A stretch of 64,000 nt of DNA from a virus, in IMG/VR virus record IMGVR_UViG_3300027759_000045, positions 282,857 to 346,856 of that record. One strand, 5' to 3'. A model generated the notes under the pieces. That model saw only the letters and a program-made list of their open reading frames with translations. It had not been told where the DNA came from and ran no database searches. Positions within the stretch are counted from its first letter, which is position 1. Each line of letters begins with the position of its first letter. The translations under genes were made by a program, and so were the position numbers. This document shows positions 1 to 64,000 of this stretch, piece by piece.

Positions 1-179
1 TTTGATCCATATTCTTCAAGATTCCAACATTTTTGACACGCCGAACTTTTAACTCCTGATAACAAGTCTGATTTAATTTGATCAATGTTGTAATTTCGAG
101 GTAGTAAACAGCAATGTGTTTCTTGGCCATTCCAAACTACTTCTTTTCCTACCCAGGGTAAAACACAAAATGTATCCAT
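1..179 (-). CDS. N-terminal fragment of a twitch-type radical SAM protein (partial)
   Basis: The gene reads leftward from an ATG at 179 and runs off the window, leaving about 59 residues. They show an FCVLPW start, a CC pair near residue 24 and a CxxC-W further on. The same Cys layout (FCxxPW, PC/CC, CxxC) opens the complete radical SAM proteins at 10091, 54863 and 57420, so this is most likely a sixth member of that family. The radical SAM core itself lies outside the window. A TAAATA box (184-189, minus strand) ends 4 nt before the ATG. No ribosome binding site is visible. Family assignment is by internal similarity. Confidence 0.7.
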   Translation of the reverse strand, partial: MDTFCVLPWVGKEVVWNGQETHCCLLPRNYNIDQIKSDLLSGVKSSACQKCWNLEEYGS

Positions 180-183
180 CTTT

Positions 184-189
184 TATTTA
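184..189 (-). promoter_or_regulatory. Late-promoter-like TAAATA box
   Basis: TAAATA on the minus strand, 4 nt before the ATG of the partial radical SAM gene. In T4 late promoters transcription starts roughly 6 nt beyond this box, so the mRNA would be leaderless or nearly so. Confidence 0.45.
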
Positions 190-241
190 AGTATAATGTA
201 TGTTAGAATCAAATAAATAACACAAAGGGTTCGGGACCAAA

Positions 242-490
242 ATGCAGAAGAAAACTCGTAGTTTATTAGAAGAATTAGACAGCATGTATGTGGAGCGCGA
301 CTCCCGCTATGTTATCGAAAATCGTGCTGGTAACATCATAGCCAGTGCTATACGCCTGCTAGAGCAGATTGACTCCAGTTATGAGCCCGAGGTGGCTAAA
401 AATTTGCAACGAAAGTTGATCAATGCTATCAACCTACGCGACCCTGGCAAATTTACAAGAACCGTGAGAAAAACTGATGCAAATTCATGA
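242..490 (+). CDS. Conserved phage hypothetical protein, 82 aa
   Basis: Charged, mostly helical small protein with LLEELDSMYVERD near the start and two further predicted helices. I recall similar short proteins in T4-like cyanophages and pelagiphages, always uncharacterised. It overlaps the following gene by 14 nt, so the two are probably translated together. Function unknown. Confidence 0.75.
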   Translation: MQKKTRSLLEELDSMYVERDSRYVIENRAGNIIASAIRLLEQIDSSYEPEVAKNLQRKLINAINLRDPGKFTRTVRKTDANS

Positions 491-1964
491 GTTAAATCGT
501 CCACGTCGCACTGACGAAGGTGTTTGGGATGTGGTAAAAGGTGTTGGCAAAGCTGCCGCTACTGGACTCGCCCAAGCTGTATCTCCTGGAGCAGGAACAA
601 CGCAAGACTTCAGGGCATCAAGTGCAGGTATCCTTGATCCTGTAAAAAAATTAGCCGCTGTAAAGGCAAATTCAGCAATGGTCAAACTGGCAACAGAGTA
701 TGCTGATGCATGGTTAACAGATAAAAGATCACAAGTGTCGGCAGCTCCTGCACCTGCTCCTGCTCCTGCACCTGCGGCAGCTCCTGCTCCTGCACCTGCG
801 GCTGGTAAATTAACTCCAGCACAACAAAATGCATTGAAAGACAAATTGAAAGGGCAACGAGGCGCTGGCAAAACAACTGCCACCCAGACCGGCTCGGGAT
901 TCAAAGACTATGTTAGCGGAAGTCAAAACAAGTTAATTACCAATCCAGATGGTAGTACTTCAATGAAGAAACTACAGCGTGAATCAAACTATTATAATTT
1001 TGATTACATCTTAGAAAGCATTATTAACATCAACGAAAAAGCCGCAGTGGCCAATCAGCCTGTTACCAAACCAGCACCTGCCACTGGCAACGCTCAAGGA
1101 TTCAATTACAACAACGTGATGAAGATGCCGGGCATGGAAAAATATGCCACACCTGCAGGTCAGCCAAAGCCAGGACAGCCACCTGCAGGTCAGCCAAAGC
1201 CAGGGCAACCACCTGCAGGGCAACCCGATACTGACGCACAACCACCTGCAGGGCAACCAACGCCAGGGCAACCACCTGCTGGACAAGCACAACCACCTGC
1301 TGATGCAGGTGCCGGAGCAATGGGTGCTATGGCAGGACAACTAGCCAAAGGTGGAGCAGCAGGACCAAACACAATGGCTAATGCTCCAGTAAGCAAAACA
1401 AATAAAGCCAAGCCTGGAAATCCAAATGCCGGACAAGCACAACCACCTGACAATCCTGAATATATTAAAAACTTCTTAGAGTTTGCCAATGAAAAAGTTG
1501 CCATGCGCGATTCAGCCACGTACAAAATGCTTGGATTAACAGACGCTGAAGGATCTGAATTAGGGCCAGAGTTAGATGATGCCAAGCAAGCAGTTATTGA
1601 TGCCCAGGGCAATCCTGCCAACACTAAAACAGCAGTTAAAAATTATATTTTAACTGCTATGGCCGCACTACAACTGGTGACATCACAAAATTCTGTGAAG
1701 GCCGCATCACCCGAAGCACCTGCATATGGACAGCAACCACCACCGGCAGCCGGCACCACTGGAGCAGCCGCTGGCACTGCACCGGCTACAGGTCAATTGA
1801 CAGGAGCCAGTGCAGTGAAATTGTTAAACGATGCCGGGTTGACTGCTCAAATTTTAACCACAGCCGGGAAAAAAATTCAGGCCGCCACCGGCAACAAAAA
1901 ACTATCTACCTCAGGTGATTCGGTGATTGACACCATGCTACAAGGTATGGGATACACTGTATGA
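477..1964 (+). CDS. Proline/alanine-rich repeat protein, probable virion-associated
   Basis: 495 aa. It starts MQIHELNRPRRTDEG followed by a short Gly/Ala-rich helix-like segment. Residues about 83-112 are an Ala-Pro repeat and about 225-275 a (G)QPKPGQPPA-type repeat. Between and after them are ordinary sequence blocks, including a helical block around 330-400. The mix of small conserved blocks and disordered linkers suits a structural or scaffolding role, but no catalytic motif is visible. The stop overlaps the next start (ATGA at 1961). Function is inference only. Confidence 0.75.
   Translation: MQIHELNRPRRTDEGVWDVVKGVGKAAATGLAQAVSPGAGTTQDFRASSAGILDPVKKLAAVKANSAMVKLATEYADAWLTDKRSQVSAAPAPAPAPAPAAAPAPAPAAGKLTPAQQNALKDKLKGQRGAGKTTATQTGSGFKDYVSGSQNKLITNPDGSTSMKKLQRESNYYNFDYILESIININEKAAVANQPVTKPAPATGNAQGFNYNNVMKMPGMEKYATPAGQPKPGQPPAGQPKPGQPPAGQPDTDAQPPAGQPTPGQPPAGQAQPPADAGAGAMGAMAGQLAKGGAAGPNTMANAPVSKTNKAKPGNPNAGQAQPPDNPEYIKNFLEFANEKVAMRDSATYKMLGLTDAEGSELGPELDDAKQAVIDAQGNPANTKTAVKNYILTAMAALQLVTSQNSVKAASPEAPAYGQQPPPAAGTTGAAAGTAPATGQLTGASAVKLLNDAGLTAQILTTAGKKIQAATGNKKLSTSGDSVIDTMLQGMGYTV
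735..804 (+). repeat. Ala-Pro coding microrepeat
   Basis: Imperfect GCTCCTGCACCT-type repeat coding an Ala-Pro linker inside the 477-1964 gene. Confidence 0.8.
1155..1300 (+). repeat. Gln-Pro-Gly-Pro coding repeat
   Basis: Degenerate tandem units coding AGQPKPGQPP-like segments of the 477-1964 protein. It looks like a flexible linker and is a likely site of length variation by slippage or recombination. Confidence 0.8.
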
Positions 1965-3829
1965 TATTAAAAGAAGGCGGCAATGTTTTTAAAGACGCAA
2001 ATGGCCGTATACTAACACAGCGCATTAACCAAGCAGACGTTGCTCCCACACTCGCCTGGCTTGACCAAATGTTACCGGGCCTGGATCTACAAGACAATAC
2101 ATTAGGCTCCACAGGTAGAAAACCCACGTCGGGCGATTTGGATCTGGCAGTGGATGCCAATCAAGTCAGCAAAGAACAGTTGGTTACACGGCTGACACAA
2201 TGGTGTCAAAGCCATGGTTTCAAACCAGAAGACTACATTAAAAAGTCCGGCATTTCTGTACACTTTAAAACGCCCATCACTGGTAACCCCAATTCAGGTT
2301 ATGTGCAAACAGACTTTATGTTCTTGACTAATTTACCTTTTTCTAAATTTGTACTAAGTGCGCCTGCAGACAGTGCGTATCGTGGGCAAGACCGTAATGT
2401 GTTGATGAACAGCATTGCCAAAAGCATGGGTTACAAACTAAATCAAACTGCAGGCATTGCTGACCGTGCCACCAACAAGGTTATCACGGATGACCCGGAT
2501 AAGATTGCTCGACTGTTGTTGAATAAACAAGCAACTCGAGCAGACTTGAACAGTGTAGAAACCATTGTGGCCGCACTGGAAAATGATCCCAAGCGTGATG
2601 CCAAGCTGGCAGATGCACGTGAACACTTTGCCAAGATTGGCGTTCCTTTCATGGAAAGTGAAGAACCCTTATATAAAGAATACAACGAAGTGAACTTCTT
2701 GGCTCGACTGCGTGATCGCATTGTGAATCAAGGCATGTCAGTGATTGTGGAAGGCGCCAAGGATGCACGTATTGAACACCTGGAAGATCTAGTGTTTGAA
2801 AAAGGCACACGTGGTATTCGTGATGCAGTTGAAATCATGCGCCACGCCGCAGAAGACACACGCGGTACTACCACAGTGAAGTGGGATGGCAAGCCTGCTA
2901 TCATATTTGGCCGCAAGCCAGATGGCACGTTTGTGCTCACAGACAAAAGTGGATTTGGCGCCAAAGGATATGACGGCTTGGCCACATCTCCGGATCATAT
3001 TGCTAGAATGATGGCCATGCGGTCGGGAGATCGTACAGAGTTAATTGGGCTTTATCAAAAGTTGTTTCCATTGTTACGTGCTGCCACCCCAGACAACATG
3101 CGTGGGTTTGTACAGGGTGATTTACTGTACACCAACACACCTCCTGAACAGGCCGGCGCTTATGTGTTCCAGCCAAATTTTGTTGAATACAAGATACCTG
3201 CCAGCAGTAAACTGGGACAACGCATTGGCCGCAGTGAAGTGGGCGTGGCTGTACACACACGATATCGTGATGTTGATGCCGCTCCTGAAGCAATCAAACA
3301 GGTCACACTGAATGAAGTTCCGGGACTGTTGCTGATTGAGCCCAGTGTCAAAGACATTCGCAACGTTGAATTAAACAGTGGCCTAGTTAAACAGCTGAGT
3401 CAAATTGTGTCCACACAAGGCACTGCCATTGACAGTTTGTTCAACCCTGCTGACCTACGTGCTGCCGGCATTACTGATTTGCCACAGTTGTGCAAACGCT
3501 ACATCAACTCTAGAATTACCAGCAACTACGACAACTTGCTGAACGGCTTTGGAGACTGGCTAAAAACCAATGTAACACCACGCAAGTTCAACAACATTGT
3601 GGAATATCTGCAAAGTCCACGCACAAACATGGCGGGCATCACTTCGGCATTCACTGCATTCCTGTTGTTGCACGACATCAAAACAGACATGCTAGGGCAG
3701 TTAGATCGCCAACAGCCCGGGCAAGAAGGCTGGGTACTGGCCACCCCTGCAGGCCGTGCCAAACTGGTAAATCGCTTTGGATTCAGTGCCGGAAATCGTG
3801 CCCTAAACAATCCAGATCAAACAGCCTAA
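1961..3829 (+). CDS. Two-domain protein: Pol-beta-type nucleotidyltransferase signature plus KxDG domain (DUF6267-like)
   Basis: 622 aa. Residues 49-63 read LGS-x8-GDLDLAV, and Asp118 sits in VQTDFM. This matches the GS...DxD...D pattern of Pol-beta-superfamily nucleotidyltransferases. A second half begins with KWDGKPAI at 307-314, resembling motif I (KxDG) of covalent nucleotidyltransferases (DNA/RNA ligases, capping enzymes). It is followed by a QGDLLY segment and an EYKIP segment in the order expected for later motifs. I recall related long proteins in T4-like marine phages, annotated only as a domain of unknown function. The motifs are seen; enzymatic activity is inference. Starts in an ATGA overlap with the upstream gene. 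Confidence 0.8.
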   Translation: MILKEGGNVFKDANGRILTQRINQADVAPTLAWLDQMLPGLDLQDNTLGSTGRKPTSGDLDLAVDANQVSKEQLVTRLTQWCQSHGFKPEDYIKKSGISVHFKTPITGNPNSGYVQTDFMFLTNLPFSKFVLSAPADSAYRGQDRNVLMNSIAKSMGYKLNQTAGIADRATNKVITDDPDKIARLLLNKQATRADLNSVETIVAALENDPKRDAKLADAREHFAKIGVPFMESEEPLYKEYNEVNFLARLRDRIVNQGMSVIVEGAKDARIEHLEDLVFEKGTRGIRDAVEIMRHAAEDTRGTTTVKWDGKPAIIFGRKPDGTFVLTDKSGFGAKGYDGLATSPDHIARMMAMRSGDRTELIGLYQKLFPLLRAATPDNMRGFVQGDLLYTNTPPEQAGAYVFQPNFVEYKIPASSKLGQRIGRSEVGVAVHTRYRDVDAAPEAIKQVTLNEVPGLLLIEPSVKDIRNVELNSGLVKQLSQIVSTQGTAIDSLFNPADLRAAGITDLPQLCKRYINSRITSNYDNLLNGFGDWLKTNVTPRKFNNIVEYLQSPRTNMAGITSAFTAFLLLHDIKTDMLGQLDRQQPGQEGWVLATPAGRAKLVNRFGFSAGNRALNNPDQTA

Positions 3830-3850
3830 ACCTGATTTTTTGTCAACTTG

Positions 3851-3881
3851 TATAAATAATTGCAGGTCCAACGTGACCATA
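3851..3881 (+). promoter_or_regulatory. T4-type late promoter with short leader hairpin
   Basis: TATAAATA at 3851-3858 is the full T4 late-promoter consensus. The predicted leader carries GGTC-caacgt-GACC and then an AAGGAG ribosome binding site before the ATG at 3900. Confidence 0.75.
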
Positions 3882-3899
3882 TACTAAGGAGATTTAAAA

Positions 3900-4310
3900 A
3901 TGGCTTATATTACACAAGTAAACGGCAACTTCGAACCAGTTGTTAATCAAGACTCAGGCACAGTTGCCGCATCACCTGGCGCAGGCTGGAACAGTGGTGC
4001 TAACACAGTGACCAGTGGCACAACAGTTAACGTTGCAGGCCCTAAGTTAGACTTCGGTACAGTTACTTTCACTGGTAACGCTACTGTAAGTGGTACTTCA
4101 TTGGGACAAGCATTCTTGACAATTCAGACACAATGCACAATTGCTATGTACGAATTCACAACCAACAGTAGTAACACTGCTACATTGGCTCTGGCTACAT
4201 ACCCAACTGGTGCATGGAACTATGCTAACGGTCAAGATCTAGACGTGGCATTGACTGCCGCTCTAGGCTATGCTGTTACCACAGCTGCCACAGCAACATT
4301 CACAAACTGA
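3900..4310 (+). CDS. Putative virion decoration or structural protein, 136 aa
   Basis: Starts MAYITQVNG and is rich in Thr, Ala, Asn, Gly and Ser with almost no charge, a composition typical of beta-rich phage capsid or tail decoration proteins. It stands alone with a consensus late promoter and a strong AAGGAG site, and is closed by a hairpin-T terminator. That arrangement suggests an abundant late product. No named family recognised. Confidence 0.7.
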   Translation: MAYITQVNGNFEPVVNQDSGTVAASPGAGWNSGANTVTSGTTVNVAGPKLDFGTVTFTGNATVSGTSLGQAFLTIQTQCTIAMYEFTTNSSNTATLALATYPTGAWNYANGQDLDVALTAALGYAVTTAATATFTN

Positions 4311-4330
4311 TCTAAACAGTTTTTGAAACA

Positions 4331-4362
4331 AAAACCCTGGAATAAAACCCAGGGTTTTCTTT
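4331..4362 (+). terminator. Rho-independent terminator
   Basis: AAAACCCTGG and CCAGGGTTTT form a 10-bp stem (4331-4340 / 4349-4358), with the T run starting in the stem and continuing in TTTTCTTTTG. Confidence 0.9.
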
Positions 4363-4368
4363 TGACGT

Positions 4369-4374
4369 TAAATA
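4369..4374 (+). promoter_or_regulatory. Late-promoter-like TAAATA box
   Basis: TAAATA lies directly after the terminator of the previous unit and ends 7 nt before the ATG at 4382, with no Shine-Dalgarno sequence between. This predicts a leaderless late transcript. Confidence 0.55.
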
Positions 4375-4381
4375 CTTCATC

Positions 4382-4636
4382 ATGATGGTGAGCAAAATAA
4401 CTGAAGTAACAATATTTGAAAGCCCCGATGGTGGCCGCACAGTGTATGCTCGCCAACCTGGCAGTAGCGCAAGATCCTTGCACTATCAAGACCCCAAACT
4501 AAAACAAGAACTAGAAGATCTTGAAAACAAACGTCGTTGGGCAGAAATATTTGAATCACGTCACAACAGTGTAGCACTCAACGAACTATGCAACAAAGTT
4601 GAAGTGTTATACGAACTAATTAAAAAGACGCCATGA
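4382..4636 (+). CDS. Conserved T4-like phage hypothetical protein, 84 aa
   Basis: Contains ITEVTIFESPDGG near the start and a charged helical C-terminal half (EDLENKRRWAEIFESR). I remember this N-terminal signature from several T4-like marine phages, without known function. Two adjacent ATGs (4382, 4385) could both serve as start. The coding end overlaps the next start. Confidence 0.75.
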   Translation: MMVSKITEVTIFESPDGGRTVYARQPGSSARSLHYQDPKLKQELEDLENKRRWAEIFESRHNSVALNELCNKVEVLYELIKKTP

Positions 4637-5082
4637 GATTTGTAGTACAAACATTCTTTGACATCACTGCCACCGGCGTCACAGGACATTATAAACCTGC
4701 CCGGGTGCCGTTCCGAGATCACGCAGGCAATGTAATAACCGACGAGTTAGACTGGGGTCGTGCTAGAAATCAACAAAGAAACTGGGAAACACTCACACAA
4801 ATACTGGGACTACGTACACAGTTGTTCCGCATACAAGAACCCATGGTGGATGCATCAAATCGTGCATGGATGTTTGAATTTGAAACAGAAACTGACAACA
4901 TCTACGGCACAGATGATGATTTAACCTTGGTACTACGTGCAGATGCCGAAGGTGTGCCCATGCTGTTAGGACTGGACAATAGACCAGAAATGTCCACTGT
5001 GCTGATTACACATGGCCCCCAACAGAACATATGGTTCGCTCCGATCGCCATAAATAATGCATTGGAGACCCAACATGGTTGA
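4633..5082 (+). CDS. Conserved phage hypothetical protein, 149 aa
   Basis: Globular, mixed sequence with FFDITATGVTGHYKP at the N-terminus and several Trp and Arg residues. The next gene starts inside its last codons. Similar proteins occur with the neighbouring 84-aa protein in T4-like phages as far as I recall. No domain or motif recognised. Confidence 0.75.
   Translation: MRFVVQTFFDITATGVTGHYKPARVPFRDHAGNVITDELDWGRARNQQRNWETLTQILGLRTQLFRIQEPMVDASNRAWMFEFETETDNIYGTDDDLTLVLRADAEGVPMLLGLDNRPEMSTVLITHGPQQNIWFAPIAINNALETQHG
5049..5055 (+). promoter_or_regulatory. Late-promoter-like ATAAATA box
   Basis: Lies inside the 3' end of the upstream gene, 19 nt before the ATG at 5075, with GGAG in between as ribosome binding site. 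Confidence 0.5.
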
Positions 5083-5338
5083 TACCACTGCTATTGAGAA
5101 AAAAAGTCTAGAAGCACACGTAGAACTGTGTGCAGAACGTTATAGTCAATTGGAACTGCGGTTAGATAACGTAGACTCTAAAATTGCCAGCCTGGAACAG
5201 ATGGTTGCACAGATACGTGATATGGTCAGAGACATGGCTGCCAAACGCAACGACCAATTGATTTCATGGGGTCTAGGTGCAATGGGCTCAATGGCCGCGG
5301 TCATTGGATGGCTGCTTGTGACTTATGTTTTTAAATGA
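5075..5338 (+). CDS. Small coiled-coil protein with C-terminal membrane anchor (XhlA-like)
   Basis: 87 aa from the ATG at 5075, chosen because GGAG precedes it. Residues about 5-60 form a heptad-rich helix with EKKSLEAHVELC near its start. Residues about 66-86 are one hydrophobic segment ending in YVFK. The layout resembles hemolysin XhlA/holin-accessory proteins and small T4-like phage membrane proteins. A role in lysis or membrane attachment is possible but unproven. Stop and next start overlap (ATGA). Confidence 0.75.
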   Translation: MVDTTAIEKKSLEAHVELCAERYSQLELRLDNVDSKIASLEQMVAQIRDMVRDMAAKRNDQLISWGLGAMGSMAAVIGWLLVTYVFK

Positions 5339-5832
5339 AAATAGATAAAGAAATTTCTCGAGAAATCCTTAAAGAATTCCCCACACTAGAACACAACAGT
5401 ATCTGGAAAAATTCTGATGGCGACTACACAGTATTTGGAAAATACAGTATTGTCAAAGAAAGTCAAGGCTACCGAGTACACTGTGCCTTAACTGATGTTG
5501 GCGTTTTTCACACTACTAAATCAGCATTGAGTTGGTGCATTGCCGACAAATTTAAACAATACAATGTGGCCCGCGATTTAATGCAGTTAGACAACAGTTT
5601 ACATCATTTAACCGTGGATATCGGCACCAGAGCCGCCATTGGTGATCGCACCAAAAATGCTGATCAACGTGAAATCATTCTAACCAAGTTAGAAAATAAG
5701 ATTTTAAAGAAAAAAGAAATAGAAAATAGATTAGCCAAATGTGTGAATTGGGCTAAATATTATCAACAACGAGGATTCGATAATGAAACTGCAAGAATTG
5801 GCCGTACTGCCGCAATCAAAACAAGTCGCTAA
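5335..5832 (+). CDS. Hypothetical protein, 165 aa
   Basis: Mixed N-terminal domain (GDYTVFGKYSIVKES) followed by a Lys/Glu-rich helical C-terminus (KLENKILKKKEIENRL). Its last 50 nt overlap the next gene in another frame. No family recognised. Confidence 0.7.
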   Translation: MKIDKEISREILKEFPTLEHNSIWKNSDGDYTVFGKYSIVKESQGYRVHCALTDVGVFHTTKSALSWCIADKFKQYNVARDLMQLDNSLHHLTVDIGTRAAIGDRTKNADQREIILTKLENKILKKKEIENRLAKCVNWAKYYQQRGFDNETARIGRTAAIKTSR

Positions 5833-6673
5833 AGTATTCGAAAGTTACTTTGGTAAAAGCATTACCTTTGAATCAATTTCAAAGCGTCAAGCACATGCCA
5901 TGTTAGGCCGTGTGCGTGGCTTACTGGGCGAACATCGCCGTACACCTGCATTCCATAAGAGCGAACAAGATTCAGCATACTTGAAATTAGTAATGCTAGA
6001 GCAGGTGTTGGCTAAAAAAATCAAAGAAGAGATTCCAGCGAACACAACAATGGGAATGCCAGATCCTAACAAAACAAAACAAGCTCTCAGTAAGATCACT
6101 GATCCTAAACTCAAGTCAGCAATGACCAAGAGTGCTGCCGGTCAAACGCTGTCACCAGACGAACAAAAGATGGTACAAGGTGCCGCATTATCTGCCGCCA
6201 TGGCCGCTGAAAGTCGTCGTAAAACAGGCCGTCGATTAGCCGAGAGCGAAGTACAACAAGCACAGGTTATCTTGGCCAGTCAAGACATGGTTGATCAAGT
6301 TCAGCGCATGATTGAACAAGTTACTTCTATTCAGTTCAAAGATTTGCCAGCCTTGGTTGATCAAATCCGTAACGAAATTGGCTATGACCAAGCTACCAAA
6401 TTCAATGCAGATGCCACAGCCGCACTGGGCGGAATGGTACAGAACCTACAGCAATCTAAGATTCAATTAGAAACTGCCATGGGCACAGTGACCGGACAAG
6501 CACCTGTGGTTCCGGGCGAAGTGGCTCCTGATGTTGGTGCAGAAATGCCTCCAATGGACGCTGGTGCAGAAATGCCTGCTGAACCCGGTGATGAACTAGA
6601 TGCACTGGCTGCCGATGCAGAAGCAGACCTCGAAGAGCCTGTTAAAACTGGACTAGGTCGCGAGCGTAGATAA
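5783..6673 (+). CDS. Probable virion or scaffold-type protein, 296 aa
   Basis: N-terminal half is helical and basic with RQAHAMLGRVRGLLGEHR. The middle is Gln-rich helix. The C-terminal 70 residues are acidic and Pro/Met/Ala-rich (repeated GAEMP). A helical core with an acidic disordered tail resembles structural or assembly proteins of T4-like phages. GAGG precedes the ATG. The stop overlaps the next start (TAATG). Confidence 0.65.
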   Translation: MKLQELAVLPQSKQVAKVFESYFGKSITFESISKRQAHAMLGRVRGLLGEHRRTPAFHKSEQDSAYLKLVMLEQVLAKKIKEEIPANTTMGMPDPNKTKQALSKITDPKLKSAMTKSAAGQTLSPDEQKMVQGAALSAAMAAESRRKTGRRLAESEVQQAQVILASQDMVDQVQRMIEQVTSIQFKDLPALVDQIRNEIGYDQATKFNADATAALGGMVQNLQQSKIQLETAMGTVTGQAPVVPGEVAPDVGAEMPPMDAGAEMPAEPGDELDALAADAEADLEEPVKTGLGRERR

Positions 6674-7014
6674 TGCGCCTACGAGAGTTTGACGAGTCTG
6701 CCAACAGCGCCCTTAAACTAGCGGCGCTGAGTCAGTTTCTCAGCGACAGAGCTGAAGACGAAGCAGCCTCAAAACAAATTAGTCAAGCAGCCTTTGTTGA
6801 CTTGGCACAGTCAATGGGTGTTAACGTAACTGAACAGAACCTAGGTGACATGATCAGCCGTGAACCATTGAGCAACTTGCTTGAACCACTTGAGCCAAAT
6901 TCGGGTGTGGTTAGATTCAAAGGCAACACCGAAGCCACAACAGGCATGAGTGTTGATCAAGCACGTGAAGTTGTTGACAGCAATGCCAAAGCAGCCTTGA
7001 AGCGTCGCCAATAA
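6673..7014 (+). CDS. Conserved T4-like phage protein, 113 aa
   Basis: Starts MRLREFDE and contains LAALSQFLSDRAEDE, then a LEPLEPNSGVVRFKG segment. I recall this combination as a conserved small protein of T4-like marine phages, function unknown. Directly coupled to the upstream gene. Confidence 0.75.
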   Translation: MRLREFDESANSALKLAALSQFLSDRAEDEAASKQISQAAFVDLAQSMGVNVTEQNLGDMISREPLSNLLEPLEPNSGVVRFKGNTEATTGMSVDQAREVVDSNAKAALKRRQ

Positions 7015-7038
7015 AACACTCTCGCCAGACACTGGCAT

Positions 7039-7044
7039 TAAATA
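7039..7044 (+). promoter_or_regulatory. Late-promoter-like TAAATA box
   Basis: Ends 7 nt before the ATG at 7052. No Shine-Dalgarno sequence lies between, so the transcript is predicted to be leaderless. Confidence 0.5.
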
Positions 7045-7051
7045 TCGCTAC

Positions 7052-7945
7052 ATGACACAAAAAATCTTGATTGACAAGTTAGAATTCTACATCACCAACG
7101 TGTGTAACTTAACTTGCAACGGCTGTAATCGCTACAACAATTATAAATTCAGCGGATGGCAAAGTTGGGCAGAAGCCGAACCTGTTCTCACTCGCTGGGC
7201 AGAAAAAATAGACATACGACATCCTGTAATCCTTGGTGGCGAGCCACTGCTTAATCCTGACATTGTTAAATGGATTAACGGTATTAGGCAATTGTGGCCC
7301 AAGCATTCGGGAGTTCAAGTGCAAAGCAACGGAACACGCATCGACTGCGTTAAAGGGTTAGATGAGGCTCTTAATCCTAAAGAGGGAAACTGGTTGGGCA
7401 TTAGTATACACAATCCCAATGACCGAGAAGAAATATTTGCTCGTGTACGAAACTTCTTAGGACCTACTGTAATAGAAACACAACGCAAAGATGATCCAAT
7501 TGGTAGCAATTATCAATTTATTAATGATAAAAAATTAACAATCCACGCCTGGATGAGCAACAAGTTTGTTCAAAGCAATATTATTGAACTTCCAGACAAC
7601 AAGTACACACTGTATCAGAGTGATCCTACACGGGCACACGAAAACTGTACCTTCCGTAGATTTAAAAACTATCACATGATCAATGGGAAAATCTACAAGT
7701 GCGGTCCAGCCGCTCTAATGCCCGAATTTGATGATCAATACCATTTTGAAATAAGCGATGAGGATCGTGCTATGCTACACAGCTATCGACCGTTGACCAT
7801 TGATGAGTTTGATCTACGTGGCAAAGAGTTTATTGACACGATTGATAACCAAATTGATCAATGCAAGTTTTGCCCAGAATCATACGAATACAAACCCATC
7901 ACATTCAGTGATCGTAAAAAACCCTGGATAAAAGAACCAAAATGA
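7052..7945 (+). CDS. Radical SAM protein with C-terminal Cys cluster
   Basis: 297 aa. C18-x3-C22-x2-C25 (NLTCNGC) is the radical SAM [4Fe-4S] motif, and GGEPLLNPD at about 68-76 is the glycine-rich SAM-binding strand. Later cysteines (YKCGP and CKFCPES near the end) could bind an auxiliary cluster. Members use SAM and an Fe-S cluster to start radical chemistry on peptides, sugars or RNA; the substrate here is unknown. It lacks the N-terminal Cys domain of the other radical SAM proteins in the window. IscU and IscA follow within 2 kb. Confidence 0.9.
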   Translation: MTQKILIDKLEFYITNVCNLTCNGCNRYNNYKFSGWQSWAEAEPVLTRWAEKIDIRHPVILGGEPLLNPDIVKWINGIRQLWPKHSGVQVQSNGTRIDCVKGLDEALNPKEGNWLGISIHNPNDREEIFARVRNFLGPTVIETQRKDDPIGSNYQFINDKKLTIHAWMSNKFVQSNIIELPDNKYTLYQSDPTRAHENCTFRRFKNYHMINGKIYKCGPAALMPEFDDQYHFEISDEDRAMLHSYRPLTIDEFDLRGKEFIDTIDNQIDQCKFCPESYEYKPITFSDRKKPWIKEPK

Positions 7946-7961
7946 TAGTAAATACATGCAG

Positions 7962-7979
7962 AATGTAGTATAATACATT
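7962..7979 (+). promoter_or_regulatory. Palindromic -10 element
   Basis: AATGTA-GTATAA-TACATT: a perfect 6-bp inverted repeat whose centre is a TATAAT -10 box (7969-7974). A TAAATA box (7949-7954) lies just upstream. It may be a repressor-controlled promoter. A similar element occurs at 52755-52776. Confidence 0.45.
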
Positions 7980-8002
7980 TAATGTATGCAAAGGATACAA
8001 AG

Positions 8003-8299
8003 ATGAAAAAAATTCTTTTAGTCGTATTAATGACAATCGCAACAGCCGCATTTGCACAACACGGACACTTTAACCGTCACTACCATGGCGGGCATTGGCA
8101 ACGTGGGCACAGCGGCAATTGGGTTTGGATGGTCCCTGCAATCATTGGAGGTGCAATTGTATACGAAGCATCACGACAGGCACCACCGCAACCTGTAATT
8201 ATTCAACAGCAACAGTCTGTTGACACAAATTGTAGCCCTTGGACAGAAATACAAAATCCAGACGGCACAATAACCAGAACAAGAACTTGTACAAAGTAA
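8003..8299 (+). CDS. Small exported His-rich protein, 98 aa
   Basis: Starting at the ATG at 8003 gives a typical Sec signal peptide (MKKILLVVLMTIATAAFA, cleavage before QHG). An in-frame ATG at 7982 would add seven residues. The mature protein begins with a His/Gly-rich stretch, then a hydrophobic segment (WMVPAIIGGAIVY), then a C-terminal SPWTEIQNPDGT segment between two cysteines. This composition is familiar from small proteobacterial periplasmic proteins and suggests capture from the host. Function unknown. Confidence 0.75.
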   Translation: MKKILLVVLMTIATAAFAQHGHFNRHYHGGHWQRGHSGNWVWMVPAIIGGAIVYEASRQAPPQPVIIQQQQSVDTNCSPWTEIQNPDGTITRTRTCTK

Positions 8300-8339
8300 T
8301 TGTAAATCAGTAAATTAAAACAGAAAGTAGTAGCAGTAT

Positions 8340-8543
8340 ATGGCATTAGGTAAAGTAAAGTGGTTTAATGAAACCAAAGGTTTTGGGTTTATTACTCCAG
8401 ACGAAGGTGGCGAAGAATTGTTTGCACACTATTCAGCAATTCAAACGCAAGGCTTCAAAGTCCTCAAAGAAAATCAACGTGTGACATACGATGTGGTTCA
8501 AGGACAAAAGGGCCTGCAGGCATCTAACATTAAACCAGAGTAA
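8340..8543 (+). CDS. Cold-shock protein, CspA family
   Basis: 67 aa, the normal length. RNP1 is KGFGFI (residues 14-19) and RNP2 is LFAHYS (27-32), the nucleic-acid-binding motifs of the CSD fold. Such proteins bind single-stranded RNA or DNA and melt mRNA structure, which could matter for the hairpin-led transcripts of this phage. It is followed after 6 nt by iscU. No strong ribosome binding site is seen. Confidence 0.95.
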
Positions 8544-8549
8544 ACACAC

Positions 8550-8942
8550 ATGTCTTACAGCAAAAAGGTGGTCGATCACTATGAAAATCCCAGGAATGTC
8601 GGATCTTTTGACAAGACTGATACTGATATTGGTACTGGTATGGTTGGCGCACCTGCTTGCGGGGATGTCATGAAATTACAAATAAAGGTTGATAATGATA
8701 CAGGTATTATTACAGATGCAAAATTTAAAACGTATGGCTGCGGATCGGCTATTGCGAGCTCGAGCCTTATTACAGAGTGGGTCAAAGGCATGCACATCGA
8801 CCAAGCAGGAGCAATCAAAAACTCCGACATCGCTGAAGAATTGGCCTTACCCCCCGTGAAGATACATTGTAGCATTCTAGCCGAAGACGCAATCAAAGCG
8901 GCTGTGGACGACTATCGTAAGAAGCATGATCTCGTTAACTGA
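8550..8942 (+). CDS. iscU: Fe-S cluster scaffold protein IscU
   Basis: 130 aa, full length. Cys37 (ACGD), Cys64 (YGCGSA) and Cys107 (IHCS), with Asp39 and His106, are the cluster ligands. LPPVK at 100-104 is the HscA-chaperone recognition motif, so it could use the host HscA/HscB release system. IscU assembles [2Fe-2S]/[4Fe-4S] clusters from cysteine-desulfurase sulfur. No desulfurase is in the window, so host IscS is presumably used. Overlaps iscA by 17 nt. Confidence 0.95.
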   Translation: MSYSKKVVDHYENPRNVGSFDKTDTDIGTGMVGAPACGDVMKLQIKVDNDTGIITDAKFKTYGCGSAIASSSLITEWVKGMHIDQAGAIKNSDIAEELALPPVKIHCSILAEDAIKAAVDDYRKKHDLVN

Positions 8943-9246
8943 TGCTGCCGCTCGAAAAATACAACAAACAATAACTCGGCGTGGGCACGGTGAAGGAATA
9001 AGATTAGGTGTTAGAACCACTGGGTGTTCTGGACTTGCTTATGTGTTAGAATATGTGGATACACCGCAAGCAACAGATCAATGTTTTGACTGTACTGGTT
9101 GCCGAGTGTTTGTTGATCCCAAGTCTGGTGCTTACTTACAAGGTGTAACAGTTGACTATGTTCGCCAAGGGCTCAATGAAGGTTTTGAATTTCGCAATCC
9201 AAATGAACGTGATCGGTGTGGATGTGGAGAAAGTTTCCGTATTTAA
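8926..9246 (+). CDS. iscA: A-type Fe-S carrier protein IscA
   Basis: 106 aa. Cys34 (TTGCSGLAY) with Cys98 and Cys100 (CGCGESF) is the C-x63-CxC signature of A-type carriers, which move clusters from IscU to target apoproteins. Four extra residues (Cys53, 56, 59, and Asp51) in the middle form an unusual C-x2-C-x2-C, not required by the family. Translationally overlapped with iscU. The radical SAM proteins nearby are plausible clients. Confidence 0.95.
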   Translation: MISLTDAAARKIQQTITRRGHGEGIRLGVRTTGCSGLAYVLEYVDTPQATDQCFDCTGCRVFVDPKSGAYLQGVTVDYVRQGLNEGFEFRNPNERDRCGCGESFRI

Positions 9247-9265
9247 AAGCCTCTAGACTAATAGT

Positions 9266-10084
9266 ATGAATTATTATTTTGAACCTGCTCCTTATCTTTC
9301 GTTAAATTTAAATCTAAAAACAGAATTGTCTAATTTAGATAGAAGCAAGTTAACAATTGCAGATGCAGCATTATATGACATGGATCCTGTGAGATTAAGT
9401 AACATAGTAGAAAACATTTATTCTGATGAAAAACAATGTTTTTTTGATTTTTACGGTGATAACTTTACTAATCTAGCATCATGCACCACCTGGTATCTGC
9501 CAGAGAAATTGGAAAAATTGTTACTCAGTGAGTATGAGTATTTTTTTAATTTAATCAACGAAGCTCCTGAAATACGATTACAAGCAATGACTGGTGTTCA
9601 ATTGCCTGTGCATGTTGATCGTCATAGAACTGTAAGTATCATACTTCCATTGAAGAATCATTCAAATACATGGACAAAATTTTATGATCACGACATTGAT
9701 ATTCTCCACTGGAACAACCACTATTCAAACAGCAAGGATCAGTCTTGGCCCGAATGCAAAACACTCTGGGATTTTAACTTTCTTCCCGAGTTCGTAAAAC
9801 AAGAATTGCTTGAAAATGCACACACTCATACACTGTTAACTGAAGGTATTCGTCGTCAACGAATACCACCCTTAGTTAATCCAACCCAGACAACTGAAGT
9901 TTGCGAAGTTGAAATTGATAAATTTCCTTATATACTCAATGTTGATAAATGCCACAGTGTTTACTGTCCTGACGCACCCACTGATGAGAATCCCCGCTTG
10001 GCAGTATTTTTCAAGTGGCGAGAAATTAAATTTACTCAAGTATTAGATGCTTATAATCAATTTGTCAAATTTAAAATTAATTAA
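9266..10084 (+). CDS. 2-oxoglutarate/Fe(II)-oxygenase-like protein, 272 aa
   Basis: HVDRH (about residue 117) supplies the HxD iron-ligand pattern. A C-terminal NVDKCHS...RLAVFFKW segment supplies the distal His and a basic residue for 2-oxoglutarate, as in beta-jelly-roll oxygenases of the aspartyl-hydroxylase/phytanoyl type. The rest is poorly conserved. It sits between iscA and a radical SAM gene 7 nt downstream, suggesting a joint modification pathway. Fold assignment is motif-based. Confidence 0.6.
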   Translation: MNYYFEPAPYLSLNLNLKTELSNLDRSKLTIADAALYDMDPVRLSNIVENIYSDEKQCFFDFYGDNFTNLASCTTWYLPEKLEKLLLSEYEYFFNLINEAPEIRLQAMTGVQLPVHVDRHRTVSIILPLKNHSNTWTKFYDHDIDILHWNNHYSNSKDQSWPECKTLWDFNFLPEFVKQELLENAHTHTLLTEGIRRQRIPPLVNPTQTTEVCEVEIDKFPYILNVDKCHSVYCPDAPTDENPRLAVFFKWREIKFTQVLDAYNQFVKFKIN

Positions 10085-10090
10085 AATTCA

Positions 10091-11374
10091 ATGATTACCC
10101 AAACAATTGAATGGATTAAAAATAATCCTACATTTTGCACAGCACCATATTCTGCCTACGATTTTAGATTCAACGTTGGCAAATTTAAAGTTACTACGTG
10201 CTGTAATTTAGACGTGTCCAAGACCAACCAAGCACTGGATTTTAATTTTATAGAAAACGTCAAACAAGACATGTCACAAGGACTAGTGCCCAAGGCTTGT
10301 TGGCGTTGTGCGTCCGAAGAACAAAACCAAGCACAGTCTGAACGTGTAAAGTACATGCTAGGACACACCGTTGCTGAATTAGAACAGTTTAAGGAAAATA
10401 AAAAAACAAACGAATTTCAAGTTGGTATGAAGTTTAGCAATCTTTGCAACTTAGCTTGTCGTAGTTGTAACGAAACTGACAGTAGTTTATGGGCCAAATT
10501 AATGAATACGCCTGCGCCTCCTGAATATGAAATTGACACGTCAACAGACCAGTTTCTTTGGGATCAAATGACCAATATGATTCGTTCTAAACATAAAGAA
10601 ACTGATAATTTCATTGTACATCCAATTGGCGGAGAAACAATGATTCAACCAGGATTTTTAAAATTAGTTGATTGGTTGATTGAAGAAAATTTAGCCAACA
10701 CCACTACACTACGAATTACCACCAGTCTTGTGCCCAGTATATCTGAAAAGTTTTCTGCAAAATTTGCACAGTTTCGCCGCATAGAATTTCTTTCCAGCAT
10801 CGACAGCATTGGAGAAAATTATCATTACGTCCGTTGGCCTGCCAGGTTCAACAAAATAGAAGATAACCTGGAAACATTCAATCTGTTGAGTCGGCAATAT
10901 CCTGGCAAATTTTCCTTGTCGGTCAGCCCGGTATTTTCATTAAATAACATTTTTTATGCAGTGGACTATCTTGATTGGTGGAAACGCTGGGCCGACCAAA
11001 CACAAACTGATTTATGGATGTCAAACATACACTTGTATAATCCTGAGCCATTGATGGTGGAAAGTTTATCATTACAATACTACCCGCAACTGATTGAACT
11101 GTTAGAGCAATGTGTAAACCACACAGTATTTAAAAAATACACACGCACTGCTGTGCTGAAAGAATTCTTTGTTGCCATGCTTGCAACAATTTCTAATAAC
11201 AAAAACAACAACAACGAGTTGCGTTTTCAAGAGTACCTGAAGTTCACTGCAGATTATGATAATCGCACAACCACCGATAGCTACACCTTAAATTCTAAAC
11301 TGTTTGATTTACTGTCAGACTCCCATAAACATATATACAACTCTCATTTGCAACATGTACAATCCAAAATTTAA
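10091..11374 (+). CDS. Radical SAM protein with N-terminal twitch-like domain
   Basis: 427 aa. N-terminal Cys domain: FCTAPY (Cys16), CC37-38 and Cys70-x2-Cys73, probably one auxiliary Fe-S cluster. Radical SAM motif C119-x3-C123-x2-C126 (CNLACRSC) is followed by an IGGETMIQPG glycine strand. The order (auxiliary domain before the core) is opposite to classical SPASM/twitch enzymes and matches the family NCBI calls twitch domain-containing radical SAM. Substrate unknown. Overlaps the exonuclease gene by 20 nt. Confidence 0.9.
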   Translation: MITQTIEWIKNNPTFCTAPYSAYDFRFNVGKFKVTTCCNLDVSKTNQALDFNFIENVKQDMSQGLVPKACWRCASEEQNQAQSERVKYMLGHTVAELEQFKENKKTNEFQVGMKFSNLCNLACRSCNETDSSLWAKLMNTPAPPEYEIDTSTDQFLWDQMTNMIRSKHKETDNFIVHPIGGETMIQPGFLKLVDWLIEENLANTTTLRITTSLVPSISEKFSAKFAQFRRIEFLSSIDSIGENYHYVRWPARFNKIEDNLETFNLLSRQYPGKFSLSVSPVFSLNNIFYAVDYLDWWKRWADQTQTDLWMSNIHLYNPEPLMVESLSLQYYPQLIELLEQCVNHTVFKKYTRTAVLKEFFVAMLATISNNKNNNNELRFQEYLKFTADYDNRTTTDSYTLNSKLFDLLSDSHKHIYNSHLQHVQSKI

Positions 11375-12074
11375 TTACACACCAGTGCCACGTGTAGAAG
11401 TAAACGGCAAACGTTTCTATGCAACTCCCGACGGCAACAAGTTACCCAGTGTAACAACCATCCTTGACAAAACCAAGCCAGAAGAAAAGAAGTTAATTCT
11501 TGAACAGTGGCGACGACGTGTTGGCCACGAAAAGGCACAGCAGATCACCACTGAGGCTGCCAACCGTGGCACACGTATGCACACTTACTTAGAACACTAT
11601 GTAAAAAATGGTGAGCTTAAAGATCGTGGTACTAACCCATTTGGCTGGGCCAGTCATGCCATGGCACAAGTGGTAATTGACCAAGGAATTACCGACCGTG
11701 TGAATGAGTTTTGGGGGTATGAAGTTCCGCTGTATTTTTCCCAGGTGTATGCAGGCACAACAGATGCTGCCGGTGTACACCTAAACGAAGAAGCTATCCT
11801 AGACTATAAACAAACCAACAAGCCTAAAAAGCGTGAATGGATCGACGATTACTTTTTACAACTCTGCGCCTATGCAGAAGCACACAATGAACTGCACGGA
11901 ACTAACATTCGTAAGGGTGTTATTTTAATGTGTGTTAAGCCCACCACAGATGACATGGGCAACGTGCTTACTGAACCTGAATACCAGGAATTTGTGTTAG
12001 AAGGCGACGAGTTTGAAAAATATCGTGGACTTTGGTGGAAACGTGTGGAGCAGTATTATATGCTAAATAGTTAA
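11355..12074 (+). CDS. PD-(D/E)XK exonuclease, RecB-like
   Basis: 239 aa from the ATG at 11355. LPSVTTIL opens the domain, GTRMHTYLEHY supplies the early His, AGTTDAAG the Asp and ILDYKQTNK the D-x-K of the nuclease core, followed by a QLCAYAEA helix. This motif order is that of RecB-family/Cas4-like exonucleases in T4-like phages, which process DNA ends in recombination or degrade DNA. The longer upstream reading frame lies inside the radical SAM gene and is unlikely. Confidence 0.85.
   Translation: MYNPKFNYTPVPRVEVNGKRFYATPDGNKLPSVTTILDKTKPEEKKLILEQWRRRVGHEKAQQITTEAANRGTRMHTYLEHYVKNGELKDRGTNPFGWASHAMAQVVIDQGITDRVNEFWGYEVPLYFSQVYAGTTDAAGVHLNEEAILDYKQTNKPKKREWIDDYFLQLCAYAEAHNELHGTNIRKGVILMCVKPTTDDMGNVLTEPEYQEFVLEGDEFEKYRGLWWKRVEQYYMLNS
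12064..12069 (+). promoter_or_regulatory. Late-promoter-like TAAATA box
   Basis: Overlaps the last codons of the exonuclease gene, 23 nt before the tail-spike start, with GAGG as ribosome binding site in between. Confidence 0.5.
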
Positions 12075-12092
12075 TCACAGAGGACAACTAAA

Positions 12093-13673
12093 TTGGCTAT
12101 TGTACAAATTTCGCGAATTACCCAGCGTAAAGGGTTACAGGAAAATCTACCACAACTGGCAGGCGCTGAATTCGGTTGGAGTATAGACGAACGCAGACTG
12201 TATATTGGTAACGGCACACTAGAAGACGGTGCTCCGGTCATTGGCAACACTGAAATACTGACAGAATTTTCTGAAATTATTCCATTGGTGCAGGACTATA
12301 CCTACAGCGGCGAAGAAGCCACTGGATACACAGTACAGACTGGTCCAAGTCCAGGAACTCCGGTGCAACTATCTCTCCAAAATTGGATGGATCAGTTTGC
12401 CACTGTGAAAGACTTTGGTGCAATGGGCGACGGCATCACAGATGACACTGCGGCCATTAACCGCGCACTGTATCAACTGTATTGTCGTGAAGTAAATCCT
12501 GCAATTCGTAGAAGTTTATTCTTCCCGGCTGGTGTGTATCTTGTCACTGGCACAATCAATGTTCCTCCTTATGCCACACTACAAGGTGAAGGCCCTAAGA
12601 ACAGTATCATTCAGATGGCGGCGGCTTCGGCTGCAACATATGTGGTACAAACCAGCGACAGTTTACAACAAACAGGTGCTAACATTGGCACCAATGGAGC
12701 CGAACCACCTACCAGTATCACCATTGAAAATATGTGTTTTCAGTCTTTAGACCCAATGGACATTGCTTTTGTTAATCGAGCATCCGAATGTATTTTTAAT
12801 CAAGTTCAGTTCATTGGACCATTGACCACAGCAGATCTCACAGTGGACACTGACAACACTGCTTGCGTTAGATTTGACAGTAGCGATGCGTTAGATGTAC
12901 ATCAAATTAAATTTGACAACTGCGGATTTACCGGAACAACGTACGGAGTTAGAACAGATCAACACGTTCGTGGAGTAGGCATCACCGGTACACATTTTTC
13001 AACCTTGTTCAAAGGCGTTCTATTAGAAGTCAATCCAGATGGTGCTGAATTCAGTCCACAGGGATTTGGAATCACCAGTTGCGATTTTGACACTATCTAT
13101 GATCAAGGCATTGTGTTTTATACTGATCGTAATGCCACTGCACAAAATACATTTGGCGACGTTGGCAACCACTTTGGTGGTGTAACACAACCTTACACTA
13201 GTATTATAGACTTCTTGTCTCCTAACAACCTGAGTGTTGGTGACATGTTTGAACGGGCAGATGCGTATGCTGTTGTTCATCCAAGAATTGATTTAAATGG
13301 CGAAGCAAGTATTGCATTTACAAACGGCCAACAGTTGGCCATGGGCACCTATGTTCGAAACTCCGGACTTACAGTTTCATTAACAAACAATGTCATTACT
13401 CCCACCAATGCAATTACCTACAGCCTTGGCGGTGTTGTTGCACTCAGCATCAACTATACCATTGTGAGAGGTACAGCGTACCGAACTGGTATTATCAATA
13501 TAACTACCACAGGAAGCGGCAGTTTAAACTACACAGATGATTTCACAGAAAATGCCAGTACTGGTATCACTCTCACTGTGACCCAGTCTGGCAGCACGGT
13601 TTTTGTAAAGTACATCAGTACCAACACCGGCGCTGCCGCGTCATTAACTTATAGTATAACACATTTGGCCTAA
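12093..13673 (+). CDS. Tail-spike protein with pectate-lyase-type beta-helix
   Basis: 526 aa from a TTG start. GAGG lies 12-15 nt upstream and no ATG precedes the conserved N-terminus. Residues 1-60 (QISRITQRKGL...GWSIDERRLYIGNG) are the short N-terminal domain common to phage fibres. KDFGAMGDGITDDTAAINRA at about 107-126 is the start of the Pectate_lyase_3 beta-helix. The C-terminal 140 residues are Thr/Ser/Asn-rich and beta. Such spikes bind and often cleave surface polysaccharide. It has a TAAATA late promoter. Confidence 0.9.
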   Translation: MAIVQISRITQRKGLQENLPQLAGAEFGWSIDERRLYIGNGTLEDGAPVIGNTEILTEFSEIIPLVQDYTYSGEEATGYTVQTGPSPGTPVQLSLQNWMDQFATVKDFGAMGDGITDDTAAINRALYQLYCREVNPAIRRSLFFPAGVYLVTGTINVPPYATLQGEGPKNSIIQMAAASAATYVVQTSDSLQQTGANIGTNGAEPPTSITIENMCFQSLDPMDIAFVNRASECIFNQVQFIGPLTTADLTVDTDNTACVRFDSSDALDVHQIKFDNCGFTGTTYGVRTDQHVRGVGITGTHFSTLFKGVLLEVNPDGAEFSPQGFGITSCDFDTIYDQGIVFYTDRNATAQNTFGDVGNHFGGVTQPYTSIIDFLSPNNLSVGDMFERADAYAVVHPRIDLNGEASIAFTNGQQLAMGTYVRNSGLTVSLTNNVITPTNAITYSLGGVVALSINYTIVRGTAYRTGIINITTTGSGSLNYTDDFTENASTGITLTVTQSGSTVFVKYISTNTGAAASLTYSITHLA

Positions 13674-13674
13674 C

Positions 13675-14103
13675 GTGGTTTGGCCTGTAACATTTGAATC
13701 TCGGCTTGATAGTTGGACACAACTACGCACTCGAGCCAATGCCTTGCCTGTCGATCAGGCATTAGACGCCATCAACACCTGGTGGTTCTCATCTCCCTGG
13801 ACTGGATATCACCTGCACTGGGATGATCAAACAGATTGGCCAGATCCCTGGCAATTATTGGATGACAACATGTTCTGCGAGGTTGCTCGCGGACTCGGAA
13901 TCCTGTATACTATAACTTTGTTGGACCGTGCGGATATACACTCAGCAGAACTGGTTTTAACAAAAAACGGTCATAATTTAGTCCTGGTCGACAAATCAAA
14001 ATATATACTGAATTGGGACAAGTCATCCATCGTAAATATCAATCCAGAAGCAAAAATAGTAAAAAAATTAACCCAATTACAGGTTAGTGAAAAGTACCGG
14101 TAA
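13675..14103 (+). CDS. Conserved T4-like phage protein, 142 aa
   Basis: Starts at GTG 13675, one base after the spike gene. It contains LDSWTQLRTRA, a Trp-rich middle (WPDPWQLLDDN) and a beta-rich end. I recall homologues of this protein in many T4-like cyanophages, uncharacterised. Probably co-transcribed with nrdA downstream. Confidence 0.8.
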   Translation: MVWPVTFESRLDSWTQLRTRANALPVDQALDAINTWWFSSPWTGYHLHWDDQTDWPDPWQLLDDNMFCEVARGLGILYTITLLDRADIHSAELVLTKNGHNLVLVDKSKYILNWDKSSIVNINPEAKIVKKLTQLQVSEKYR

Positions 14104-14124
14104 CAAAAATAACAAGAGAAGCAG

Positions 14125-16446
14125 ATGTCAACAATAACAGTAGTAAAGCGCAGTGGGCAACGTGAACCCATTGCTATCGAAAAGTGGCAATCACAAGTAG
14201 CAAAAATATGTCAAGGTATAGCAGATGTCAGTCAAAGTATGGTGGAGATCAAAGCTCAACTGCACTTTTATGACGGCATCACAACCAAAGAAATTGATGG
14301 TATTACACTTAGAGCTATAGTGGATTTGATTGATGTTGAATCTAATCCCGACGTGGGGCATACCAACTATCAGTTTGTGGCCGGCAAGCAACGACTAAGC
14401 ATGTTGCGTAAAGATGTGTACGGATCATACGAGCCGCCACACCTATACGAAATAGTAAAAACCAATGTGGCCACAGGTTTGTATACTCCAGAACTACTGG
14501 AGTGGTACACAGAAGATGACTGGAATCGAATGAATGATATGATTGATCATTCCAAAGACGAACAGTACAGTTATGCTGCCATTGAACAACTGATAGAGAA
14601 GTACTTGGTAAAAAATAGAAGTACAAAGGAAATATATGAAACTCCGCAAGTTAGATATATGGTGGCAGCCGCTACAGTGTTTCACAAGGAAGAACCTAAC
14701 TCAGCCCGTATGCGCTATATTAAAGAATATTACAATGCTGCATCGGATGGCCTGTTTACTCTTGCTACCCCTGTACTTGCTGGTCTTGGTACACCAACCA
14801 AACAGTTTAGTAGTTGTGTGCTTATTCGCAGTGACGATGATCTTGACAGTATTTTTGCCTCCGGAGAAATGATGGCCAAATATGCCAGCAAGCGAGCAGG
14901 CATTGGTTTAGAAATTGGTCGACTACGTCCGTTGGGATCACCCATTCGTGGCGGTGAGATCATGCACACAGGTATGATACCATTCCTAAAAAAATGGTTT
15001 GGTGATTTACGCTCATGCTCACAAGGAGGTATCCGCAATGCAAGTGCTACTGTTTTCTATCCTATTTGGCATCATCAGTTTGATGATCTTATTGTACTTA
15101 AAAACAACCAAGGAACAGAAGAAACCCGAGTCCGTCATATGGATTATGGGGTTGTGCTTAGTGCTTTCTTCTGGAGACGATTTAAAAACAAAGAAAACAT
15201 AACCTTTTTTGACCCCAATGAAGTGCCCGACCTGTATGAAGCGTTCTACACAAACACTGCACTGTTTGAAGAACTGTATGTCAAGTACGAAAAGCGTAAG
15301 GACTTGCGTACAAAAACCATGGCAGCAGAAGAAGTATTCAAGTCGGGCATACTAAAAGAGCGCACTGATACCGGACGTATCTACCTTGTGTTCATTGACA
15401 ACGTGATGAAGCAAGGACCGTTTGATCCTGAGTATCACACCATTTACCAGAGTAACCTTTGCTGTGAAATACTTTTACCTACTAAATCCTTTAAACGTCT
15501 GGATGACGAGTCTGGTCGTATTGCACTTTGCACACTGGGCTCAATCAATTGGGGTGCGTTCCGTAACCCAGAAGATATGCGCCGTGCTTGTCGCATACTG
15601 CATCGTAGCCTCAACAACATTCTTGACTATCAAGACTTTCTTTCCATCCAGTCTAAGCTATCCAATGACGAAATCAGACCGCTTGGGATCGGCATCACCA
15701 ACCTTGCCTACTGGCACGCCAAGCGAAGCCTCAGTTACGGAGAGCGAGACTCCTTGGCTGAAGTCAAGACGTGGATGGAACACCAGGCCTACTACCTGAC
15801 AGAGATGTCAGTGGAACTGGCTAAGGAACGTGGTCGTTGTGTAGATTCTGACAGAACACGTTACGGCCAAGGTGTTTTTCCTTGGGAACTACGTGCCAAA
15901 GGTGTTAATGAACTTGCGGACTTTACACCAGAACTAAACTGGGAAAGTCTACGTGCAGAAATGCGCAGTTATGGTGTTCGCAATGCAACATCTATGGCCA
16001 TTGCTCCTGTGGAGAGTAGTTCAGTTGTGATCAACTCAACCAACGGCATCGAAATGCCAATGAGTTTGATCTCAGTTAAAGAATCCAAGGCAGGTTCGCT
16101 GACACAGGTTGTACCCGAGTATCACAAACTCAAGAATAAATATCAACAGATGTGGGCGCAGAAGGACTGCGATGGTTACTTGAAAACAGCGGCTGTGTTG
16201 GCGGCCTATGTTGACCAAAGTATCAGCACCAACACATTCTACAATCCAGCACACTTTGCTGACCGTAAAGTGCCAACTACATTGATTGCTCGGAACTTGA
16301 TGCAGGCACACCACTGGGGATTGAAAACATTCTACTACAGTTTGATCAACAAGGCCGGTAGTAAAATGAAAGTCACTGATGAAGCGGCACCTCTTGAAGC
16401 AATTGATTTTGATCTTGAGGAAGACTGCGAAAGCTGTAAACTGTGA
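14125..16446 (+). CDS. nrdA: Ribonucleoside-diphosphate reductase large subunit, class Ia
   Basis: 773 aa, full length. An N-terminal ATP-cone-like segment (VVKRSGQREP) is present. Cys231 (FSSCVLI) and Cys469 (ALCTLGS) form the redox-active pair. SNLCCE places Asn444, Cys446 (thiyl radical) and Glu448 in the active site. NATSMAIAPVESSS is the phosphate-binding loop, a YYSLINK segment carries the radical-transfer tyrosines, and the end (ESCKL) holds the C-terminal swinging cysteines. It makes dNTP precursors for phage replication with NrdB and glutaredoxin. GAGAAG serves as ribosome binding site. Confidence 0.97.
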   Translation: MSTITVVKRSGQREPIAIEKWQSQVAKICQGIADVSQSMVEIKAQLHFYDGITTKEIDGITLRAIVDLIDVESNPDVGHTNYQFVAGKQRLSMLRKDVYGSYEPPHLYEIVKTNVATGLYTPELLEWYTEDDWNRMNDMIDHSKDEQYSYAAIEQLIEKYLVKNRSTKEIYETPQVRYMVAAATVFHKEEPNSARMRYIKEYYNAASDGLFTLATPVLAGLGTPTKQFSSCVLIRSDDDLDSIFASGEMMAKYASKRAGIGLEIGRLRPLGSPIRGGEIMHTGMIPFLKKWFGDLRSCSQGGIRNASATVFYPIWHHQFDDLIVLKNNQGTEETRVRHMDYGVVLSAFFWRRFKNKENITFFDPNEVPDLYEAFYTNTALFEELYVKYEKRKDLRTKTMAAEEVFKSGILKERTDTGRIYLVFIDNVMKQGPFDPEYHTIYQSNLCCEILLPTKSFKRLDDESGRIALCTLGSINWGAFRNPEDMRRACRILHRSLNNILDYQDFLSIQSKLSNDEIRPLGIGITNLAYWHAKRSLSYGERDSLAEVKTWMEHQAYYLTEMSVELAKERGRCVDSDRTRYGQGVFPWELRAKGVNELADFTPELNWESLRAEMRSYGVRNATSMAIAPVESSSVVINSTNGIEMPMSLISVKESKAGSLTQVVPEYHKLKNKYQQMWAQKDCDGYLKTAAVLAAYVDQSISTNTFYNPAHFADRKVPTTLIARNLMQAHHWGLKTFYYSLINKAGSKMKVTDEAAPLEAIDFDLEEDCESCKL

Positions 16447-16634
16447 ACAGCGTAGAAAAGATCTGGGCTCGAGCAACTGGGCACTTGATGGGCGAGAGTG
16501 ATCATGACCGTCCTGATGTGCCTATACTAACACTTCGAGAAGCTCGAATAGCCTTGTTCTTTAAAACATTTTGGGTTATAATACATATTATAACTTGTGG
16601 TTTTATCATAGCCAACACAATTAGACACTGGTAA
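16443..16634 (+). CDS. Small membrane protein between nrdA and nrdB, 63 aa
   Basis: GTG start overlapping the nrdA stop (GTGA). A soluble N-terminal half (ARATGHLMGESD) is followed by LREARIALFFKTFW and one membrane segment (about 40-60) ending in RHW. I remember a very similar small gene in the same place in T4-like cyanophages. Function unknown; membrane location is inferred from hydrophobicity. Confidence 0.8.
   Translation: MNSVEKIWARATGHLMGESDHDRPDVPILTLREARIALFFKTFWVIIHIITCGFIIANTIRHW
16575..16594 (+). promoter_or_regulatory. Perfect palindrome with two TATAAT-like boxes
   Basis: GTTATAAT-acat-ATTATAAC, inside the small membrane gene and 45 bp before nrdB. It could be an AT-rich promoter or operator for nrdB, or chance in an AT-rich codon run. 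Confidence 0.3.
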
Positions 16635-16638
16635 TACA

Positions 16639-17739
16639 ATGAGCCAACAACAATACAATTTAAAAACAAAAACAGACTATCTCAATCGCAAGATGTTTCT
16701 TGATCCTGCAGGCCCTGTGACTATCCAGCGATTTGAGGAGGTTAAATATCAGAAACTAGCCAAGTACGAGCAAGAGGCACGTGGATTCTTTTGGGTACCC
16801 GAAGAGATTTCGTTGACCAAAGATTCACAAGACTTTAAAGATGCGTCAGACACAGTCAAGCATATCTTCACCAGCAATCTGCTACGTCAAACTGCGCTGG
16901 ATAGTTTGCAAGGACGTGGTCCAAGTCAAATCTTTACGCCGGTAGTATCATTGCCAGAACTAGAAGCGTTGGTTTACAACTGGACGTTCTTTGAAACTAA
17001 CATTCATAGTCGCAGTTACAGTCATATTATTCGCAACATCTACAACGTGCCCAAGGAAATGTTCAACACAATTCATGACACTAAAGAAATTGTAGATATG
17101 GCATCAAGTGTAGGCAACTATTACGACCGACTACACATGATCAACTGCCGTAAAGAATTATTAGAAGACTTTCCCGAGCGTGAACACATCAAAGCAATCT
17201 GGATGGCCTTACATGCAAGCTACGCATTAGAAGCATTTCGCTTCATGGTATCATTTGCCACAAGTCTAGCCATGGTAGAGAACAAGATCTTCATTGGCAA
17301 CGGCAATATCATTCAGTTGATCCTGCAGGATGAAATCTTACACAAAGAGTGGACCGGTTGGATGATTAATCAAGTGGTCAAAGAAGATCCACGCTTTGCT
17401 GCCATCAAAGGTGAATGTGAAGCAGAAGTGTATCAGCTGTACATGGATGTTATTCGTGAAGAAAAAGAGTGGGCAGAATACCTGTTCAAGTTTGGGCCCG
17501 TGATTGGACTCAATGCCAACATCCTGCGTGACTTTGTGGACTTCACTGCTAAAAACGCACTCAATGAGATTGGCATTAAATATCTGGCACCTGCTCCTAA
17601 GTCAACACCAATCCCTTGGTTTAACAAACATGTCAACACGTCGAACAAACAAACTGCACTGCAAGAGAACGAGTCGACTAACTATGTTATCGGCATCATG
17701 AGTGACACGCTAGATTACGACGAATTACCAAATTTATAA
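16639..17739 (+). CDS. nrdB: Ribonucleoside-diphosphate reductase small subunit, class Ia
   Basis: 366 aa. Asp88 (LDSLQGR), Glu119 and His123 (FFETNIHSRSY), Glu204-region EAFRF and DEILH supply the di-iron ligands, and Tyr127 is the expected radical tyrosine. Compared with my memory of E. coli NrdB the Glu-to-His spacing is one residue longer (E-x3-H rather than E-x2-H). I believe some phage NrdB proteins share this. Generates the tyrosyl radical used by NrdA. Confidence 0.96.
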   Translation: MSQQQYNLKTKTDYLNRKMFLDPAGPVTIQRFEEVKYQKLAKYEQEARGFFWVPEEISLTKDSQDFKDASDTVKHIFTSNLLRQTALDSLQGRGPSQIFTPVVSLPELEALVYNWTFFETNIHSRSYSHIIRNIYNVPKEMFNTIHDTKEIVDMASSVGNYYDRLHMINCRKELLEDFPEREHIKAIWMALHASYALEAFRFMVSFATSLAMVENKIFIGNGNIIQLILQDEILHKEWTGWMINQVVKEDPRFAAIKGECEAEVYQLYMDVIREEKEWAEYLFKFGPVIGLNANILRDFVDFTAKNALNEIGIKYLAPAPKSTPIPWFNKHVNTSNKQTALQENESTNYVIGIMSDTLDYDELPNL

Positions 17740-17749
17740 AAAGGAAAAT

Positions 17750-18007
17750 ATGAAAGCTACAGTATGGAGTAAAGATCAGTGCCCTTATTGCGACCAAGCC
17801 AAGGCATTGTTAAAGCAAAAGGGCATTGAGTTTGAAGAACGCAATGTGACTAGAGACTGGACTCGAGAACAACTATTAGAAGCAGTACCAACTGCTAGAA
17901 CAGTGCCGCAAATATTTTTAGATGATAAACTTGTTGGCGGATTTACAGAACTTAAAAAGTTATTTGAACAGGAAAACGCTGTTGGGTACAGCGACGGAGT
18001 ATTATAA
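17750..18007 (+). CDS. grx: Glutaredoxin
   Basis: 85 aa. C11-P-Y-C14 active site, a TVPQIF cis-proline loop and GGFTELKKL glutathione-binding end: a complete class I glutaredoxin. Placed 10 nt after nrdB with AAGGAA as ribosome binding site, it is the expected electron donor for the ribonucleotide reductase. Confidence 0.95.
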   Translation: MKATVWSKDQCPYCDQAKALLKQKGIEFEERNVTRDWTREQLLEAVPTARTVPQIFLDDKLVGGFTELKKLFEQENAVGYSDGVL

Positions 18008-18008
18008 T

Positions 18009-18299
18009 ATGTTAATTGATAAAGGCGCCTCAATAGGTGAAGTAGTGACGTTTAAACTAACGTCCGGTGAAGAGTTAATTGGAAAATTAATTGAAGAAAC
18101 CGATGTATACTATAAACTGTCACGTCCAATGGTGATTGCCATGGGCGCCCAGGGTCCTGGACTGATGCCTTATTTGTTCACAGTGAGTCCGGACAAAGAT
18201 ATCAAACTGTCAAAGGGCACAGTCACAGTGGTGGCAGCCACAGATAAGGCCTTTGCTGATCAGTTTATTCAAAGCACCACCGGCATTATTGTACGATAA
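18009..18299 (+). CDS. Small beta-barrel (Sm-like) phage protein, 96 aa
   Basis: Starts at the ATG right after the glutaredoxin stop. GEVVTFKLTSGEELIGKLIEE resembles the first two strands of an Sm/LSm-type barrel, and a second beta segment follows. I recall homologues beside nrd or structural genes in T4-like phages. Role unknown; the fold is inference. Its TAA stop is part of the TAAATA box that drives the next gene. Confidence 0.7.
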   Translation: MLIDKGASIGEVVTFKLTSGEELIGKLIEETDVYYKLSRPMVIAMGAQGPGLMPYLFTVSPDKDIKLSKGTVTVVAATDKAFADQFIQSTTGIIVR

Positions 18300-18302
18300 A
18301 TA
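18297..18302 (+). promoter_or_regulatory. Late-promoter-like TAAATA box overlapping a stop codon
   Basis: The stop TAA of the upstream gene forms the first half of the box. AAGGAC follows as ribosome binding site for the PAAR gene at 18321. Confidence 0.55.
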
Positions 18303-18320
18303 ACGCACAAGGACAAACAC

Positions 18321-18614
18321 ATGCCAAACGTACAACGACAGGGTGACACAAACTCAGTAGGCGGAGCAGCCGGGGCAGGAGTGGCATCTGTGCGAGTAAA
18401 TGGCATACCTATTGTGGTTGACGGTACCAGTGTTTCGGCCCATGCACCATGGCCTCAACGTAGATACAACCCGCACCCACCACACGCTGCCGCAGGCACT
18501 GCTGGCGGCAGTGGCACAGTACGTGCCGGCGGCAAACCTGTTGTTAGAACAGGAGACGCTGACACATGTGGACATGCTCGTGTAGGCGGCAGTCCTGACG
18601 TAAGGGCAGGATAA
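18321..18614 (+). CDS. PAAR-domain spike-tip protein
   Basis: 97 aa, Gly/Ala-rich with PAAR-type repeats (VRQGD-like start, VRVNGIPIVVDG, VRAGGKPVVRTGD, ARVGGSPDVRAG) and several His/Cys that could bind the metal at the tip. PAAR proteins cap the central spike of contractile tails and help pierce the cell envelope. Ends in a TAATG overlap with the next structural gene. Confidence 0.9.
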   Translation: MPNVQRQGDTNSVGGAAGAGVASVRVNGIPIVVDGTSVSAHAPWPQRRYNPHPPHAAAGTAGGSGTVRAGGKPVVRTGDADTCGHARVGGSPDVRAG

Positions 18615-20677
18615 TGGCCGGATCATTGTCGCCACTGCAACTGCAAGCTGCTGCTGGTTTATTTCAAAATCAAGGCTACATTATTGTTGCAAATTTAACT
18701 GCCAATGTTAATGCATATAACTCAACTGCGTTGTTGACTCCTTTGATAAATGCCATCGGCAATGCAGGACCCGCCGCCGGGAATTTAACACCAGAAACAA
18801 TAGCGTCACTACAAACATTTGCCAACACCACTTGCCCTGCACTAGCCGATTCCATAGTGGCCAACATTGTAGCACCTGTATCAACCACATTGAGTAATCC
18901 TGGAATGTCCGGCATTATTACACTGACCGCAGAAGCGTACATGGGCAACGTCGATCTCAGTATATTTGCACAGAATTTTATTCAGGCAAATAGTTATTGC
19001 TCAACTGTGAATAGTTTTATCAACAGCGCAGTAAACGCCAACGATTATTTAGGTCCTACATTTACTGGCATGGACAATCTTGTCACAGCAGGCCTTACTG
19101 AGATCAATCGTGCCACGGCAGCCACGGGCGATGACTTGTACAATGCTGGTCAATACATTGATCTAGGCAATCTTGACAACTACGGAACCCCGTTGGCACT
19201 GATACAACAGATATCTCGTCGTGCTGGAACCATTAGTCCGTTGATCTCAGTATTGAGCACAGCCGGCGTGCCCGATAACATTATTCTCAATCTCAATGAT
19301 CCTGCTGTGGTAGTTACTGACACTGTGCAAAAACTTATGTATAACGCATTGCTTGGTGTCACCGGTGACGAACTTGCAAATATATTAAGAATCCTAGATG
19401 TATGGACTCCAAACATCAACACATTGGCAGACTTATTGAATCCTGCTGTGATGTTGCCCAACAGTTATCCATCGCTGACAACACCAACTGCAGATGGTCC
19501 ACGTGCTATTTACATCACTGCTCCGGTGGAACCACCTGTTGACTACGATAATTTAACCCCTGAACAGAGTCAGTTAATACTCGACGAAGAAGCTGCCGTG
19601 AGAGCAATTGATCGTCCACTGGCCTGTGAGATACGTCAAAGTGAAAATCCAGTCACTGCAGGATCCACTGCCAGTCCTGTTACAGGAGACACTTCCGGCA
19701 ACACAGGATCTGGCAATCAATACACACCCAATAGTGCATTGTTACCAGCAGTGGCCGGCGACCAAGCTGGCATAAGTTATGAGCGACTGAGCGTGATGAC
19801 AACGCCAGGACTGGCACTGGTCAACAAAGCATTATCCTGCTCACTTGACCAAGTTACCAATATTGGTCGTATGAATTTACCACAGTTGTCTGCGGCATTT
19901 TTAGCAGCCGAGACCAACAAAGGGTTGCCAGCAATCCTAGACCAGACTGCTCCATTACCAACTGCAGACGTAAGCTACTATGCAAATAGTATAGCAACAG
20001 GATCTGGCGTAAATGGAACTATATTGTTGACTGATATTCTTGGAACTCCAGCAACCCAGAATGTTGCTGACAATATTGGAAACTGTGTTGCTATTATTAA
20101 TAATTTGCAAACAGCAAATGCATTGGGTAATTTGATTACCATATACAATGGCATATACGCAAACACAATTGCGTCAGACGAGGCCAATGTATTGTTGTTG
20201 ATTCCAATAGCAGTGACTGAGATTGGAAATATTATTGCTGCCTACCCTACAGAAACGGCCAGTCTTAACACAAACTTTTCAGCAATCAGCACACAGATAA
20301 CAAAAGAAACTGAATTACAAGTTCGAGCAGGTATGGATGTTGGCAATGTACTAGGCAATAACCAATCGGCTATTATGAGTTTTGTGTCGTCGCTACCGAG
20401 TTTTGGGCTTGACACCAAAGTAGGCGGTTCAGCGCAGTATCTAGAACTTGTGGCCAACATTGATTTGTCAACTGCCAATACCATTGCTGAAACAAGTGCA
20501 GGTCAATCTACTGTGGCAGTGCTACGTGAAGGCCGCACAACAGCCGCCCTTAATGTTGCAGGTGTAGGGACATCAGCTACCACTGTGGACCCAATACCAT
20601 CAACTCCGCCTCCGCAAGCTGTGTTAAGCAGTTCTAGAATCTTTGAAAGAGAAGCGCAGAGTCAAGTAATTTATTAA
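18614..20677 (+). CDS. Large structural protein, probable baseplate or tail component, 687 aa
   Basis: Neutral, Ala/Asn/Thr/Leu-rich throughout with long helical stretches and few charges. A middle linker (about 350-380) is Gly/Ser/Thr-rich. Coupling to the PAAR gene suggests an associated baseplate or spike protein. No domain recognised and no enzyme motif seen. Confidence 0.75.
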   Translation: MAGSLSPLQLQAAAGLFQNQGYIIVANLTANVNAYNSTALLTPLINAIGNAGPAAGNLTPETIASLQTFANTTCPALADSIVANIVAPVSTTLSNPGMSGIITLTAEAYMGNVDLSIFAQNFIQANSYCSTVNSFINSAVNANDYLGPTFTGMDNLVTAGLTEINRATAATGDDLYNAGQYIDLGNLDNYGTPLALIQQISRRAGTISPLISVLSTAGVPDNIILNLNDPAVVVTDTVQKLMYNALLGVTGDELANILRILDVWTPNINTLADLLNPAVMLPNSYPSLTTPTADGPRAIYITAPVEPPVDYDNLTPEQSQLILDEEAAVRAIDRPLACEIRQSENPVTAGSTASPVTGDTSGNTGSGNQYTPNSALLPAVAGDQAGISYERLSVMTTPGLALVNKALSCSLDQVTNIGRMNLPQLSAAFLAAETNKGLPAILDQTAPLPTADVSYYANSIATGSGVNGTILLTDILGTPATQNVADNIGNCVAIINNLQTANALGNLITIYNGIYANTIASDEANVLLLIPIAVTEIGNIIAAYPTETASLNTNFSAISTQITKETELQVRAGMDVGNVLGNNQSAIMSFVSSLPSFGLDTKVGGSAQYLELVANIDLSTANTIAETSAGQSTVAVLREGRTTAALNVAGVGTSATTVDPIPSTPPPQAVLSSSRIFEREAQSQVIY

Positions 20678-20775
20678 ATCCACCCGCCAAAGTCGGTGGA
20701 TAAATTAATCGGATGAACTTCCCATCCGTCTTGTGCCCATCGTAGTAACATCAATAATGTGTCTAAATAGTTCAT
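20674..20775 (-). CDS. Tiny protein, 33 aa
   Basis: MNYLDTLLMLLRWAQDGWEV... Last of four minus-strand mini-genes joined by ATGA overlaps. It begins inside the stop of the gene before it. Amphipathic helix-like; function unknown. Supported mainly by the overlap pattern. Confidence 0.5.
   Translation of the reverse strand: MNYLDTLLMLLRWAQDGWEVHPINLSTDFGGWI
20678..20701. terminator. Possible bidirectional hairpin
   Basis: ATCCACC...GGTGGAT forms a 7-bp stem between the converging 18614-20677 gene and the minus-strand mini-operon; it overlaps the last codons of the latter. No clear T run, so weak. Confidence 0.35.
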
Positions 20776-20855
20776 TTATCAAACTCCTGCACTAGATATA
20801 CGAGAATTATTGCCCCAAATATTATAATTTGAACCGCGACTAATCCTATGTCCAT
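20772..20855 (-). CDS. Tiny membrane peptide, 27 aa
   Basis: One hydrophobic segment (GLVAVQIIIFGAIILVYL) followed by QEFDK. Starts just after the stop of the 34-aa gene and ends in an ATGA overlap with the 33-aa gene. Function unknown. Confidence 0.5.
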   Translation of the reverse strand: MDIGLVAVQIIIFGAIILVYLVQEFDK

Positions 20856-20857
20856 GA

Positions 20858-20962
20858 TTACTTCCAATAATTGTATTTGCTGGCAGGACTTTGACGATAT
20901 TCGTGAATCATCTCTGCCCAGGCAATTAACCCGTCATACACTGTGTTGATAATTTTTTTCAT
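20858..20962 (-). CDS. Tiny protein, 34 aa
   Basis: MKKIINTVYDGLIAWAEMIHEY... amphipathic and aromatic. Starts in an ATGA overlap with the DUF3563-like gene, so translation is probably coupled. Resembles short helical peptides of Burkholderiales; function unknown. Confidence 0.55.
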   Translation of the reverse strand: MKKIINTVYDGLIAWAEMIHEYRQSPASKYNYWK

Positions 20963-21126
20963 AGATAACTTCCTTGCCGGCGGTCATATTCTCTAGTCCA
21001 ATGATCTACATCAGACACATCTTGTACATTCTTGCTTGCTAAGAAGGCTTCTAACTTGTTTTGATAGTTCTGTGATGGGAACATCTCGGCTAGACGCTCA
21101 ATTAGTTTTGCTATTGTTGCTGTCAT
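20959..21126 (-). CDS. DUF3563-like small protein, 55 aa
   Basis: A helix (LIERLAEMFP) is followed by LEAFLASKNVQDVSDVDHWT and a basic end. This resembles DUF3563, a short family mostly found in Burkholderiales (pattern: YLA-S..D..DVE.R). An AAAGGAA ribosome binding site sits at the right distance. It heads the four-gene unit, which has its own late promoter and hairpin leader. Confidence 0.65.
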   Translation of the reverse strand: MTATIAKLIERLAEMFPSQNYQNKLEAFLASKNVQDVSDVDHWTREYDRRQGSYL

Positions 21127-21145
21127 TGCTTTTTCCTTTAGTATT

Positions 21146-21166
21146 GTAGAAACTCGTGGTTTCTAC
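21146..21166 (-). promoter_or_regulatory. Leader hairpin of the minus-strand mini-operon
   Basis: GTAGAAAC and GTTTCTAC form a perfect 8-bp stem between the late promoter and the ribosome binding site of the DUF3563-like gene. The GGTTTCTACT arm is repeated upstream at about 21199-21210. Confidence 0.6.
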
Positions 21167-21170
21167 TGAG

Positions 21171-21190
21171 TTATTTATGTTGCGTCGCAA
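21171..21190 (-). promoter_or_regulatory. Palindrome-fused late promoter
   Basis: Minus strand TTGCGACGCAACATAAATAA: inverted repeat TTGCG/CGCAA joined directly to CATAAATAA. It is identical at 18 of 20 positions to the element before the phasin gene (50449-50468). Confidence 0.7.
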
Positions 21191-21226
21191 TATACCTAGT
21201 GGTTTCTACTAATAAAATAGTCAAAA

Positions 21227-21252
21227 ATAAACCCACTTGAAAGTGGGTTTAT
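21227..21252 (-). terminator. Rho-independent terminator
   Basis: AAACCCACTT/AAGTGGGTTT stem. On the minus strand it is followed by ATTTTTG, so it ends the transcript of the 21639-21249 genes. Confidence 0.8.
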
Positions 21253-21428
21253 GTGGTACCGTGTGTTTCGTGATACCGTTTAAGCGCCAGCATTCTGGCC
21301 ACGTATAATCTATATTGAACGTAATCGGAAAGTTCGTCGTCCGGAACTAGTTGTCCAAACTCTGCGCTTCTCCGATTACGCCCAAATTTGACTTCATCAT
21401 CTATGACAAAGTCTTCATCATCAAGATT
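21249..21428 (-). CDS. Reading frame without a start codon, possibly reached by +1 frameshift
   Basis: About 59 codons beginning immediately after the stop of the exported 70-aa gene, in its +1 frame, with no ATG, GTG or TTG before the conserved-looking part. It codes an acidic stretch (DDEDFVIDDEV) and DDELSDYVQYRLYVARMLAL, which looks like a real phage protein end. Reading GCG AAA then slipping one base over TAA would fuse it to the upstream protein. The alternative is an assembly or mutation error. The terminator lies at its end. Confidence 0.4.
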   Translation of the reverse strand, partial: NLDDEDFVIDDEVKFGRNRRSAEFGQLVPDDELSDYVQYRLYVARMLALKRYHETHGTT

Positions 21429-21639
21429 ATTTCGCGGCTGGAGTAGCGGCTTTGCTGTCTGCTTTAGGTGCGTCTTTCTTAGCAGGCTCACTTTTTGCAG
21501 GCGTTGCTGTCGCAGGAGCGGCAGGGGCTGTGGCAGCAGGTTTGGCTTCTGCTTTCTTTTCTTCTTTCTTGGCAGCAGGTGCTTGAGCAAATGCAGAAAG
21601 AGCAACAGTGGTGGCGATTAAAGCGATAAGTTGTTTCAT
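21427..21639 (-). CDS. Small exported Ala/Lys/Pro-rich protein, 70 aa
   Basis: Sec signal peptide MKQLIALIATTVALSAFA, cleaved before QAP. The mature part is only Ala, Lys, Pro, Glu, Thr, Ser and Asp, a composition common in Burkholderiales periplasmic proteins and strongly suggestive of a host origin. AAGGAG ribosome binding site. Mature protein predicted disordered and basic; function unknown. Confidence 0.8.
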   Translation of the reverse strand: MKQLIALIATTVALSAFAQAPAAKKEEKKAEAKPAATAPAAPATATPAKSEPAKKDAPKADSKAATPAAK

Positions 21640-21715
21640 GGTATCTCCTTGATTAGAAACTGTAGACCTGGACTTTCCTGGCTACACATATATAACGCCA
21701 CAGCCTGCACATCGG

Positions 21716-21744
21716 TTGACACAGAATTGGTATTTTGTTATAAT
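21716..21744 (+). promoter_or_regulatory. Sigma70-type promoter
   Basis: TTGACA (21716-21721), 17-bp spacer, TATAAT (21739-21744). Leads to the zincin gene at 21773 through a short leader with AAAAAGGC. Confidence 0.85.
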
Positions 21745-21772
21745 TTGGGCATATAGTAAAAAAAAGGCACAT

Positions 21773-22174
21773 ATGGAATTGCACGTTGAAGCCGGACCCA
21801 AAACCAAACGCTACATTGAAGCACTGGTTCCCAGCATGTTGGCCCAGCTTGGACTTGCTAAAAATCAAAAATTGCTGATGATCAAAGTGGACCCTGATCT
21901 AGATGAATTGGGCACCACAATTCCCTTGACAGGAATTGACACTTACTTGGTGGTGTTAAAACCCACTAGAGATCTGTATGCCCTGGGCGTTACCCTGGCC
22001 CATGAGCTGGTGCATGTACGACAGATGGCTAGAGGCATACTAAAAATCATGCCAAAAGGCAAAAAATGGCGGGGCAAATACTATGGCAGAAATGTGGCAT
22101 ATTTACAACAGCCCTGGGAATTAGATGCCTTTGCCCGGCAAGAAATTGTGTTTCGCAGAGCAATTGAGTTGTGA
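21773..22174 (+). CDS. Small zincin-like metallopeptidase, 133 aa
   Basis: LAHELVHVRQ (about 82-91) is an HExxH zinc-peptidase motif, and QPWELDAFARQ further on offers a third Glu ligand, as in SprT/ImmA-like zincins. The start at 21773 was chosen because the promoter -10 box lies inside the longer upstream frame. Target unknown. First gene of an accessory run with individual promoters. Confidence 0.8.
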   Translation: MELHVEAGPKTKRYIEALVPSMLAQLGLAKNQKLLMIKVDPDLDELGTTIPLTGIDTYLVVLKPTRDLYALGVTLAHELVHVRQMARGILKIMPKGKKWRGKYYGRNVAYLQQPWELDAFARQEIVFRRAIEL

Positions 22175-22180
22175 TTTCGG

Positions 22181-22209
22181 TTGACCAATAATTCCCGAAC
22201 TGCTATAAT
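22181..22209 (+). promoter_or_regulatory. Repeated promoter cassette, copy 1
   Basis: TTGACC, 17-bp spacer AATAATTCCCGAACTGC, TATAAT. The spacer end TGC gives an extended -10. The next ATG (22216) is 6 nt after TATAAT, so the mRNA should be leaderless. Confidence 0.9.
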
Positions 22210-22215
22210 CATAGT

Positions 22216-22449
22216 ATGAAATTAGATACAAATGAAATTTTGCAGTGGGCCGGGGCTATTTTTATAGTAGCAGGCCATAGCCTAAATGCAGTGGGTCCAA
22301 CAGCCCATCCTTACAATATCCTTACATTTTTTATTGGGACTATTTTGTTCCTGATCTGGACTGTGCGTGTTGCAAATAAACCACAGATGTTTGTAAATCT
22401 TGTAAGTGTTGCAATTGGGCTGATTGGGCTGATAAAAGCCATTGGTTGA
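22216..22449 (+). CDS. Small membrane protein, 77 aa
   Basis: Two to three hydrophobic segments (about 12-28, 36-52, 58-76) with few charges. It has no Shine-Dalgarno sequence: the ATG sits at the predicted transcription start. The stop TGA forms part of the next promoter -35 box. Function unknown. Confidence 0.75.
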   Translation: MKLDTNEILQWAGAIFIVAGHSLNAVGPTAHPYNILTFFIGTILFLIWTVRVANKPQMFVNLVSVAIGLIGLIKAIG

Positions 22450-22474
22450 CCGAATATTGCCCTTTTGCTATAAT
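22446..22474 (+). promoter_or_regulatory. Repeated promoter cassette, copy 2
   Basis: TTGACC-N17-TATAAT. The preceding stop TGA is inside TTGACC. The downstream ATAGCATAGTTTAACAAAAA leader and GGAG are the same as after copy 7 (59753). Confidence 0.9.
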
Positions 22475-22504
22475 ATAGCATAGTTTAACAAAAAGGAGCC
22501 AAAA

Positions 22505-22834
22505 ATGACTTTAAGATACGAAACAGTTGGTGAAATGATTACTCAAAACGAACAAGAAAAATCAATCCGCGTCGCGGTTGGACGAGACATGCAACGTCAA
22601 CGTGAAATTGGCATGTATGGCATCACCGAAGCTGACATGTGTGAAAACATCGAATCTTCGATCACATTCAAAACTTCGGGTCCTGCAATGATTGTGGCCA
22701 GCTTGATGAGTGATGCACAAGAGATGATGGCTTACGAAAAGCCCAATTCCCGCACTATTGAAGCTCAGCGTCAACTGCTCAATCGTGCTAAATTTGTCTT
22801 GTTTACCTACATCATGGACAAACAAAACGGTTGA
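22505..22834 (+). CDS. Hypothetical protein, 109 aa
   Basis: Soluble, helical, charged, with Met-rich patches (MCENIESSITFKTSGPAM). Carries an AAGGAG site and its own cassette promoter, and its stop lies within the next -35 box. Similar sequences are common as orphan genes in large phages in my memory. Function unknown. Confidence 0.75.
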   Translation: MTLRYETVGEMITQNEQEKSIRVAVGRDMQRQREIGMYGITEADMCENIESSITFKTSGPAMIVASLMSDAQEMMAYEKPNSRTIEAQRQLLNRAKFVLFTYIMDKQNG

Positions 22835-22859
22835 CCCGAAATTCCCAAACTGTTATAAT
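22831..22859 (+). promoter_or_regulatory. Repeated promoter cassette, copy 3
   Basis: TTGACC, spacer CGAAATTCCCAAACTGT, TATAAT. Overlaps the stop codon of the 109-aa gene. Confidence 0.9.
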
Positions 22860-22889
22860 ACTTGTATAGAAACTAAAAAGGATTCCGAA

Positions 22890-23243
22890 ATGACAGCAAT
22901 AGCAACACAGATCACAGAGCAGTTGGTACAAGATGCAACCAATGAAGCAGGCATTCAGGCACGTACAGCGGCCAAGGCATTCCACGCCAAACATGGCGAT
23001 CGTGATGCTTGTGGATTTGCTTGGGTCAATGTGTTTGGCGTTCGCTCAAACTCAAAATTGGGCAAGTGGTTGCAGGCCGCAGGCTTCCGTAAGGACTACA
23101 CAGGTGCATTGAGCCTGTGGAACCCCAGTGGCTTCCCAACACAGAGCATCAGCATTTTGGAAGCAGGTGCAGAAGCCTATGCCGAAGTACTGAAGACCAA
23201 ACTGGGCCTGACACAGGTCTACGCCGGAAGCAGATTAGATTGA
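22890..23243 (+). CDS. Conserved phage hypothetical protein, 117 aa
   Basis: Start at 22890 follows AAAAAGGA and the promoter; the longer frame would overlap the -10 box. It contains HGDRDACGFAWVNVFGVR and a C-terminal EAGAEAYAEVL...SRLD. This pattern recurs in unrelated phages as an uncharacterised protein. No catalytic site recognised. Confidence 0.8.
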   Translation: MTAIATQITEQLVQDATNEAGIQARTAAKAFHAKHGDRDACGFAWVNVFGVRSNSKLGKWLQAAGFRKDYTGALSLWNPSGFPTQSISILEAGAEAYAEVLKTKLGLTQVYAGSRLD

Positions 23244-23272
23244 TTGACCGATAATTCCCAAACTGCTATAAT
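23244..23272 (+). promoter_or_regulatory. Repeated promoter cassette, copy 4
   Basis: TTGACC directly follows the stop TGA (23241-23243). Spacer GATAATTCCCAAACTGC, then TATAAT. Confidence 0.9.
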
Positions 23273-23301
23273 ATACACATAGTAAGAAAAAAGGAAAAAA
23301 G

Positions 23302-23502
23302 ATGTCAAGTTTTGCCGAAGATGTATTTGCAATTAATCCCAATATCACAGCAGAGAATGATGTTCTTGCACTAGGGTTTGAGGTTGTAAAAAAAGCACAA
23401 GGACTCAAGTCCGCCCGGTACTATTTTTGGTACCATGAAGATTTCCCTTCAGATTTAATTAATGAATATTTTTGGTTGCAACAACAGAAAGAGGTAGCGT
23501 AA
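23302..23502 (+). CDS. Hypothetical protein, 66 aa
   Basis: Acidic N-terminus, then aromatic-rich end (ARYYFWYHEDFP). AAGGAAAAAAG precedes the ATG. Lies one base before the 158-aa gene, so both share cassette promoter 4. Function unknown. Confidence 0.7.
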   Translation: MSSFAEDVFAINPNITAENDVLALGFEVVKKAQGLKSARYYFWYHEDFPSDLINEYFWLQQQKEVA

Positions 23503-23503
23503 A

Positions 23504-23980
23504 ATGGGTACACGTTCAAGAATTGGTGTCATGCACGGCGACGTTTGTAAATCAGTCTACTGTCACTGGGACGGCTATCTGGACCACAATGGTGTAATAT
23601 TGCAAGAGCACTATTATGACAGTGCCAAAGCCAACCACCTGGTGTCACTGGGCGACATTTCTTCTTTGGCTCGCAACATTGACTTTCCAGATGGCGAGTT
23701 TCATACTTTTGGTTCTCCTATGGAAAATGTAACTGTGTTTTACGGTCGTGACCGTGATGAAGACGGCACAGATTTTGCAACAGATCATACCTTTGAAGCG
23801 TTCTTTGAACGTGCCAAAAATTGCGGTGCAGAGTGGTATTACATTATGAAAGATGGTGTATGGTACGTGGGCAATACACATGAAAATGACGCCCGGTATT
23901 ACCAAAAGTTGGTGTTGTTATTGAAGGCCTTAGTGGACGAAATGGAAGTCAGCAAGACCTGGGACTCAGTTGACCTGTAA
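23504..23980 (+). CDS. Conserved phage protein, 158 aa
   Basis: Begins GTRSRIGVMHGD and continues with YCHWDGYLDHNG, a signature I know from many phage and some bacterial hypothetical proteins. A mixed alpha/beta protein with an acidic Asp-rich loop (GRDRDEDGTDF). No function established. The next promoter -35 box lies inside its last codons. Confidence 0.8.
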   Translation: MGTRSRIGVMHGDVCKSVYCHWDGYLDHNGVILQEHYYDSAKANHLVSLGDISSLARNIDFPDGEFHTFGSPMENVTVFYGRDRDEDGTDFATDHTFEAFFERAKNCGAEWYYIMKDGVWYVGNTHENDARYYQKLVLLLKALVDEMEVSKTWDSVDL

Positions 23981-23998
23981 TTCCCAAACTGCTATAAT
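23970..23998 (+). promoter_or_regulatory. Repeated promoter cassette, copy 5
   Basis: TTGACC at 23970-23975 codes the last residues of the upstream gene, and the stop TAA lies in the spacer. Spacer TGTAATTCCCAAACTGC, TATAAT. Confidence 0.9.
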
Positions 23999-24029
23999 AC
24001 ACACATAGTAAACGAAACAGGAGCCTGAG

Positions 24030-24302
24030 ATGGATATCAAAGAAATTAACTCTGCAATTATGTTTGGTAATTTGACCAATGATCAGTTGTCCAGTGTGAT
24101 TGATGCAGTGAAGTTTGCCCGAGCGCAACTGACCCAACAAAAGAAACGCAGTTTCTCAATCGGCGACAAGGTAAAGTTTACCAGCAATCGCAATGGATTG
24201 ACATACGTTGGCAACGTTCGTAAAGTTAAAATTAAATTTGTGCTGGTTAGTACGCCAGGCGGTGTGTTCAATGTGCCAGCCAACATGTTGGAGACAGCAT
24301 GA
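24030..24302 (+). CDS. Small protein with SH3/KOW-like end, 90 aa
   Basis: N-terminal helix pair, then FSIGDKVKFTSNRNGLTYVG and a beta-rich remainder, which resembles KOW/SH3-type small barrels found in nucleic-acid-binding proteins. GGAG ribosome binding site. Overlaps the next small gene (CATGA). Confidence 0.7.
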   Translation: MDIKEINSAIMFGNLTNDQLSSVIDAVKFARAQLTQQKKRSFSIGDKVKFTSNRNGLTYVGNVRKVKIKFVLVSTPGGVFNVPANMLETA

Positions 24303-24478
24303 ACAACAAGATCTTCAGTTACAAAATGCAGATGCAACTGACCGAACAAGAACTGGCCCAGTTCCGTGCCGCGTTTGCCGAGTTACAAAATGAAGTAACA
24401 GAAATATTCTTAGAAACAGAACAGCACAATGGCTTTCAAGCCGCCAATAAAGTGATCAATCGTGTTCGGAACAGGTAA
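24299..24478 (+). CDS. Small helical protein, 59 aa
   Basis: MNNKIFSYKMQMQLTEQE... then a long charged helix (EVTEIFLETEQHNGFQAANK) and a basic end. The ATG overlaps the stop of the 90-aa gene by 4 nt, arguing that it is translated. Function unknown. Confidence 0.65.
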   Translation: MNNKIFSYKMQMQLTEQELAQFRAAFAELQNEVTEIFLETEQHNGFQAANKVINRVRNR

Positions 24479-24520
24479 GTGCCCGCACCTAGTTTCCGTC
24501 AACAAATCAGGAGAAAGACA

Positions 24521-24943
24521 ATGGGACTTGACATGTATGCATACGTGGCCGCAAAGGAAGGCCAACAACGTGAGTTTTATGAGAGTGCCGAATTTGATGA
24601 TGATACCAAAGATTTTGTTAACAAGACAGTAGAACAGCCTCGTGAGATTGCTTACTGGCGCAAGCATCCTAATCTGCATGGCTGGATGGAACAACTTTGG
24701 AAAAGTCGCAATGGCGGCAACTGTGATGGCAGCAACTTCAACGGCATTGAGTTAGAACTTACATGGGCGGATCTTGAAGCACTTGAACTGGATGTCATTG
24801 CTGGCACACTGCCCAGTACGTCAGGTTTCTTTTTTGGCAATGAAGCAGATGAACACTATCGAGAACAAGATCTCAAGTTTGTCCGCGACGCTCGTGCAGA
24901 ATTGTTTTGTGGATTGAAAGTATTTTACAATAGTAGTTGGTAA
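24521..24943 (+). CDS. Conserved phage protein, 140 aa
   Basis: Starts MGLDMYAYV after an AGGAG site and contains IAYWRKHPNLHGWME, a Trp/His pattern common to an uncharacterised phage family. An N/G-rich loop follows. Sometimes databases attach enzyme names to this family; I see no supporting catalytic motif. Confidence 0.8.
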   Translation: MGLDMYAYVAAKEGQQREFYESAEFDDDTKDFVNKTVEQPREIAYWRKHPNLHGWMEQLWKSRNGGNCDGSNFNGIELELTWADLEALELDVIAGTLPSTSGFFFGNEADEHYREQDLKFVRDARAELFCGLKVFYNSSW

Positions 24944-24949
24944 CATCAT

Positions 24950-25375
24950 ATGAAAATTGGACTTAGTTATAGCCGTTGCGTTCTAGACATTGTCGAAGGT
25001 CGTGTGGCCATTGAAGATGTGCTGGTATTAATCACTCGTACAGATTTTAATCCATGTGATGACGAACAGTGGGCAGGGATCTGGGATGGATACACCTTGG
25101 GTAGATTAAGCAATCCTGAATGGGGTCACTATGACTTTAACAGCAAGGACGACGAGGACAAGTTCCGTAGTGTGAGCTGTATGCTGTACGAAGATGGCAG
25201 AATGCATCAGCCTCGACAGTTTGGAGCTCGCCCAAGACGTCGACCCGAAATCTGGTTGGAAACAGTATTGCCTGACAGTGAGCTGGAATCTCGACCCGCT
25301 GTGAAAGATGCCTGGGATCAGTTTCAAACTCTAGCCGGTTTGACCAATGTCAAGCTAGACCGAGAATATCAATGA
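24950..25375 (+). CDS. Hypothetical protein, 141 aa
   Basis: N-terminal LSYSRCVLDIVEG segment, middle Trp-rich region and RPRRRPEIWLE. I know similar short proteins from phages as unknowns. Overlaps the next gene by 4 nt (ATGA). Confidence 0.75.
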   Translation: MKIGLSYSRCVLDIVEGRVAIEDVLVLITRTDFNPCDDEQWAGIWDGYTLGRLSNPEWGHYDFNSKDDEDKFRSVSCMLYEDGRMHQPRQFGARPRRRPEIWLETVLPDSELESRPAVKDAWDQFQTLAGLTNVKLDREYQ

Positions 25376-25836
25376 AGAAAATCTATTACGAAAAAAAAGG
25401 CCGCAGGTATGTGCCTGTGAGTGAGTACGACAGCGAGTACTTGGACAGTTTCTCTCGAGGCACACATCTTGTAATGTGCTATCCGGGCGGACAGAGTCGT
25501 CGTTTCAATATTGATCCTGCTTATGCTCCTATGATTGCCGCTGGCCGTGTTGCTGAAGAAGCTATCTGCGAGGTGATTCGCAAAGTTAGCGAACTACGTC
25601 CACAACAAACTCCTATCACTCTGGGACAAAAGAAAGCCTGGGAGAAATTGGCCAAAGAATTTGGCAGCGAACTTGCCACATTGTCTGGGCTATGCATACG
25701 TGACTGTGCCGAAGCAGGGGTCAAGGCCATGCAGGCAGAAGCTGACAAATTGATGAAGCACGAAAGTGTTCGAGTGGCATATGAGCAATTCCTATTGGTA
25801 TGTAAACTAACACAATCTGACTCAGAACGAAAATAA
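25372..25836 (+). CDS. Hypothetical protein, 154 aa
   Basis: N-terminal YYEKKGRRYVPVSEYDSEY with a beta-type GTHLVMCYPGG segment, then an Ala/Glu-rich helical C-terminal half. Starts in an ATGA overlap with the 141-aa gene, ends 4 nt before DNA ligase. Function unknown. Confidence 0.75.
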   Translation: MKKIYYEKKGRRYVPVSEYDSEYLDSFSRGTHLVMCYPGGQSRRFNIDPAYAPMIAAGRVAEEAICEVIRKVSELRPQQTPITLGQKKAWEKLAKEFGSELATLSGLCIRDCAEAGVKAMQAEADKLMKHESVRVAYEQFLLVCKLTQSDSERK

Positions 25837-25840
25837 ATAT

Positions 25841-27214
25841 ATGAATGAAACAAACTTCTCAGACCCAAGGTTTGCGGGCACAATGGTAACAGGTTGGATT
25901 CATGACCTGGAAAGCTCGGACAGTCGAATACACAAAGAAAAAACTATTGAAAAGGCATTGGTAGCCGCCCAGTTGGGCAGTTCTGATGCACAGGCCTTCT
26001 TGTTCAATTGTTATCAGGCCTACAACCCTTTTTATGTGTTTGGCATCCGACAAGTGCCCGAGACTGAGGGCTTAACTGGTCAATCAAATCCATGGCCTAA
26101 GTTTTGGGCGTTGTTGGAAAGTCTACGTACCCGTAGCGTCACAGGTAATCGAGCACGTGAGGCCATTGATGAATGTAGCCAACAGTTTGACAGTGAAGAA
26201 TGGAACAACGTATGTCGTCGTGTCATTATTAAAGACCTGCGTTGTGGGATATCAGAGAAGACACTGAACAAAGTTCTGGGCCGAACTGAATGGAAGATCC
26301 CGGTGTTCAGTTGCCAACTGGCACAGGACAGTACAGACCATCCTAAGAAACTTCGAGGCATCAAACGTCTGGAAGTCAAGCTGGATGGTGTGCGTGTGTT
26401 GGCAGTTGTGAATGGATCTGCGTGTACATTGTACAGCCGTAATGGCAAAGAGTTTGAGAACTTCCCACAGATTGCAGACTTTATTGAAGAACATCGCAAA
26501 GCATTCCAACGTGATTCTGCCTTTGGCGGACAGTTTGTGTTGGATGGTGAGATTGTGGGCAAGAATTTCCAGGACTTGATGAAACAAGCACAACGCAAAC
26601 GAGATGCCAAAACCACAGACATGATTTATCATGTATTTGATATCTTGCCACTGAGTGAGTTCCGCGATGGTTTCTGTAATCTACAGCAACACAACCGTAT
26701 CGATCTGTTGAAACGTACACAAACACACCTGCCAGAATCTGGCTGTGTGCAGATCATGCCCGGCATGGATGTGGACTTGGACACAGCCGAAGGACATGAT
26801 GTCATGCGCAGGTTTGCCGAAGCCAGTGTGGAAGAAGGCTACGAAGGTATCATGATCAAAAGCATGGATGCGCCATATGAGTGCCGACGCAGTGACTTTT
26901 GGATGAAATGGAAACCCACAATCACAGTTGATCTCAATATTGTAGGTTTTGAAGAAGGAACTGGTCGCAATCAGGGCCGGTTGGGTGCTATAATATGTGA
27001 AGGAGTTGATAATGACAGAAATATTCGTGTTAATGTTGGTAGCGGTTTGTCTGATAGCAATCGCGATGAGTATTGGGCCGCTCGCGATGAGCTTCTTGCT
27101 CGGGTGGTTGAGGTTGAAGCGGACGCAGTTACTCAAAACCAAGACGGATCATACAGTTTGAGATTTCCTCGCTTTGTGCGATTCCGTGGATTTGAACCAG
27201 GAGAGAAATTGTGA
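25841..27214 (+). CDS. ATP-dependent DNA ligase (T4 gp30-like)
   Basis: 457 aa. Lys180 in KLDGVR is the adenylated lysine (motif I). FVLDGEIVG is motif III, EGYEGIMIK motif IV and WMKWKP motif V, followed by an OB-type C-terminal domain (GSGLSD...RFPRFVRFRG). The N-terminal 150 residues match the DNA-binding region of T4-type ligases. Seals nicks in replication and repair. No strong ribosome binding site; probably translated from the upstream mRNA. Confidence 0.96.
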   Translation: MNETNFSDPRFAGTMVTGWIHDLESSDSRIHKEKTIEKALVAAQLGSSDAQAFLFNCYQAYNPFYVFGIRQVPETEGLTGQSNPWPKFWALLESLRTRSVTGNRAREAIDECSQQFDSEEWNNVCRRVIIKDLRCGISEKTLNKVLGRTEWKIPVFSCQLAQDSTDHPKKLRGIKRLEVKLDGVRVLAVVNGSACTLYSRNGKEFENFPQIADFIEEHRKAFQRDSAFGGQFVLDGEIVGKNFQDLMKQAQRKRDAKTTDMIYHVFDILPLSEFRDGFCNLQQHNRIDLLKRTQTHLPESGCVQIMPGMDVDLDTAEGHDVMRRFAEASVEEGYEGIMIKSMDAPYECRRSDFWMKWKPTITVDLNIVGFEEGTGRNQGRLGAIICEGVDNDRNIRVNVGSGLSDSNRDEYWAARDELLARVVEVEADAVTQNQDGSYSLRFPRFVRFRGFEPGEKL

Positions 27215-27230
27215 AGGTACACCAAAAGTA

Positions 27231-27259
27231 TTGACATATTAAACAGATTGTTATATACT
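27231..27259 (+). promoter_or_regulatory. Sigma70-type promoter
   Basis: TTGACA, 17-bp spacer, TATACT, directly after the ligase gene. The spacer differs from the cassette family. Serves the operon starting at 27282. Confidence 0.8.
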
Positions 27260-27281
27260 ACATGTTATTAAGGAAAACATC

Positions 27282-27494
27282 ATGGCGAAAACTAAAACAG
27301 TAAACAAAATCAGTGACAAATTGGTCAAGGTCGGCGAATCATTCTCAGTGTACATGTACGACAATGCATACATGATTGAAGTAAGTGGCCGCGACAGTGA
27401 AAACGACTACAAAACAGTCAAGCTCATGGTTCCTGCATTGGATCAATTGCAGGCCCTGATCAAAGAAACTACAGAAATGGACCGGGATGACTAA
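27282..27494 (+). CDS. Hypothetical protein, 70 aa
   Basis: Lys-rich start followed by a beta-type stretch (GESFSVYMYDNAYMIEVSG) and a helical end. AAGGAAAAC ribosome binding site. First gene of a run of small genes to 29495. Function unknown. Confidence 0.75.
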   Translation: MAKTKTVNKISDKLVKVGESFSVYMYDNAYMIEVSGRDSENDYKTVKLMVPALDQLQALIKETTEMDRDD

Positions 27495-27496
27495 TC

Positions 27497-27907
27497 ATGG
27501 CAACTTGGATATTAAAAACCCTGCACAAAAAGTCTGCTGTTGAACGACAGTTCTGGTTCAAAGCCGGCAAAACAATCATTCGCGAAGAAGGTTATCGGTG
27601 GGGCGAATTCTATTGTGAAAGCGATGATCGACCAGAGATTGACTTGGTCAATGCTGATGGATATAATCTAAGCGAAAGCGACTACGACTGGGAACTGACC
27701 AGTCTTGATGATGGCTGTTGGGCTGATTGGACTTTTCCAGAAGACATGACGGAAGAAGAGCAAGCAGAGATTGAAGCAGCCTGGGATGAAGATTACTTTG
27801 ACGGCATGGAAGAATTGGGGTGGCGCAATGATGATACAGAATACATCTTACGAGGTCCGTTGGAACTGTCTGATGAAGATGGTACAGTAATAGCACAAGG
27901 AGAATGA
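27497..27907 (+). CDS. Acidic hypothetical protein, 136 aa
   Basis: Highly acidic C-terminal two thirds (EDMTEEEQAEIEAAWDED) with many Trp. Acidity could mimic nucleic acid, but that is speculation. Ends in overlap with a small membrane gene. Confidence 0.75.
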   Translation: MATWILKTLHKKSAVERQFWFKAGKTIIREEGYRWGEFYCESDDRPEIDLVNADGYNLSESDYDWELTSLDDGCWADWTFPEDMTEEEQAEIEAAWDEDYFDGMEELGWRNDDTEYILRGPLELSDEDGTVIAQGE

Positions 27908-28086
27908 TGATGGGTAAATTTTTAGAATGGTGTAATCGTAACAGTAAATCAATTAGCCTTACAATCGGCGGGTTGAATCTACTGTCTGGGCTAAGTGCAT
28001 TGATTAATAGCAACTATGCACTTGCTATAGTGGGATTTACAATTGGTGGCGCCCTTATATTTGACGCTTATCGGGGATTCAAATGA
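27904..28086 (+). CDS. Small membrane protein, 60 aa
   Basis: Two hydrophobic segments (about 18-34 and 40-54) and a basic N-terminus. ATG repeats at the start overlap the stop of the acidic gene. The end overlaps the next gene (ATGA). Function unknown. Confidence 0.7.
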   Translation: MMMGKFLEWCNRNSKSISLTIGGLNLLSGLSALINSNYALAIVGFTIGGALIFDAYRGFK

Positions 28087-28634
28087 TCACAATGCAACAG
28101 TTTATGGAAGCTATTAATTATCGTATCTCCGAAGGCGGCGATTACGGATGGGCTTGTTACGGTTCTAATTCACATCAACTGAGTGCGTGGAACGGTGTTC
28201 ACGGTACCGGCGGCTGGAGTGCCAATATTGTGTTTAGTACCAAAAGTCAAAAGGTATACGAAGTGACAGTGTGTGACTACACACACGAACGTGCATATCG
28301 CTTGATCAATCCCAAGTACCGAGACAAGAACACAGCCGAGGCTACCCGTCGTGGTGAGTTGGGTAATCAAGCATGGGACGATGTTGACTACATTGACTTG
28401 GAGATCGAAGAAGATTTCCTGGAAAAGATGGAGGCCATTGTGGCAGGTGAGATCTACGACACTCGTGTACAAATGCAAGTGGATTTTTCGGATGAAGAGC
28501 TGTTGACATACATGAAGCTAGCACATGACCAGGACATGACATTTAATGAATTTGTTGAACAAGCATTAAGAGCCGCAATTGAGCAACACAAGTCGGACAA
28601 GTTTGCAGATGACTATGCACAAGATTTAGGATAA
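28083..28634 (+). CDS. Hypothetical protein with ribbon-helix-helix-like C-terminus, 183 aa
   Basis: N-terminal domain rich in Gly, Trp and Tyr (GDYGWACYGSNSHQLSAWNG). The last 50 residues (VQMQVDFSDEEL then TFNEFVEQALRAAIE) have the strand-helix-helix pattern of ribbon-helix-helix DNA-binding proteins. The fusion could be a phage transcription regulator. Inference from pattern only. Confidence 0.65.
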   Translation: MITMQQFMEAINYRISEGGDYGWACYGSNSHQLSAWNGVHGTGGWSANIVFSTKSQKVYEVTVCDYTHERAYRLINPKYRDKNTAEATRRGELGNQAWDDVDYIDLEIEEDFLEKMEAIVAGEIYDTRVQMQVDFSDEELLTYMKLAHDQDMTFNEFVEQALRAAIEQHKSDKFADDYAQDLG

Positions 28635-28635
28635 T

Positions 28636-29100
28636 ATGGCCGTAATAAAAAGTGTACGGTCTGATTATTATTTAAATTTTATCAAGGACGATCCTGTTCG
28701 TCCTCACTTACCTGTCTTTTGGCGTGTGGATCCCAATCGTGAAGTGTATGTGTTAGAAGATGATACTACAAATGAAGTACTGGCCGTAATCTGTGCGGCA
28801 TTCTGCAATCAAGTTCCCACAGACGAAGGCGAGTTAGAAAAGTTTTCTACTCCTACCACTCCCGATGAACCTATTGGTGAAGTCGTGGTGTTCTACACAG
28901 TATGGAGTTACCGACCTGGTGCTGGCCGAGAACTTGTTTTGGGTGCAGCCAAACTGATCAAAGATACAATGCCAGTAAAACGATTTATAACATTAAGTCC
29001 GCAAACTGAAATGGCTCGTAAATTTCATTTGCGTAACGGTGCAGTTGTATTACAAGTCAACACAACATCGGTCAATTACGAATATCTATTCAATGAATGA
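28636..29100 (+). CDS. GNAT-like acetyltransferase-fold protein, 154 aa
   Basis: VWSYRPGAGRELVLGAAKLI resembles the acetyl-CoA pyrophosphate loop of GNAT enzymes, and a C-terminal MARKFHLRNGA is typical of motif B. I recall similar proteins in T4-like phages. Substrate unknown. Overlaps the next gene by 4 nt. Confidence 0.65.
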   Translation: MAVIKSVRSDYYLNFIKDDPVRPHLPVFWRVDPNREVYVLEDDTTNEVLAVICAAFCNQVPTDEGELEKFSTPTTPDEPIGEVVVFYTVWSYRPGAGRELVLGAAKLIKDTMPVKRFITLSPQTEMARKFHLRNGAVVLQVNTTSVNYEYLFNE

Positions 29101-29495
29101 TACAAGAAACCGAACAAGAAAAACTCATACGCTATCTTAAAGGCGTTCGGTATGTGGTCATTAACACATGCCATGGTGGATATGGGCTAAGTCAAGAAGC
29201 TGAGTTTTTATATCTTAAACAATCATTGACTGACTACACAACACAAGATCGAGAAAGCCGTTTTGATACTGAACGATACGGGCCGCTAATTCTGGTCAAT
29301 GGAAAGATCTGGTACAGCAGTGATATTCCGCGTGATGATCCAGTGCTGGTGTCAGTGGTGCGTGAGCTGGGTGACCGAGCCAATGGTAATTTTGCCGAGT
29401 TAAAAATTGTAGAGGTACCTGCCTCAGTAGACTGGCAAATAGACGAATATGACGGCAGAGAATGGATCGCCGAAGTGCATCGAACATGGGACTAA
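29097..29495 (+). CDS. Hypothetical protein, 132 aa
   Basis: INTCHGGYGLSQEAEFLY and FDTERYGPLI motifs occur in an uncharacterised family in phages and bacteria. C-terminal region (VDWQIDEYDGREWI) is also conserved in my memory. No catalytic site known. Confidence 0.75.
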   Translation: MIQETEQEKLIRYLKGVRYVVINTCHGGYGLSQEAEFLYLKQSLTDYTTQDRESRFDTERYGPLILVNGKIWYSSDIPRDDPVLVSVVRELGDRANGNFAELKIVEVPASVDWQIDEYDGREWIAEVHRTWD

Positions 29496-29501
29496 AACAG
29501 A

Positions 29502-29507
29502 TAAATA
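29502..29507 (+). promoter_or_regulatory. Late-promoter-like TAAATA box
   Basis: Ends 7 nt before the ATG at 29515, with no ribosome binding site between; predicted leaderless transcript. Confidence 0.5.
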
Positions 29508-29514
29508 TTACACT

Positions 29515-31050
29515 ATGTTTCTAAGTTTAATTACGTTGGCAGTGGCACTGAGCCTGTCGGTCATTGCGGCCTGGTATTCAATTGCAGGCCTTGCGGCCAT
29601 ATTTGCCGCCGCTGTGGTGCCAATCATAATCATGGGTGGCATCCTAGAACTGGCCAAAGTAGTGGTCACGCTGTGGCTACATGAACACTGGCGCCAATGC
29701 CGTTGGTTAATGAAGGCTTATCTGGTACCAGCGGTGTTTATGCTGATGGTTATCACTTCCATGGGTATCTTTGGATTTCTTTCCAAAGCACATTCTGATC
29801 AAAGCATGGTGTCCGGCGACGTACAAGCCAAAATTGCTTTGTATGACGAAAAGATCAAAATTGAACGGGAAAACATAGATGCTAATCGCCGAGCACTCAA
29901 ACAGATGGATGAGGCTGTGGACCAAGTTATGGGTCGCAGTGCAGATGAAAAAGGGGCGGACAAAGCAGTTGCCATACGCAGAGCCCAGCAGAAAGAACGT
30001 GCTCGCCTCCTTACAGACATTGCAGAAGCTCAAAAGAAAATCACAGTTCTCAATGAACAACGTGCGCCGATTGCGGTCGAAGTACGCAAAGTAGAAGCCG
30101 AAGTTGGGCCGATCAAATACATAGCCGCACTTATCTATGGTGACAATCCTGACTCTAATCTATTAGAAAAAGCAGTACGCTGGGTGATTATAATATTGGT
30201 CACAGTGTTTGACCCATTGGCCATCATGATGCTGTTGGCTGCCAGTGAGAGTCTAAGGTGGCACAGAGAAAAAAAATACAAAGCAGACGACGGTCCATTG
30301 ACTGATGAACAAGTAGAACAGCTACGAGATCTAGTAGAAGATTTGCCTGCAGGAAACCCAGTTGTTGTCAGCACCTTGTTTCCAGAAGACACCACTATTA
30401 ACTGTGCCCGATGTGATACTACTCTGGTAGATGCACCTGGCATTGGACTATTTTGTCCCAACAAAGATTGTAACACAAACGGAGAGCAACATGACGCAGA
30501 CGAAGATTTACCCGTGGCAGAAGTTCCTACTGACAGGATTGATGAAACAGAAACAATCAAAAAGGATGTCGTTGCCGACAATATTGAAACACCCGATACA
30601 GAAGATGATCACCTGGACGAAATGGATGCTGAAACCAAAGCAGCCGCACGTCGGTGGAAAGAAGACCACCCGACCCGCACCTTAAAGGCACAACGACGTT
30701 TATACGAACTCGGTGCAATTGATAACCTACCTTGGATGGATCCTGCATATCTGGAACTAACACCTGACAACGCACCTGCAAAAGAAAACTCCACTGGATT
30801 TGGAACAGTATTTCCGTCGGCTCCAATGAAAGGTGACACTTTCTTGCGTGTTGATCGGTTGCCAAGTGTACTGTACAAGTACAATGGAAATAATTGGATA
30901 GAGGTAGACAAGCAATTAAACAATCGCTATGCTTACAATGAAGCCTACATTGATCACTTGATTGTGAAAATTGATTCAGGTGAATATGATCCGGACCTGT
31001 TGAGTGAAGCAGAACAAGAACAAATCAAACGCCGCTTGACTGGACAATAA
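29515..31050 (+). CDS. Multi-pass coiled-coil membrane protein with zinc-ribbon tail, 511 aa
   Basis: Start chosen at 29515 because it gives a clean membrane N-terminus. Three hydrophobic segments in the first 95 residues, a long coiled coil (about 100-200), a fourth segment near 225-245 and a soluble tail. The tail holds C-x2-C ... C-x4-C (CARCDTTL, CPNKDC), a zinc-ribbon pattern, and an acidic linker. I recall the membrane plus coiled-coil part from T4-like marine phages. Function unknown; it may organise a membrane-linked complex. Confidence 0.8.
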   Translation: MFLSLITLAVALSLSVIAAWYSIAGLAAIFAAAVVPIIIMGGILELAKVVVTLWLHEHWRQCRWLMKAYLVPAVFMLMVITSMGIFGFLSKAHSDQSMVSGDVQAKIALYDEKIKIERENIDANRRALKQMDEAVDQVMGRSADEKGADKAVAIRRAQQKERARLLTDIAEAQKKITVLNEQRAPIAVEVRKVEAEVGPIKYIAALIYGDNPDSNLLEKAVRWVIIILVTVFDPLAIMMLLAASESLRWHREKKYKADDGPLTDEQVEQLRDLVEDLPAGNPVVVSTLFPEDTTINCARCDTTLVDAPGIGLFCPNKDCNTNGEQHDADEDLPVAEVPTDRIDETETIKKDVVADNIETPDTEDDHLDEMDAETKAAARRWKEDHPTRTLKAQRRLYELGAIDNLPWMDPAYLELTPDNAPAKENSTGFGTVFPSAPMKGDTFLRVDRLPSVLYKYNGNNWIEVDKQLNNRYAYNEAYIDHLIVKIDSGEYDPDLLSEAEQEQIKRRLTGQ

Positions 31051-31051
31051 C

Positions 31052-32251
31052 ATGATCTCTAAAACAACACCTACACATTGTAATTTTTGTAACAAGCACA
31101 AAGACCAAGTGGGCAAACTGATTGTAGGACACAATGTTGGTATATGCAACGAGTGTGTGGAATTCTGTCACGGGCTGTTGCTGTCAAAAGAACATGCTGT
31201 AAAATCTACTGTACAGTCTGTACTAGACCCACGTGAGATACACCAGTACCTGGATCAATATGTGATTGGACAGTCCGGTGCCAAGATTGTGTTAAGTGTA
31301 GCAATTACCAATCACTACAAACGAATTGGTAATCCAGATCCCCAAAACGAAATACAAAAAGCCAACATCTTAATGACTGGGCCAACCGGCACAGGTAAAA
31401 CACTTATGGCTCGCACAGTGGCCCGGTACTTGGATGTGCCGTTTGTTATTGCAGACGCCACAACACTGACAGAAGCAGGATATGTAGGTGACGATGTTGA
31501 CAGTTTAATTGCTAGACTATTCCATGCCAGCGGCAACGATGTTGAACGCACACAACGTGGAATTGTGTTCCTAGACGAAGTAGATAAGATTGCTCGCAAA
31601 GGTGAAAGTAGTACTGTATCACGTGATGTGAGTGGCGAAGGTGTTCAACAAGCACTGCTTAAACTGATCGAAGGCACACGATGTAAAGTGCCAAATCAAG
31701 GAGTGCGCAAAACATCCAGCAGTGAAACAATTGACATTGACACTGCCAACATACTGTTTATTGTAGGTGGTGCATTTGTTGGACTAGACAAAGTGATCAA
31801 AGCACGTACACAAGGCACGTCGATTGGGTTTGGCGCCAGCACTGTCAAAGAAAATGTATCCGAAGCAATCACACCCGACGATTTAGTACGTTATGGAATG
31901 ATTCCAGAGTTTGTGGGACGGTTCCCATCTATTATACAGTTGGAAGAACTAACTAAATCTCAACTTATTACTATTTTGACAGAAGTAAAAAACAACTTGG
32001 TCAGTCAGTACAGATGGTTGTTTAACCAGGATGGTGTGGCCCTGGACTTTGATGCCGACAGTATAGACCTAATTGCAGAACGCACAATCACCACAAAAAC
32101 TGGTGCTCGTGGATTACACACAGAACTCGAACGTGTACTCTTGCCCCATATGTACAACTTAAAAGATTATCAGTCTCGCAATATTTTAAAAATTGCCATT
32201 GATAAAACACAAGTTACTACTCCTATCCGATTAGAACAACAAAATTCGTAA
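31052..32251 (+). CDS. clpX: ClpX, ATPase subunit of Clp protease
   Basis: 399 aa, near full length. Zinc-binding Cys10, 13, 32, 35; Walker A GPTGTGKT; Walker B IVFLDEVDK; GYVGDDVDS pore loop; sensor regions to the C-terminus. TSIGFGAS keeps the IGF motif that docks on ClpP. It unfolds substrates for ClpP. Unlike an unfoldase-only homologue it should still couple to the protease, either the host ClpP or the phage ClpPs at 52801 and 56797. Lies one nt after the membrane protein. Confidence 0.97.
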   Translation: MISKTTPTHCNFCNKHKDQVGKLIVGHNVGICNECVEFCHGLLLSKEHAVKSTVQSVLDPREIHQYLDQYVIGQSGAKIVLSVAITNHYKRIGNPDPQNEIQKANILMTGPTGTGKTLMARTVARYLDVPFVIADATTLTEAGYVGDDVDSLIARLFHASGNDVERTQRGIVFLDEVDKIARKGESSTVSRDVSGEGVQQALLKLIEGTRCKVPNQGVRKTSSSETIDIDTANILFIVGGAFVGLDKVIKARTQGTSIGFGASTVKENVSEAITPDDLVRYGMIPEFVGRFPSIIQLEELTKSQLITILTEVKNNLVSQYRWLFNQDGVALDFDADSIDLIAERTITTKTGARGLHTELERVLLPHMYNLKDYQSRNILKIAIDKTQVTTPIRLEQQNS

Positions 32252-32259
32252 CAGATCAG

Positions 32260-32288
32260 TTGACACAGCACTCAGCATGTGTTATAAT
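32260..32288 (+). promoter_or_regulatory. Sigma70-type promoter
   Basis: TTGACA, 17-bp spacer, TATAAT, upstream of the groES-like gene with AAGGAA as ribosome binding site. Confidence 0.85.
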
Positions 32289-32309
32289 TCATTATTATAA
32301 GGAAACACT

Positions 32310-32606
32310 ATGAAATTAATCCCTATTCGTGACCGCATCGTTGTGCAGTTGATTGAAGCAGAAACTACAACTGCCAGTGGTCTAATTATCCCAGATGCAG
32401 CCGCAGAAAAACCCAGCCAGGGCGATGTACTTGCTGTGGGCACAGGTCGTATTGCCGAAGATGGCGAACTAGTGCCGATGGTGGTTAAGGTCGGCGATCG
32501 TGTGTTGTTCAGCAAAACTGCTGTGCAAAAAGTCAAAGTTGACAACAAAGAATTTAACTTTGTGTACGAAACCGACATCATGGCAATTATAAAACAAACT
32601 GTATAA
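32310..32606 (+). CDS. groES: GroES-like co-chaperonin
   Basis: 98 aa, family length. Starts MKLIPIRDRIVVQLIEAE, has the mobile loop (ASGLIIPDAAAEKPSQG) and the VGDRVLFSKTA and MAIIK strands. Caps GroEL; T4 gp31 plays this role for capsid folding. No GroEL is in the window, so it presumably works with host GroEL. Confidence 0.95.
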   Translation: MKLIPIRDRIVVQLIEAETTTASGLIIPDAAAEKPSQGDVLAVGTGRIAEDGELVPMVVKVGDRVLFSKTAVQKVKVDNKEFNFVYETDIMAIIKQTV

Positions 32607-32615
32607 AATCTGTGA

Positions 32616-32649
32616 TAAATAATATTGTAGTGCCCATAGTGGGGCTACA
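32616..32649 (+). promoter_or_regulatory. Late promoter with leader hairpin
   Basis: TAAATA at 32616-32621 followed by an imperfect TGTAG...CTACA hairpin (32626-32649), then AAAGGAG before the Hsp20 start. Confidence 0.65.
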
Positions 32650-32684
32650 TTATAAGTCATCTTGCTTAATAAAGGAGAAAACAA

Positions 32685-33140
32685 ATGACAAAAACTCTCA
32701 CCCTTCGCTCTTTCGACATTCCCGCACTGCACAAATTTGGTATCGGTTTTGATAACATGTTTGATGATCTTATGCGTGTGAGTGCTCAACAAGGCAACAC
32801 CAATTACCCGCCCTATAACATTGTACAAGTCAGCGATGACGAGTATAAGATCAGTATAGCTGTGGCCGGATTTAGTCTAGACAACTTGGCAGTGACCAAG
32901 GACAAAAAAATTCTAGTTATCGAAGGCAAACAAAATATAGGCGAGTTAATGGACGAAGAGTCTGTGAACTATTTGCACAAAGGAATCAGTGAGCGTAGTT
33001 TCCGTAGAGAATTCCAACTGGCGGACCATGTGGAAATTACCAATGCACATCTTGAACTTGGCATTTTAAGCATTCATCTAAAACGTGAAGTTCCAGAAGA
33101 AGCTCGGCCAAAGACCATTGCAATCACCTACACAGTCTAA
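32685..33140 (+). CDS. Small heat-shock protein, Hsp20/IbpA family
   Basis: 151 aa. Starts with an aromatic N-terminus (FGIGFDNMFDDLM, as in IbpA), then NYPPYNIV, then the alpha-crystallin domain with ISIAVAGFSLDNLAVT and LELGILSIHLKRE. ATP-independent holdase that keeps unfolding proteins soluble. Own late promoter with a hairpin leader and AAAGGAG. Such genes are known in cyanophages. Confidence 0.93.
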   Translation: MTKTLTLRSFDIPALHKFGIGFDNMFDDLMRVSAQQGNTNYPPYNIVQVSDDEYKISIAVAGFSLDNLAVTKDKKILVIEGKQNIGELMDEESVNYLHKGISERSFRREFQLADHVEITNAHLELGILSIHLKREVPEEARPKTIAITYTV

Positions 33141-33150
33141 TATAATAGTG

Positions 33151-33181
33151 TAAATACAGTGGGGGCATGTCATGCCCCCAC
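33151..33181 (+). promoter_or_regulatory. Late promoter with strong leader hairpin
   Basis: TAAATA (33151-33156) followed by GTGGGGGC-atgtcat-GCCCCCAC (33159-33181), a GC-rich 8-bp stem with no T run, then AAAAGGA before clpS. It could protect the mRNA 5' end. Confidence 0.7.
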
Positions 33182-33199
33182 ACTACAAAAGGATATAAA

Positions 33200-33505
33200 A
33201 TGGCAGATACAAATACAATACCAAAATCAAAAGTAGAATTTCGTGAGCCGCCATTATTCAAAATTATCTACTTGAACGATAACAAAACATCTGTGGATTT
33301 TGTAGTTGAAAGTTTGATACGACATTTTGAGTACACCGCAGAAACTGCTGTGACAATTACAGAAGATATTCACAATGCCGGATCTGCAATTGTTGCAATC
33401 TTGCCTTATGAAATTGCCGAACAAAAAGGCATTGAAGTTACACTGGATGCACGTAGTAACGATTATCCTTTGCAAATTAAATTAGAACCCGAAACCTCAC
33501 GTTAA
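33200..33505 (+). CDS. clpS: ClpS, N-degron adaptor of ClpAP-type proteases
   Basis: 101 aa from 33200, after AAAAGGA. The core FKIIYLNDNKTSVDFVVESL keeps Asn and Asp of the E. coli N-D-D pocket (LNDD, here LNDN), and IHNAG keeps the pocket histidine. EIAEQKG and PLQIKLEPE complete the fold. ClpS delivers proteins with hydrophobic N-terminal residues to ClpA. No ClpA is seen in the window. Convergent with the next gene, overlapping by 4 nt. Confidence 0.93.
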   Translation: MADTNTIPKSKVEFREPPLFKIIYLNDNKTSVDFVVESLIRHFEYTAETAVTITEDIHNAGSAIVAILPYEIAEQKGIEVTLDARSNDYPLQIKLEPETSR

Positions 33506-34293
33506 CAATCAACCACAATGCGCTTGGGGTGATAAGTCGGAGTCCAGGTAGATGAATCTTCAACTCTGCCCCGGCAGTTGTTCACGTATCTAATGCCGTG
33601 CTGATGCTGGTCAATGGCATTATGATAGTGTCCAAAGCACCAAGTTTTAACTTTGTTTTCTGTATCGCCATCCAGTGCCATCTGCATAAGAGAATTTCCC
33701 ATTACATTAAACTTATAAGTTGACGTAATCTCCATGTCATAATTTATTAAATCTATGTTTGGCACAGTGTGTGTGACAAGAACAATTGATGTAACATCAG
33801 GATGTGTTTGAAGTTTTTTAATACTGTTTCTCAAGTAAGCAACATCGTTGTATGCCATGCTGTGTATAGCACTGGTAACAGGCATGCTGACATCCATGAC
33901 ATCGCAATACCATAATCTACACTGTTCATCATCAATGCTGGAATCTAGATCATATGTCCACCAGCCGTTGGTGCCAACAAATGCAACATTGTTAACAATC
34001 ACACAGTTGTCTTGTAGAAATACTACATTTTCTATTCCAGCAACAGCTTCTTGTAGTATGTTATAACTATCACTAAGTGAGTCTAAACTGTATCTATGTT
34101 CGTTGTTGCCGTCGATATAAAACACTGCTTGATAGCATTGACCAAGATGTTCTAATGTGTCTCGCACTATTTCAACATCCATGGAAATATCGCCGGCTAC
34201 GACACAGAATGGGCTGGTGGCTATTCCGGTCCAATCAAATGTGTCTGTGGGACCTAGGTGCAGGTCACTTATGAGATCAAATGTTAACGTCAC
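33502..34293 (-). CDS. Calcineurin-like metallophosphoesterase, 263 aa
   Basis: SDLHLG (about 9-14), VAGDIS, DGNNEH (a GNxE variant of GNHE), HTVP and a C-terminal FGHYHNA match motifs I to V of the metallophosphoesterase fold. Substrate unknown; phage members include nucleotide phosphatases. Its start codon lies inside the last codons of the homing endonuclease gene upstream. Confidence 0.88.
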   Translation of the reverse strand: MTLTFDLISDLHLGPTDTFDWTGIATSPFCVVAGDISMDVEIVRDTLEHLGQCYQAVFYIDGNNEHRYSLDSLSDSYNILQEAVAGIENVVFLQDNCVIVNNVAFVGTNGWWTYDLDSSIDDEQCRLWYCDVMDVSMPVTSAIHSMAYNDVAYLRNSIKKLQTHPDVTSIVLVTHTVPNIDLINYDMEITSTYKFNVMGNSLMQMALDGDTENKVKTWCFGHYHNAIDQHQHGIRYVNNCRGRVEDSSTWTPTYHPKRIVVDC

Positions 34294-34894
34294 GCTTTGT
34301 TCTCCTTGTTTTTTTAAATGTTGCTGACCGTAGTTTTTTTAATTTGGCTGCCTTCTCTGGTCCGTAAATTTCTTCGTATGTCTTGCCTTTGAGATGTTTT
34401 CTAGTGTTTTCACTTAGAAATTTTTTAGTCTCTTCTGAATGTGTTCGCCCCCACATACCGTTCTTTGATCCTGACATTGCTTTGCTATGATTTATCTTAG
34501 CCTCGTCACTGTGTAATTTACCAGTCATTATTTTAGAATGATTAATTTTCCATTCATCCGATTTTGACCGACCCTTCATTTTAGAGCTTACTATTTTCCT
34601 TGATTCTTCTCCCATAGCACCACCCGATCCGGATTCTTCTTTAAGATTAGCCCATGTTGGATCATTGACGATATTCCATAATTGACTGTAATATATTCCT
34701 TGATTTTTAATTTCTTCTTTATTATTACTTTCAAATAATATTTCGGTATGGACATTATCGCCGTGTTTTTTGAGATGCCTGCTCCAGTATTTTCCCGAAC
34801 CTTTGTATGTATAAGGGTCCTGAGAGGTGTACCCAAGATATTGTAATCCAGTTAGTAGGTGTGTTTTTTTGTACAGAGAAAGTTTATTCATCAT
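34277..34894 (-). CDS. GIY-YIG homing endonuclease with NUMOD3 motifs
   Basis: 205 aa. YLGYTSQDPYTYKGSGKYW is the GIY-YIG core of T4 Seg-type enzymes, and SGSKNGMWGRTHSEETKKF is a NUMOD3 DNA-binding motif; an earlier, weaker repeat precedes it. Free-standing mobile gene that cuts a related genome without it. TAAATA (34898-34903, minus strand) ends 3 nt before the first ATG. Its end overlaps the phosphoesterase start by 17 nt. Confidence 0.92.
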   Translation of the reverse strand: MMNKLSLYKKTHLLTGLQYLGYTSQDPYTYKGSGKYWSRHLKKHGDNVHTEILFESNNKEEIKNQGIYYSQLWNIVNDPTWANLKEESGSGGAMGEESRKIVSSKMKGRSKSDEWKINHSKIMTGKLHSDEAKINHSKAMSGSKNGMWGRTHSEETKKFLSENTRKHLKGKTYEEIYGPEKAAKLKKLRSATFKKTRRTKRDVNI

Positions 34895-34897
34895 ACA

Positions 34898-34903
34898 TAT
34901 TTA
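34898..34903 (-). promoter_or_regulatory. Late-promoter-like TAAATA box
   Basis: Minus-strand box 3 and 6 nt before two consecutive ATGs of the homing endonuclease. Lies back to back with the 34918 gene ribosome binding site. Confidence 0.45.
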
Positions 34904-34917
34904 AAAGGAAACCGATC

Positions 34918-35280
34918 GTGAACATTATTATTGACCCTGCTCAAATTGAAACCTACCGTGAAAAGTACACAGTGCTAGAATTAGATACTATCCGAATTGT
35001 GCCCGAGAATAAACAAGTAACTGCATACTGTGTGGTTGACACAATTCCAATTATGGAATTGCCTCAGACCCAAAGCAAGATGGATCTTCATGCCAATCTG
35101 TTGACCAATTACCGTGCCCGTGATTGGAACTACTGCCATCAAGCACTGGATCATTTGATTGGTAGCTGGAACAAAGAACTGGATAGTTTCTACGAAGACA
35201 TTCGTAATCGTATTAACACATATATGGAAACAGATCCTGGCCCCGAGTGGGATGGAGTTATTGAAAAGCATCCTGATTGA
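34918..35280 (+). CDS. Conserved T4-like phage protein, 120 aa
   Basis: Starts at GTG 34918 after AAAAGGAA. The longer ATG-initiated frame would overlap the homing endonuclease. Contains IDPAQIETYREKYTVLELDT and LLTNYRARDWNYC, which I remember from cyanophage hypothetical proteins. No function known. Confidence 0.75.
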   Translation: MNIIIDPAQIETYREKYTVLELDTIRIVPENKQVTAYCVVDTIPIMELPQTQSKMDLHANLLTNYRARDWNYCHQALDHLIGSWNKELDSFYEDIRNRINTYMETDPGPEWDGVIEKHPD

Positions 35281-35283
35281 TCC

Positions 35284-36438
35284 ATGACAAAATCATGTGT
35301 ACTTGCCAGACATGGTATAAGTGTAGAAACAAATGGTACTTTGAGGCCATGTTGTCAGTTTCACGAATTACCTCAAGATGAGCACAAATTTTATACATTC
35401 CATGAATACTCACAGTGGCGAATAGAAATGGACAAGCTATCCAACGATCTTGATGCAGGCATAGAAGATCCTAGGTGTCACCAGTGCTGGCATGATGAAA
35501 ATATTGGATACCGCAGTTTGCGAACAATGTCTAATACCCGTCATCAAGATGCTGATAAAAAGAATACCAAAAAAAATCGAGCATTTTTTAATCGGCATAC
35601 CTCACCATGGCATGTGGAATTTAAATTGGGAAATTTTTGTAATCTTCGATGTATAATGTGTAGTCCTTACTCAAGTTCAAGTATCTGGACAGAATATATA
35701 AAAAACAAACCAAGTTACAACTCTGCTAATATTTATTGGGATCCTCCAACTGGAGAGCACAAGTGGTGGGAAAGCAACGACTTTACTGAGTTCTGTGGTA
35801 GAATTTTACCAACAGTCAGATTTTTACATTTCTCCGGTGGCGAGCCGTTTATGGTTCCGGGACTGGCCAACATGCTGAATCAAGTTACCGAACCAAAAAA
35901 CGTAGATTTGTTATTTGTAACAAACATGACCATGATTGATAACACTGTGTTAGAACTGATAAAACAATTCAAATCAGTGAATTTTGCAATCAGTCTCGAA
36001 GGCACGGACCAACACAACGATTACATACGGTACGGAAGCGATTTTACTGTGATTGAAAAGAACATAGACCGAGTAAGAAATCTAATACCAGGACAAACTC
36101 ATTTGATCGTTAACCATACATTCCAACATACCAGCATTTATTCTCTTCCTGCGTTAATAGATTGGTGTCACGATCAAAATTTTAATATACACTTTTCTCT
36201 TCATGGCGGCGAGGATTACATGAGAATAAATTCTGTACCACCTGCGGACATGGCCCGGTTTAAGGATCAAATTGAGCAGTCTTTGACGGTTGACCCTGAT
36301 GTTAAATCATATGCGCTTAATGTAATCAAAGACTACCAATATGATTCTGAATTAAATGCTAAATTTCGCCGATATACCAACATGATTGACGGTGTCAGAG
36401 GCAACAACTATAATTTAACATTTGACCCTACTAATTAG
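35284..36438 (+). CDS. Radical SAM protein with N-terminal twitch-like domain
   Basis: 384 aa. N-terminal cysteines: Cys5 (SCVLARHG), CC23-24 and Cys65-x2-Cys68. Core motif C119-x3-C123-x2-C126 (CNLRCIMC), the same positions as in the 10091 protein, then SGGEPFMVPG. Auxiliary domain precedes the core. Substrate unknown. Starts 3 nt after the upstream stop without a clear ribosome binding site. Confidence 0.9.
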   Translation: MTKSCVLARHGISVETNGTLRPCCQFHELPQDEHKFYTFHEYSQWRIEMDKLSNDLDAGIEDPRCHQCWHDENIGYRSLRTMSNTRHQDADKKNTKKNRAFFNRHTSPWHVEFKLGNFCNLRCIMCSPYSSSSIWTEYIKNKPSYNSANIYWDPPTGEHKWWESNDFTEFCGRILPTVRFLHFSGGEPFMVPGLANMLNQVTEPKNVDLLFVTNMTMIDNTVLELIKQFKSVNFAISLEGTDQHNDYIRYGSDFTVIEKNIDRVRNLIPGQTHLIVNHTFQHTSIYSLPALIDWCHDQNFNIHFSLHGGEDYMRINSVPPADMARFKDQIEQSLTVDPDVKSYALNVIKDYQYDSELNAKFRRYTNMIDGVRGNNYNLTFDPTN

Positions 36439-36444
36439 TTTTAC

Positions 36445-36491
36445 AAATGTATTGGTAATGGTCTTTTGTATGTTGATATCAACTTCTTTTC
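36445..36491 (-). pseudogene. Decayed copy of the 3' end of the 37129-37716 coiled-coil gene
   Basis: The minus-strand segment starting CTTAAAGAAAAGAAGTTGAT matches, with one indel and several substitutions over about 45 nt, the 3' coding end of the gene at 37129. The frame is broken. Lies between converging genes; may be a duplication remnant. Confidence 0.5.
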
Positions 36492-36492
36492 T

Positions 36493-36975
36493 TTAAGATC
36501 GAACTATCATAGCAAAACTGAAAAGCACAACAGGGACAGATATTGCCATGAAACTTATGCCTATAAGTACTCTGTCTATCATGTCGGCCTGTGCTTGAAT
36601 TTTAGCATTTTTAATGTCTGCTTGTAGTTTGGCACGTTCTTTGTACATACGCACACGCTCAGCCATCATCTCATCCCAGACGTCTTTGTTGCCTGACCAT
36701 ATTAACATTTCTTTCAATTCTTTTTCAGCATCACGTAGAGCCTTACTCTGCATGGCAATTTGAATTGACATTGCCCTGATCTGTCCGTCAGTGAGAATAT
36801 TTTTGCTGGTTTGTGCTTTTATGTTTGCTTCATGGATGGTATCACTATTTTCAAAGAACTTGGCAAACTGTCCGTAAAGACTGTTAATATCTTTACCCAG
36901 GGCAATGGCTTTTTTAATATAACCAACTGATTGTTGAGCGGCTGTAAATGCCAGACCAAGGGTGATAGGATCCAT
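36493..36975 (-). CDS. Helical protein with C-terminal membrane segment, 160 aa
   Basis: Starts MDPITLGLAFTAAQQSVGYIKK, long helical middle with a predicted coiled coil, and a hydrophobic C-terminus (GISFMAISVPVVLFSFAMIV). I recall similar proteins in T4-like phages next to coiled-coil membrane genes. The start overlaps the stop of the small gene upstream (TAATG). Function unknown. Confidence 0.75.
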   Translation of the reverse strand: MDPITLGLAFTAAQQSVGYIKKAIALGKDINSLYGQFAKFFENSDTIHEANIKAQTSKNILTDGQIRAMSIQIAMQSKALRDAEKELKEMLIWSGNKDVWDEMMAERVRMYKERAKLQADIKNAKIQAQADMIDRVLIGISFMAISVPVVLFSFAMIVRS

Positions 36976-37127
36976 TATTTTTTCTTGGGCTCCTTGTCTT
37001 TAGGAGGAGGCTTGGACCATTCTAAACATACAACTACTCGGTTATAAACATCTCCTGACCAGGTCCATCTTACACATCTAGGCTCTTGGGCTAAAATGTA
37101 CAAGGATAACATGGTCGCGCCGATCAT
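36975..37127 (-). CDS. Small Trp/Pro/Lys protein, 50 aa
   Basis: Start at 37127, 1 nt after the previous stop, chosen over a longer frame inside the upstream gene. A hydrophobic start (MIGATMLSLYILA) could be a membrane anchor, and the end is KPPPKDKEPKKK. Function unknown. Confidence 0.6.
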   Translation of the reverse strand: MIGATMLSLYILAQEPRCVRWTWSGDVYNRVVVCLEWSKPPPKDKEPKKK

Positions 37128-37128
37128 A

Positions 37129-37716
37129 TCACTTGTTGGCCAATGGATTATCAATGGCCTTTTGTATTTTGCTATCAACTTCTTTCTTTAACTGTACAAC
37201 TTCACGTTCAATTTCTCTACGTGCATCGGCCATTTCTCTACGAATAACACTGGCTTCGTTACGTGCCTTTTCTAAGTCCTCACGCACTGCCTTGCGCATG
37301 TCACGCATTTCTGCTTCAGTTTCACGCTGTGCTGTTTTAACACTGCGTTCTACCTGCTCAGTTACTGATTCGTTACGACGTAGATCATTCTTCAAGTCTG
37401 TTTTGATATCACGAGTGTAGTCCGAGGTCTTGGCTGAGTTTTCTTCTATGACTGCTAGGCGTTTGTCAAAGCCACTTAGGTCTGGTGCGGCATATTCAGC
37501 AATCTTTTTCTTCATGCCTACGTAGTCCTTGTACACTTCAAACGTGCCATACAGTCCGCCTAATATACTGCTGACAATAGTGGCGGCTACCATGAGTTTG
37601 GCAGGTGTGAACTCATAACCACCAATTGAGATCACAGTATCTTTTGAGGCATACTTCTTTGCAGCCGCCTCAAGTTCGTCAACCTTGGCATCAACGCTTT
37701 TAATTTCTTCAGTCAT
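37129..37716 (-). CDS. Membrane-anchored coiled-coil protein, 195 aa
   Basis: Start at 37716 follows AGGAG. A short N-terminal helix, one membrane segment (about 38-56, AATIVSSILGGLYG) and a long, highly charged coiled coil to the end. Conserved, uncharacterised type in T4-like phages as I recall. Part of a co-directional minus-strand cluster. Confidence 0.8.
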   Translation of the reverse strand: MTEEIKSVDAKVDELEAAAKKYASKDTVISIGGYEFTPAKLMVAATIVSSILGGLYGTFEVYKDYVGMKKKIAEYAAPDLSGFDKRLAVIEENSAKTSDYTRDIKTDLKNDLRRNESVTEQVERSVKTAQRETEAEMRDMRKAVREDLEKARNEASVIRREMADARREIEREVVQLKKEVDSKIQKAIDNPLANK

Positions 37717-37718
37717 TT

Positions 37719-37880
37719 TTAAGCTCCTATTTTTATTCTTGTGGATACCATTCTTATCCATTCTTTTTTGGCTTCTAGATTGTCTCGGGCATTCTGCACT
37801 CGTGTACTATTTTTTGTTATGATGCTGGATGTTGATAATCCTAGACCAATCCCTATAATTACATAAACAATGTATTCCAT
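37719..37880 (-). CDS. Small membrane protein, 53 aa
   Basis: MEYIVYVIIGIGLGLSTSSI... one N-terminal membrane segment and a basic, charged tail. AGGAGAAC lies before the ATG, and the TAA stop is followed within 3 nt by the next ATG. Function unknown; good translation signals support it. Confidence 0.7.
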   Translation of the reverse strand: MEYIVYVIIGIGLGLSTSSIITKNSTRVQNARDNLEAKKEWIRMVSTRIKIGA

Positions 37881-37890
37881 GTTGTTCTCC

Positions 37891-40122
37891 TTATTTGTAC
37901 TGCAAGTCTATCAACTGTTGGTGAAGTCTATCGCTACCCAGTCCGCGTAACAATCTTGCATTGTCAACATTGACTTGATTCCGGTATATTTCTCTTGGTG
38001 CATAAAATGCCACATCCGGCATGGCTGTTGAATATGATTGATAACCTGCCGGCTGTGTGGCCATTCTGGTCAAATCAACTCCGCCGGCCAGTTCATTTGA
38101 CTGCACATTTTTGTTTACTGAGTCTGTGCGCTGTTCTTGTGTGCCAGCACTTGGTAACACAGAACGTTGTTCCATGGCATCATTTAGTACAGAACGGCCG
38201 CCAATTTTGATACCTTCAATCTGTGGTGTTTCTAGTTCCGGTTGTGTGTTGTTGCGCCCTGGCGCTGATTGCAAACTGTACATATCAAACTGACCCGGCA
38301 TCATGCTTGATGACAAAGACATATTGGGATCAGCAAATACACTTGATGTTACTGGGCGTAGACCACCAATTGTGACCACAGTGGTCGATGCTACGCTGGC
38401 TACATTTACCATGGACATTTGTGATTGACTGCTAGATACCACTAATCCTGTGCCTGTGCTGGCCTGTGTCATGCTACCAGCAATGCTTTGAGCAGTAAGT
38501 GCGCCGGCCACATTCTCTGCTTGTTGTTGTGCTTGTTGCGCATCTTTGGCAGCGGCTGTTTCTGCGGCCTGTACAACAGACTTTGCTTCGTTGCCTATTC
38601 TAGCTTGATTGCTACTAATCATGCTCATAACACTGCCTAGACTTGGCGCTGACTTGCTGTTGCTATCGCTGGCTGTTTTAACTTCACCTGCTCGAGGTTG
38701 ACTACTACCACCCTGTGGAGGAGGTTGATTTGCTGGTGTGCTATTTGTATTGCTAGAAGCCGGAGGTGGTGCACCTTGAGGCGGGGGAGGGCTACCAGGA
38801 GGAGGTTCTGAACCTGGAGGAGGTGGACTGCCTGGTGGTGGGGGAGGGCTACCAGGAGGAGGCGCTGGCTGTGCGGGATCATTCACTGACATTCCCGTAG
38901 TTGGATCCATTGTTGTGATCTGTGTACCATCTGTAGTTGGTGTGCTTGCTGGCGCCAATTGTTTGGCTATAGCTAATGCGTATCCTTTACAATCAGGGCT
39001 GTATAAAGGATTAGCTAGACAAGGGTCAGCTGTGTAAATCATTGTTGCCCAGGCACCTTCTATAGACGAACCGGTGCCAGATGCTGACCCTACAATTCTA
39101 CCTGTGCCTAACAATGATTGATTCATGCTTGATGGCAACAAGTACTTTTCACTTACTGATCCACTGGTACCGTCACCTGTGAAACTATAACTCTTTGAAT
39201 GTATAGATTGGTTACTACTGTTAGTCAACGAAAAAGATGCATTAGCATACGCAGGTACGTTCATATACCACGAACACGATCCGTCTTGGTTGGTAGCAGT
39301 ACATCCGTACCAACTTTGTCCAACTCTCCAGTTAAACCCGTAATTAAATCCGTGTATCCTTGCACCAACGCCAGCACTTTCCAGTGCGGTATTAATTGCA
39401 AATGCTTGATTTAGACTTGAACCTCCCTTGGTTGAATCTAATAAATTATTAGTGTTAATAATGTTACCAAAGCCAGCACAAGTTGAACTATAAGCAGGAT
39501 TGTTAGCACAAGGATCAATTGAGTACTTTAATTTAGCATACACATCGGTAACCACTGGTCCATACAAACCAGCCCAGCCCCCTGAGTCAACACCTGAGAA
39601 TGAAATGTTTAATTTGTTAAGTCCGGTAAGTGAGTACGGTGTTGCAAAGTTAACATTTTGATTTTCTTGTTGCCATGCATATACCCATGTGTTATAATTA
39701 AAATTCTGAGAATATACATTAGTACCAGCAGAGTTAGTTAAACTAACATTGGCACTTAATTGGTCAACTATGCCATTTGAATCAAAGCAAGATTGTTCCC
39801 CGCCTATTTTGTTCTTACACCAGTTGGCATATCGCCATCCATATTGTAGTCCACTAACAATAATACCGGTGCCAGTCAAGGCTTGATTGACTGCAATTGA
39901 TTGTGATACTGTGCCAGCTTGCCAACTAAATTGATACCCGTCACTGCCGCCAGCGCCAAACATTCCAGCGGTGCCGTTTCCAGTTGTAGTCCATCCAGTG
40001 GAGCCATTGGTAAATCCTGGATTGGTAATTAAATTACCGCTGACGTAATCCTGTGCGTTAGAATAACTTGTGGACAAGAACGCCAAGGATAGCGCCAATG
40101 CCAACTTTCTTATAAGTGTCAT
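37891..40122 (-). CDS. Large exported surface-type protein, 743 aa
   Basis: Sec signal peptide (LALALSLAFLSTSYSNAQ). Beta-rich N-terminal half with ITNPGFTNGSTGW and two DPC-x2-NP-x-YS-x2-C repeats (around 203 and 367). A Pro/Gly low-complexity linker spans about 410-460 and an Ala/Gln helical C-terminal part follows. Not a known lysis protein; it looks like an adhesin or envelope protein made in the infected cell. Its gene overlaps the next one upstream by 65 nt. Confidence 0.8.
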   Translation of the reverse strand: MTLIRKLALALSLAFLSTSYSNAQDYVSGNLITNPGFTNGSTGWTTTGNGTAGMFGAGGSDGYQFSWQAGTVSQSIAVNQALTGTGIIVSGLQYGWRYANWCKNKIGGEQSCFDSNGIVDQLSANVSLTNSAGTNVYSQNFNYNTWVYAWQQENQNVNFATPYSLTGLNKLNISFSGVDSGGWAGLYGPVVTDVYAKLKYSIDPCANNPAYSSTCAGFGNIINTNNLLDSTKGGSSLNQAFAINTALESAGVGARIHGFNYGFNWRVGQSWYGCTATNQDGSCSWYMNVPAYANASFSLTNSSNQSIHSKSYSFTGDGTSGSVSEKYLLPSSMNQSLLGTGRIVGSASGTGSSIEGAWATMIYTADPCLANPLYSPDCKGYALAIAKQLAPASTPTTDGTQITTMDPTTGMSVNDPAQPAPPPGSPPPPPGSPPPPGSEPPPGSPPPPQGAPPPASSNTNSTPANQPPPQGGSSQPRAGEVKTASDSNSKSAPSLGSVMSMISSNQARIGNEAKSVVQAAETAAAKDAQQAQQQAENVAGALTAQSIAGSMTQASTGTGLVVSSSQSQMSMVNVASVASTTVVTIGGLRPVTSSVFADPNMSLSSSMMPGQFDMYSLQSAPGRNNTQPELETPQIEGIKIGGRSVLNDAMEQRSVLPSAGTQEQRTDSVNKNVQSNELAGGVDLTRMATQPAGYQSYSTAMPDVAFYAPREIYRNQVNVDNARLLRGLGSDRLHQQLIDLQYK

Positions 40123-41179
40123 CTAGTTTTGCCTCGTCAATCTTTGGAATCCGGTCTGGATTTGCTTCCCAACTTGCTTTTGCTTGTTCACCAATCTTGC
40201 CTTCGTATGGGCAAGGTGTGCCAGCTGCCAACATGGCATCAAACACACGACGGTCTTGACACATGGTAGCAACTGCCGCTACCTTCATGCCCATGTCATA
40301 TAGAGTTTTACTTAACTTCAAGCGTTCGCAATTCATGTCACGTACTGTTCCACCTGAACTTACGCCAAACACTTGTGTCTGCACAGATCCCGAACTGCCA
40401 GTTGAACATAAGTCAGCATTGCCACCACTCAGCATAGCAGGAGCAACCGCAGTTGGCGGAGGTTGAATGATTCGTTGTGTAATCTCACTGGTGTTAATAT
40501 TACGATTGGTCATATCACCAGTCTGCATGTTTTGATTAACTGCTGTACTTTGATTAACGTTATTGTTAACATTGTTGCTGGTGCTGGTCGACGTGTTGAT
40601 ATTACGATTGGTCATATCACCAGTATTAACGTTGTTGTTGGTGGCTGTGCTGGTGTTAACGTTGTTGTTATTGTTGGTGGCTGTGCTGACATTGTTGTTG
40701 TTGTAGGTCATTGTGCCACTATTAATATTATTGTTGGTGTTTACATTGGTAGCAGTACTGGCGTTGACATTGTTGTTGTTATAAGTCATTGTGCCTGAGT
40801 TGACATTGTTATTGTTGTAGGTCATTGAACCTGAATTAACGTTGTTGTTGTTAATGGTACTTGTGCCAGAGTTAATATTGTTATTGGTATTGACACTGGT
40901 GTTAGCATTGGTATTGTTACTGGTACTGTTGACCGCGGCTGTGCTAGTGCTGTTGCTATTACTAGTAGTATTGCTGTTGGAAGTAACGGTGCTGGTACTA
41001 TTGCTGGTACTATTAGTGTCAACCAGGCTCTTAGAGTCGTAGGTACCTTGATTGATCAGTGTGCTTGTGCCTGTGGTCGTTCCACCGGTTGTGCCAGACG
41101 TAGTGGTTGTTTGTGCTGTTGCCGTTGCTGATACTACTAAAACAAGCCAGGCTACGCCCCTGAATAGTCTCTGTTTCAT
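40058..41179 (-). CDS. Exported Asn/Thr/Ser-repeat protein, 373 aa
   Basis: Signal peptide (GVAWLVLVVSATATAQ) then about 200 residues of NNNNVNSGTMTY-type repeats that resemble beta-solenoid or amyloid-like surface proteins. A C-terminal domain has four Cys (DMNCERL, MCQDRR, TPCPYEG). The C-terminal domain resembles the envelope-associated end of other phage-encoded exported proteins in no specific family. Overlaps the 743-aa gene; both follow a palindrome-fused late promoter. Confidence 0.8.
   Translation of the reverse strand: MKQRLFRGVAWLVLVVSATATAQTTTTSGTTGGTTTGTSTLINQGTYDSKSLVDTNSTSNSTSTVTSNSNTTSNSNSTSTAAVNSTSNNTNANTSVNTNNNINSGTSTINNNNVNSGSMTYNNNNVNSGTMTYNNNNVNASTATNVNTNNNINSGTMTYNNNNVSTATNNNNNVNTSTATNNNVNTGDMTNRNINTSTSTSNNVNNNVNQSTAVNQNMQTGDMTNRNINTSEITQRIIQPPPTAVAPAMLSGGNADLCSTGSSGSVQTQVFGVSSGGTVRDMNCERLKLSKTLYDMGMKVAAVATMCQDRRVFDAMLAAGTPCPYEGKIGEQAKASWEANPDRIPKIDEAKLDDTYKKVGIGAILGVLVHKLF
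40490..41050 (-). repeat. Asn/Thr coding repeat array
   Basis: Degenerate repeats (GTTGTTGTTG-like on the plus strand) that code NNNNVNSGTMTY units. Units vary in length, so recombination is likely. Confidence 0.8.
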
Positions 41180-41210
41180 GCTATCACCTTTATAGTTATT
41201 ATTATCTTGA

Positions 41211-41230
41211 TATTTATTGCGTTAGAGCAA
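41211..41230 (-). promoter_or_regulatory. Palindrome-linked late promoter, variant
   Basis: Minus strand TTGCTCTAACGCAATAAATA: TTGC/GCAA arms joined to TAAATA. Same design as 21171-21190 and 50449-50468 but with a longer loop and no CA before the box. Serves the exported 373-aa gene. Confidence 0.5.
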
Positions 41231-41365
41231 TAAAATTCAGTGGGCATAGATCCGTTTACTTTTTTTGGGCATGGTACTGTAAACCGATAAATTAATACAC
41301 AATCAATAAAATTGTTCTACAAATAGAACACAGTAATACAATCTATCCGAAAGAATACTCATAAT

Positions 41366-42610
41366 ATGAAAAATATAGGCTTCATTGGCATTGGAAAATT
41401 AGGTCTGGAATGTGCAGAAGTACTGGCTGAAAAGTTCACAGTCCGGGGCTACGACACAAGCCCAAGAACCAGTGACCTGGTACGAGTTTGCAGTATTGAA
41501 GAAACCATAAACAAAAGTGAGTGGATTTTTATTGCTGTTCCTACTCCTCATGCTGAGGGGTATGACGGAAGCACTCCGTCAAGTCATTTGACTCCCAAAG
41601 ATTTTGGACATGACGCAGTCAAAGAAGCCATTACAAACATCAACCAGTATGCTACATCACCTAAGAAAGTTGTGCTGATTTCCACAGTGTTGCCCGGTAC
41701 CACTCGCAAATACTTTGTACCATTGTTAGATGCAAAACATCAATTTTTATATAACCCATATTTGATTGCCATGGGATCAGTTAAATGGGACATGGTCAAC
41801 CCAGAAATGATTATGATTGGTACAGAAGATGGCAATCCAAATGCACTGGCTGGAGAGTTGGTAGAAATTTACAATCAAGTTATGCAAAACAACCCACGCT
41901 ACGAAATTGGCACCTGGGATGAATGCGAAGCAATCAAGATCTTCTACAACACATTCATTTCGGCCAAGATCGGTCTTGCAAACATGATTCAAGACTTTGC
42001 ACTAAAAATTGGCAACATCAATGTGGATGTGGTAACCAATGCATTGGCTCGTTCAACCATGCGTATTATGGGTCCCAAATACATGACAGCAGGTATGGGG
42101 GATGCAGGTGCATGTCATCCCAGAGACAACATTGCCCTGCGTTGGTTAGCCGAAGAATATGATCTTGGCTATGACATGTTTGATACTATCATGTATGCTC
42201 GCGAAATACAAGCAAAAAATCTTGCTAAGTTTTTAGTAGACACCGCAAAAGAACGCGGCATGAGCATTGTAATTCATGGCAAAGCCTACAAGCCAGATGT
42301 TGCGTACTGTATTGGATCGTACTCAACTCTGATTGGACATTTTGTAAAAGAATTTGGATTTAATGTTAGATATGTTGATCCTCTAGCAGATGATCCAACA
42401 GAAGTAGTGTCAGAGTTGATTGGTCCTTGTGTGCTGTTGCTGGCACACAACCGCCAGGTGACATACGGCTACACCGGAAACACAGTCAAGGATGGATTCT
42501 ATTGCGACATACCTAAAGGCAGTGTTGTTGTTGATCCTTGGCGCTCAATGCTGTCACCAACAGCCAACCTTGAAGTAATACACTACGGAAACACACGAAA
42601 CAAAAAATGA
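41366..42610 (+). CDS. UDP-glucose/GDP-mannose 6-dehydrogenase family protein
   Basis: 414 aa. IGFIGIGKLGLE is the NAD-binding GxGxxG. VPTPH, a STVLPGTT segment, and ACHPRDNIAL with the catalytic Cys follow the family order, and HGKAYKPDVAY marks the C-terminal domain. Oxidises a nucleotide-sugar 6-OH to uronate. Starts a run of small-molecule enzymes with the oxygenase-like and amidinotransferase-like genes, each overlapping the next. Confidence 0.88.
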   Translation: MKNIGFIGIGKLGLECAEVLAEKFTVRGYDTSPRTSDLVRVCSIEETINKSEWIFIAVPTPHAEGYDGSTPSSHLTPKDFGHDAVKEAITNINQYATSPKKVVLISTVLPGTTRKYFVPLLDAKHQFLYNPYLIAMGSVKWDMVNPEMIMIGTEDGNPNALAGELVEIYNQVMQNNPRYEIGTWDECEAIKIFYNTFISAKIGLANMIQDFALKIGNINVDVVTNALARSTMRIMGPKYMTAGMGDAGACHPRDNIALRWLAEEYDLGYDMFDTIMYAREIQAKNLAKFLVDTAKERGMSIVIHGKAYKPDVAYCIGSYSTLIGHFVKEFGFNVRYVDPLADDPTEVVSELIGPCVLLLAHNRQVTYGYTGNTVKDGFYCDIPKGSVVVDPWRSMLSPTANLEVIHYGNTRNKK

Positions 42611-43122
42611 TATACAATCCACGGAAATACCAATTATATAAATTCTGGGATGAAGAGTTTAAAAACTTGGATTACATTCAAGAGCCTTTTAACGATCCTG
42701 CAAGTTTAGAACTATGGCAAAGTCAAGGATATCAAAGTAAAATTTGTGGCGAACTATGTGACATGCGACACAGACTTCCGGACTGGGCACCAAAGTTTAT
42801 AGATATGTACCGGGCACAAGGCTGGCAAGACATTGGCCTAGCGTTTTATCGCATGCCCACCGGCACAGTTATGCCGGTGCATAGAGATCTGTACAAGCGT
42901 TATATCGAACTGTTTAATTTGCAAGGTCGAGAACGATCAATACGTCGAGCATTGGTGTTGTTAGAAGATTGGAAACCCGGACACTACCTTGAAGTAGATG
43001 GTGTTCCTTATGTCAATTGGAAAGCAGGACAAACATCAGAATGGGTGTATGATGCACCGCACATGGCAGCCAACATTGGACTTGAAGATCGGTACACATT
43101 GCAAATTACAGGGCACCTATGA
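42607..43122 (+). CDS. 2-oxoglutarate-oxygenase/cupin-like protein, 171 aa
   Basis: PVHRDLYKRY offers His-x-Asp ligands and a later WVYDAPHMAANIGLEDRYTL offers the distal His and Arg. This matches the beta-barrel oxygenase pattern of other phage proteins. Substrate unknown. Overlaps both neighbours by 4 nt. Confidence 0.6.
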   Translation: MIYNPRKYQLYKFWDEEFKNLDYIQEPFNDPASLELWQSQGYQSKICGELCDMRHRLPDWAPKFIDMYRAQGWQDIGLAFYRMPTGTVMPVHRDLYKRYIELFNLQGRERSIRRALVLLEDWKPGHYLEVDGVPYVNWKAGQTSEWVYDAPHMAANIGLEDRYTLQITGHL

Positions 43123-44036
43123 TAGACAGCCGTAACGAATGGGATCCACTGGAAGCCATAGTAGTTGGCAGTGCAACCAACGCCAATTGGCCCAGCAATG
43201 ATCCGGTATTTGCTATAGAATCGTCTAAAACATCCTGGACCGAAACACCTGTGCCAACTGGTCCTGTACCCAACTGGATTGTTGAAGAAGCCAACGCGGA
43301 ACTTGATCGCCTGTCAGAGATATTAGCTGACTACGGCGCAGTAGTGTACAGACCCAAACCGATGGACTTTGTTGAGTTAGGTGGAATGTACAACTATTGT
43401 CCACGTGATAGATTGTTAGTAGCAGGCGACACTGTGGTTGATGTAAACATGATGTATCCTTGCCGGAATCAAGAAACCGAAGGCCTACAACAAATTATTC
43501 AACAAGCTAACACAGTGTTAACAATGCCCCGGGATCAAGGCATGATTTTAGATGCTGCCAATGTATGCAGACTAGGTGGCACCTGGTTATACCTACAAAG
43601 TCACAGTGGTAATTTGGCCGCATATGATTGGCTGTGCAATCAATTCCCTGCGATTGACATTGAGCTGTGTAACTTTTATTCCGGAGTACACATTGACAGT
43701 ACCATTGTGCCTGTGCGGGAAGGATTGGTATTGTTGAATGCCAGTCGTGTAACTGAATCAAATTGTCCGGCAGCGTTTGATTCCTGGGAAAAAATCTACA
43801 TCGACGATGTAGTGCCACAGGGCTTTTATCAATATCCGTATGCATCCAAATGGATTGCCATGAATATGTTGGTGCTGGATCCCCGAACAGTTATTGTAGA
43901 TGCCGCACAAACAGCACTAATTACTGTATTAAAGTCAAAAGGCATTGATGCTATACCTCATACGCTAAGCCACAGCCGTACATTAGGTGGTGGGTTTCAT
44001 TGCGTGACACTTGACACACGGAGAAAACATGATTGA
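43119..44036 (+). CDS. Amidinotransferase/arginine-deiminase-fold enzyme, 305 aa
   Basis: SRNEWDPLEAIVVG start, DAANVCRLGG (Asp), HIDST (His) and a C-terminal GGGFHCVTLD (nucleophile Cys) follow the order of glycine amidinotransferase-type (pentein) enzymes. Likely transfers an amidino group or hydrolyses a guanidine. Its position after a sugar dehydrogenase suggests modification of a sugar or amine, an inference. Confidence 0.85.
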   Translation: MIDSRNEWDPLEAIVVGSATNANWPSNDPVFAIESSKTSWTETPVPTGPVPNWIVEEANAELDRLSEILADYGAVVYRPKPMDFVELGGMYNYCPRDRLLVAGDTVVDVNMMYPCRNQETEGLQQIIQQANTVLTMPRDQGMILDAANVCRLGGTWLYLQSHSGNLAAYDWLCNQFPAIDIELCNFYSGVHIDSTIVPVREGLVLLNASRVTESNCPAAFDSWEKIYIDDVVPQGFYQYPYASKWIAMNMLVLDPRTVIVDAAQTALITVLKSKGIDAIPHTLSHSRTLGGGFHCVTLDTRRKHD

Positions 44037-45306
44037 TACTGATGTAATAACACGCATGATAGAACAGCAAATTGCTGACACAGTCAATGATCATGTGTAC
44101 GGAGTGCTTACATCAACTGAGTGGTCCAAACCTCTTGAAGATAAGATATTAAAGTACACACAAGATCGTATACTTTCAAAATTTGCCAACTCAACAACCA
44201 TGCCTGAAATCCTTGAAGCTGTTAAAACCACGGTTGCCGAATTATTTGCTGCTGGCACAGTTCCTGGCGTTGCACAGTTTGTCAACAACAATCTCATTAA
44301 GACCACTGTTGACCAAGAAGTAGATCGCATCACACGAACCGCAGTTACAGAATTGTTCACGGACGTGGTATGGTTAGAAAAGATTGAAAAAACGCTTAAT
44401 CAAATGGTAGTGCACCGCACAGTGGCAACCATTGGGTCAATTGACATCAACACTGTTATTCATCAGCGTGTGGATGAAAATATGGCTCGATTAAAAATTG
44501 AATTGTTAAACAATTTTTCCAGCACAGGCATTGATGACCAGGCCACATCTTGCCAACTGACAATCTTAGATGAAACAACAGTGATTGAAAATGTGTTAAC
44601 TGCCCGTGCTGCCAAGTTTGTAGAGTCAGTCACAGTTAAAGACCTGGCAGTTACCGGATCTATCAACACAGATAATCAAAGTTGGAATGTGTTGGCTGCC
44701 GACATAAGTGCCAAGACGCTAGCACAACTGAATCAAGACTGGAAAGATCGTTTGGTTGAGCAGGTTGCAGAAGAAATTAAACGGAATGGCATTAAATTTG
44801 ACAATGTCACTGTTGATGACCAGTTGTTGGTGTCCGGCAACCAGTTGGCACGAACTATCACACAAAGTAATTTACAAAAAGTAGGTCGGCTTCGAGATCT
44901 GACAGTGGAAGGTGAAACCAGTCTAAACGAAACTGTTGTTGTAGTTAAAAAGCGGCTGGGTGTCAATACAGAACATCCGGACTCTGCACTGAATGTATGG
45001 GACGAAGAAATCAGTATATCCGCAGGCAAGTACAAGAATCAAGAAGCATATATTGGTACCAGTCGCGACCAAGCACTGAACATTGGCGTTAATAAACTAC
45101 CTCAACTGACCATTGGAACAGATGGCATAACTGCTGTCAAAAAATTACGTGTGGCACAGTACATGATAGGACACGGAACAACTGTTCCTAACTATTCCGG
45201 AACCAAGGGCGACATCGTATTCAATGCTGATCCCATGCCCAATGGTGCCTTTGCCTGGGTGTGTCTAGGCAACTACAAATGGAAAACACTAAAGGCTGTT
45301 GAATGA
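44029..45306 (+). CDS. Tail-fibre or baseplate-type structural protein, 425 aa
   Basis: Start at 44029 after ACGGAGAAAAC. The first 250 residues are helical with repeated EQ/KT blocks. The C-terminal third (VEGETSLNE..., YIGTSRDQALNIGV, GDIVFNADPMPN, FAWVCLGNYKWK) is a typical fibre end. The final motif recurs at the C-termini of many T4-like fibres. Overlaps the amidinotransferase-like gene. Confidence 0.75.
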   Translation: MIDTDVITRMIEQQIADTVNDHVYGVLTSTEWSKPLEDKILKYTQDRILSKFANSTTMPEILEAVKTTVAELFAAGTVPGVAQFVNNNLIKTTVDQEVDRITRTAVTELFTDVVWLEKIEKTLNQMVVHRTVATIGSIDINTVIHQRVDENMARLKIELLNNFSSTGIDDQATSCQLTILDETTVIENVLTARAAKFVESVTVKDLAVTGSINTDNQSWNVLAADISAKTLAQLNQDWKDRLVEQVAEEIKRNGIKFDNVTVDDQLLVSGNQLARTITQSNLQKVGRLRDLTVEGETSLNETVVVVKKRLGVNTEHPDSALNVWDEEISISAGKYKNQEAYIGTSRDQALNIGVNKLPQLTIGTDGITAVKKLRVAQYMIGHGTTVPNYSGTKGDIVFNADPMPNGAFAWVCLGNYKWKTLKAVE

Positions 45307-45860
45307 GAATCAATTGGGTTGTGTCAGACTCCACTGTGTTACCACCAGACGTTGATGTCACTGTGCTCAAAGACATTGCAGCCATCTGGGGTGGCTGGCG
45401 CACCTGGCGCGGTTGTAGCACTGACAATGTTGTGTGTGATGATGCAGGCAAAGCACGTGAGTTGCTAAAACGCAAAATGAATGAAATGTGCAACATGTAT
45501 GTGCCTTCATCAATCTATGCCGAGCTTGACCGACCCCGAGGCGTACAACTGTACGAAGGGCAGTTTACTTTTGAAATAGACAACAAAGACGAATTGATCA
45601 GTATTCAGTTAGTGGCCGGTCAAAGTGATGTTGTGTTGCTTGTGGGATTTGACTGGACCGAACGACCCAAGAGTGCAGATCGGTTAACAGCGCATCGAGC
45701 AACAAATTATCAGCGTTTTGTCAAAGATGCCATTTCGAGCAATCCCGCAGTGCAATGGGTTTTGGTTGACCATGCAGGAGAAGTCTGGCCCGAATTGGCT
45801 GAATTCGAAAATCTTACCAAAGACACGTTGGACAACGTGATCGAACTACTAAAGACTTGA
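45303..45860 (+). CDS. Conserved T4-like phage protein, 185 aa
   Basis: MRINWVVSDSTVLPPDVD and WGGWRTWRGCSTDNVVCDD start, a QVALVAGQSDVVLLVGFD-like central strand and an acidic C-terminal helix. I recall it with the preceding fibre-like protein in T4-like phages; function unknown. Overlaps upstream by 4 nt. Confidence 0.75.
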   Translation: MRINWVVSDSTVLPPDVDVTVLKDIAAIWGGWRTWRGCSTDNVVCDDAGKARELLKRKMNEMCNMYVPSSIYAELDRPRGVQLYEGQFTFEIDNKDELISIQLVAGQSDVVLLVGFDWTERPKSADRLTAHRATNYQRFVKDAISSNPAVQWVLVDHAGEVWPELAEFENLTKDTLDNVIELLKT

Positions 45861-45896
45861 CACCTTAGAAAATGTAATATCTCAGTTTAAGTAATG

Positions 45897-46166
45897 TTAC
45901 TCAACCACAATGTCAACGTTGACATCTGGGTATAGATCGATCCAACAAGATAGTACTAAATTTTTATAGGCTTCTGCAGTAGCGTTATCGACCCAGGCCC
46001 AGCGGTTGACACACCTAACCCCTGTGCTAGGATTGTTTGTAAACTCAAGTTCTCCGGTGTATTTTCCTTCAGCTTGCCAGGCAGCGCATTGATTCATAAT
46101 ATTATCATGCTGTGGCTGTAAGTGAAACGGTGTAGTTTGGGTAAGTGTAAGGATGGTTTTAATCAT
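45897..46166 (-). CDS. Small protein, tandem copy A, 89 aa
   Basis: Starts MIKTILTLTQTTPF, then NIMNQCAAWQAEGKYTGEL and WAWVDNATAEAYKNL. Highly similar along its whole length to the gene at 46193-46459 (copy B), which lies 296 bp upstream. Function unknown. Confidence 0.75.
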   Translation of the reverse strand: MIKTILTLTQTTPFHLQPQHDNIMNQCAAWQAEGKYTGELEFTNNPSTGVRCVNRWAWVDNATAEAYKNLVLSCWIDLYPDVNVDIVVE

Positions 46167-46192
46167 ATGATATTCTACAATTTTAAGTAATG

Positions 46193-46459
46193 TTACTCAA
46201 CCACAATGTCAACGTTGATATCTGGGTATAGATCGATCCAACTAGCCAGTACTAAATTTTTATAGGCTTCTGCAGTAGCGTTATCGACCCAGGCCCAGCG
46301 TTCAACACGTCTAACTCCTGTAACAGTATTGTGTGTGATGTCAAGTTCTCCGGTGTATTTTCCTTCGGTTTGCCAGGTAGCGCATTGGTTCATAATATTA
46401 TCCATTTGTGGCTGTGGAAATGGTGCAGTGTGGGTAATTGTAAGGATGGTTTTAATCAT
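46193..46459 (-). CDS. Small protein, tandem copy B, 88 aa
   Basis: Paralogue of the 45897-46166 gene with about four fifths of residues the same by eye, differing mainly in 1-30 and at HNTVTG. Together with copy A it makes a tandem pair. Function unknown. Confidence 0.75.
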   Translation of the reverse strand: MIKTILTITHTAPFPQPQMDNIMNQCATWQTEGKYTGELDITHNTVTGVRRVERWAWVDNATAEAYKNLVLASWIDLYPDINVDIVVE

Positions 46460-46495
46460 ATGGTATTCTCCGATGAATTATTTATCAAAAAGCAT

Positions 46496-46524
46496 TTGAC
46501 TTTTAATTAAACATACTGTACAAT
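46496..46524 (+). promoter_or_regulatory. Sigma70-type promoter of uvsE
   Basis: TTGACT, 17-bp spacer, TACAAT. The ATG of the next gene (46531) is 6 nt after TACAAT, so its mRNA is predicted leaderless. Confidence 0.75.
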
Positions 46525-46530
46525 TACAGC

Positions 46531-47547
46531 ATGACTACACCTAGAATTGGCTTTTGTTGCAAGTGGCTAAATGACCCCACAGAATGTGGTGGCATGAAAG
46601 TCAATGCACGGGACCGTGACCTAAACGGCAGATCAACTACCATGAGGTGGCTTCGCGAACATGCCAGCGAAGCAGACCAGCGTCAGTGGGACATTATGAA
46701 TCACAACACCGCTGCCGCTGTGAAGATGATCGAACGTGTGGCCACATTGCCAGAAGGTCGTAGAATGGTACGGTTAGGTAGCGAAATGCTACAGGGCTAT
46801 ACCGAACCTTCGTGGATTGACTGGTGGCAACGTACAGAGATCCAGGATCACTGTGCCCAAATCTTTGCACCCATTGGTGAAACTGCTCGTAGACTGGGAG
46901 TTAGATTGAGTTTTCACCCTGGGCAGTTCTGTGTTTTGGCCAGTGAGAATCCCGGCATCGTAAATAGAAGTATACAGGAGTTTGAATATCATGCAGATAT
47001 GGTCAGGTGGATGGGATACGGCAAGACTTTTCAGGATTTTAAAATCAACGTACACATCTCGGGTAAACAAGGCCCCGCAGGTATTCGCTCTGCCCTCCAG
47101 CGTCTTAGTCCCGAAGCAAGAAACTGTATCACCATCGAAAACGACGAAAACGCCTGGGGAATTGATTCAAGCCTTGAACTTGCCAACGACTGTGCCCTTG
47201 TGCTTGATATACACCATCACTGGATCCGTACAGGAGACTACATTCAACCCTCCGACGATAGAGTTTCGCGTGTGATTGATTCCTGGCGCGGAGTAAGGCC
47301 GGCACTGCATTATTCAGTCAGCCGAGAAGACTTTCTGGTGGGGCATGACGCAGATGTATTGCCGGACATGGCCGCATTGTTGGCACAGGGCTATAAAAAA
47401 CAAAAACTACGAGCACACAGTGACTTCTATTGGAATTCAGCTGTGACTGACTGGGCATTGACCTTTGCTGAAAAGTTTGATATCCAATGCGAAGCCAAAG
47501 GCAAAAATTTGGCCAGTGAACAGGTTTATGAACGATATATTGCTTAA
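46531..47547 (+). CDS. uvsE: UV-damage endonuclease UvsE/UvdE
   Basis: 338 aa, full length. RIGFCCKWLNDP start, then FHPGQFCVLAS, INVHISGKQ, TIENDE, LDIHHH and a C-terminal AHSDFYW: the metal-binding order of the TIM-barrel UVDE family. Nicks 5' of UV photoproducts and other lesions. ATG follows the -10 box by 6 nt with no ribosome binding site. Rare in T4-like phages outside sunlit waters as far as I know. Confidence 0.95.
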   Translation: MTTPRIGFCCKWLNDPTECGGMKVNARDRDLNGRSTTMRWLREHASEADQRQWDIMNHNTAAAVKMIERVATLPEGRRMVRLGSEMLQGYTEPSWIDWWQRTEIQDHCAQIFAPIGETARRLGVRLSFHPGQFCVLASENPGIVNRSIQEFEYHADMVRWMGYGKTFQDFKINVHISGKQGPAGIRSALQRLSPEARNCITIENDENAWGIDSSLELANDCALVLDIHHHWIRTGDYIQPSDDRVSRVIDSWRGVRPALHYSVSREDFLVGHDADVLPDMAALLAQGYKKQKLRAHSDFYWNSAVTDWALTFAEKFDIQCEAKGKNLASEQVYERYIA

Positions 47548-47815
47548 CACATTTGACTGGATACGAGATGATTTTAAGTCCCACCGAACTCGCTTTGTTA
47601 TTGAGTTGCTTGCTTGGGCTATTAGTATTGGCTGTTCAATTACTATGGCACTTACCGTACCCACGCCTCCGCTTCTTGCTCTTTACCCTGTGTGGATCTT
47701 TGGCTGTGCTCTGTATGCTTGGGCTAGTTGGACTAGGAAATCTTTTGGCATGCTGGCTAACTATCTATTGTTAACCACAATCGATAGTGTGGGATTAATT
47801 CGCATGCTTACATAA
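47528..47815 (+). CDS. Small membrane protein, 95 aa
   Basis: Start at 47528 gives MNDILLNTFDWIRDDF and three hydrophobic segments (about 22-41, 46-65, 73-88). Overlaps the uvsE end by 20 nt. I recall a similar phage membrane protein; function unknown. Confidence 0.7.
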   Translation: MNDILLNTFDWIRDDFKSHRTRFVIELLAWAISIGCSITMALTVPTPPLLALYPVWIFGCALYAWASWTRKSFGMLANYLLLTTIDSVGLIRMLT

Positions 47816-47824
47816 TATGCTCAA

Positions 47825-47830
47825 TAAATA
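47825..47830 (+). promoter_or_regulatory. Late-promoter-like TAAATA box
   Basis: Ends 6 nt before the ATG at 47837. An in-frame GTG at 47834 lies between. Predicted leaderless transcript. Confidence 0.5.
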
Positions 47831-47836
47831 GATGTG

Positions 47837-48478
47837 ATGAAAACTATTGCACTATTTGTACATCAACCCAAATGCTCTGTGCAAAGCGGCAACGGAATTA
47901 TACAAGCATTAAGCCCACATTACAGTTTTAAAATTTTTACCCGCCACGAAGTTGAGCGGGATTTCTTTGACGATGTAGATTGTGTAGCAATACCCGGGGG
48001 CATTGGTGATGCTAGTAGTTTTAAATATTTGTTAAAAGACAACGGGTCACGTATACGTGACTTTGTAAACAATGGCGGAGCATATTTAGGAATCTGCATG
48101 GGCGCATATTGGGCCGGTAGCAATTACTTTGATATAATTAAAGATGTTGATGCAGAACAATACATGTGCAGGCCAGGGACAGATACAAGACGCCCCCATG
48201 CTAAGAATATTGATATAACTTGGAACAATACGCCAATGAAGATGTTTTGGTATGATGGGTGTGCTCTAGTAGGTGATGAGTCAAAGTTCAAAACTGTGGC
48301 TCGTTATACAGGAAATAACGACCCCATGGCTATTGTGCAAGGCCGTACAGGATTAATCGGGTGCCACCCCGAAAGCACACCTCATTGGTATTCTTCCTAC
48401 AGTTGGATGCGTGATCAATTCCACAACGGCCAACATCATCAATTATTGTTAAGATTTGTTAACGAATTACTGTTGTAA
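47837..48478 (+). CDS. BPL_N-type glutamine-amidotransferase-like protein, 213 aa
   Basis: AIPGGIGDASS, then GAYLGICMGAYWAG with the nucleophile Cys in the elbow, and GCHPESTPHW at the C-terminus with His and Glu: a class I GATase-like fold as in the N-terminal domain found with biotin-protein ligases. No ligase domain follows. Substrate unknown. TAAATA 6 nt before the ATG. Confidence 0.85.
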   Translation: MKTIALFVHQPKCSVQSGNGIIQALSPHYSFKIFTRHEVERDFFDDVDCVAIPGGIGDASSFKYLLKDNGSRIRDFVNNGGAYLGICMGAYWAGSNYFDIIKDVDAEQYMCRPGTDTRRPHAKNIDITWNNTPMKMFWYDGCALVGDESKFKTVARYTGNNDPMAIVQGRTGLIGCHPESTPHWYSSYSWMRDQFHNGQHHQLLLRFVNELLL

Positions 48479-48501
48479 CAAAATTGTAACAGTCTTTGTC
48501 T

Positions 48502-48507
48502 TAAATA
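48502..48507 (+). promoter_or_regulatory. Late-promoter-like TAAATA box
   Basis: Ends 4 nt before the ATG at 48512, with no ribosome binding site; predicted near-leaderless. Confidence 0.45.
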
Positions 48508-48511
48508 ACAG

Positions 48512-49375
48512 ATGAAGACATATCGCTCAATCTTTGTTAGTGATGTCCACCTTGGAACCAAAGATTGTCAAGCCGATCGTCTCAATAACTTCCTCAAACA
48601 CAACTCTTGCGACACACTGTACCTAGTAGGCGATATTATCGACGCCTGGAAGATTCAACAAAACAAGTGGCGTTGGAAACAAAGCCACACTAATGTAGTT
48701 CGTCGTGTATTAGGTCATGCCAAGCGTGGCACTAGAGTTGTATTCATTGCAGGCAACCATGATGAATTCTTAAGACCTATGATACCATATGGTTTTAGTT
48801 TTGGTCTTGTTGAGATACACAATCAAATAGAGCACATAGGTGCAGATGGTCGACACTATCTAGTTGTTCACGGAGACCTGTTTGACGGCATTACCCGTCT
48901 GGCACCGTGGATAGCATTCCTGGGAGACAAAGCATATGACTTTGTTCTTGAACTCAACAATAAGTTTAATTGGATACGTCGTCGTATGGGTTTCGGCTAC
49001 TGGAGCCTTAGCCGTTATCTTAAATACAAGGTTAAAAAAGCTGTAGACTTTGTGTTCAAGTTTGAAGAGAACTTGGCTAACTACTGCAAGAAGCGTGGAT
49101 TTGATGGTGTCATCTGTGGGCACATACATCACGCAGAGATAAAAGAAATCAATGGCGTAACTTATATGAATGACGGTGACTGGGTCGAGTCATGTACCGC
49201 ACTGGTAGAGCACTGGGACGGTAAGTGGGAAATCATAACCTGGACCAAGGAGAAGGACGATGTGGATACTGATAATACTGGCAGTTCACTTAAACGACTC
49301 AAAAGACGTGCCGGGGCGAGTGGAATTGACATTCCAGGACCAACACACTTGCCTGCAGGTGTTAAGTACAATTAA
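48512..49375 (+). CDS. LpxH-like metallophosphoesterase, 287 aa
   Basis: SDVHLGTKD, LVGDIID, AGNHDEF, VHGD and CGHIHHA are the five metallophosphoesterase motifs in the order and spacing of UDP-2,3-diacylglucosamine hydrolases. True LpxH cleaves a lipid A precursor; the longer type here may act on another lipid or sugar phosphate. A nearby glycosyltransferase supports a role in envelope glycolipid change, an inference. Confidence 0.85.
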   Translation: MKTYRSIFVSDVHLGTKDCQADRLNNFLKHNSCDTLYLVGDIIDAWKIQQNKWRWKQSHTNVVRRVLGHAKRGTRVVFIAGNHDEFLRPMIPYGFSFGLVEIHNQIEHIGADGRHYLVVHGDLFDGITRLAPWIAFLGDKAYDFVLELNNKFNWIRRRMGFGYWSLSRYLKYKVKKAVDFVFKFEENLANYCKKRGFDGVICGHIHHAEIKEINGVTYMNDGDWVESCTALVEHWDGKWEIITWTKEKDDVDTDNTGSSLKRLKRRAGASGIDIPGPTHLPAGVKYN

Positions 49376-49414
49376 GTACAAACTGAAATTTGAAAATTTT
49401 AAGGTGGTAGCAGA

Positions 49415-50131
49415 ATGCAAACGACAATAAGTGATAAAATTACCATAGTGGTACCTTGCAAGAATGAGGAAACGTACATTCATCATTTGTTAAACTCTCT
49501 AAGAGAACAAAACATTGGCACAACTAGAATCATCATTGCTGACTGCTCAACTGACAGTACTAGACAGGTTATACTAGACAACAAGGGTTTGTTAAATGTA
49601 GAAATCATTGAGGGTGGGCCTGTTAGCGTGGCCAAAAACTGTGGCGCACGGTTGGTCACTACTCCGTACATCTTGTTCATTGATGCTGATGTGCGTTTTT
49701 TTAAAAATACAGTGATTCAGGATGCTGTTGACACAATAGAATCAAAAAACTTGGACCTAATAGGTTTAAAAATAAAATGTTATGATCGAGACCCAAGAAC
49801 CAAGATTGGTTTTGTTATCTTTAACACCATAAATCACGCATTGAAATTCTTCTCTCCTTTTGCTGTAGGAGCATTTATGTTGACACGCAGAGATCGTTTT
49901 GAAGAATTTGGTGGGTTCCCTGAACAGTTTGCAACGTCAGAAGATTTCTTCTTAAGTCGCAAGTACAGTCCTAAAAAGTTTAAAATTGTTCGACACCACT
50001 TTGGTCAGGATAGTCGTAGATTCAAGAAGATGGGGTACATGGGCATGGCCAAATACCTTGTCAAGAACTTTGTCAATCGCAATAATCGAGCGTACTGGGA
50101 CAAGTTAGATTCATCCAAGTACTGGAATTAA
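49415..50131 (+). CDS. Family 2 glycosyltransferase, 238 aa
   Basis: ITIVVPCKNEETYIHHL start, ADCSTDST and DADVRF (DxD) are the nucleotide-sugar and metal motifs of GT-A, family 2 enzymes. C-terminal SEDFFLSRKY is the catalytic-base region. Acceptor unknown. GGTGG-like ribosome binding site. Ends at a terminator shared with the next minus-strand gene. Confidence 0.92.
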   Translation: MQTTISDKITIVVPCKNEETYIHHLLNSLREQNIGTTRIIIADCSTDSTRQVILDNKGLLNVEIIEGGPVSVAKNCGARLVTTPYILFIDADVRFFKNTVIQDAVDTIESKNLDLIGLKIKCYDRDPRTKIGFVIFNTINHALKFFSPFAVGAFMLTRRDRFEEFGGFPEQFATSEDFFLSRKYSPKKFKIVRHHFGQDSRRFKKMGYMGMAKYLVKNFVNRNNRAYWDKLDSSKYWN

Positions 50132-50156
50132 AAAAGTCTCTTTCGAGACTTTTTAC
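50131..50156. terminator. Bidirectional terminator
   Basis: AAAAAGTCTC and GAGACTTTTT form a 10-bp stem with T runs on both strands, between converging genes. Confidence 0.9.
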
Positions 50157-50365
50157 TTTACAACTGGTTTTTTGGGTGCCCGTGGTTTTGCTGGTGCTTT
50201 AGGCTTGGGCGCTGTCTTGGGTTTGGCAATTGGTTTAGCAACTGGGGTAGGGTCTGCTTTTGCCACCGGTGCTGGTGTCTCAACCTTGTAGGGTGCAGAC
50301 GCCTGGACTTCTACTTCGAGTTGAGTTGGTTTACCAAACAAGAATTCTTTGATTTTTGTTAACAT
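50153..50365 (-). CDS. Small Lys/Pro/Ala-rich protein, 70 aa
   Basis: MLTKIKEFLFGKPTQ start (short amphipathic helix), then VAKPIAKPKTAPKPKAPAKP-type disordered basic tail. Histone-like or membrane/nucleic-acid contact is possible. TAAATA (50384-50389, minus strand) and AGGAG before the ATG. Host-like composition. Confidence 0.75.
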   Translation of the reverse strand: MLTKIKEFLFGKPTQLEVEVQASAPYKVETPAPVAKADPTPVAKPIAKPKTAPKPKAPAKPRAPKKPVVK

Positions 50366-50383
50366 AATGTTCTCCTATACAGT

Positions 50384-50389
50384 TATTTA
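50384..50389 (-). promoter_or_regulatory. Late-promoter-like TAAATA box
   Basis: Minus-strand TAAATA, 18 nt before the ATG of the Lys/Pro-rich gene. Followed by AGGAG. Confidence 0.5.
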
Positions 50390-50448
50390 TTACTCGTAAA
50401 CGGCTAACAAAATTAGTGACCATTCACTAATAAAAATACCAAAAGATG

Positions 50449-50468
50449 TTGCGTTGCAACATAAATAA
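50449..50468 (+). promoter_or_regulatory. Palindrome-fused late promoter
   Basis: TTGCGTTGCAACATAAATAA: TTGC/GCAA inverted repeat joined to CATAAATAA. Same as 21171-21190 at 18 of 20 positions. Drives the phasin gene through a 70-nt leader. Confidence 0.75.
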
Positions 50469-50537
50469 TGTTACAATAGAACATAGGGTGCTGAATAGGT
50501 CGGGCCTTATGGTAAACTCGCTTAATAGGAGAAAATT

Positions 50538-50816
50538 ATGTTTACATTAGACGCAACAATCGACGCCGTTCAAACCGGTAAAAAACAATTTGTCAAGACA
50601 TTTGTTCAAAACGAAAAGGTAGCAGACGCAATGAACACTTTCATTGATGAGCAAGCTTCTTATACCAAAAAAGCTGCCAAAGTTGGTTCTGACACATTTG
50701 CTGTATTGTCCAGTGAAATGGTTAAAACTGCACAAGAAGCCACCAAGTTTGACTACACCAAGTTTGGTGAAGGTATCATGAAGGCTTACCAAACTACTCA
50801 ATCCAAAGCCAAATAA
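50538..50816 (+). CDS. Phasin-like protein, 92 aa
   Basis: Begins MFTLDATIDAVQTGKKQF, a long amphipathic helix with VKTFVQNEKVADAMNTF and a second helix (AKVGSDTFAVLSSEMVKTAQ). This is the short phasin pattern found on polyhydroxyalkanoate granules in Burkholderiales. Phasins coat PHB granules and set their number and size. It has an AGGAGAAAA site and a strong late promoter, so it may be abundant. Confidence 0.75.
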   Translation: MFTLDATIDAVQTGKKQFVKTFVQNEKVADAMNTFIDEQASYTKKAAKVGSDTFAVLSSEMVKTAQEATKFDYTKFGEGIMKAYQTTQSKAK

Positions 50817-50838
50817 TAACCGTTTGGCCCAAAAGGCA

Positions 50839-50867
50839 TTGACCAATTAATCCAGTTCGTGTATAAT
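50839..50867 (+). promoter_or_regulatory. Sigma70-type promoter
   Basis: TTGACC, 17-bp spacer, TATAAT. The ATG at 50874 (24-codon leader frame) is 6 nt later. Confidence 0.8.
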
Positions 50868-50873
50868 ACACAC

Positions 50874-50948
50874 ATGAACTGGATTTTTCTTGGGTGTAAA
50901 CAAACCATATCGGTTAACCGGAAAAAGACACAAAAGGTATCGAAATGA
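50874..50948 (+). CDS. Candidate leader peptide, 24 aa
   Basis: MNWIFLGCKQTISVNRKKTQKVSK, starting 6 nt after TATAAT (leaderless) and ending in an ATGA overlap with the lipoprotein start. It could couple or regulate lipoprotein translation. Supported only by its placement. Confidence 0.4.
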   Translation: MNWIFLGCKQTISVNRKKTQKVSK

Positions 50949-51637
50949 AAAGTCGTATTTTATCTGCCACAGCCGTAGCAGTGCTGGTAACATTGGCTGG
51001 ATGCAGTTCCAATCCGCTGAGCCAAAATAGTAGCATTGCACCCGGGTCCAATGCCACTGCTCCTATTAGCGAACAAACTGCCACTAGCGACTTTACTCGC
51101 CAAGGTGTCACGATCAAGTATAGTCTGTGGTCTGGTGCTGTTGAGAGCATTGAGGTCATTGGCTACGCACCTGTCTGGGGCAACAGCCAAAACGCACTGC
51201 GTGAATCGTTCCGTGTGGCTGAACTTGAAGCTAAGAAAAGTCTCAATGACTTTATCAATAAAGAGAACATCACAAGTCGTACATCTGTGCGCATGATCAG
51301 TAGCAACCTGGAACAGGCCAACGACAACAAGAAAAACAACTTTACCACCAATGTTGTTAAATCTACAGATGACACAGACGTTGCGGCCGACCTAAATCCG
51401 CAAAAGAATAGTGGTACCTCTTCCAAAGAAGATAACACTGCTGTTCGTAATGATGCGTTAAGAATTGCCAGCAGAGTCAACAATGTCATCACCACACAGA
51501 ATGCTGGCATCCTGTCGGGCTTGTATCTGGTCAAGGGTGAAGTGATCAACAGTGGTAAAAACGTTAAGGTGGTGTATCGTTGGGACAAAAAATCCAACGC
51601 AGTGCGCCCAGTGGTACGTGGCCTGATGATGCAGTAA
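50945..51637 (+). CDS. Lipoprotein, 230 aa
   Basis: Signal peptide with lipobox (LAGCSSN; Cys20). A conserved-type GVTIKYSLWSGAVESIEVIGYAP domain and an Asn/Lys-rich linker follow. Exported to the envelope and possibly paired with the next protein, which starts 1 nt after. AAGG serves as ribosome binding site. No known family; the partner resembles FlgT N-terminal domains. Confidence 0.8.
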   Translation: MKSRILSATAVAVLVTLAGCSSNPLSQNSSIAPGSNATAPISEQTATSDFTRQGVTIKYSLWSGAVESIEVIGYAPVWGNSQNALRESFRVAELEAKKSLNDFINKENITSRTSVRMISSNLEQANDNKKNNFTTNVVKSTDDTDVAADLNPQKNSGTSSKEDNTAVRNDALRIASRVNNVITTQNAGILSGLYLVKGEVINSGKNVKVVYRWDKKSNAVRPVVRGLMMQ

Positions 51638-51638
51638 C

Positions 51639-52709
51639 ATGTTAAGGCGTTTACTGGTTGCAGTCAGTGCTGTTGTGGTCGTGACTGCCGCACACAGCGT
51701 TACTATTGCCGATGTTATTCGCAGTCCTATTGGAAATGGAATAACTGTGGCTCGTTGGATCTACGAAGCTGCCAACTCTGAAAAGGTCTTGTATGTGGAA
51801 GTTATCAGTGAAGGCAACACTTTTGAGCAAGCCAAACAACAAGGTTTTAGATTGGCAGTAGAACATGCAGTTGGAACAGTTGTGTCTTCTGAAACAGAAG
51901 TGCGCAATGACCGGCAGACACGGGATGAAATCATCACCTATGCATCGGGCTACGTAGATCGATTTGAAGTGGTTGAACAGCAAAGAGTAGGTAACCGAGT
52001 TCTTGTTAATATGAAGGTTTGGGTCCGGCCTAGCAAAATTGCCAACCGTTTGTTAAATAAATCTGCCACAGCAGGCACAGTGGAAGGTGGACGCATCAGT
52101 ACACAAATACAAACGCTACAGCATGAAAGGACGTCCGGTGATAGGTTGCTTAAATCTGTACTAGCTGACTATCCCAAACGAGCGTTTGTGATTGAAATGG
52201 ATAAAACACAGGTCATGTTTGATGCTAACCGTACTGGACAATTAGAAGTTGCGTTTTGGTTATCATGGAGTAAAGAGTACCTTGAAAGCATTGCAGAAGC
52301 ACTCTCCGCAATAAACCAACGCTCGGACTGTGGCGGCCTATTTGGATGCAGAAATGTTGCATCTCAGATTGATGTGATACGCCCAGGATTCGGATCAACT
52401 ACCCAAACTTGGTTCAACGATAAAGTTGCCGATCAAATGGTGCGTAAAGAGATGATCCAAAGCCAGCCCACTATCCGTATTGCCATTGTGGACACTGCAG
52501 GAAAAGAGCAATTTAAACAGTGTTTTTATGCTAAAGAATTGGACTACCGCGATCATTCTGCTTGGTACTATGTAAATCAGGATCATGACCGAGTGGCAAT
52601 TAATGGCAAAGCAGTCAAAAGATTCAACACTTTTATTGATCTCAGCCGGTTGCCCACAGCCAATTTAGACCAGATTAAAATAGCCATGGTTCGCGGTCCA
52701 AATTGTTAA
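51639..52709 (+). CDS. Exported protein with FlgT-N-like domain, 356 aa
   Basis: Signal peptide (LLVAVSAVVVVTAAHS). Residues about 50-140 (FEQAKQQGFRLAVEHAVG, DEIITYASGYVDRFEVVEQQ, VLVNMKVWV) resemble the first domain of FlgT/LPP20-type envelope proteins. The rest includes a disulfide-like pair (CGGLFGC). Probably acts in the envelope with the lipoprotein upstream. Fold call is tentative. Confidence 0.65.
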   Translation: MLRRLLVAVSAVVVVTAAHSVTIADVIRSPIGNGITVARWIYEAANSEKVLYVEVISEGNTFEQAKQQGFRLAVEHAVGTVVSSETEVRNDRQTRDEIITYASGYVDRFEVVEQQRVGNRVLVNMKVWVRPSKIANRLLNKSATAGTVEGGRISTQIQTLQHERTSGDRLLKSVLADYPKRAFVIEMDKTQVMFDANRTGQLEVAFWLSWSKEYLESIAEALSAINQRSDCGGLFGCRNVASQIDVIRPGFGSTTQTWFNDKVADQMVRKEMIQSQPTIRIAIVDTAGKEQFKQCFYAKELDYRDHSAWYYVNQDHDRVAINGKAVKRFNTFIDLSRLPTANLDQIKIAMVRGPNC

Positions 52710-52713
52710 TTTT

Positions 52714-52732
52714 TGGCGCCAACATTGCGCCA
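52714..52732 (+). terminator. Hairpin after the exported pair
   Basis: TGGCGC...GCGCCA 6-bp GC-rich stem without T run; weak terminator or processing site. Confidence 0.35.
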
Positions 52733-52754
52733 TAAGTAGTTGTGCATCTTGACA

Positions 52755-52776
52755 GTTCAGTAGTATAATACTGAAC
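52755..52776 (+). promoter_or_regulatory. Palindromic -10 element before clpP-like gene
   Basis: GTTCAGTA-GTATAA-TACTGAAC: 8-bp perfect arms around a TATAAT box (52764-52769). Same design as 7962-7979. Likely promoter plus operator for the gene at 52801. Confidence 0.5.
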
Positions 52777-52800
52777 ACACACAAATTAACTGATTTAAAC

Positions 52801-53376
52801 ATGGCCACACAGCAAGATTTTGACACCGTTAAAGACCACACACAAGCACTAGCAGATAATGGCATGTACGTTTTCATGGGCGAAGTAGACCATGAAAGTA
52901 TAAAGCCTGCAATCGAATGGATTCTGCACGAGAACTTTGTTGTAAAGAGAAAACGCAAAGAACTGTTGTTGATGATCTGTTCAGAGGGCGGAGACATGAG
53001 TGCTGCCTTTGCCCTGATTGATGTGATGCGCAGTTCCAACATATTCATTAAGACTGTGGGCCTGGGTCAGATTGCCAGTGCTGGCCTGTTGATCTTTTTA
53101 GCAGGATCCCCGGGTCGTAGAACACTCACCCCCAACACTAGTATCATGAGTCATCAGTATGCCTGGGGTAATGATGGCAAGCATCACGAGTTAATGGCCA
53201 CAATGAAAGAGTTTGATCTCACACAAAAGCGCATGGTTGCACACTATGTGCAGTGTACAGGATTATCAGAAGAAGAAATCAAACGAACATTGTTGCCAGC
53301 ACACGATGTGTATCTCAGTGCAGAAGAAGCCTTGAAGCTTGGCATCTGCGACAACATCTCTATACTAAATCGTTAA
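52801..53376 (+). CDS. clpP: ClpP-like protease subunit A, 191 aa
   Basis: MICSEGGDMSAAF, QIASAGLLIFLAG with the Ser in the AS(A)G elbow, MSHQYAWG with the active His, and LLPAHDVYLSAEEALKLG with the Asp: complete catalytic triad of a divergent ClpP. Degrades unfolded proteins fed by ClpX or ClpA. More divergent than the paralogue at 56797, so the two may form a mixed barrel. No clear ribosome binding site. Confidence 0.9.
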   Translation: MATQQDFDTVKDHTQALADNGMYVFMGEVDHESIKPAIEWILHENFVVKRKRKELLLMICSEGGDMSAAFALIDVMRSSNIFIKTVGLGQIASAGLLIFLAGSPGRRTLTPNTSIMSHQYAWGNDGKHHELMATMKEFDLTQKRMVAHYVQCTGLSEEEIKRTLLPAHDVYLSAEEALKLGICDNISILNR

Positions 53377-54818
53377 CGCTGACGCTTGCGTCCCAGCGTT
53401 TTATCGTTACCAATCTGCACAGGTTTTGCAGGTTCTACCGTTTCTTCAACTGCACCAGTGGGACTTAATTTAAAATTAAACCCTCCGCCTCCTGGGTCTA
53501 CAGCACTGCTTTTATTTTCCATAGTAATCTTGCCATCTAGTTTGGCTGGCCACTGTGTGTTAAACACAAGAGAACCCGATTTTCTCACTAAACTTGTGTA
53601 CTGCTGAATAAAATTATAATCTAAAATTTCTAAAACAGCAGCCTGAAATTCTGGAACAGCACCGCTATTAACAATATTCTTCACAGCCTGTTTAGTAACA
53701 TAAGTTAATTTGCCGCCGTCGGTGCCGGTACTATCGACCATGCTGGTTATTTTTTTGTACTTGGGAAGATCAACTCGTTGGCTTCTTGGTGCAAGTCTAC
53801 TTGCATTTATTTCATCAACGATTGATGACGGCCATGGCAAGAAAGGTTTAAACACCGCAGGAATAGACTCTGGAATCCGTTCGTTTAACAGATTCATTGC
53901 TTGGAATGCCTGACTGATTGCAGTAGGTTTAGGTAAATTTGCATTTTGCGTCAAATCAATTAGGTCAATTGCAGTACGGTATGATTTTTTCTTTCTAAGA
54001 TGATCCGGAATACGTAAGCCACTCACTGCTGGTGATGCGCCACCGCCAGTGCCTTTACTAGAAATGTTGATTTGATGATTGGTGGTAGGGTTAGTAATCT
54101 CAGCAATACTGTCGGCCAGTGGATTATTTTCTTTACTTGGAAAATTTAAAATTAAACTGTCAAGACTTCCGCCCAGCCACTTGGTAAAATCTGCTTGATT
54201 GGGAAAATTAGTTCGACCGTAGATCAGGGCCAGCACGCCTAGATATTCTCCAGCATAGTCAACAATGGCAGCAGTTACAGGCCCTGATGCTAAAATTTCT
54301 TTAGGGATCACTGGAGTTTGCCCGGCTATGATTGCCTTGGCACAGGCAACGACTGCCTGGCCGTGCGGTGTACTATTTAGAATTGGGTTGTTGATGATGA
54401 CCCGACCAAGTTGACCTGCTTTGATCGGTTGGTCAGTAATGCCAATCTGATTGGGCTTTAAGCCAGCAGCATCTTTGCTGAGCTTGCTAGCATCATCATC
54501 GGGTTTAGCAGTGGCTCCACCGAAGTCAGCAGTTTTACTAAAGCTACTCAATGGCCAGATGTTTCCTTTGGCATCAGTGCCGGTTAATCCACCTTTAAAT
54601 TTGTTTTCTCTTGCTAGTGCTAAAAAGCGTTCAGCCTCTGAAGGGTCTAGTATAACTTCGGTTCCCTTGGGGAACCCGTTAACATCTTTGTCAAGATAAA
54701 ATGGCTTGCCATTTGCAATATGTCCAATGAAGGCATTAAACCGATCTTCATACTTGTTAATCTCACCGGCTGATAATGCCACTTCGTGAAGGTCAATTAA
54801 ATTAAGTAGGTCGCGCAT
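53373..54818 (-). CDS. Conserved T4-like phage protein, 481 aa
   Basis: Helical N-terminus (LLNLIDLHEVALSAGEINKY), Lys/Gly/Asp-rich linkers, a middle with GQLGRVIINNPILNSTPHG, and an Arg/Lys-rich C-terminus (DKTLGRKRQR). I recall this type in T4-like phages without assigned function; could be a structural or DNA-linked protein. Overlaps clpP subunit A convergently by 4 nt. Confidence 0.75.
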   Translation of the reverse strand: MRDLLNLIDLHEVALSAGEINKYEDRFNAFIGHIANGKPFYLDKDVNGFPKGTEVILDPSEAERFLALARENKFKGGLTGTDAKGNIWPLSSFSKTADFGGATAKPDDDASKLSKDAAGLKPNQIGITDQPIKAGQLGRVIINNPILNSTPHGQAVVACAKAIIAGQTPVIPKEILASGPVTAAIVDYAGEYLGVLALIYGRTNFPNQADFTKWLGGSLDSLILNFPSKENNPLADSIAEITNPTTNHQINISSKGTGGGASPAVSGLRIPDHLRKKKSYRTAIDLIDLTQNANLPKPTAISQAFQAMNLLNERIPESIPAVFKPFLPWPSSIVDEINASRLAPRSQRVDLPKYKKITSMVDSTGTDGGKLTYVTKQAVKNIVNSGAVPEFQAAVLEILDYNFIQQYTSLVRKSGSLVFNTQWPAKLDGKITMENKSSAVDPGGGGFNFKLSPTGAVEETVEPAKPVQIGNDKTLGRKRQR

Positions 54819-54862
54819 GGTGTATTCTTTTCCGTTGTTGTTTACTTATCATAAATCAATAT

Positions 54863-56137
54863 ATGAAACAAAGTAATTTATACTGTATTTTGGCCGACAA
54901 AGGACTGGGCTTGCACAATTCTGGCCGAACGTATCTGTGCTGCCACAGTAGAAAATACCTAGAAGATGCACAGGGTGAACAGATATATCTAGACACCCAC
55001 ACGTTAGAACAGGCGTGGACCAGCCCTACACGCAGAGAAATACAAGAATCTTTGGAAAACAATCAAGAGCATGCTAGTTGCCAGGCCTGCTGGGACGATG
55101 AACACGCCGGCAAAAAGTCACGCAGACAGTGGCACAACGGTATGAATCATCCTGTGACTGACCGTGATGATCAGCCGCAAATACTAGATTTAAAAATGGG
55201 CAACACCTGCAACATGAAATGCAGAACCTGTAACCCAGAAGTGTCCAGTCAATGGTATCGAGAAGATTGGGAATTGGCAGCACAGCCTGCAGAAGGCGTT
55301 TCATATTCCGAGTATCTCAAACGCTGGCGCAGAATTCCTGCCAGTTATAGTGACAACAATCAAGACCTTTGGAACACCATGAGCAAGTGGGTGCCCAACA
55401 CAGTGTACATTGACTATTACGGTGCAGAGCCCATGCTGATCAAAAAGAACTTTGATGTGTTACAGACCGCAGTGGATCAAGGCACAGCAAAAAACATAGA
55501 CTTGCATTTTAGCACCAATGGCACTGTTTGGAATGATGAGTTAGAAAACTTATTAAAACAATTTAAACAAGTTTACTTTGATTTGAGCATCGATGACATT
55601 GAAGATAGGTGTGGATATATTCGCTATTCTAGTACCTGGGATCTGGTGGCCAGCAATCTTGAACGATTCCTACAGGCACAACGCACAAACAAAAACTTTC
55701 AATTTGGCGTGTGTATCACTGTCAACAGTTTGAATGTGTATTACCTGGATGAGATATTTGATTTCTTTGCAAAGAAAGGACTAGGCTGCAACTTCAACAT
55801 GTTGCACTTGCCATATCAACTGTGCGTGAAAAGTTTGCCTGATGCTGTTAAAACCGCAATCACTGATAAATTGTCAAAGTATGTGACGGGAGATGATATT
55901 GGGCCGTGGCACCAACGCTACTGGAAAGACCATTGTGAAATTGTGTTGAACTTTTTGAATACGCCAATGGAAGGACAACAGCATCACTTCCGGGAATTTC
56001 ATCGCTATACTCGCGGACTTGATCTCAGTCGTGACCAAACATTTGAAACAGCCTTACCTGAATTTGCAGAGTTAATCAAGCCGTGGTTTGCACCGCTTGA
56101 TCAGTTGCTTGTGGTTGATTCTCCAGTTTCAAAGTGA
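54863..56137 (+). CDS. Radical SAM protein with N-terminal twitch-like domain
   Basis: 424 aa. N-terminal Cys8, CC26-27 and Cys73-x2-Cys76. Core motif C116-x3-C120-x2-C123 (CNMKCRTC). DYYGAEPMLIKKN replaces the usual GGEP by YGAEP. Auxiliary domain precedes the core. A TAAATC box lies 5 nt before the ATG. Overlaps the convergent oxygenase-like gene by 62 nt. Confidence 0.88.
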   Translation: MKQSNLYCILADKGLGLHNSGRTYLCCHSRKYLEDAQGEQIYLDTHTLEQAWTSPTRREIQESLENNQEHASCQACWDDEHAGKKSRRQWHNGMNHPVTDRDDQPQILDLKMGNTCNMKCRTCNPEVSSQWYREDWELAAQPAEGVSYSEYLKRWRRIPASYSDNNQDLWNTMSKWVPNTVYIDYYGAEPMLIKKNFDVLQTAVDQGTAKNIDLHFSTNGTVWNDELENLLKQFKQVYFDLSIDDIEDRCGYIRYSSTWDLVASNLERFLQAQRTNKNFQFGVCITVNSLNVYYLDEIFDFFAKKGLGCNFNMLHLPYQLCVKSLPDAVKTAITDKLSKYVTGDDIGPWHQRYWKDHCEIVLNFLNTPMEGQQHHFREFHRYTRGLDLSRDQTFETALPEFAELIKPWFAPLDQLLVVDSPVSK

Positions 56138-56735
56138 GTCCCAACAAGATACTGTAGCGTGTTTTGTCAGTGCGATTCCATCCGTCGTGCCAGGTGTTCC
56201 AGTCGTTGCTGTGTATCCATCCGGCGCCGTAACCAGTGGCAACACGACGCGGATTGTGTCGATCCGGATGATCATAAAAACAACTGGCTGAGTCCGGATC
56301 GTCACCCTCGGCCAGGTATATCATACCGGTGCCCACCAATCGTCGCATGTCGCAGTGAATACCGTTTTCAAAGCCCGGCAAGTCTTTGGTAAATTCTGCA
56401 TGCAGTTCAGTATTTGTACTCATGCGCCAAGGATACATCTGCCAGTTGACTTGCAGTATAGCCTTGTCTCGATACAGACATTCAATAACGTAATCTTTTA
56501 CAGAATCCTGCCTGAAGAATTGAGAAATTTGTTGCAACTTAGGGCTACGAGGACGATGTACTTTAAACCGTTTGCCGGTCCATTCGTCATGTTTAACAGC
56601 AGTTTCGGCTCCGTATGGTTTCCAGTCTTCCTGCTCAAAGTCAGCTATTAATTCTTCTCGGCTCCATGGAAAGGTTGTCTGAACTCGAGAGTACGCATAG
56701 TCTTCTGGAAAAATTTCAAATTTAATGTCTTGCAT
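56076..56735 (-). CDS. 2-oxoglutarate-oxygenase-like protein, 219 aa
   Basis: Start at 56735 (MQDIKFEIFPED), chosen over a longer frame that would cross the clpP leader and start. GIHCDMRRL supplies His-x-Asp and NDWNTWHDGWNR with RYSILLG the distal His and Arg: iron and 2-oxoglutarate pattern. Convergent overlap of 62 nt with the radical SAM gene. Substrate unknown. Confidence 0.7.
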   Translation of the reverse strand: MQDIKFEIFPEDYAYSRVQTTFPWSREELIADFEQEDWKPYGAETAVKHDEWTGKRFKVHRPRSPKLQQISQFFRQDSVKDYVIECLYRDKAILQVNWQMYPWRMSTNTELHAEFTKDLPGFENGIHCDMRRLVGTGMIYLAEGDDPDSASCFYDHPDRHNPRRVATGYGAGWIHSNDWNTWHDGWNRTDKTRYSILLGLTLKLENQPQATDQAVQTTA

Positions 56736-56796
56736 ATGATCACTTTGTGTGTTATACTTACTTATATTACACACCCATGCATAACAAGGAAATTCC

Positions 56797-57420
56797 ATGC
56801 CTAATTTAGTACCTATTGTTCTAGAACAAACTGCCAAAGGCGAACGTTCATATGACATCTACAGTCGACTGCTACGTGACCGTGTGATCATGCTGGACAC
56901 AGAAGTCAGCGAACATTCAGCCAGTTTAATTGTGGCACAGATGCTGTTCTTGGAAAGCGAAAATCCTGACAAGGATATCTCATTGTACATCAATTCACCT
57001 GGCGGTGCTGTCACAGCCGGCCTGGCCATTTACGATACCATGCAGTTTATCAAATGCGATGTACAGACCATTGTGCTGGGCCAGGCTGCAAGTATGGGAT
57101 CCATGTTGGCACAAGCAGGTGCCGCAGGTAAACGTATGGTGCTACCCGAAGCACGTACAATGATACACCGTGTGAGTTCTGGCACACCGGGCACACGTGG
57201 TTCAGTTCATGTGCAGGATCTGCAGTTCGAAGATTCAAAACGTGCGTTTGAAGAAAGTGTACGAATAAATAAACGTCTTACCGAGCTGTACGTCAAGCAC
57301 AACACCGCCAGCAAGACCTATGAAGAACTGTATGAAACTATGAAGTTTGATACATTCTTAAGCGCACAGCAAGCAGTTGATTTTGGACTTGCTGATAAAA
57401 TTATTGAAAAACGAGTTTAA
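56797..57420 (+). CDS. clpP: ClpP protease subunit B, 207 aa
   Basis: Ser99 (GQAASMGS), His124 (TMIHRVSS) and Asp185 (KFDTFLSA), with SPGGAVTAG substrate-binding strand, make a complete triad. The His-Asp spacing is about 12 residues longer than in E. coli ClpP, from an inserted [12 protein letters not shown]-like loop that I also recall in cyanophage ClpPs. AAGGAAA ribosome binding site. Partner of ClpX in this phage. Confidence 0.96.
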
Positions 57421-58718
57421 TGAGTTTCGAGCAAACATTCTGCGCTAGTCCGTGGTTGCATATGAGGATCACTAACTCTGGCACCTACGAACCCTGCAGA
57501 TGGATGGCTCACACCAACAGCACTCGAGTCAGCATTGATCGCAGTATACAAACAGTATCTCCGTTAACATACTTTCAACAGCACATGGCTCCGTTGCGAG
57601 CAGAATTACTCGAAGGCAACGCACCGGCAATGTGCAATGACTGCTTGGTTATGGAACAGCATGGCAAGCCAAGTGGGCGTCAGCGACAGTTGCTCAAGGT
57701 TGGAATACAAGACGAGTATTTTGAAAAAAGACTGGCCAGTTCTCCGTTAAAGACTGCATTTGATTACAGCAACAATAATGCCGGCCATACCGACCGCACA
57801 GTAACAGACTGGCAAATAGACCTGGGTAATTACTGCAATGGTGCTTGTGTGTTTTGTAATCCGGAGAGTTCAAGCAGTTTAGCCACGGAATTTAAAAAGC
57901 TAGGCTTGATTGAACAAGCGCCGACATCTGCCTGGTGTGACGATCCTGTGTTGTTGGAAAAGTTTATCAACGACCTGTCTCAAACTCCTAATCTACACTA
58001 CTTACACTTCCTTGGCGGCGAAACAGTGATCACTCCAGGATTTAAAAAGATACTGGCAGCATTGATTACCTCCGGTCTAGCAAAACAAATAACAATTGGC
58101 TTTACCACTAATCTCACTGTGTGGTCTGACTCAGTGGTTGAACTATTAATGCAGTTTCACCAAGTCAATCTGGGAATGAGCATAGAAACACTAACGCCTG
58201 TTAATGACTATGTAAGATACCCCAGCCAAATTGGATTGGTACAGCAGACATTGGATCGTTGGGTACAACTAGGACAGAAACAAAATTGGTTAATGCAGTT
58301 ACGCATTACTCCTACGTGTCTAACTGTACACGAATTACACACTGTGTATGATTATGCTTGGCAGAATATGATTGCTGTTGAAAGTTGTAACTTTATCAAT
58401 CGTCCAGAAGTAATGCGCATTGGTGTATTGCCAAAATATCAACGTGATCAAGCTGTACACGTTTTGAAAACTTGGATTGATCAACATCCAATTGCTGACC
58501 ATGCACAGATTATCAACACACGAGATCCAAACATTGCTAGAGAACAAATTATTCAAGACGCCACAAGTTATTTGACCTATCTCGAATCAGCTGTAGATGA
58601 AAGCGCAAGACTACCGGACCTGATTGCGTATCTTAAAAGATTAGAAGGCAATCGTGGCAATAGCATTTTAACTTATATTCCTCAATATGAAAACCTATTC
58701 AGATCTGCAGGATATTGA
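57420..58718 (+). CDS. Radical SAM protein with N-terminal twitch-like domain
   Basis: 432 aa. N-terminal FCASPW (Cys8), PC26, Cys72-x2-Cys75. Core C139-x3-C143-x2-C146 (CNGACVFC), then LGGETVITPG. Starts in a TAATG overlap with the clpP subunit B stop, so probably co-translated, a notable coupling. Substrate unknown. Confidence 0.9.
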   Translation: MSFEQTFCASPWLHMRITNSGTYEPCRWMAHTNSTRVSIDRSIQTVSPLTYFQQHMAPLRAELLEGNAPAMCNDCLVMEQHGKPSGRQRQLLKVGIQDEYFEKRLASSPLKTAFDYSNNNAGHTDRTVTDWQIDLGNYCNGACVFCNPESSSSLATEFKKLGLIEQAPTSAWCDDPVLLEKFINDLSQTPNLHYLHFLGGETVITPGFKKILAALITSGLAKQITIGFTTNLTVWSDSVVELLMQFHQVNLGMSIETLTPVNDYVRYPSQIGLVQQTLDRWVQLGQKQNWLMQLRITPTCLTVHELHTVYDYAWQNMIAVESCNFINRPEVMRIGVLPKYQRDQAVHVLKTWIDQHPIADHAQIINTRDPNIAREQIIQDATSYLTYLESAVDESARLPDLIAYLKRLEGNRGNSILTYIPQYENLFRSAGY

Positions 58719-59112
58719 TCAATCGATCAATGTTAAAATTAACTTGCGTCCTGTTGGTATGCCGAATATCAGTGTGTCAATCAATCAAACAATGTTTGAA
58801 TATACTGTATTATTAAATCCTGTTGTGTTGGAATATCGGGTAGGATTATTGGATAATATCAATATTATTATAAAATTATATGATAAAGAATATGATATCA
58901 ATAACAAAACTGCGGTAATAATTGATAATATTGTTATTGATAATATTGATATTGTTCCTAAGTTTGATTATCTGGCAGAGTACATTAATGATCACAACAA
59001 TAACAATCCCACCAGTTACTTGGGATTCAATGGCACATGGCAATTGAATATCGATCAGCCATTTTATCATTGGTTACACAAACACACTGGCCAAGGTTGG
59101 CTTTTAACATAA
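58687..59112 (+). CDS. Hypothetical protein, 141 aa, coupled to radical SAM gene
   Basis: Overlaps the radical SAM gene by 32 nt. Asn/Ile-rich beta protein (NINIIIKLYDKEYDINN, IDNIVIDNIDIV) ending with Trp/His-rich YHWLHKHTGQGW. AT-rich codons, unlike its neighbours. Possibly the modification substrate or a partner of the radical SAM enzyme; speculation. Confidence 0.65.
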   Translation: MKTYSDLQDIDQSINVKINLRPVGMPNISVSINQTMFEYTVLLNPVVLEYRVGLLDNINIIIKLYDKEYDINNKTAVIIDNIVIDNIDIVPKFDYLAEYINDHNNNNPTSYLGFNGTWQLNIDQPFYHWLHKHTGQGWLLT

Positions 59113-59160
59113 CAAGTATATGATAATAGATAATCGATAATATTATCTATAATCCCCCAA

Positions 59161-59188
59161 GGTAATACTCAAGTATTACCTTTTTTTT
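59161..59188 (+). terminator. Rho-independent terminator
   Basis: GGTAATACT-ca-AGTATTACC followed by eight T. Classical form. Confidence 0.95.
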
Positions 59189-59210
59189 GTGGTTTTTTTA
59201 CCACAAAAAA
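59183..59210 (-). terminator. Second hairpin facing the minus strand
   Basis: TTTTTTGTGG...CCACAAAAAA stem overlapping the first T run; would end minus-strand transcription. Confidence 0.6.
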
Positions 59211-59214
59211 CTGT

Positions 59215-59243
59215 TTGACCAGAAATTCTCGATTTGCTATAAT
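59215..59243 (+). promoter_or_regulatory. Repeated promoter cassette, copy 6
   Basis: TTGACC, spacer AGAAATTCTCGATTTGC, TATAAT. The ATG at 59250 follows by 6 nt: leaderless. Confidence 0.9.
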
Positions 59244-59249
59244 ACTTGT

Positions 59250-59588
59250 ATGGAACTTAAAAAGCAATCACGTAAAAAACGCACCGACCGTACTCACATC
59301 ATTTATATGATTGAAAGCGGCACAGACTTCTACATTGGCGTCACTGCCAAGACAATGAGCACTGTGAAGAAGAGCGTGTTGGTTCGTTGCAACAAGCACA
59401 TGTACCGCATGCGCTCGGAAGACAAATCATGGATGCTGTATGAGACCATGCGTGAACGTGGTACTGACGCATTCACTGTTCGTGTTGTGGCTGTGGTTCG
59501 TGGCAAAGCAGAAGCACACACTGTTGAACGTGACATGATCCGTACTATGAAACCTAACCTTAACACTGATACTCGTGGTGTTGCGTAA
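59250..59588 (+). CDS. Small GIY-YIG-type protein, 112 aa
   Basis: THIIYMIESGTDFYIGVTAKT is a GIY-YIG nuclease core (Y...YIG), with a basic N-terminus and a later VERDMIRTMKPNLNTDTRG carrying the conserved Glu and Asn/Thr. Leaderless start 6 nt after the -10 box. No NUMOD repeats, so not the 34277 type. Possibly a DNA-cutting defence or processing enzyme; role unknown. Confidence 0.8.
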   Translation: MELKKQSRKKRTDRTHIIYMIESGTDFYIGVTAKTMSTVKKSVLVRCNKHMYRMRSEDKSWMLYETMRERGTDAFTVRVVAVVRGKAEAHTVERDMIRTMKPNLNTDTRGVA

Positions 59589-59606
59589 AAGCAACAGAAA
59601 GAACAT

Positions 59607-59747
59607 ATGAAACGGTTTATTATTTCTGCAATTTTAATGGGCGTTGTCACAGTGGCATCTGCTCAAAAACCCCGGTGTATGAAATGGACTTGGTATAACA
59701 TTGACGGTGTTCAGCACACGGTATGCCTGCTGTGGGCCAATCGTTAA
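59607..59747 (+). CDS. Small exported protein, 46 aa
   Basis: Signal peptide (FIISAILMGVVTVASAQ) then about 25 residues with two Cys (PRCMKW, TVCLLW), which could form a disulfide. AGAAAG weak ribosome binding site. Function unknown. Confidence 0.6.
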   Translation: MKRFIISAILMGVVTVASAQKPRCMKWTWYNIDGVQHTVCLLWANR

Positions 59748-59752
59748 AACGG

Positions 59753-59781
59753 TTGACCCGAAATTGCCAATTTGCTATAAT
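59753..59781 (+). promoter_or_regulatory. Repeated promoter cassette, copy 7
   Basis: TTGACC, spacer CGAAATTGCCAATTTGC, TATAAT. The next 20 nt match those after copy 2. Confidence 0.9.
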
Positions 59782-59811
59782 ATAGCATAGTTTAACAAAA
59801 AGGAATAGAAA

Positions 59812-60087
59812 ATGAAAGCACTTACTGCATACATTGATCGTCAAAACAAATACCAGGCCCTGTTCCGAGGCCAACGTACAGAACCCCTGTACGAAGTCAC
59901 CACTGCCGCAGGCCGCAAGCGTGTGGCAGACATGATTGATTGCGCACTGAGCCCTGAAAATCTTTCATGTGATGGCGAACTGCCTCGTGCAGAAGTTAAC
60001 CGTCGCTATCGTGAACTCACAGCGGCCGCAAAGGATCTGATCAAGTTGGATCCTACTATGGCTCAACACATGTACGAATTTGGTTGA
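59812..60087 (+). CDS. Hypothetical protein, 91 aa
   Basis: Charged helical protein (ALTAYIDRQNKYQALFRG, VNRRYRELTAAAKDLI) with two Cys in the middle. AAAAGGAA ribosome binding site. Its stop TGA lies in the -35 box of promoter copy 8. Function unknown. Confidence 0.75.
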   Translation: MKALTAYIDRQNKYQALFRGQRTEPLYEVTTAAGRKRVADMIDCALSPENLSCDGELPRAEVNRRYRELTAAAKDLIKLDPTMAQHMYEFG

Positions 60088-60112
60088 CCCGAAATTGCTG
60101 ATTTGCTATAAT
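60084..60112 (+). promoter_or_regulatory. Repeated promoter cassette, copy 8
   Basis: TTGACC contains the stop TGA of the previous gene. Spacer CGAAATTGCTGATTTGC, TATAAT, then a leader with AAGGAG. Confidence 0.9.
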
Positions 60113-60142
60113 ATGAACATAGTAAGAAATAAGGAGCTCGAA

Positions 60143-60508
60143 ATGGAACAGTTTAAAAGTTGGGAAGAGTTGACAGAGTTGGAACAGGCTCAGGCCACCT
60201 ACTGGGACATGTACAAGGATGCCCATAACTTCCGTCCACGTCACGTTGACACCAGCACCTGGACCCTGGCTGACTTTGATCGCGAGTTCACAGAATTGGG
60301 TCAGATCATGACAGCCAACCATGAGGCAGAGCAAATTGCCCAGGCCGCGGCAGTAGAAGCATTCGAACGCCGTGTAGCAGAGATGCTGACACTGGGTGCC
60401 AAAGACATAGAAATGGCCATGCGTTGGATTCACGAAGCCGAAGACACCAACGGTGATGAAGACTACCTTGCATGGACTCTGGGCTTGCCTTACAGATATT
60501 TTGCGTAA
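60143..60508 (+). CDS. Conserved phage protein, 121 aa
   Basis: YWDMYKDAHNFRPRHVD followed by a helical C-terminus with FERRVAEMLTLGAKD. This N-terminal pattern is widespread in phages as an uncharacterised protein. AAGGAG precedes the ATG at 60143. Function unknown. Confidence 0.75.
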   Translation: MEQFKSWEELTELEQAQATYWDMYKDAHNFRPRHVDTSTWTLADFDREFTELGQIMTANHEAEQIAQAAAVEAFERRVAEMLTLGAKDIEMAMRWIHEAEDTNGDEDYLAWTLGLPYRYFA

Positions 60509-60521
60509 CTGGGAGACGGAT

Positions 60522-60725
60522 ATGTCATACGATAAAACACACGGTAGTTGGTATGATCGAGGTGCCGCAGACAATTACTACGGTCGCAGACCCAACCCAC
60601 ATCGTGGCGGTGTAGGTGGCGAATCCGGCCCAAGAATTGAAGCAGGGCATCCTGAAGAAGTTGAGGCCTACATGGCCGGCTATAAAGATAACGAAGCCTC
60701 TGGCGATAAGAAAGATTGGAACTGA
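60522..60725 (+). CDS. Conserved phage protein, 67 aa
   Basis: MSYDKTHGSWYDRGAADNYY and HPEEVEAYMAGYKDNEASGD, both conserved in my memory of phage small proteins, function unknown. GGGAGACGG before the ATG at 60522; the longer upstream frame lies inside the 121-aa gene. Confidence 0.75.
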   Translation: MSYDKTHGSWYDRGAADNYYGRRPNPHRGGVGGESGPRIEAGHPEEVEAYMAGYKDNEASGDKKDWN

Positions 60726-60726
60726 T

Positions 60727-60888
60727 ATGAGCAAGATGAGCGATTTAACTGTGGAAATTTCTGACATGCTGGAAGCAGGCTACTTGCCTGTGACAGTGGC
60801 TAGACTGTTGGAAATCCCTGTGAACTGGGTTTACGAAACTGCTGATCCAGAAGAAGAACTTAGCCCTTTTCAAACTGTGAATTCCTAA
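60727..60888 (+). CDS. Small helix-turn-helix-like protein, 53 aa
   Basis: AGYLPVTVARLLEIPVNWVYE has the spacing of a helix-turn-helix (helix, turn, recognition helix). Short acidic end. It starts 1 nt after the previous stop. May be a small DNA-binding regulator; inference. Confidence 0.6.
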   Translation: MSKMSDLTVEISDMLEAGYLPVTVARLLEIPVNWVYETADPEEELSPFQTVNS

Positions 60889-60898
60889 GGAGAACACA

Positions 60899-61030
60899 AT
60901 GACTAAACTGCAATATCTTTTGTTAAGTGTGATACTGATCACTGTGTCAGGTTGCGGCACAATGGGCGGTGCTGTGAGTGGCGCAGGTCAAGACTTGTCT
61001 CGTGCAGGCGAGTGGATTCGGTCACGATGA
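60899..61030 (+). CDS. Entericidin-like lipoprotein, 43 aa
   Basis: Signal peptide with lipobox (VSGCGT; Cys19), then GGAVSGAGQDLSRAGEWI, like the short entericidin lipoproteins of proteobacteria, which are linked to stress-induced lysis. AAGGAG ribosome binding site. Overlaps the SWIM-like gene start (CGATGA). Confidence 0.75.
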   Translation: MTKLQYLLLSVILITVSGCGTMGGAVSGAGQDLSRAGEWIRSR

Positions 61031-61380
61031 AAGTCGTACAGGAAACTACAGATTGGGGCAACACCGACAGCCCCAATCATGTGTACTTTTTAAACAACAG
61101 CCGCGACAAGATGTTTGCCTATGTCCGGCATGGATCAGTACAGGTCAAGCAGTTTCGGAGCCCAATCAGTTTTTACACTCGTGGACGCAAGTTTCAGGAA
61201 GTGCCAAATACCTGGGGATATTCACCGGGTCAAGCGGCAGAACCAGAAGGCCGCTCTTGGACTGTGGCCGGATCAAAAGGTGCAGAATACACTGTGACAG
61301 AACTGAATGGTCAGATCACGTGTTCCTGCCCTGGTCACAAATATCGTGGCGCTTGTAAACACATCAAGGAAAAAGCATAA
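61027..61380 (+). CDS. SWIM-type zinc-finger protein, 117 aa
   Basis: ITCSCPGHKYRGACKHIKE at the C-terminus has CxC-x2-H-x5-CxH spacing close to a SWIM zinc finger (CxCxnCxH), used for DNA or protein contacts. The rest contains VYFLNNSRDKMFAYVR. Starts in an ATGA overlap, ends 1 nt before the next start. Function unknown. Confidence 0.75.
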   Translation: MKVVQETTDWGNTDSPNHVYFLNNSRDKMFAYVRHGSVQVKQFRSPISFYTRGRKFQEVPNTWGYSPGQAAEPEGRSWTVAGSKGAEYTVTELNGQITCSCPGHKYRGACKHIKEKA

Positions 61381-61586
61381 TGTGGACATTGTTATTAGTC
61401 ACAGCAATCAACACCGCACCTGCTCCGGTTGGAACATTCGCCACACAACAGGCCTGCCAAACCTCTGCCAAAGAATGGCAAGTGCAGGGTGTCAAAGCCG
61501 GATGCGTTCAACAGCCGTCTGTCGAGGATGCTATGAAACAGGCCATTGCTATGATGAATGTGTTTATAAACAGCATGCCGAAATAA
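61380..61586 (+). CDS. Small exported-type protein, 68 aa
   Basis: Hydrophobic start (MWTLLLVTAINTAPA, a short signal-like or anchor segment), then CQTSAKEWQVQGVKAGCVQQ with two Cys. Common in Burkholderiales and their phages in my memory. Starts at the A of the SWIM gene stop. Confidence 0.65.
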   Translation: MWTLLLVTAINTAPAPVGTFATQQACQTSAKEWQVQGVKAGCVQQPSVEDAMKQAIAMMNVFINSMPK

Positions 61587-61650
61587 CCCTGTATAATGAC
61601 AAAAGTGATCCATTACTGGGCCCAACAGCCCTGTTTCACGCCGTCACTCT

Positions 61651-61677
61651 TAAATAAATGTACGGGCCTTACGGGCC
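61651..61677 (+). promoter_or_regulatory. Late promoter with GGGCC repeat leader
   Basis: TAAATA (61651-61656) then ACGGGCCTTACGGGCC, in which GGCC pairs with itself, then AAAGGAG before the ATG at 61702. Confidence 0.65.
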
Positions 61678-61701
61678 TGTTAACTTAAAGGAGTCTATTA
61701 A

Positions 61702-61932
61702 ATGGACAAAGCATTTGCAGTAGCAGGAAATCTTGTTAGTAACATCACTTCAATTGGTATCAAACTAATTGCAGTCACAGTGGTTCTCCAAATTTTATTT
61801 GGCGCCGCAGTACCATTCTTAGGATTGGATGTGATCACTAACATTACCAAAATAGTTGCATCACTTGGTAGTCAAGGCCTAGTTGGCTTGGTTGCAGTGG
61901 CAGTGCTGTATTGGAGTTTCAACAAAGCCTAA
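61702..61932 (+). CDS. Small membrane protein, conserved in T4-like phages, 76 aa
   Basis: Two hydrophobic helices (IKLIAVTVVLQILFGAAVPF and GLVGLVAVAVLYWSF) joined by an amphipathic part. I recall close relatives in cyanophages and pelagiphages. Strong AAAGGAG site, late promoter with hairpin and a terminator right after: likely abundant, perhaps a virion membrane or holin-like protein. Role unproven. Confidence 0.8.
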   Translation: MDKAFAVAGNLVSNITSIGIKLIAVTVVLQILFGAAVPFLGLDVITNITKIVASLGSQGLVGLVAVAVLYWSFNKA

Positions 61933-61955
61933 TAGACTCTGAGTCTATCTAATAG

Positions 61956-61980
61956 AAAGCCACTTCACAGTGGCTTTTCT
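61956..61980 (+). terminator. Rho-independent terminator
   Basis: AAAGCCACT-tcac-AGTGGCTTT followed by TCTTTTGG; lies between converging genes. Confidence 0.85.
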
Positions 61981-61986
61981 TTTGGC

Positions 61987-62712
61987 TTATAATCCGTAGT
62001 CAAGTGCTAGAGCATTGTAGTTCTGTTTTATTTGGTCAGCATTTAATGCTCGTCCATATACCGCAGTGACACCAATATCGCCATACCAGAAGTTGTCGAG
62101 TCGACCTACATTTTCAGTTGAACTGCTCTGATACTGGGCAAATGTCTGCCCGGCCACAGTTCCTACCGCTTGTCCGTTGAAATAGAAAGTCACTACACCA
62201 CCGGTGGTCTGTGTCACAGCAACAATCACCCAGGTGTTTGCGGGAATTGACACATTGTTACTGAGTCCGCCAAAACTGTTTGCACTGTAATGTATTTGTA
62301 AATTGTTCGAAACATCGTGGTGTATATAAGTGTTGAAGTTTCTAAGGCCAGTGTTTGTGCCAAATATTCCACGGTAAGAATCAAGCCCAGGAGTCCAAGC
62401 ACTGGCATTAATTCTTATGGCCGCCATGACAGTTTTGCCAGTGTAGGTTTGATTGTATTTGTTAGAGACAGTGGACGCATACTGTGAACCGGTGCCGTTG
62501 AGACTGAAGTAACTGGCTGTGCCAGCATTGGTCCAAGTTGGACTACCCACTAATGTGGCTGTGTTGTTGTTGCCCGACAGGTCAGTCCATGTGGTTCCAG
62601 AACCAGGATAACTGGCAGTGTTTCCTGGATCTAAATACAGTAGCGCACCCGTTGAATTGAACGATGCATCGTACACAACGGTATTGCTGAGTTTTACGCC
62701 TTGTATGATCAT
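61987..62712 (-). CDS. LamG/concanavalin-like lectin-domain tail protein, 241 aa
   Basis: LYLDPGNTASYPGSGTTWTD and a jelly-roll body (VAVTQTTGGVVTFYFNGQAVG), ending DQIKQNYNALALDYG, a pattern common at tail-fibre receptor-binding proteins of marine phages. Located next to the fibre gene on the same strand and 10 nt after it. Likely binds a surface glycan. Confidence 0.85.
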   Translation of the reverse strand: MIIQGVKLSNTVVYDASFNSTGALLYLDPGNTASYPGSGTTWTDLSGNNNTATLVGSPTWTNAGTASYFSLNGTGSQYASTVSNKYNQTYTGKTVMAAIRINASAWTPGLDSYRGIFGTNTGLRNFNTYIHHDVSNNLQIHYSANSFGGLSNNVSIPANTWVIVAVTQTTGGVVTFYFNGQAVGTVAGQTFAQYQSSSTENVGRLDNFWYGDIGVTAVYGRALNADQIKQNYNALALDYGL

Positions 62713-62722
62713 TGTTGATCCA

Positions 62723-64000
62723 TTAACTGATTGCTATCCAACCGTAACGCACAGTGACATTACCGCCGCTGGTGTTGTTGATGCCAAAGTCAAATCTATT
62801 GGTAGTTGCACTTGGCGCGGTATTACTACGAACTATGGCGTTTGCTGTACCTACAAACTGATTGGGTATGTTGGTAAAGTCAATGGGTGTGCCGCCACCG
62901 TCGTAGACCCAGGCATACTGATAACCCACTACAGGCACATTGGTGTTGGTAACGGTAGCTGTGGCGTTCCAAACCAAGATACCATTGGGAATATTGCAAT
63001 CAACCCACATTTGATAGGTCTCGTTGATACCCACAGTGAAACTTTGAGTGCTGTTGCCCACAGGCACAGTCCAGGAGCTTTCAAATCTTGTGACTGGATT
63101 CACTGGTGTATTGTTGGCATAGTTTACGGCAAATGTGTTACCTGGTAGTGTTAGATTGCCTGTGTTGTCAAACACAGTTGAATAACTACCGGCAACTAAA
63201 GTAACATTTGGTTGTGTGCCCACAACATTGCCGGTGATACTAATATTGCCTACAAAGTTGCTGGCAGTGACGTTGCCTGTGGTGCTGATAGCATTGCTGC
63301 CAAATGCAGCCAGGAAGGTGGCCACATTGGCGTTGCCATAACTTGCGGCTATGCCAGTTAATTGGCTACCATTGCCAATAAAAAAGTTGCCAGACACATT
63401 GCCAGTGGCACTAACAATGCCTGCAGTTAGAATGTTGCCACTAGTGACGTTGCCAGTTGAACTGATCAATCCAACAGTTCTAATGTTACCACCAACAACG
63501 TTACCAGTGGCACTGATATTTCCAGAAGATTTTATAGTGCCGGTAGCAGGTTCAACAGTGGCATAGTTTACATATTTTAGGTTGCCATCATAGGTCATCA
63601 TGCTCATATCACCAGTGGAGGCAATATCTTGTGCAACTGTGGGAGCTGGTAAACTGGTCAATTCACTGCCGTTGCCTTTGATATAAACACCGGTAACGTT
63701 GCCCGTAGCACTGATGTTGCCAGGAGCAGTCAAGTTGCCAGCAGTGTCAAATGTCCAGGTTTTGGTCCCACTGACATTGCCGGCCTGTATGGCCACATTG
63801 CCTCCTTGTAAAACGGCAATATTGGCTTCCTCATCTGTGCCCAAAATCAAATTGGCGCCAGCGGCCCCGGCTGCCACATGTATATCCGCGGCCCCGGTCA
63901 AGTAAATATTTACATATGCGGCAGCATCAGCAGGGTCTGGTTGTAGGTTCAAGTTACCTGTGCCAATGATATTGACGTCATTGAATGTGACATTGCCTGT
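62723..64000 (-). CDS. Tail fibre with repeated SATGNV units (5' end outside window)
   Basis: At least 425 aa; the frame continues past the window edge, so the apparent TTG start near 63952 is probably internal. Contains six or more GNISATGNVTGGNI-type units from about residue 70 to 240, GNGSELTSL/GNGSQLTGI blocks, and a jelly-roll-like C-terminus ending in RYGWIAIS. Such repeats build the long shaft of phage fibres. Repeats are a likely target for host-range change. Confidence 0.85.
   Translation of the reverse strand, partial: TGNVTFNDVNIIGTGNLNLQPDPADAAAYVNIYLTGAADIHVAAGAAGANLILGTDEEANIAVLQGGNVAIQAGNVSGTKTWTFDTAGNLTAPGNISATGNVTGVYIKGNGSELTSLPAPTVAQDIASTGDMSMMTYDGNLKYVNYATVEPATGTIKSSGNISATGNVVGGNIRTVGLISSTGNVTSGNILTAGIVSATGNVSGNFFIGNGSQLTGIAASYGNANVATFLAAFGSNAISTTGNVTASNFVGNISITGNVVGTQPNVTLVAGSYSTVFDNTGNLTLPGNTFAVNYANNTPVNPVTRFESSWTVPVGNSTQSFTVGINETYQMWVDCNIPNGILVWNATATVTNTNVPVVGYQYAWVYDGGGTPIDFTNIPNQFVGTANAIVRSNTAPSATTNRFDFGINNTSGGNVTVRYGWIAIS
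63200..63760 (-). repeat. Degenerate fibre repeat units
   Basis: Repeated ACATTGCCAGTGGCACTGA-like DNA (plus strand) coding the SATGNV units of the fibre gene. Confidence 0.75.

Follow-up and report, generated by a model that had tools for sequence, protein, structure and literature searches.

Repeated promoter-like element at small-gene borders in a clade of T4-superfamily jumbo phages and its probable part in gene shuffling

Phage identity and genes of the two zones

The window, i.e., the whole analysed stretch of 64,000 nucleotides, corresponds to bases 282857-346856 and forms the end of a 347-kb record (G000) of a T4-superfamily jumbo phage. The record encodes T4-type gp23 (E=8e-98), T4-type gp20 (Portal_T4, E=3.5e-102), and a RecA-family protein. 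By portal protein, the nearest isolates were the jumbo phages PA5oct, Atu_ph07, and Erwinia pEa_SNUABM_49, at 49-56% over most of the portal. Alignments of four long records covered roughly a quarter to half of each, with nucleotide identities of about 70-72%, and megablast of window positions 40000-64000 against GenBank phages gave no match. The compared records are metagenome contigs, and we read the phages as freshwater phages from the kind of samples that yield such contigs.

The repeated element, abbreviated P, was located in two zones with the following genes:

21773..22174, + strand: gene A, SprT/metallopeptidase-like (weak DUF6782 match, HELVH motif)
22216..22449, + strand: gene B, 77-aa membrane-type protein (DUF6552, borderline)
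22505..22834, + strand: gene C, 109 aa, open reading frame with no assigned function
22890..23243, + strand: gene D, 117 aa, open reading frame with no assigned function
23302..23502, + strand: gene E, 66 aa, open reading frame with no assigned function
23504..23980, + strand: gene F, 158 aa, open reading frame with no assigned function
24030..24302, + strand: gene G, 90 aa, open reading frame with no assigned function
59250..59588, + strand: gene r, GIY-YIG-like, 112 aa (weak match, E 0.09)
59812..60087, + strand: gene t, 91 aa; with copies 7 and 8 it makes a unit located between D and E in record G001
60143..60508, + strand: gene u, 121 aa, open reading frame with no assigned function

The order is A-P-B-P-C-P-D-P-E-F-P-G and, about 36 kb further, P-r-P-t-P-u. 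Directly upstream of the first promoter zone, positions 18614-20677 encode a 687-aa protein, which had no PHROG match and was found in many relatives. This gene is a fixed border of the variable zone.

Copies of the element in the window

The first-pass annotation listed eight copies of TTGACC-N17-TATAAT, and a pattern scan of the window found copies 1-8 exactly at every listed coordinate. The scan also found a ninth exact match that had been overlooked (TTGACCAATTAATCCAGTTCGTGTATAAT) and a one-mismatch variant with CGG just before it. The copies and the associated features were as follows:

21716..21744, + strand: variant copy, TTGACA; precedes the SprT-like gene, conserved in relatives
22181..22209, + strand: copy 1, TTGACCAATAATTCCCGAACTGCTATAAT; just past the stop of the SprT-like ORF
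22446..22474, + strand: copy 2; holds the TGA stop of 22216-22449
22831..22859, + strand: copy 3; holds the TGA stop of 22505-22834
23244..23272, + strand: copy 4; abuts the TGA stop of 22890-23243; its left part is joined to the gene-24030 leader in relative L148
23970..23998, + strand: copy 5; gene 23504-23980 reads GTT GAC CTG TAA through the -35 into the spacer
50839..50867, + strand: ninth exact box match, divergent spacer
59183..59210, + strand: terminator-like stem-loop directly 5' of copy 6 (-12.1 kcal/mol, z -3.4)
59215..59243, + strand: copy 6, exact match
59753..59781, + strand: copy 7; left edge of the unit common to the window and G001 234448-234831
60084..60112, + strand: copy 8; holds the TGA stop of 59812-60087; right edge of the G001-shared unit

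With two or fewer mismatches, 23 matches were found in the window versus 6.9 +/- 2.6 in shuffles, and no shuffle reached 23. The annotated relation of the copies to upstream stop codons held throughout, i.e., TGA inside TTGACC in copies 2, 3, and 8 (genes ending at 22449, 22834, and 60087), a stop abutting copy 4 (gene ending at 23243), and a coding -35 in copy 5, where the gene continues through and stops at the spacer TAA at 23978-23980. Copies 2 and 7 were said to be alike for 20 nt beyond TATAAT, and 23 nt proved to be common to both (ATAGCATAGTTTAACAAAAAGGA).

Consensus, copy number and strand

The conserved unit begins with GGTTGACC and runs through the spacer and the extended -10 to a leader and ribosome site. 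In a matrix made from the copies, conservation extended from (C/T)GG before TTGACC, via the spacer and TATAATA, into a leader that contains CATAGTAA and AAAGGAG. The spacer is conserved as first described, but the pooled copies fit nnWAATTCCCAATTTGC better than the proposed xxAAATTCCCAAACTGC. In the pooled copies, the conserved block begins at the GG immediately 5' of TTGACC. TTGAC, TGC, and TATAAT are conserved as in sigma-70 extended -10 promoters, and the spacing is 17 bp in 166/189 TTGAC/TATAAT pairs over the spacings counted. The downstream start lies at a median of 31 nt from the element, mostly in register.

The record (346,856 b) contains 18 exact copies on the forward strand, none on the reverse strand, and none of a backward-pattern control. 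Nine further virus records (99-349 kb) contain 7-23 exact copies each, on one strand per record, with almost no match to the backward pattern. Together, 155 exact matches were counted in the ten records (18 in G000 and 137 in the other nine), among which G004/G007 and G002/G005 are near-duplicates at the element sites. A 33-nt matrix applied to six related records found 166 forward and 0 reverse sites above 14 bits, and a permuted-matrix control gave about 0.2 in three records. The same promoter was present in at least 119 IMG/VR stretches, so the further copies that the first-pass annotation had called for in related genomes exist.

The tested element pattern had 0 exact matches in GTDB genomes, and a host promoter type was rejected on this basis. 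In GenBank phages, the one match was a weak Listeria A511-like stretch (E 0.03), which was taken as chance. The T4 late-promoter motif TATAAATA had few sites, 11 before plus-strand and 10 before minus-strand genes, which are too few to argue from.

Many near-identical copies adjoin unrelated genes, as would be the case for a MITE-like small mobile insertion copied from place to place. However, the element has no supported dyad or inverted ends, all copies share a single orientation on one strand per record and keep mostly in register with the downstream start, and whole gene units travel with the element. A mobile insertion is therefore very improbable.

Another explanation is that the spacer is conserved as an operator, with a phage or host regulator binding inside the promoter. 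Spacer identity between non-homologous contexts was 0.54-0.72, compared with about 0.26 in the flanks, which agrees with such a site. However, the spacer dyad AAATT-CCC-AATTT showed no covariation in 211 collapsed sequences and was rejected as an operator for this reason. At orthologous junctions, moreover, positions 12-17 were at 0.78, only slightly above the flanking gene ends (about 0.72). Conservation as an operator is improbable, if less so than a mobile insertion.

Two observations were made outside the window. At G000 105496-105622 (L006 5996-6122), two tandem element copies with hairpins lie inside a tRNA array of ten tRNA matches over about 2.7 kb; the element is thus also located among RNA genes. 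The minus strand at G000 160730-175297 is a single 4855-codon open frame, and element copies are absent from that strand.

Stop codons and C-termini supplied by the element

Members of 59 gene families have a C-terminus that is written by the element. Among the upstream plus-strand genes in six records, the TGA within TTGACC is the exact stop of 40/149 and the TAA of nnTAATTCCC that of 12/149, whereas any other offset was used by at most 4. Because these stop positions recur across six records, the stop inside the element is a general feature, beyond a chance arrangement in the window. In 37/59 of the families so affected, other members do not end in the element. Proteins ending at the TGA have C-terminal Gly in 42/77 cases, and those ending at the spacer TAA finish with VDQ, VDH, VDL, LDQ, and similar residues. 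The gene t product ends in YEFG with P and in YEFSE in some members without it. The gene C product ends in NG with P and mostly in TA without it, and that of gene r ends in VDQ with P in the other frame. In the searchable literature, no description of promoter-written C-termini was found.

The element may have been selected as a universal gene joint, which would supply the preceding gene with a stop, the following gene with a promoter and ribosome site, and exchange with the necessary homology. This is a tentative reading, to which we give somewhat less than even odds. With stop, promoter, and homology in one joint, promoter-to-promoter recombination would assemble early gene arrays, similar to array assembly in an integron with attC sites but without an integrase. 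Joining a gene to the element would then rewrite its C-terminus, i.e., to ...G-stop or to ...VDQ/VDL-stop. Promoter-written C-termini are a simple twist on the cassette theme and are open to test.

Gene shuffling at the element

Gene order around the element differs among relatives, as the first-pass annotation had led one to expect; the partners change and the element stays. The orders were B-P-P-C-P-D-P-t-P-E-F in G001, A-P-D-P-q23 in G003, m1-P-B-P-q23 and t-P-F in G004, and B-P-t and G-P-D in G008. In L139, an extra P and a 33-codon gene lie between B and C, and this 33-codon gene also has its stop in the TGA of the P that follows. The order in L148 is q23-...-P-D-P-G, i.e., D-P-G where the window has D-P-E-F-P-G.

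A first synteny test on all loci was biased for element retention, since the loci had been chosen for holding the element. The test was therefore repeated on six long records and within zones. In ortholog comparisons among the six records, small-gene junctions with the element were broken at 0.90 (n=212) and those without it at 0.51 (n=1217), pair counts that are not independent because lineages are shared. Per upstream family and with all gene sizes, the values were 0.89 versus 0.57 (p=2.5e-8). When the neighbour of a small gene had changed in the six records, the other genome had the element in 0.65 of cases for junctions with the element versus 0.10 for junctions without it. In a zone-matched control of non-element junctions located no more than 1.5 kb from an element, 0.70 were broken versus 0.90 (p=0.005 per family). 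The difference remains but is less strong, and the element copies lie in variable accessory zones.

Homologous blocks were bounded by the element. Among 1250 same-strand HSPs, the start lay inside an element in both genomes in 42 and the end in 20, where 7.7 were expected even with positions fully linked, and this reach into the element is partly due to the element's own conservation. One of these blocks is the window unit 59753-60136, whose match to G001 234448-234831 extends from position 0 of an element to +52 of the following copy. Averaged over 224 and 393 pairs, the loss or gain of similarity fell within about -6 to +54 relative to the element; similarity was lost by about +54 in pairs with only the upstream gene in common and gained from about +6 in pairs with only the downstream gene in common. 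The element between D and G in L148 is a hybrid, identical to the D-side copy of the window through TATAATA and followed by the G-side leader and gene, which come after F in the window. Homologous blocks bounded by the element, and a crossover inside it in one relative, support the portable gene-plus-promoter cassette that had been suggested.

These findings are best explained by a family-specific promoter element that is repeated in a clade of T4-superfamily jumbo phages and at which recombination between copies moves promoter-gene units; we give this a probability of roughly 0.8. The element would be a strong sigma-70-type promoter, made up of GG-TTGACC-N17 and an extended -10 (TGC-TATAAT), with a conserved leader and ribosome site downstream, and host RNA polymerase most likely transcribes from it early. 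As all copies point the same way and have about 30-55 nt in common, homologous recombination can take place between them. Such events, within one genome or between co-infecting phages, would remove, add, or exchange whole promoter-gene units, each of which would extend from one element into the next. The left end of the element would often bring the stop of the upstream gene, i.e., TGA in TTGACC or TAA in the spacer. Because stop and promoter are carried together, a newly joined unit would end in frame, with a working promoter after it. The activity of the promoter, its early timing, and a causal role of recombination at the element in shuffling are what we infer from the pattern of copies and junctions.

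The copies could instead be ordinary early promoters with a family consensus. Illegitimate recombination would then join genes, only junctions with a working promoter would survive, and the element would mark the breakpoints and not cause them. T4 early promoters, which are host-polymerase promoters with an extended conserved sequence and an extended -10, are known to us as an example of such an extended consensus, and their consensus differs from that of the element here. The accessory zones are also variable even without the element, as the value of 0.70 indicates. However, element junctions were broken more often than neighbouring junctions, and the hybrid copy, with its left half from one promoter and its right half from another, and the position-wise similarity profile point to crossovers inside the element. 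We consider this explanation unlikely, although somewhat more probable than conservation as an operator.

Recombination that moves promoter-gene units bears on the old question of how phages gain and lose many small host-takeover genes. In this large family of uncultured jumbo phages, the sequence itself shows the units, where they are bordered, and the point of recombination. Metagenomes can also be searched with the 29-nt signature for early-type accessory genes, the majority of which have no known function.

Comparison with known promoter cassettes

PeSL (promoter early stem-loop) cassettes of T4-type phages were reportedly described by Arbiol et al. in 2010 and Comeau et al. in 2014. According to two sources, PeSL is a terminator hairpin joined to an early promoter, which acts as a mobile regulatory cassette in gene shuffling of T4-type phages (PMC4503421, PMC3950731). 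As the cassettes are described there as doing the same, the cassette idea is not new in kind.

The element could belong to the PeSL family proper, a composite of terminator stem-loop and early promoter that mediates shuffling. T4-type gp20 and gp23 are present, and the modular shuffling resembles the PeSL descriptions in those papers (PMC4503421, PMC3950731). A repeated sigma-70-type, early-like promoter of predicted activity, dense in small-gene shuffling zones of T4-superfamily phages, is also common to both. A hairpin (z<-2) lies just upstream of 41% of the copies that do not overlap a gene, versus 21% of control intergenic sites, and copy 6 of the window is one of the copies preceded by a terminator-like hairpin. 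However, in the six records a hairpin accompanies only 3% of the copies overlapping or abutting a gene end, and 7/8 window copies have none, so that a stem-loop is joined to the promoter in only 1/8 (copy 6). Most window copies overlap or abut the upstream stop codon instead. As far as these descriptions of PeSL go, the element also differs in having its own long consensus and in occurring in uncultured jumbo phages. The system works like PeSL shuffling, although most window copies are not the composite of stem-loop and promoter. Membership in the PeSL family proper is a serious possibility, somewhat short of even and the most probable of the alternatives considered here.

In the halovirus HGTV-1, PeSL-like motifs precede most ORFs of one genome side and were proposed to permit shuffling (PMC3950731). 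A conserved promoter-like motif and a proposed shuffling role are thus alike, but HGTV-1 is an archaeal virus and its motif has a TATA-like region and an inverted repeat, unlike the element here. Literature searches on conserved promoter motifs in freshwater jumbo phages and on recombination at conserved promoters found nothing relevant.

Erwinia phage pEa_SNUABM_49 (MW879344.1) has strand-biased TTGAC-N18-TATAAT-like sites, 79 forward versus 15 reverse, but the sites listed are without the AATTCCC spacer. These are perhaps an equivalent promoter family in an isolated jumbo phage. Several of the sites have a common TTTTGnTATAGT-like end.

Follow-up and report, generated by a model that had tools for sequence, protein, structure and literature searches.

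P1, P2 and P3 form a phage-specific three-gene module that has not been described before, and the two large exported repeat proteins singled out by a first-pass annotation are the products of its first two genes. The module was found in the window, by which is meant the whole 64,000-nt stretch of viral DNA analysed (part of a 346,856-bp record), and is carried by many lake and sea phages, this jumbo phage included. The three proteins could make up a late trans-envelope complex that helps to breach the outer membrane, a reading put forward tentatively and judged a little short of evenly balanced. The features of the region are as follows.

41211–41217, minus strand: ATAAATA, a T4-type late-promoter-like motif, 31 nt before P1
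40058–41179, minus strand: P1, exported protein of 373 aa (open reading frame, alignment A4, PHROG_20531 match, signal peptide)
40475–41107, minus strand: N-rich repeat region of P1, residues 25–235 (autocorrelation, TRF)
40160–40462, minus strand: conserved Cys domain of P1, residues 240–340, with C258, C284, C307 and C323 invariant
40058–40122, minus strand: 65-nt overlap encoding the P1 hydrophobic tail DTYKKVGIGAILGVLVHKLF and the P2 signal peptide MTLIRKLALALSLAFLSTSYSNA
37891–40122, minus strand: P2, exported protein of 743 aa (open reading frame, AlphaFold model, signal peptide)
39025–40050, minus strand: P2 head, two predicted tandem beta-sandwich domains, residues 25–205 and 206–366 (AlphaFold, Foldseek)
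38713–38880, minus strand: Pro-rich linker of P2, residues about 415–470 (sequence)
37894–38070, minus strand: conserved C-terminal domain of P2, residues 685–743 (homologue grouping)
37719–37880, minus strand: optional small single-helix membrane protein of 53 aa between P2 and P3; comparable small ORFs occupy this position in other loci
37129–37716, minus strand: P3, 195 aa, with one predicted membrane helix, a coiled coil and the C-terminus NPLANK (alignment A3)
36975–37127, minus strand: optional P4, a small exported two-Cys protein with a likely ATG start at 37127
36493–36975, minus strand: optional P5, with a C-terminal membrane helix

In 93 of 100 loci P1 is followed by P2. Searching from P3 placed P2 within four genes upstream in 55 of 60 loci and P1 in 50 of 60, and the trio stays linked across very different phages. 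At least 574 confirmed relatives of P1 were found in IMG/VR. A search of 84,980 bacterial and archaeal genomes returned only 12 matches, all on MAG contigs that appear to be phage-derived, and the P1 of the window matched 11 of 50,697 phage records. Databases hardly reveal this module, although aquatic phages commonly carry it.

The signal peptides described in the first-pass annotation are present in both P1 and P2, and a crude type-I signal-peptide rule recognised 135/140 P1 and 111/115 P2 homologues, compared with 114/1000 other ORFs. The interval marked in that annotation ends at 41230 and includes the promoter region. The late motif was found before P1 in 47 of 113 non-redundant loci, against 9.2 expected from dinucleotide shuffles (maximum 18 in 100 shuffles), and was not enriched before P2 (1/95) or P3 (4/117). 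Judged by this motif, P1, P2 and P3 are apparently expressed late in infection, as the annotation had proposed. A published pelagiphage transcriptome covers HTVC022P and HTVC027P (PMC12753301), neither of which is among the P1 or P2 matches, and a literature search found no paper on the virion proteome of a carrier phage.

The 743-aa and 373-aa reading frames lie on the same, minus, strand and overlap by exactly the 65 nt first reported. Among homologues the overlap measures 62–77 nt, is exactly 65 nt in 23 of 45 non-redundant loci, and uses a single relative frame in 158/158. When the P2 signal peptide was recoded synonymously, the actual P1 tail exceeded the median of the recodings in hydrophobicity in 38/45 loci (p 1.6e-6). 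The overlap is double-coded, with both the P1 tail and the P2 signal peptide apparently under selection; a conserved tail/signal-peptide overlap of this kind is unusual in its own right.

P1 comprises a signal peptide, N/T/S-rich repeats, a conserved four-Cys C-terminal domain and the hydrophobic tail. The reported repeats are real: residues 25–235 are 31% N and 23% T, autocorrelation against composition shuffles gave periodicities of 12 (z 9.7) and 10 (z 7.6), and TRF also detected a tandem repeat at the DNA level with a period of 36 nt. Their proposed amyloid or solenoid nature was not borne out by structure prediction, in which the N-rich repeats reached a pLDDT of about 30–44 with no confident fold, and a beta-solenoid was dropped. 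Residues 301–350 were predicted to be helical (AlphaFold, pLDDT 76–90). The Cys domain has a mean pairwise identity of 79% in alignment A4, is present in pelagi- and roseophages, and belongs to PHROG_20531, a family without an assigned function (profile search, E 4e-9); the short P1 of L165 matches the same family (E 4.7e-12). Pfam, NCBIfam and PHROG scans of P1 yielded neither a curlin repeat nor any other function-giving match.

The periodic, N/T-rich repeats would suit a fibre or adhesin on the cell surface that makes cells clump ('sibling capture'), built outside the cell by polymerisation of the P1 repeats or, in other phages, of PIL, CHP and GVY. The N-rich region is absent from all 32 loci with exported PIL-CHP-GVY genes, as if the two were alternatives. 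Pelagiphages are also known to carry curli-type modules, and these curli/type VIII secretion systems (pelagimyophages, HTVC023P-type; PMC7029224, PMC9599517) resemble the trio in being exported repeat proteins of aquatic phages. The trio differs from them in that it occurs without CsgG or curlin repeats and that neither P1 nor P2 matches a curli family. No CsgG (PF03783) was detected in a search of the 346,856-bp record that did recover its controls, and P1 was ruled out as a curli subunit since neither CsgG nor a curlin match was found. PIL and CHP of the relatives resemble a chaperone-usher pilin and a PapD-type chaperone by eye only; Pfam and PDB searches, with single sequences and profiles, returned nothing, and P1 likewise had no curlin, pilin or PapD-type match in Pfam or PDB. 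Some P1 homologues, including those of pelagiphages, do not carry long repeats, and a phage CsgGF caused no clumping in the Melnitz study (PMC9004378). A fibre is considered improbable.

P2 was assigned no function by Pfam, NCBIfam or PHROG scans. Each of its two head domains ends in the motif DPCxxNPxYSxxC; the DPC repeats of the first-pass annotation are thus present, with the spacing DPC-x2-NP-x-YS-x2-C in place of a single residue after DPC and in two copies only, and the Pro-rich linker that it listed was also found. In the AlphaFold model most blocks of the head have a pLDDT of 80–97, with some loops lower, and the linker, of low model confidence, is followed by a helix at residues 495–551. 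The best PDB fold match of the head was the tandem CBM22 structure 4xup (Foldseek, E 3e-7, probability 1.00), followed by the FBS, CBM61 and CBM16 sugar-binding folds. The head of this phage is therefore predicted to be a tandem carbohydrate-binding-module-like fold, sharing with CBM22, CBM16 and CBM61 the tandem beta-sandwich jelly rolls seen in 4xup. The likeness is at the fold level only, and the head differs from these modules in its 9–16% identity, the absence of a Pfam match and the absence of an attached enzyme.

The Foldseek matches of the head also included numerous proteins of the tail fibre and minor tail kinds, and P2 might on this basis be a virion or tail-associated protein, added to particles like the CBM-domain tail proteins that it resembles. 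The module of some small marine phages comes after small genes located close to the structural region. However, the fold in common is a sugar-binding jelly roll of a generic kind, and the conserved Sec-type signal peptides of P1 and P2 would send both out of the cytoplasm, where virions are assembled, which argues against virion proteins. This explanation is regarded as very improbable.

The C-terminal 70 residues of P2 form one homologous group in 137 of 140 distinct P2s, and the N-terminal halves of the same proteins fall into two unrelated clusters (103 and 33) plus singletons. By this sequence grouping, the C-terminus of P2 is constant and its heads are exchangeable.

The P3 reading frame opens at 37761, and the start used in homologues is at 37716. 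An NPL C-terminus was present in 138/138 distinct full-length P3s. By the positive-inside rule, the charge bias favoured C-in for 122/139 environmental P3s and C-out for 6/9 P3s of named phages, so that the subfamilies disagree. No function could be assigned to P3 from Pfam, NCBIfam or PHROG scans. Two roseophage P3s, CRP-207 gp73 and CRP-810 gp51, carry the database annotation 'lysozyme'. Their sequences identify both as P3 homologues, with a coiled coil and a terminal NPL, so they were ruled out as endolysins and are not counted as lysis evidence.

Genes for an endolysin, a spanin or a holin-like protein are neighbours of the module in many relatives. A GH19 endolysin lies within 6 kb of the module in 20 of 89 loci (69/89 without) and directly upstream (≤100 nt) in 16 of the 20. 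The usual order at GH19-adjacent loci is Rz-like i-spanin, o-spanin, GH19, P1, P2. The module lies about 1 kb before a lysozyme in ctXG6705 (MW202481). An M15 peptidase is encoded three genes after P2 in HTVC023P, and an amidase four genes before P1 in HTVC033P; at a small marine phage locus, P3 is followed by two membrane proteins and then a PF00959 lysozyme. The trio of the T7-like MedDCM-S28-C10 is located between the tail-fibre genes and the large terminase. In T7, the holin and Rz/Rz1 genes occupy that position. The genome under study has its own Rz-like i-spanin/o-spanin pair and GH19 endolysin at 42.9–44.8 kb, 279 kb from the module; GH19 was detected with phrog_181 and not with PF00182, a search that also missed its controls.

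These lysis-gene neighbourhoods count in favour of the breach reading; the 69/89 loci lacking a nearby GH19, the distant pair and endolysin in this genome, the absence of a lipobox from all three proteins and the discordant charge bias of P3 count against it. It could work as follows. P1 and P3 would together make a base attached to the membrane, to which the C-terminus of P2 binds; linkers would span the periplasm, and the P2 head would hold on to a glycan of the envelope (peptidoglycan or LPS). As infection ends, this complex would help to breach the outer envelope, or to time its breach, together with holin and endolysin and, where the phage is large as here, alongside Rz/Rz1. Spanins (Rz/Rz1, T1 gp11 type; PMC6139136) are, like the apparently late trio, late envelope proteins with overlapping genes. 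They are often next to an endolysin, as the module is in some relatives and not in this genome, and the predicted membrane helix and coiled coil of P3 recall one spanin partner, with a charge bias that differs between P3 subfamilies. In contrast to spanins, the trio has no lipoprotein, is much larger, consists of three genes, has a large CBM-like P2 head, and coexists with Rz-like spanins in this genome and many relatives. A role as the spanin of this phage was ruled out by the Rz-like homologues elsewhere in the genome; given this pair, and the spanins beside the module in many relatives, neither this phage nor those relatives need the trio as a spanin.

The exchangeable heads fit LPS, or another target that varies between hosts, better than they fit peptidoglycan, which counts against the breach reading. 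Such heads, CBM-like as well, are expected, together with the constant C-terminus and P1, if the trio serves receptor masking or superinfection exclusion with a host-dependent target. In this reading, a close rival, P1 and P3 would anchor P2 in the envelope, and its exported head would bind host LPS, capsule or receptor glycan, blocking adsorption of other phages or of progeny to debris. The tail-spike-like and UDP-sugar genes that this phage also encodes are consistent with such a role. T5 Llp-type exclusion lipoproteins (PMC9586334) provide a precedent, as phage proteins exported to the envelope that can block a receptor and thereby adsorption; the trio differs in having no lipobox in P1 or P2, three genes, a late-type promoter and a CBM-like head. 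A lipobox scan of the window picked only ORFs other than P1, P2 and P3, no other outer-membrane signal was seen, and a pore through the outer membrane (CsgG) was likewise not found. The promoter motif is late, whereas exclusion proteins are usually expressed early, and the frequent proximity to lysis genes is left unexplained unless protection of progeny is meant. Masking is judged somewhat less probable than the breach reading; if true, it would amount to a widespread late exclusion system with heads matched to the host.

Returning to the breach reading, in small phages without a spanin lipoprotein the complex would perhaps replace Rz/Rz1. A survey counted 91 of 677 phages without a spanin and asked whether the outer membrane can be crossed by different means (PMC6139136). 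In three small trio-bearing genomes recorded as complete, a strict scan found no lipobox ORF and a relaxed scan only spurious antisense ones; control o-spanins were detected. The module, present in such genomes, makes the question of an alternative outer-membrane route testable. It is conceivable, if on balance unlikely, that a lipoprotein-free trans-envelope apparatus of aquatic phages, with a P1/P3 base and an exchangeable glycan-binding P2 head, lets spanin-less phages cross the outer membrane, adding a third route to those provided by two-component and unimolecular spanins.

Of the optional genes, the P4 cluster was found at position +3 in 26 loci and P5 was present in 42. P5 matches phrog_32327, a family without an assigned function (E 1.5e-4).

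The two exported genes reported in the first-pass annotation are part of a three-gene module rather than a stand-alone pair. P1 and P2 lie on the minus strand; as that annotation had described, they share a 65-nt overlap and both begin with a signal peptide. P3 lies next to them:

41211-41217, ATAAATA motif, 31 nt upstream of the P1 start
40058-41179, minus strand, P1, 373 aa
37891-40122, minus strand, P2, 743 aa
37129-37716, minus strand, P3

P2 follows P1 in 93 of 100 loci, mostly from IMG/VR (overlap exactly 65 nt in 36), and P3 comes next in 86. In the reverse search from P3, counted over 60 loci having enough sequence, P2 was found within four genes upstream in 55 and P1 in 50. P3 has one hydrophobic helix and a coiled coil; each of its 138 distinct full-length sequences terminates in NPL. 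The trio with an NPL-ending P3 was found in the cultured pelagiphages HTVC023P, HTVC033P, HTVC202P, HTVC115P, Baldr and Mosig and in the uncultured T7-like MedDCM-S28-C10. Roseophages CRP-207 and CRP-810 carry it too, their second protein being more diverged. The GenBank name "lysozyme" for CRP-207 gp73 (locus L234:3292-3873) and CRP-810 gp51 (locus L004:7261-7683) is probably a misannotation, each sequence being a coiled-coil P3 homologue ending in NPL. At least 574 P1 relatives were confirmed. Across 84,980 genomes of bacteria and archaea the scan found no more than 12 matches, all on MAG contigs, and the family therefore appears virus-restricted at the sensitivity used; most of the 12 have module genes adjoining P1.

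ATAAATA, the core of the T4 late promoter, precedes P1 in 47/113 non-redundant loci, compared with 9.2 in dinucleotide shuffles (highest of 100 shuffles, 18). Its enrichment before P1 but not P2 (1/95) or P3 (4/117) indicates, from sequence, a putative single late operon, P1-P2-P3.

Signal peptides are kept in 135/140 P1 and 111/115 P2 homologues, versus 114/1000 other ORFs; a location in the virion is at odds with them and is very improbable. P1 comprises a signal peptide, N/T/S-rich repeats of about 210 residues, a domain in which four cysteines are invariant, and a tail that is hydrophobic. The repeats noted earlier were recovered, with periods of 12 (z 9.7) and 10 (z 7.6). The cysteine domain of P1 belongs to PHROG_20531, a family without assigned function. 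P2 comprises a signal peptide, two beta-sandwich domains, each closed by DPCxxNPxYSxxC, a Pro-rich linker, a helix, a disordered region and a conserved C-terminus. The P1 tail and P2 signal peptide are co-encoded in overlaps of 62-77 nt, in a single relative frame in 158/158 cases. When the P2 signal peptide is recoded synonymously, the actual P1 tail exceeds the median recoding in hydrophobicity in 38/45 non-redundant loci (p 1.6e-6, a guide only, as the loci are related). Only about 36% of synonymous recodings leave the frame open, and the tail is absent from non-overlapping loci.

The last 70 residues of P2 form one group in 137/140 distinct proteins; by their N-terminal halves the proteins split into two clusters without relation to each other (103 and 33) plus singletons. 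Mean identity in the sampled set was 79% for the P1 Cys domain versus only 40% for P2 domain 1. For the P2 head of the window the model predicts a pair of sandwiches with a CBM-like fold, pLDDT being 80-97 in most blocks. The top-scoring PDB structure is a tandem CBM22 (4xup, E 3e-7), and further sugar-binding jelly rolls rank next. TM-scores over the whole query are low, since P2 is largely disordered. Three exported genes, PIL, CHP and GVY, are inserted between P2 and P3 in about 30 loci (e.g. L165:4706-5989, in a relative's locus), always together and in constant order; by eye only, they appear pilin- and chaperone-like. P1 lacks its N-rich region in 32/32 such loci, where it is 174-226 aa long; its median length in the other loci is 379 aa. 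The simplest reading is that the base stays constant and the heads and spacers are exchanged. P1 and P3 would form a membrane base on which P2 would dock, the linkers would cross the periplasm, and the P2 head would bind glycan. Receptor masking or exclusion, which accounts for the variable heads better than a role in lysis does, is a possible though somewhat less likely function.

The trio lacks two defining features of spanins, a lipobox and the absence of another spanin in the phage, and also lacks the lipobox of Llp-type lipoproteins and the defining domains of chaperone-usher pili. CsgG and curlin repeats, which define curli, were not found either; a surface fibre is unlikely, having neither a pore nor any known amyloid match. 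The trio could act in the manner of a spanin or of an exclusion protein; on present evidence it is a member of neither family. It is placed among late phage envelope modules, since its likely roles are of known kinds, although its proteins are undescribed.

Of the 89 loci that offer 9 kb of context or more, 16 have a GH19 endolysin no further than 100 nt upstream of P1 and 20 have one within 6 kb; most have none nearby; where GH19 adjoins, Rz-like i- and o-spanins usually precede it. Endolysin genes are also near in ctXG6705, HTVC023P and HTVC033P, and one locus of a small marine phage has two membrane proteins and then a PF00959 lysozyme after P3. In MedDCM-S28-C10 the trio is located between the large terminase and tail-fibre genes, the place occupied in T7 by holin and spanins. 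A strict scan gave zero lipobox ORFs in HTVC202P, MedDCM-S28-C10 and ctXG6705 (P3 gene not identified in the last), all trio-bearing and recorded as complete, and a relaxed scan only spurious antisense ORFs; the same strict scan recovered the o-spanins of L165 and the window phage. Masking or exclusion accounts for this neighbourhood less well than action at lysis, the role we tentatively favour. In the window phage itself, an Rz-like pair and GH19 lie at 42.9-44.8 kb, 279 kb from the module, which, like the lack of a nearby GH19 in most loci, speaks against the link with lysis. Directly after this endolysin, ahead of a DUF4337 membrane protein, is a gene for an exported carbonic anhydrase of the eukaryotic (alpha) type (L225:5834-6859, own genome ~44.8-45.9 kb; PF00194, E 1.6e-15).

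The source virus is a jumbo phage, given its record of 346,856 bp (window, bases 282857-346856). Ribonucleotide reductase, a DUF6267 protein, a tail-spike-like protein and ATAAATA motifs are consistent with a T4-like lineage. A second exported pair, a lipobox lipoprotein (50945-51637, +) and a 356-aa protein (51639-52709, +), gave no match in Pfam or PHROG and by eye resembles LPP20/FlgP-like and FlgT-like envelope proteins. A homing-endonuclease-like gene with a NUMOD3 motif (34277-34894, minus; phrog_314) overlaps a metallophosphoesterase gene. Radical-SAM-like proteins with CxxxCNLxC-type motifs are encoded at 7052-7945, 10091-11374, 35284-36438, 54863-56137 and 57420-58718 (+), with Pfam confirmation only for 35284-36438 (PF04055, E 1.7e-12). 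A small gene (88-89 aa) is duplicated in tandem at 45897-46166 and 46193-46459 (both minus), with ATAAATA 26 nt ahead of the upstream copy.
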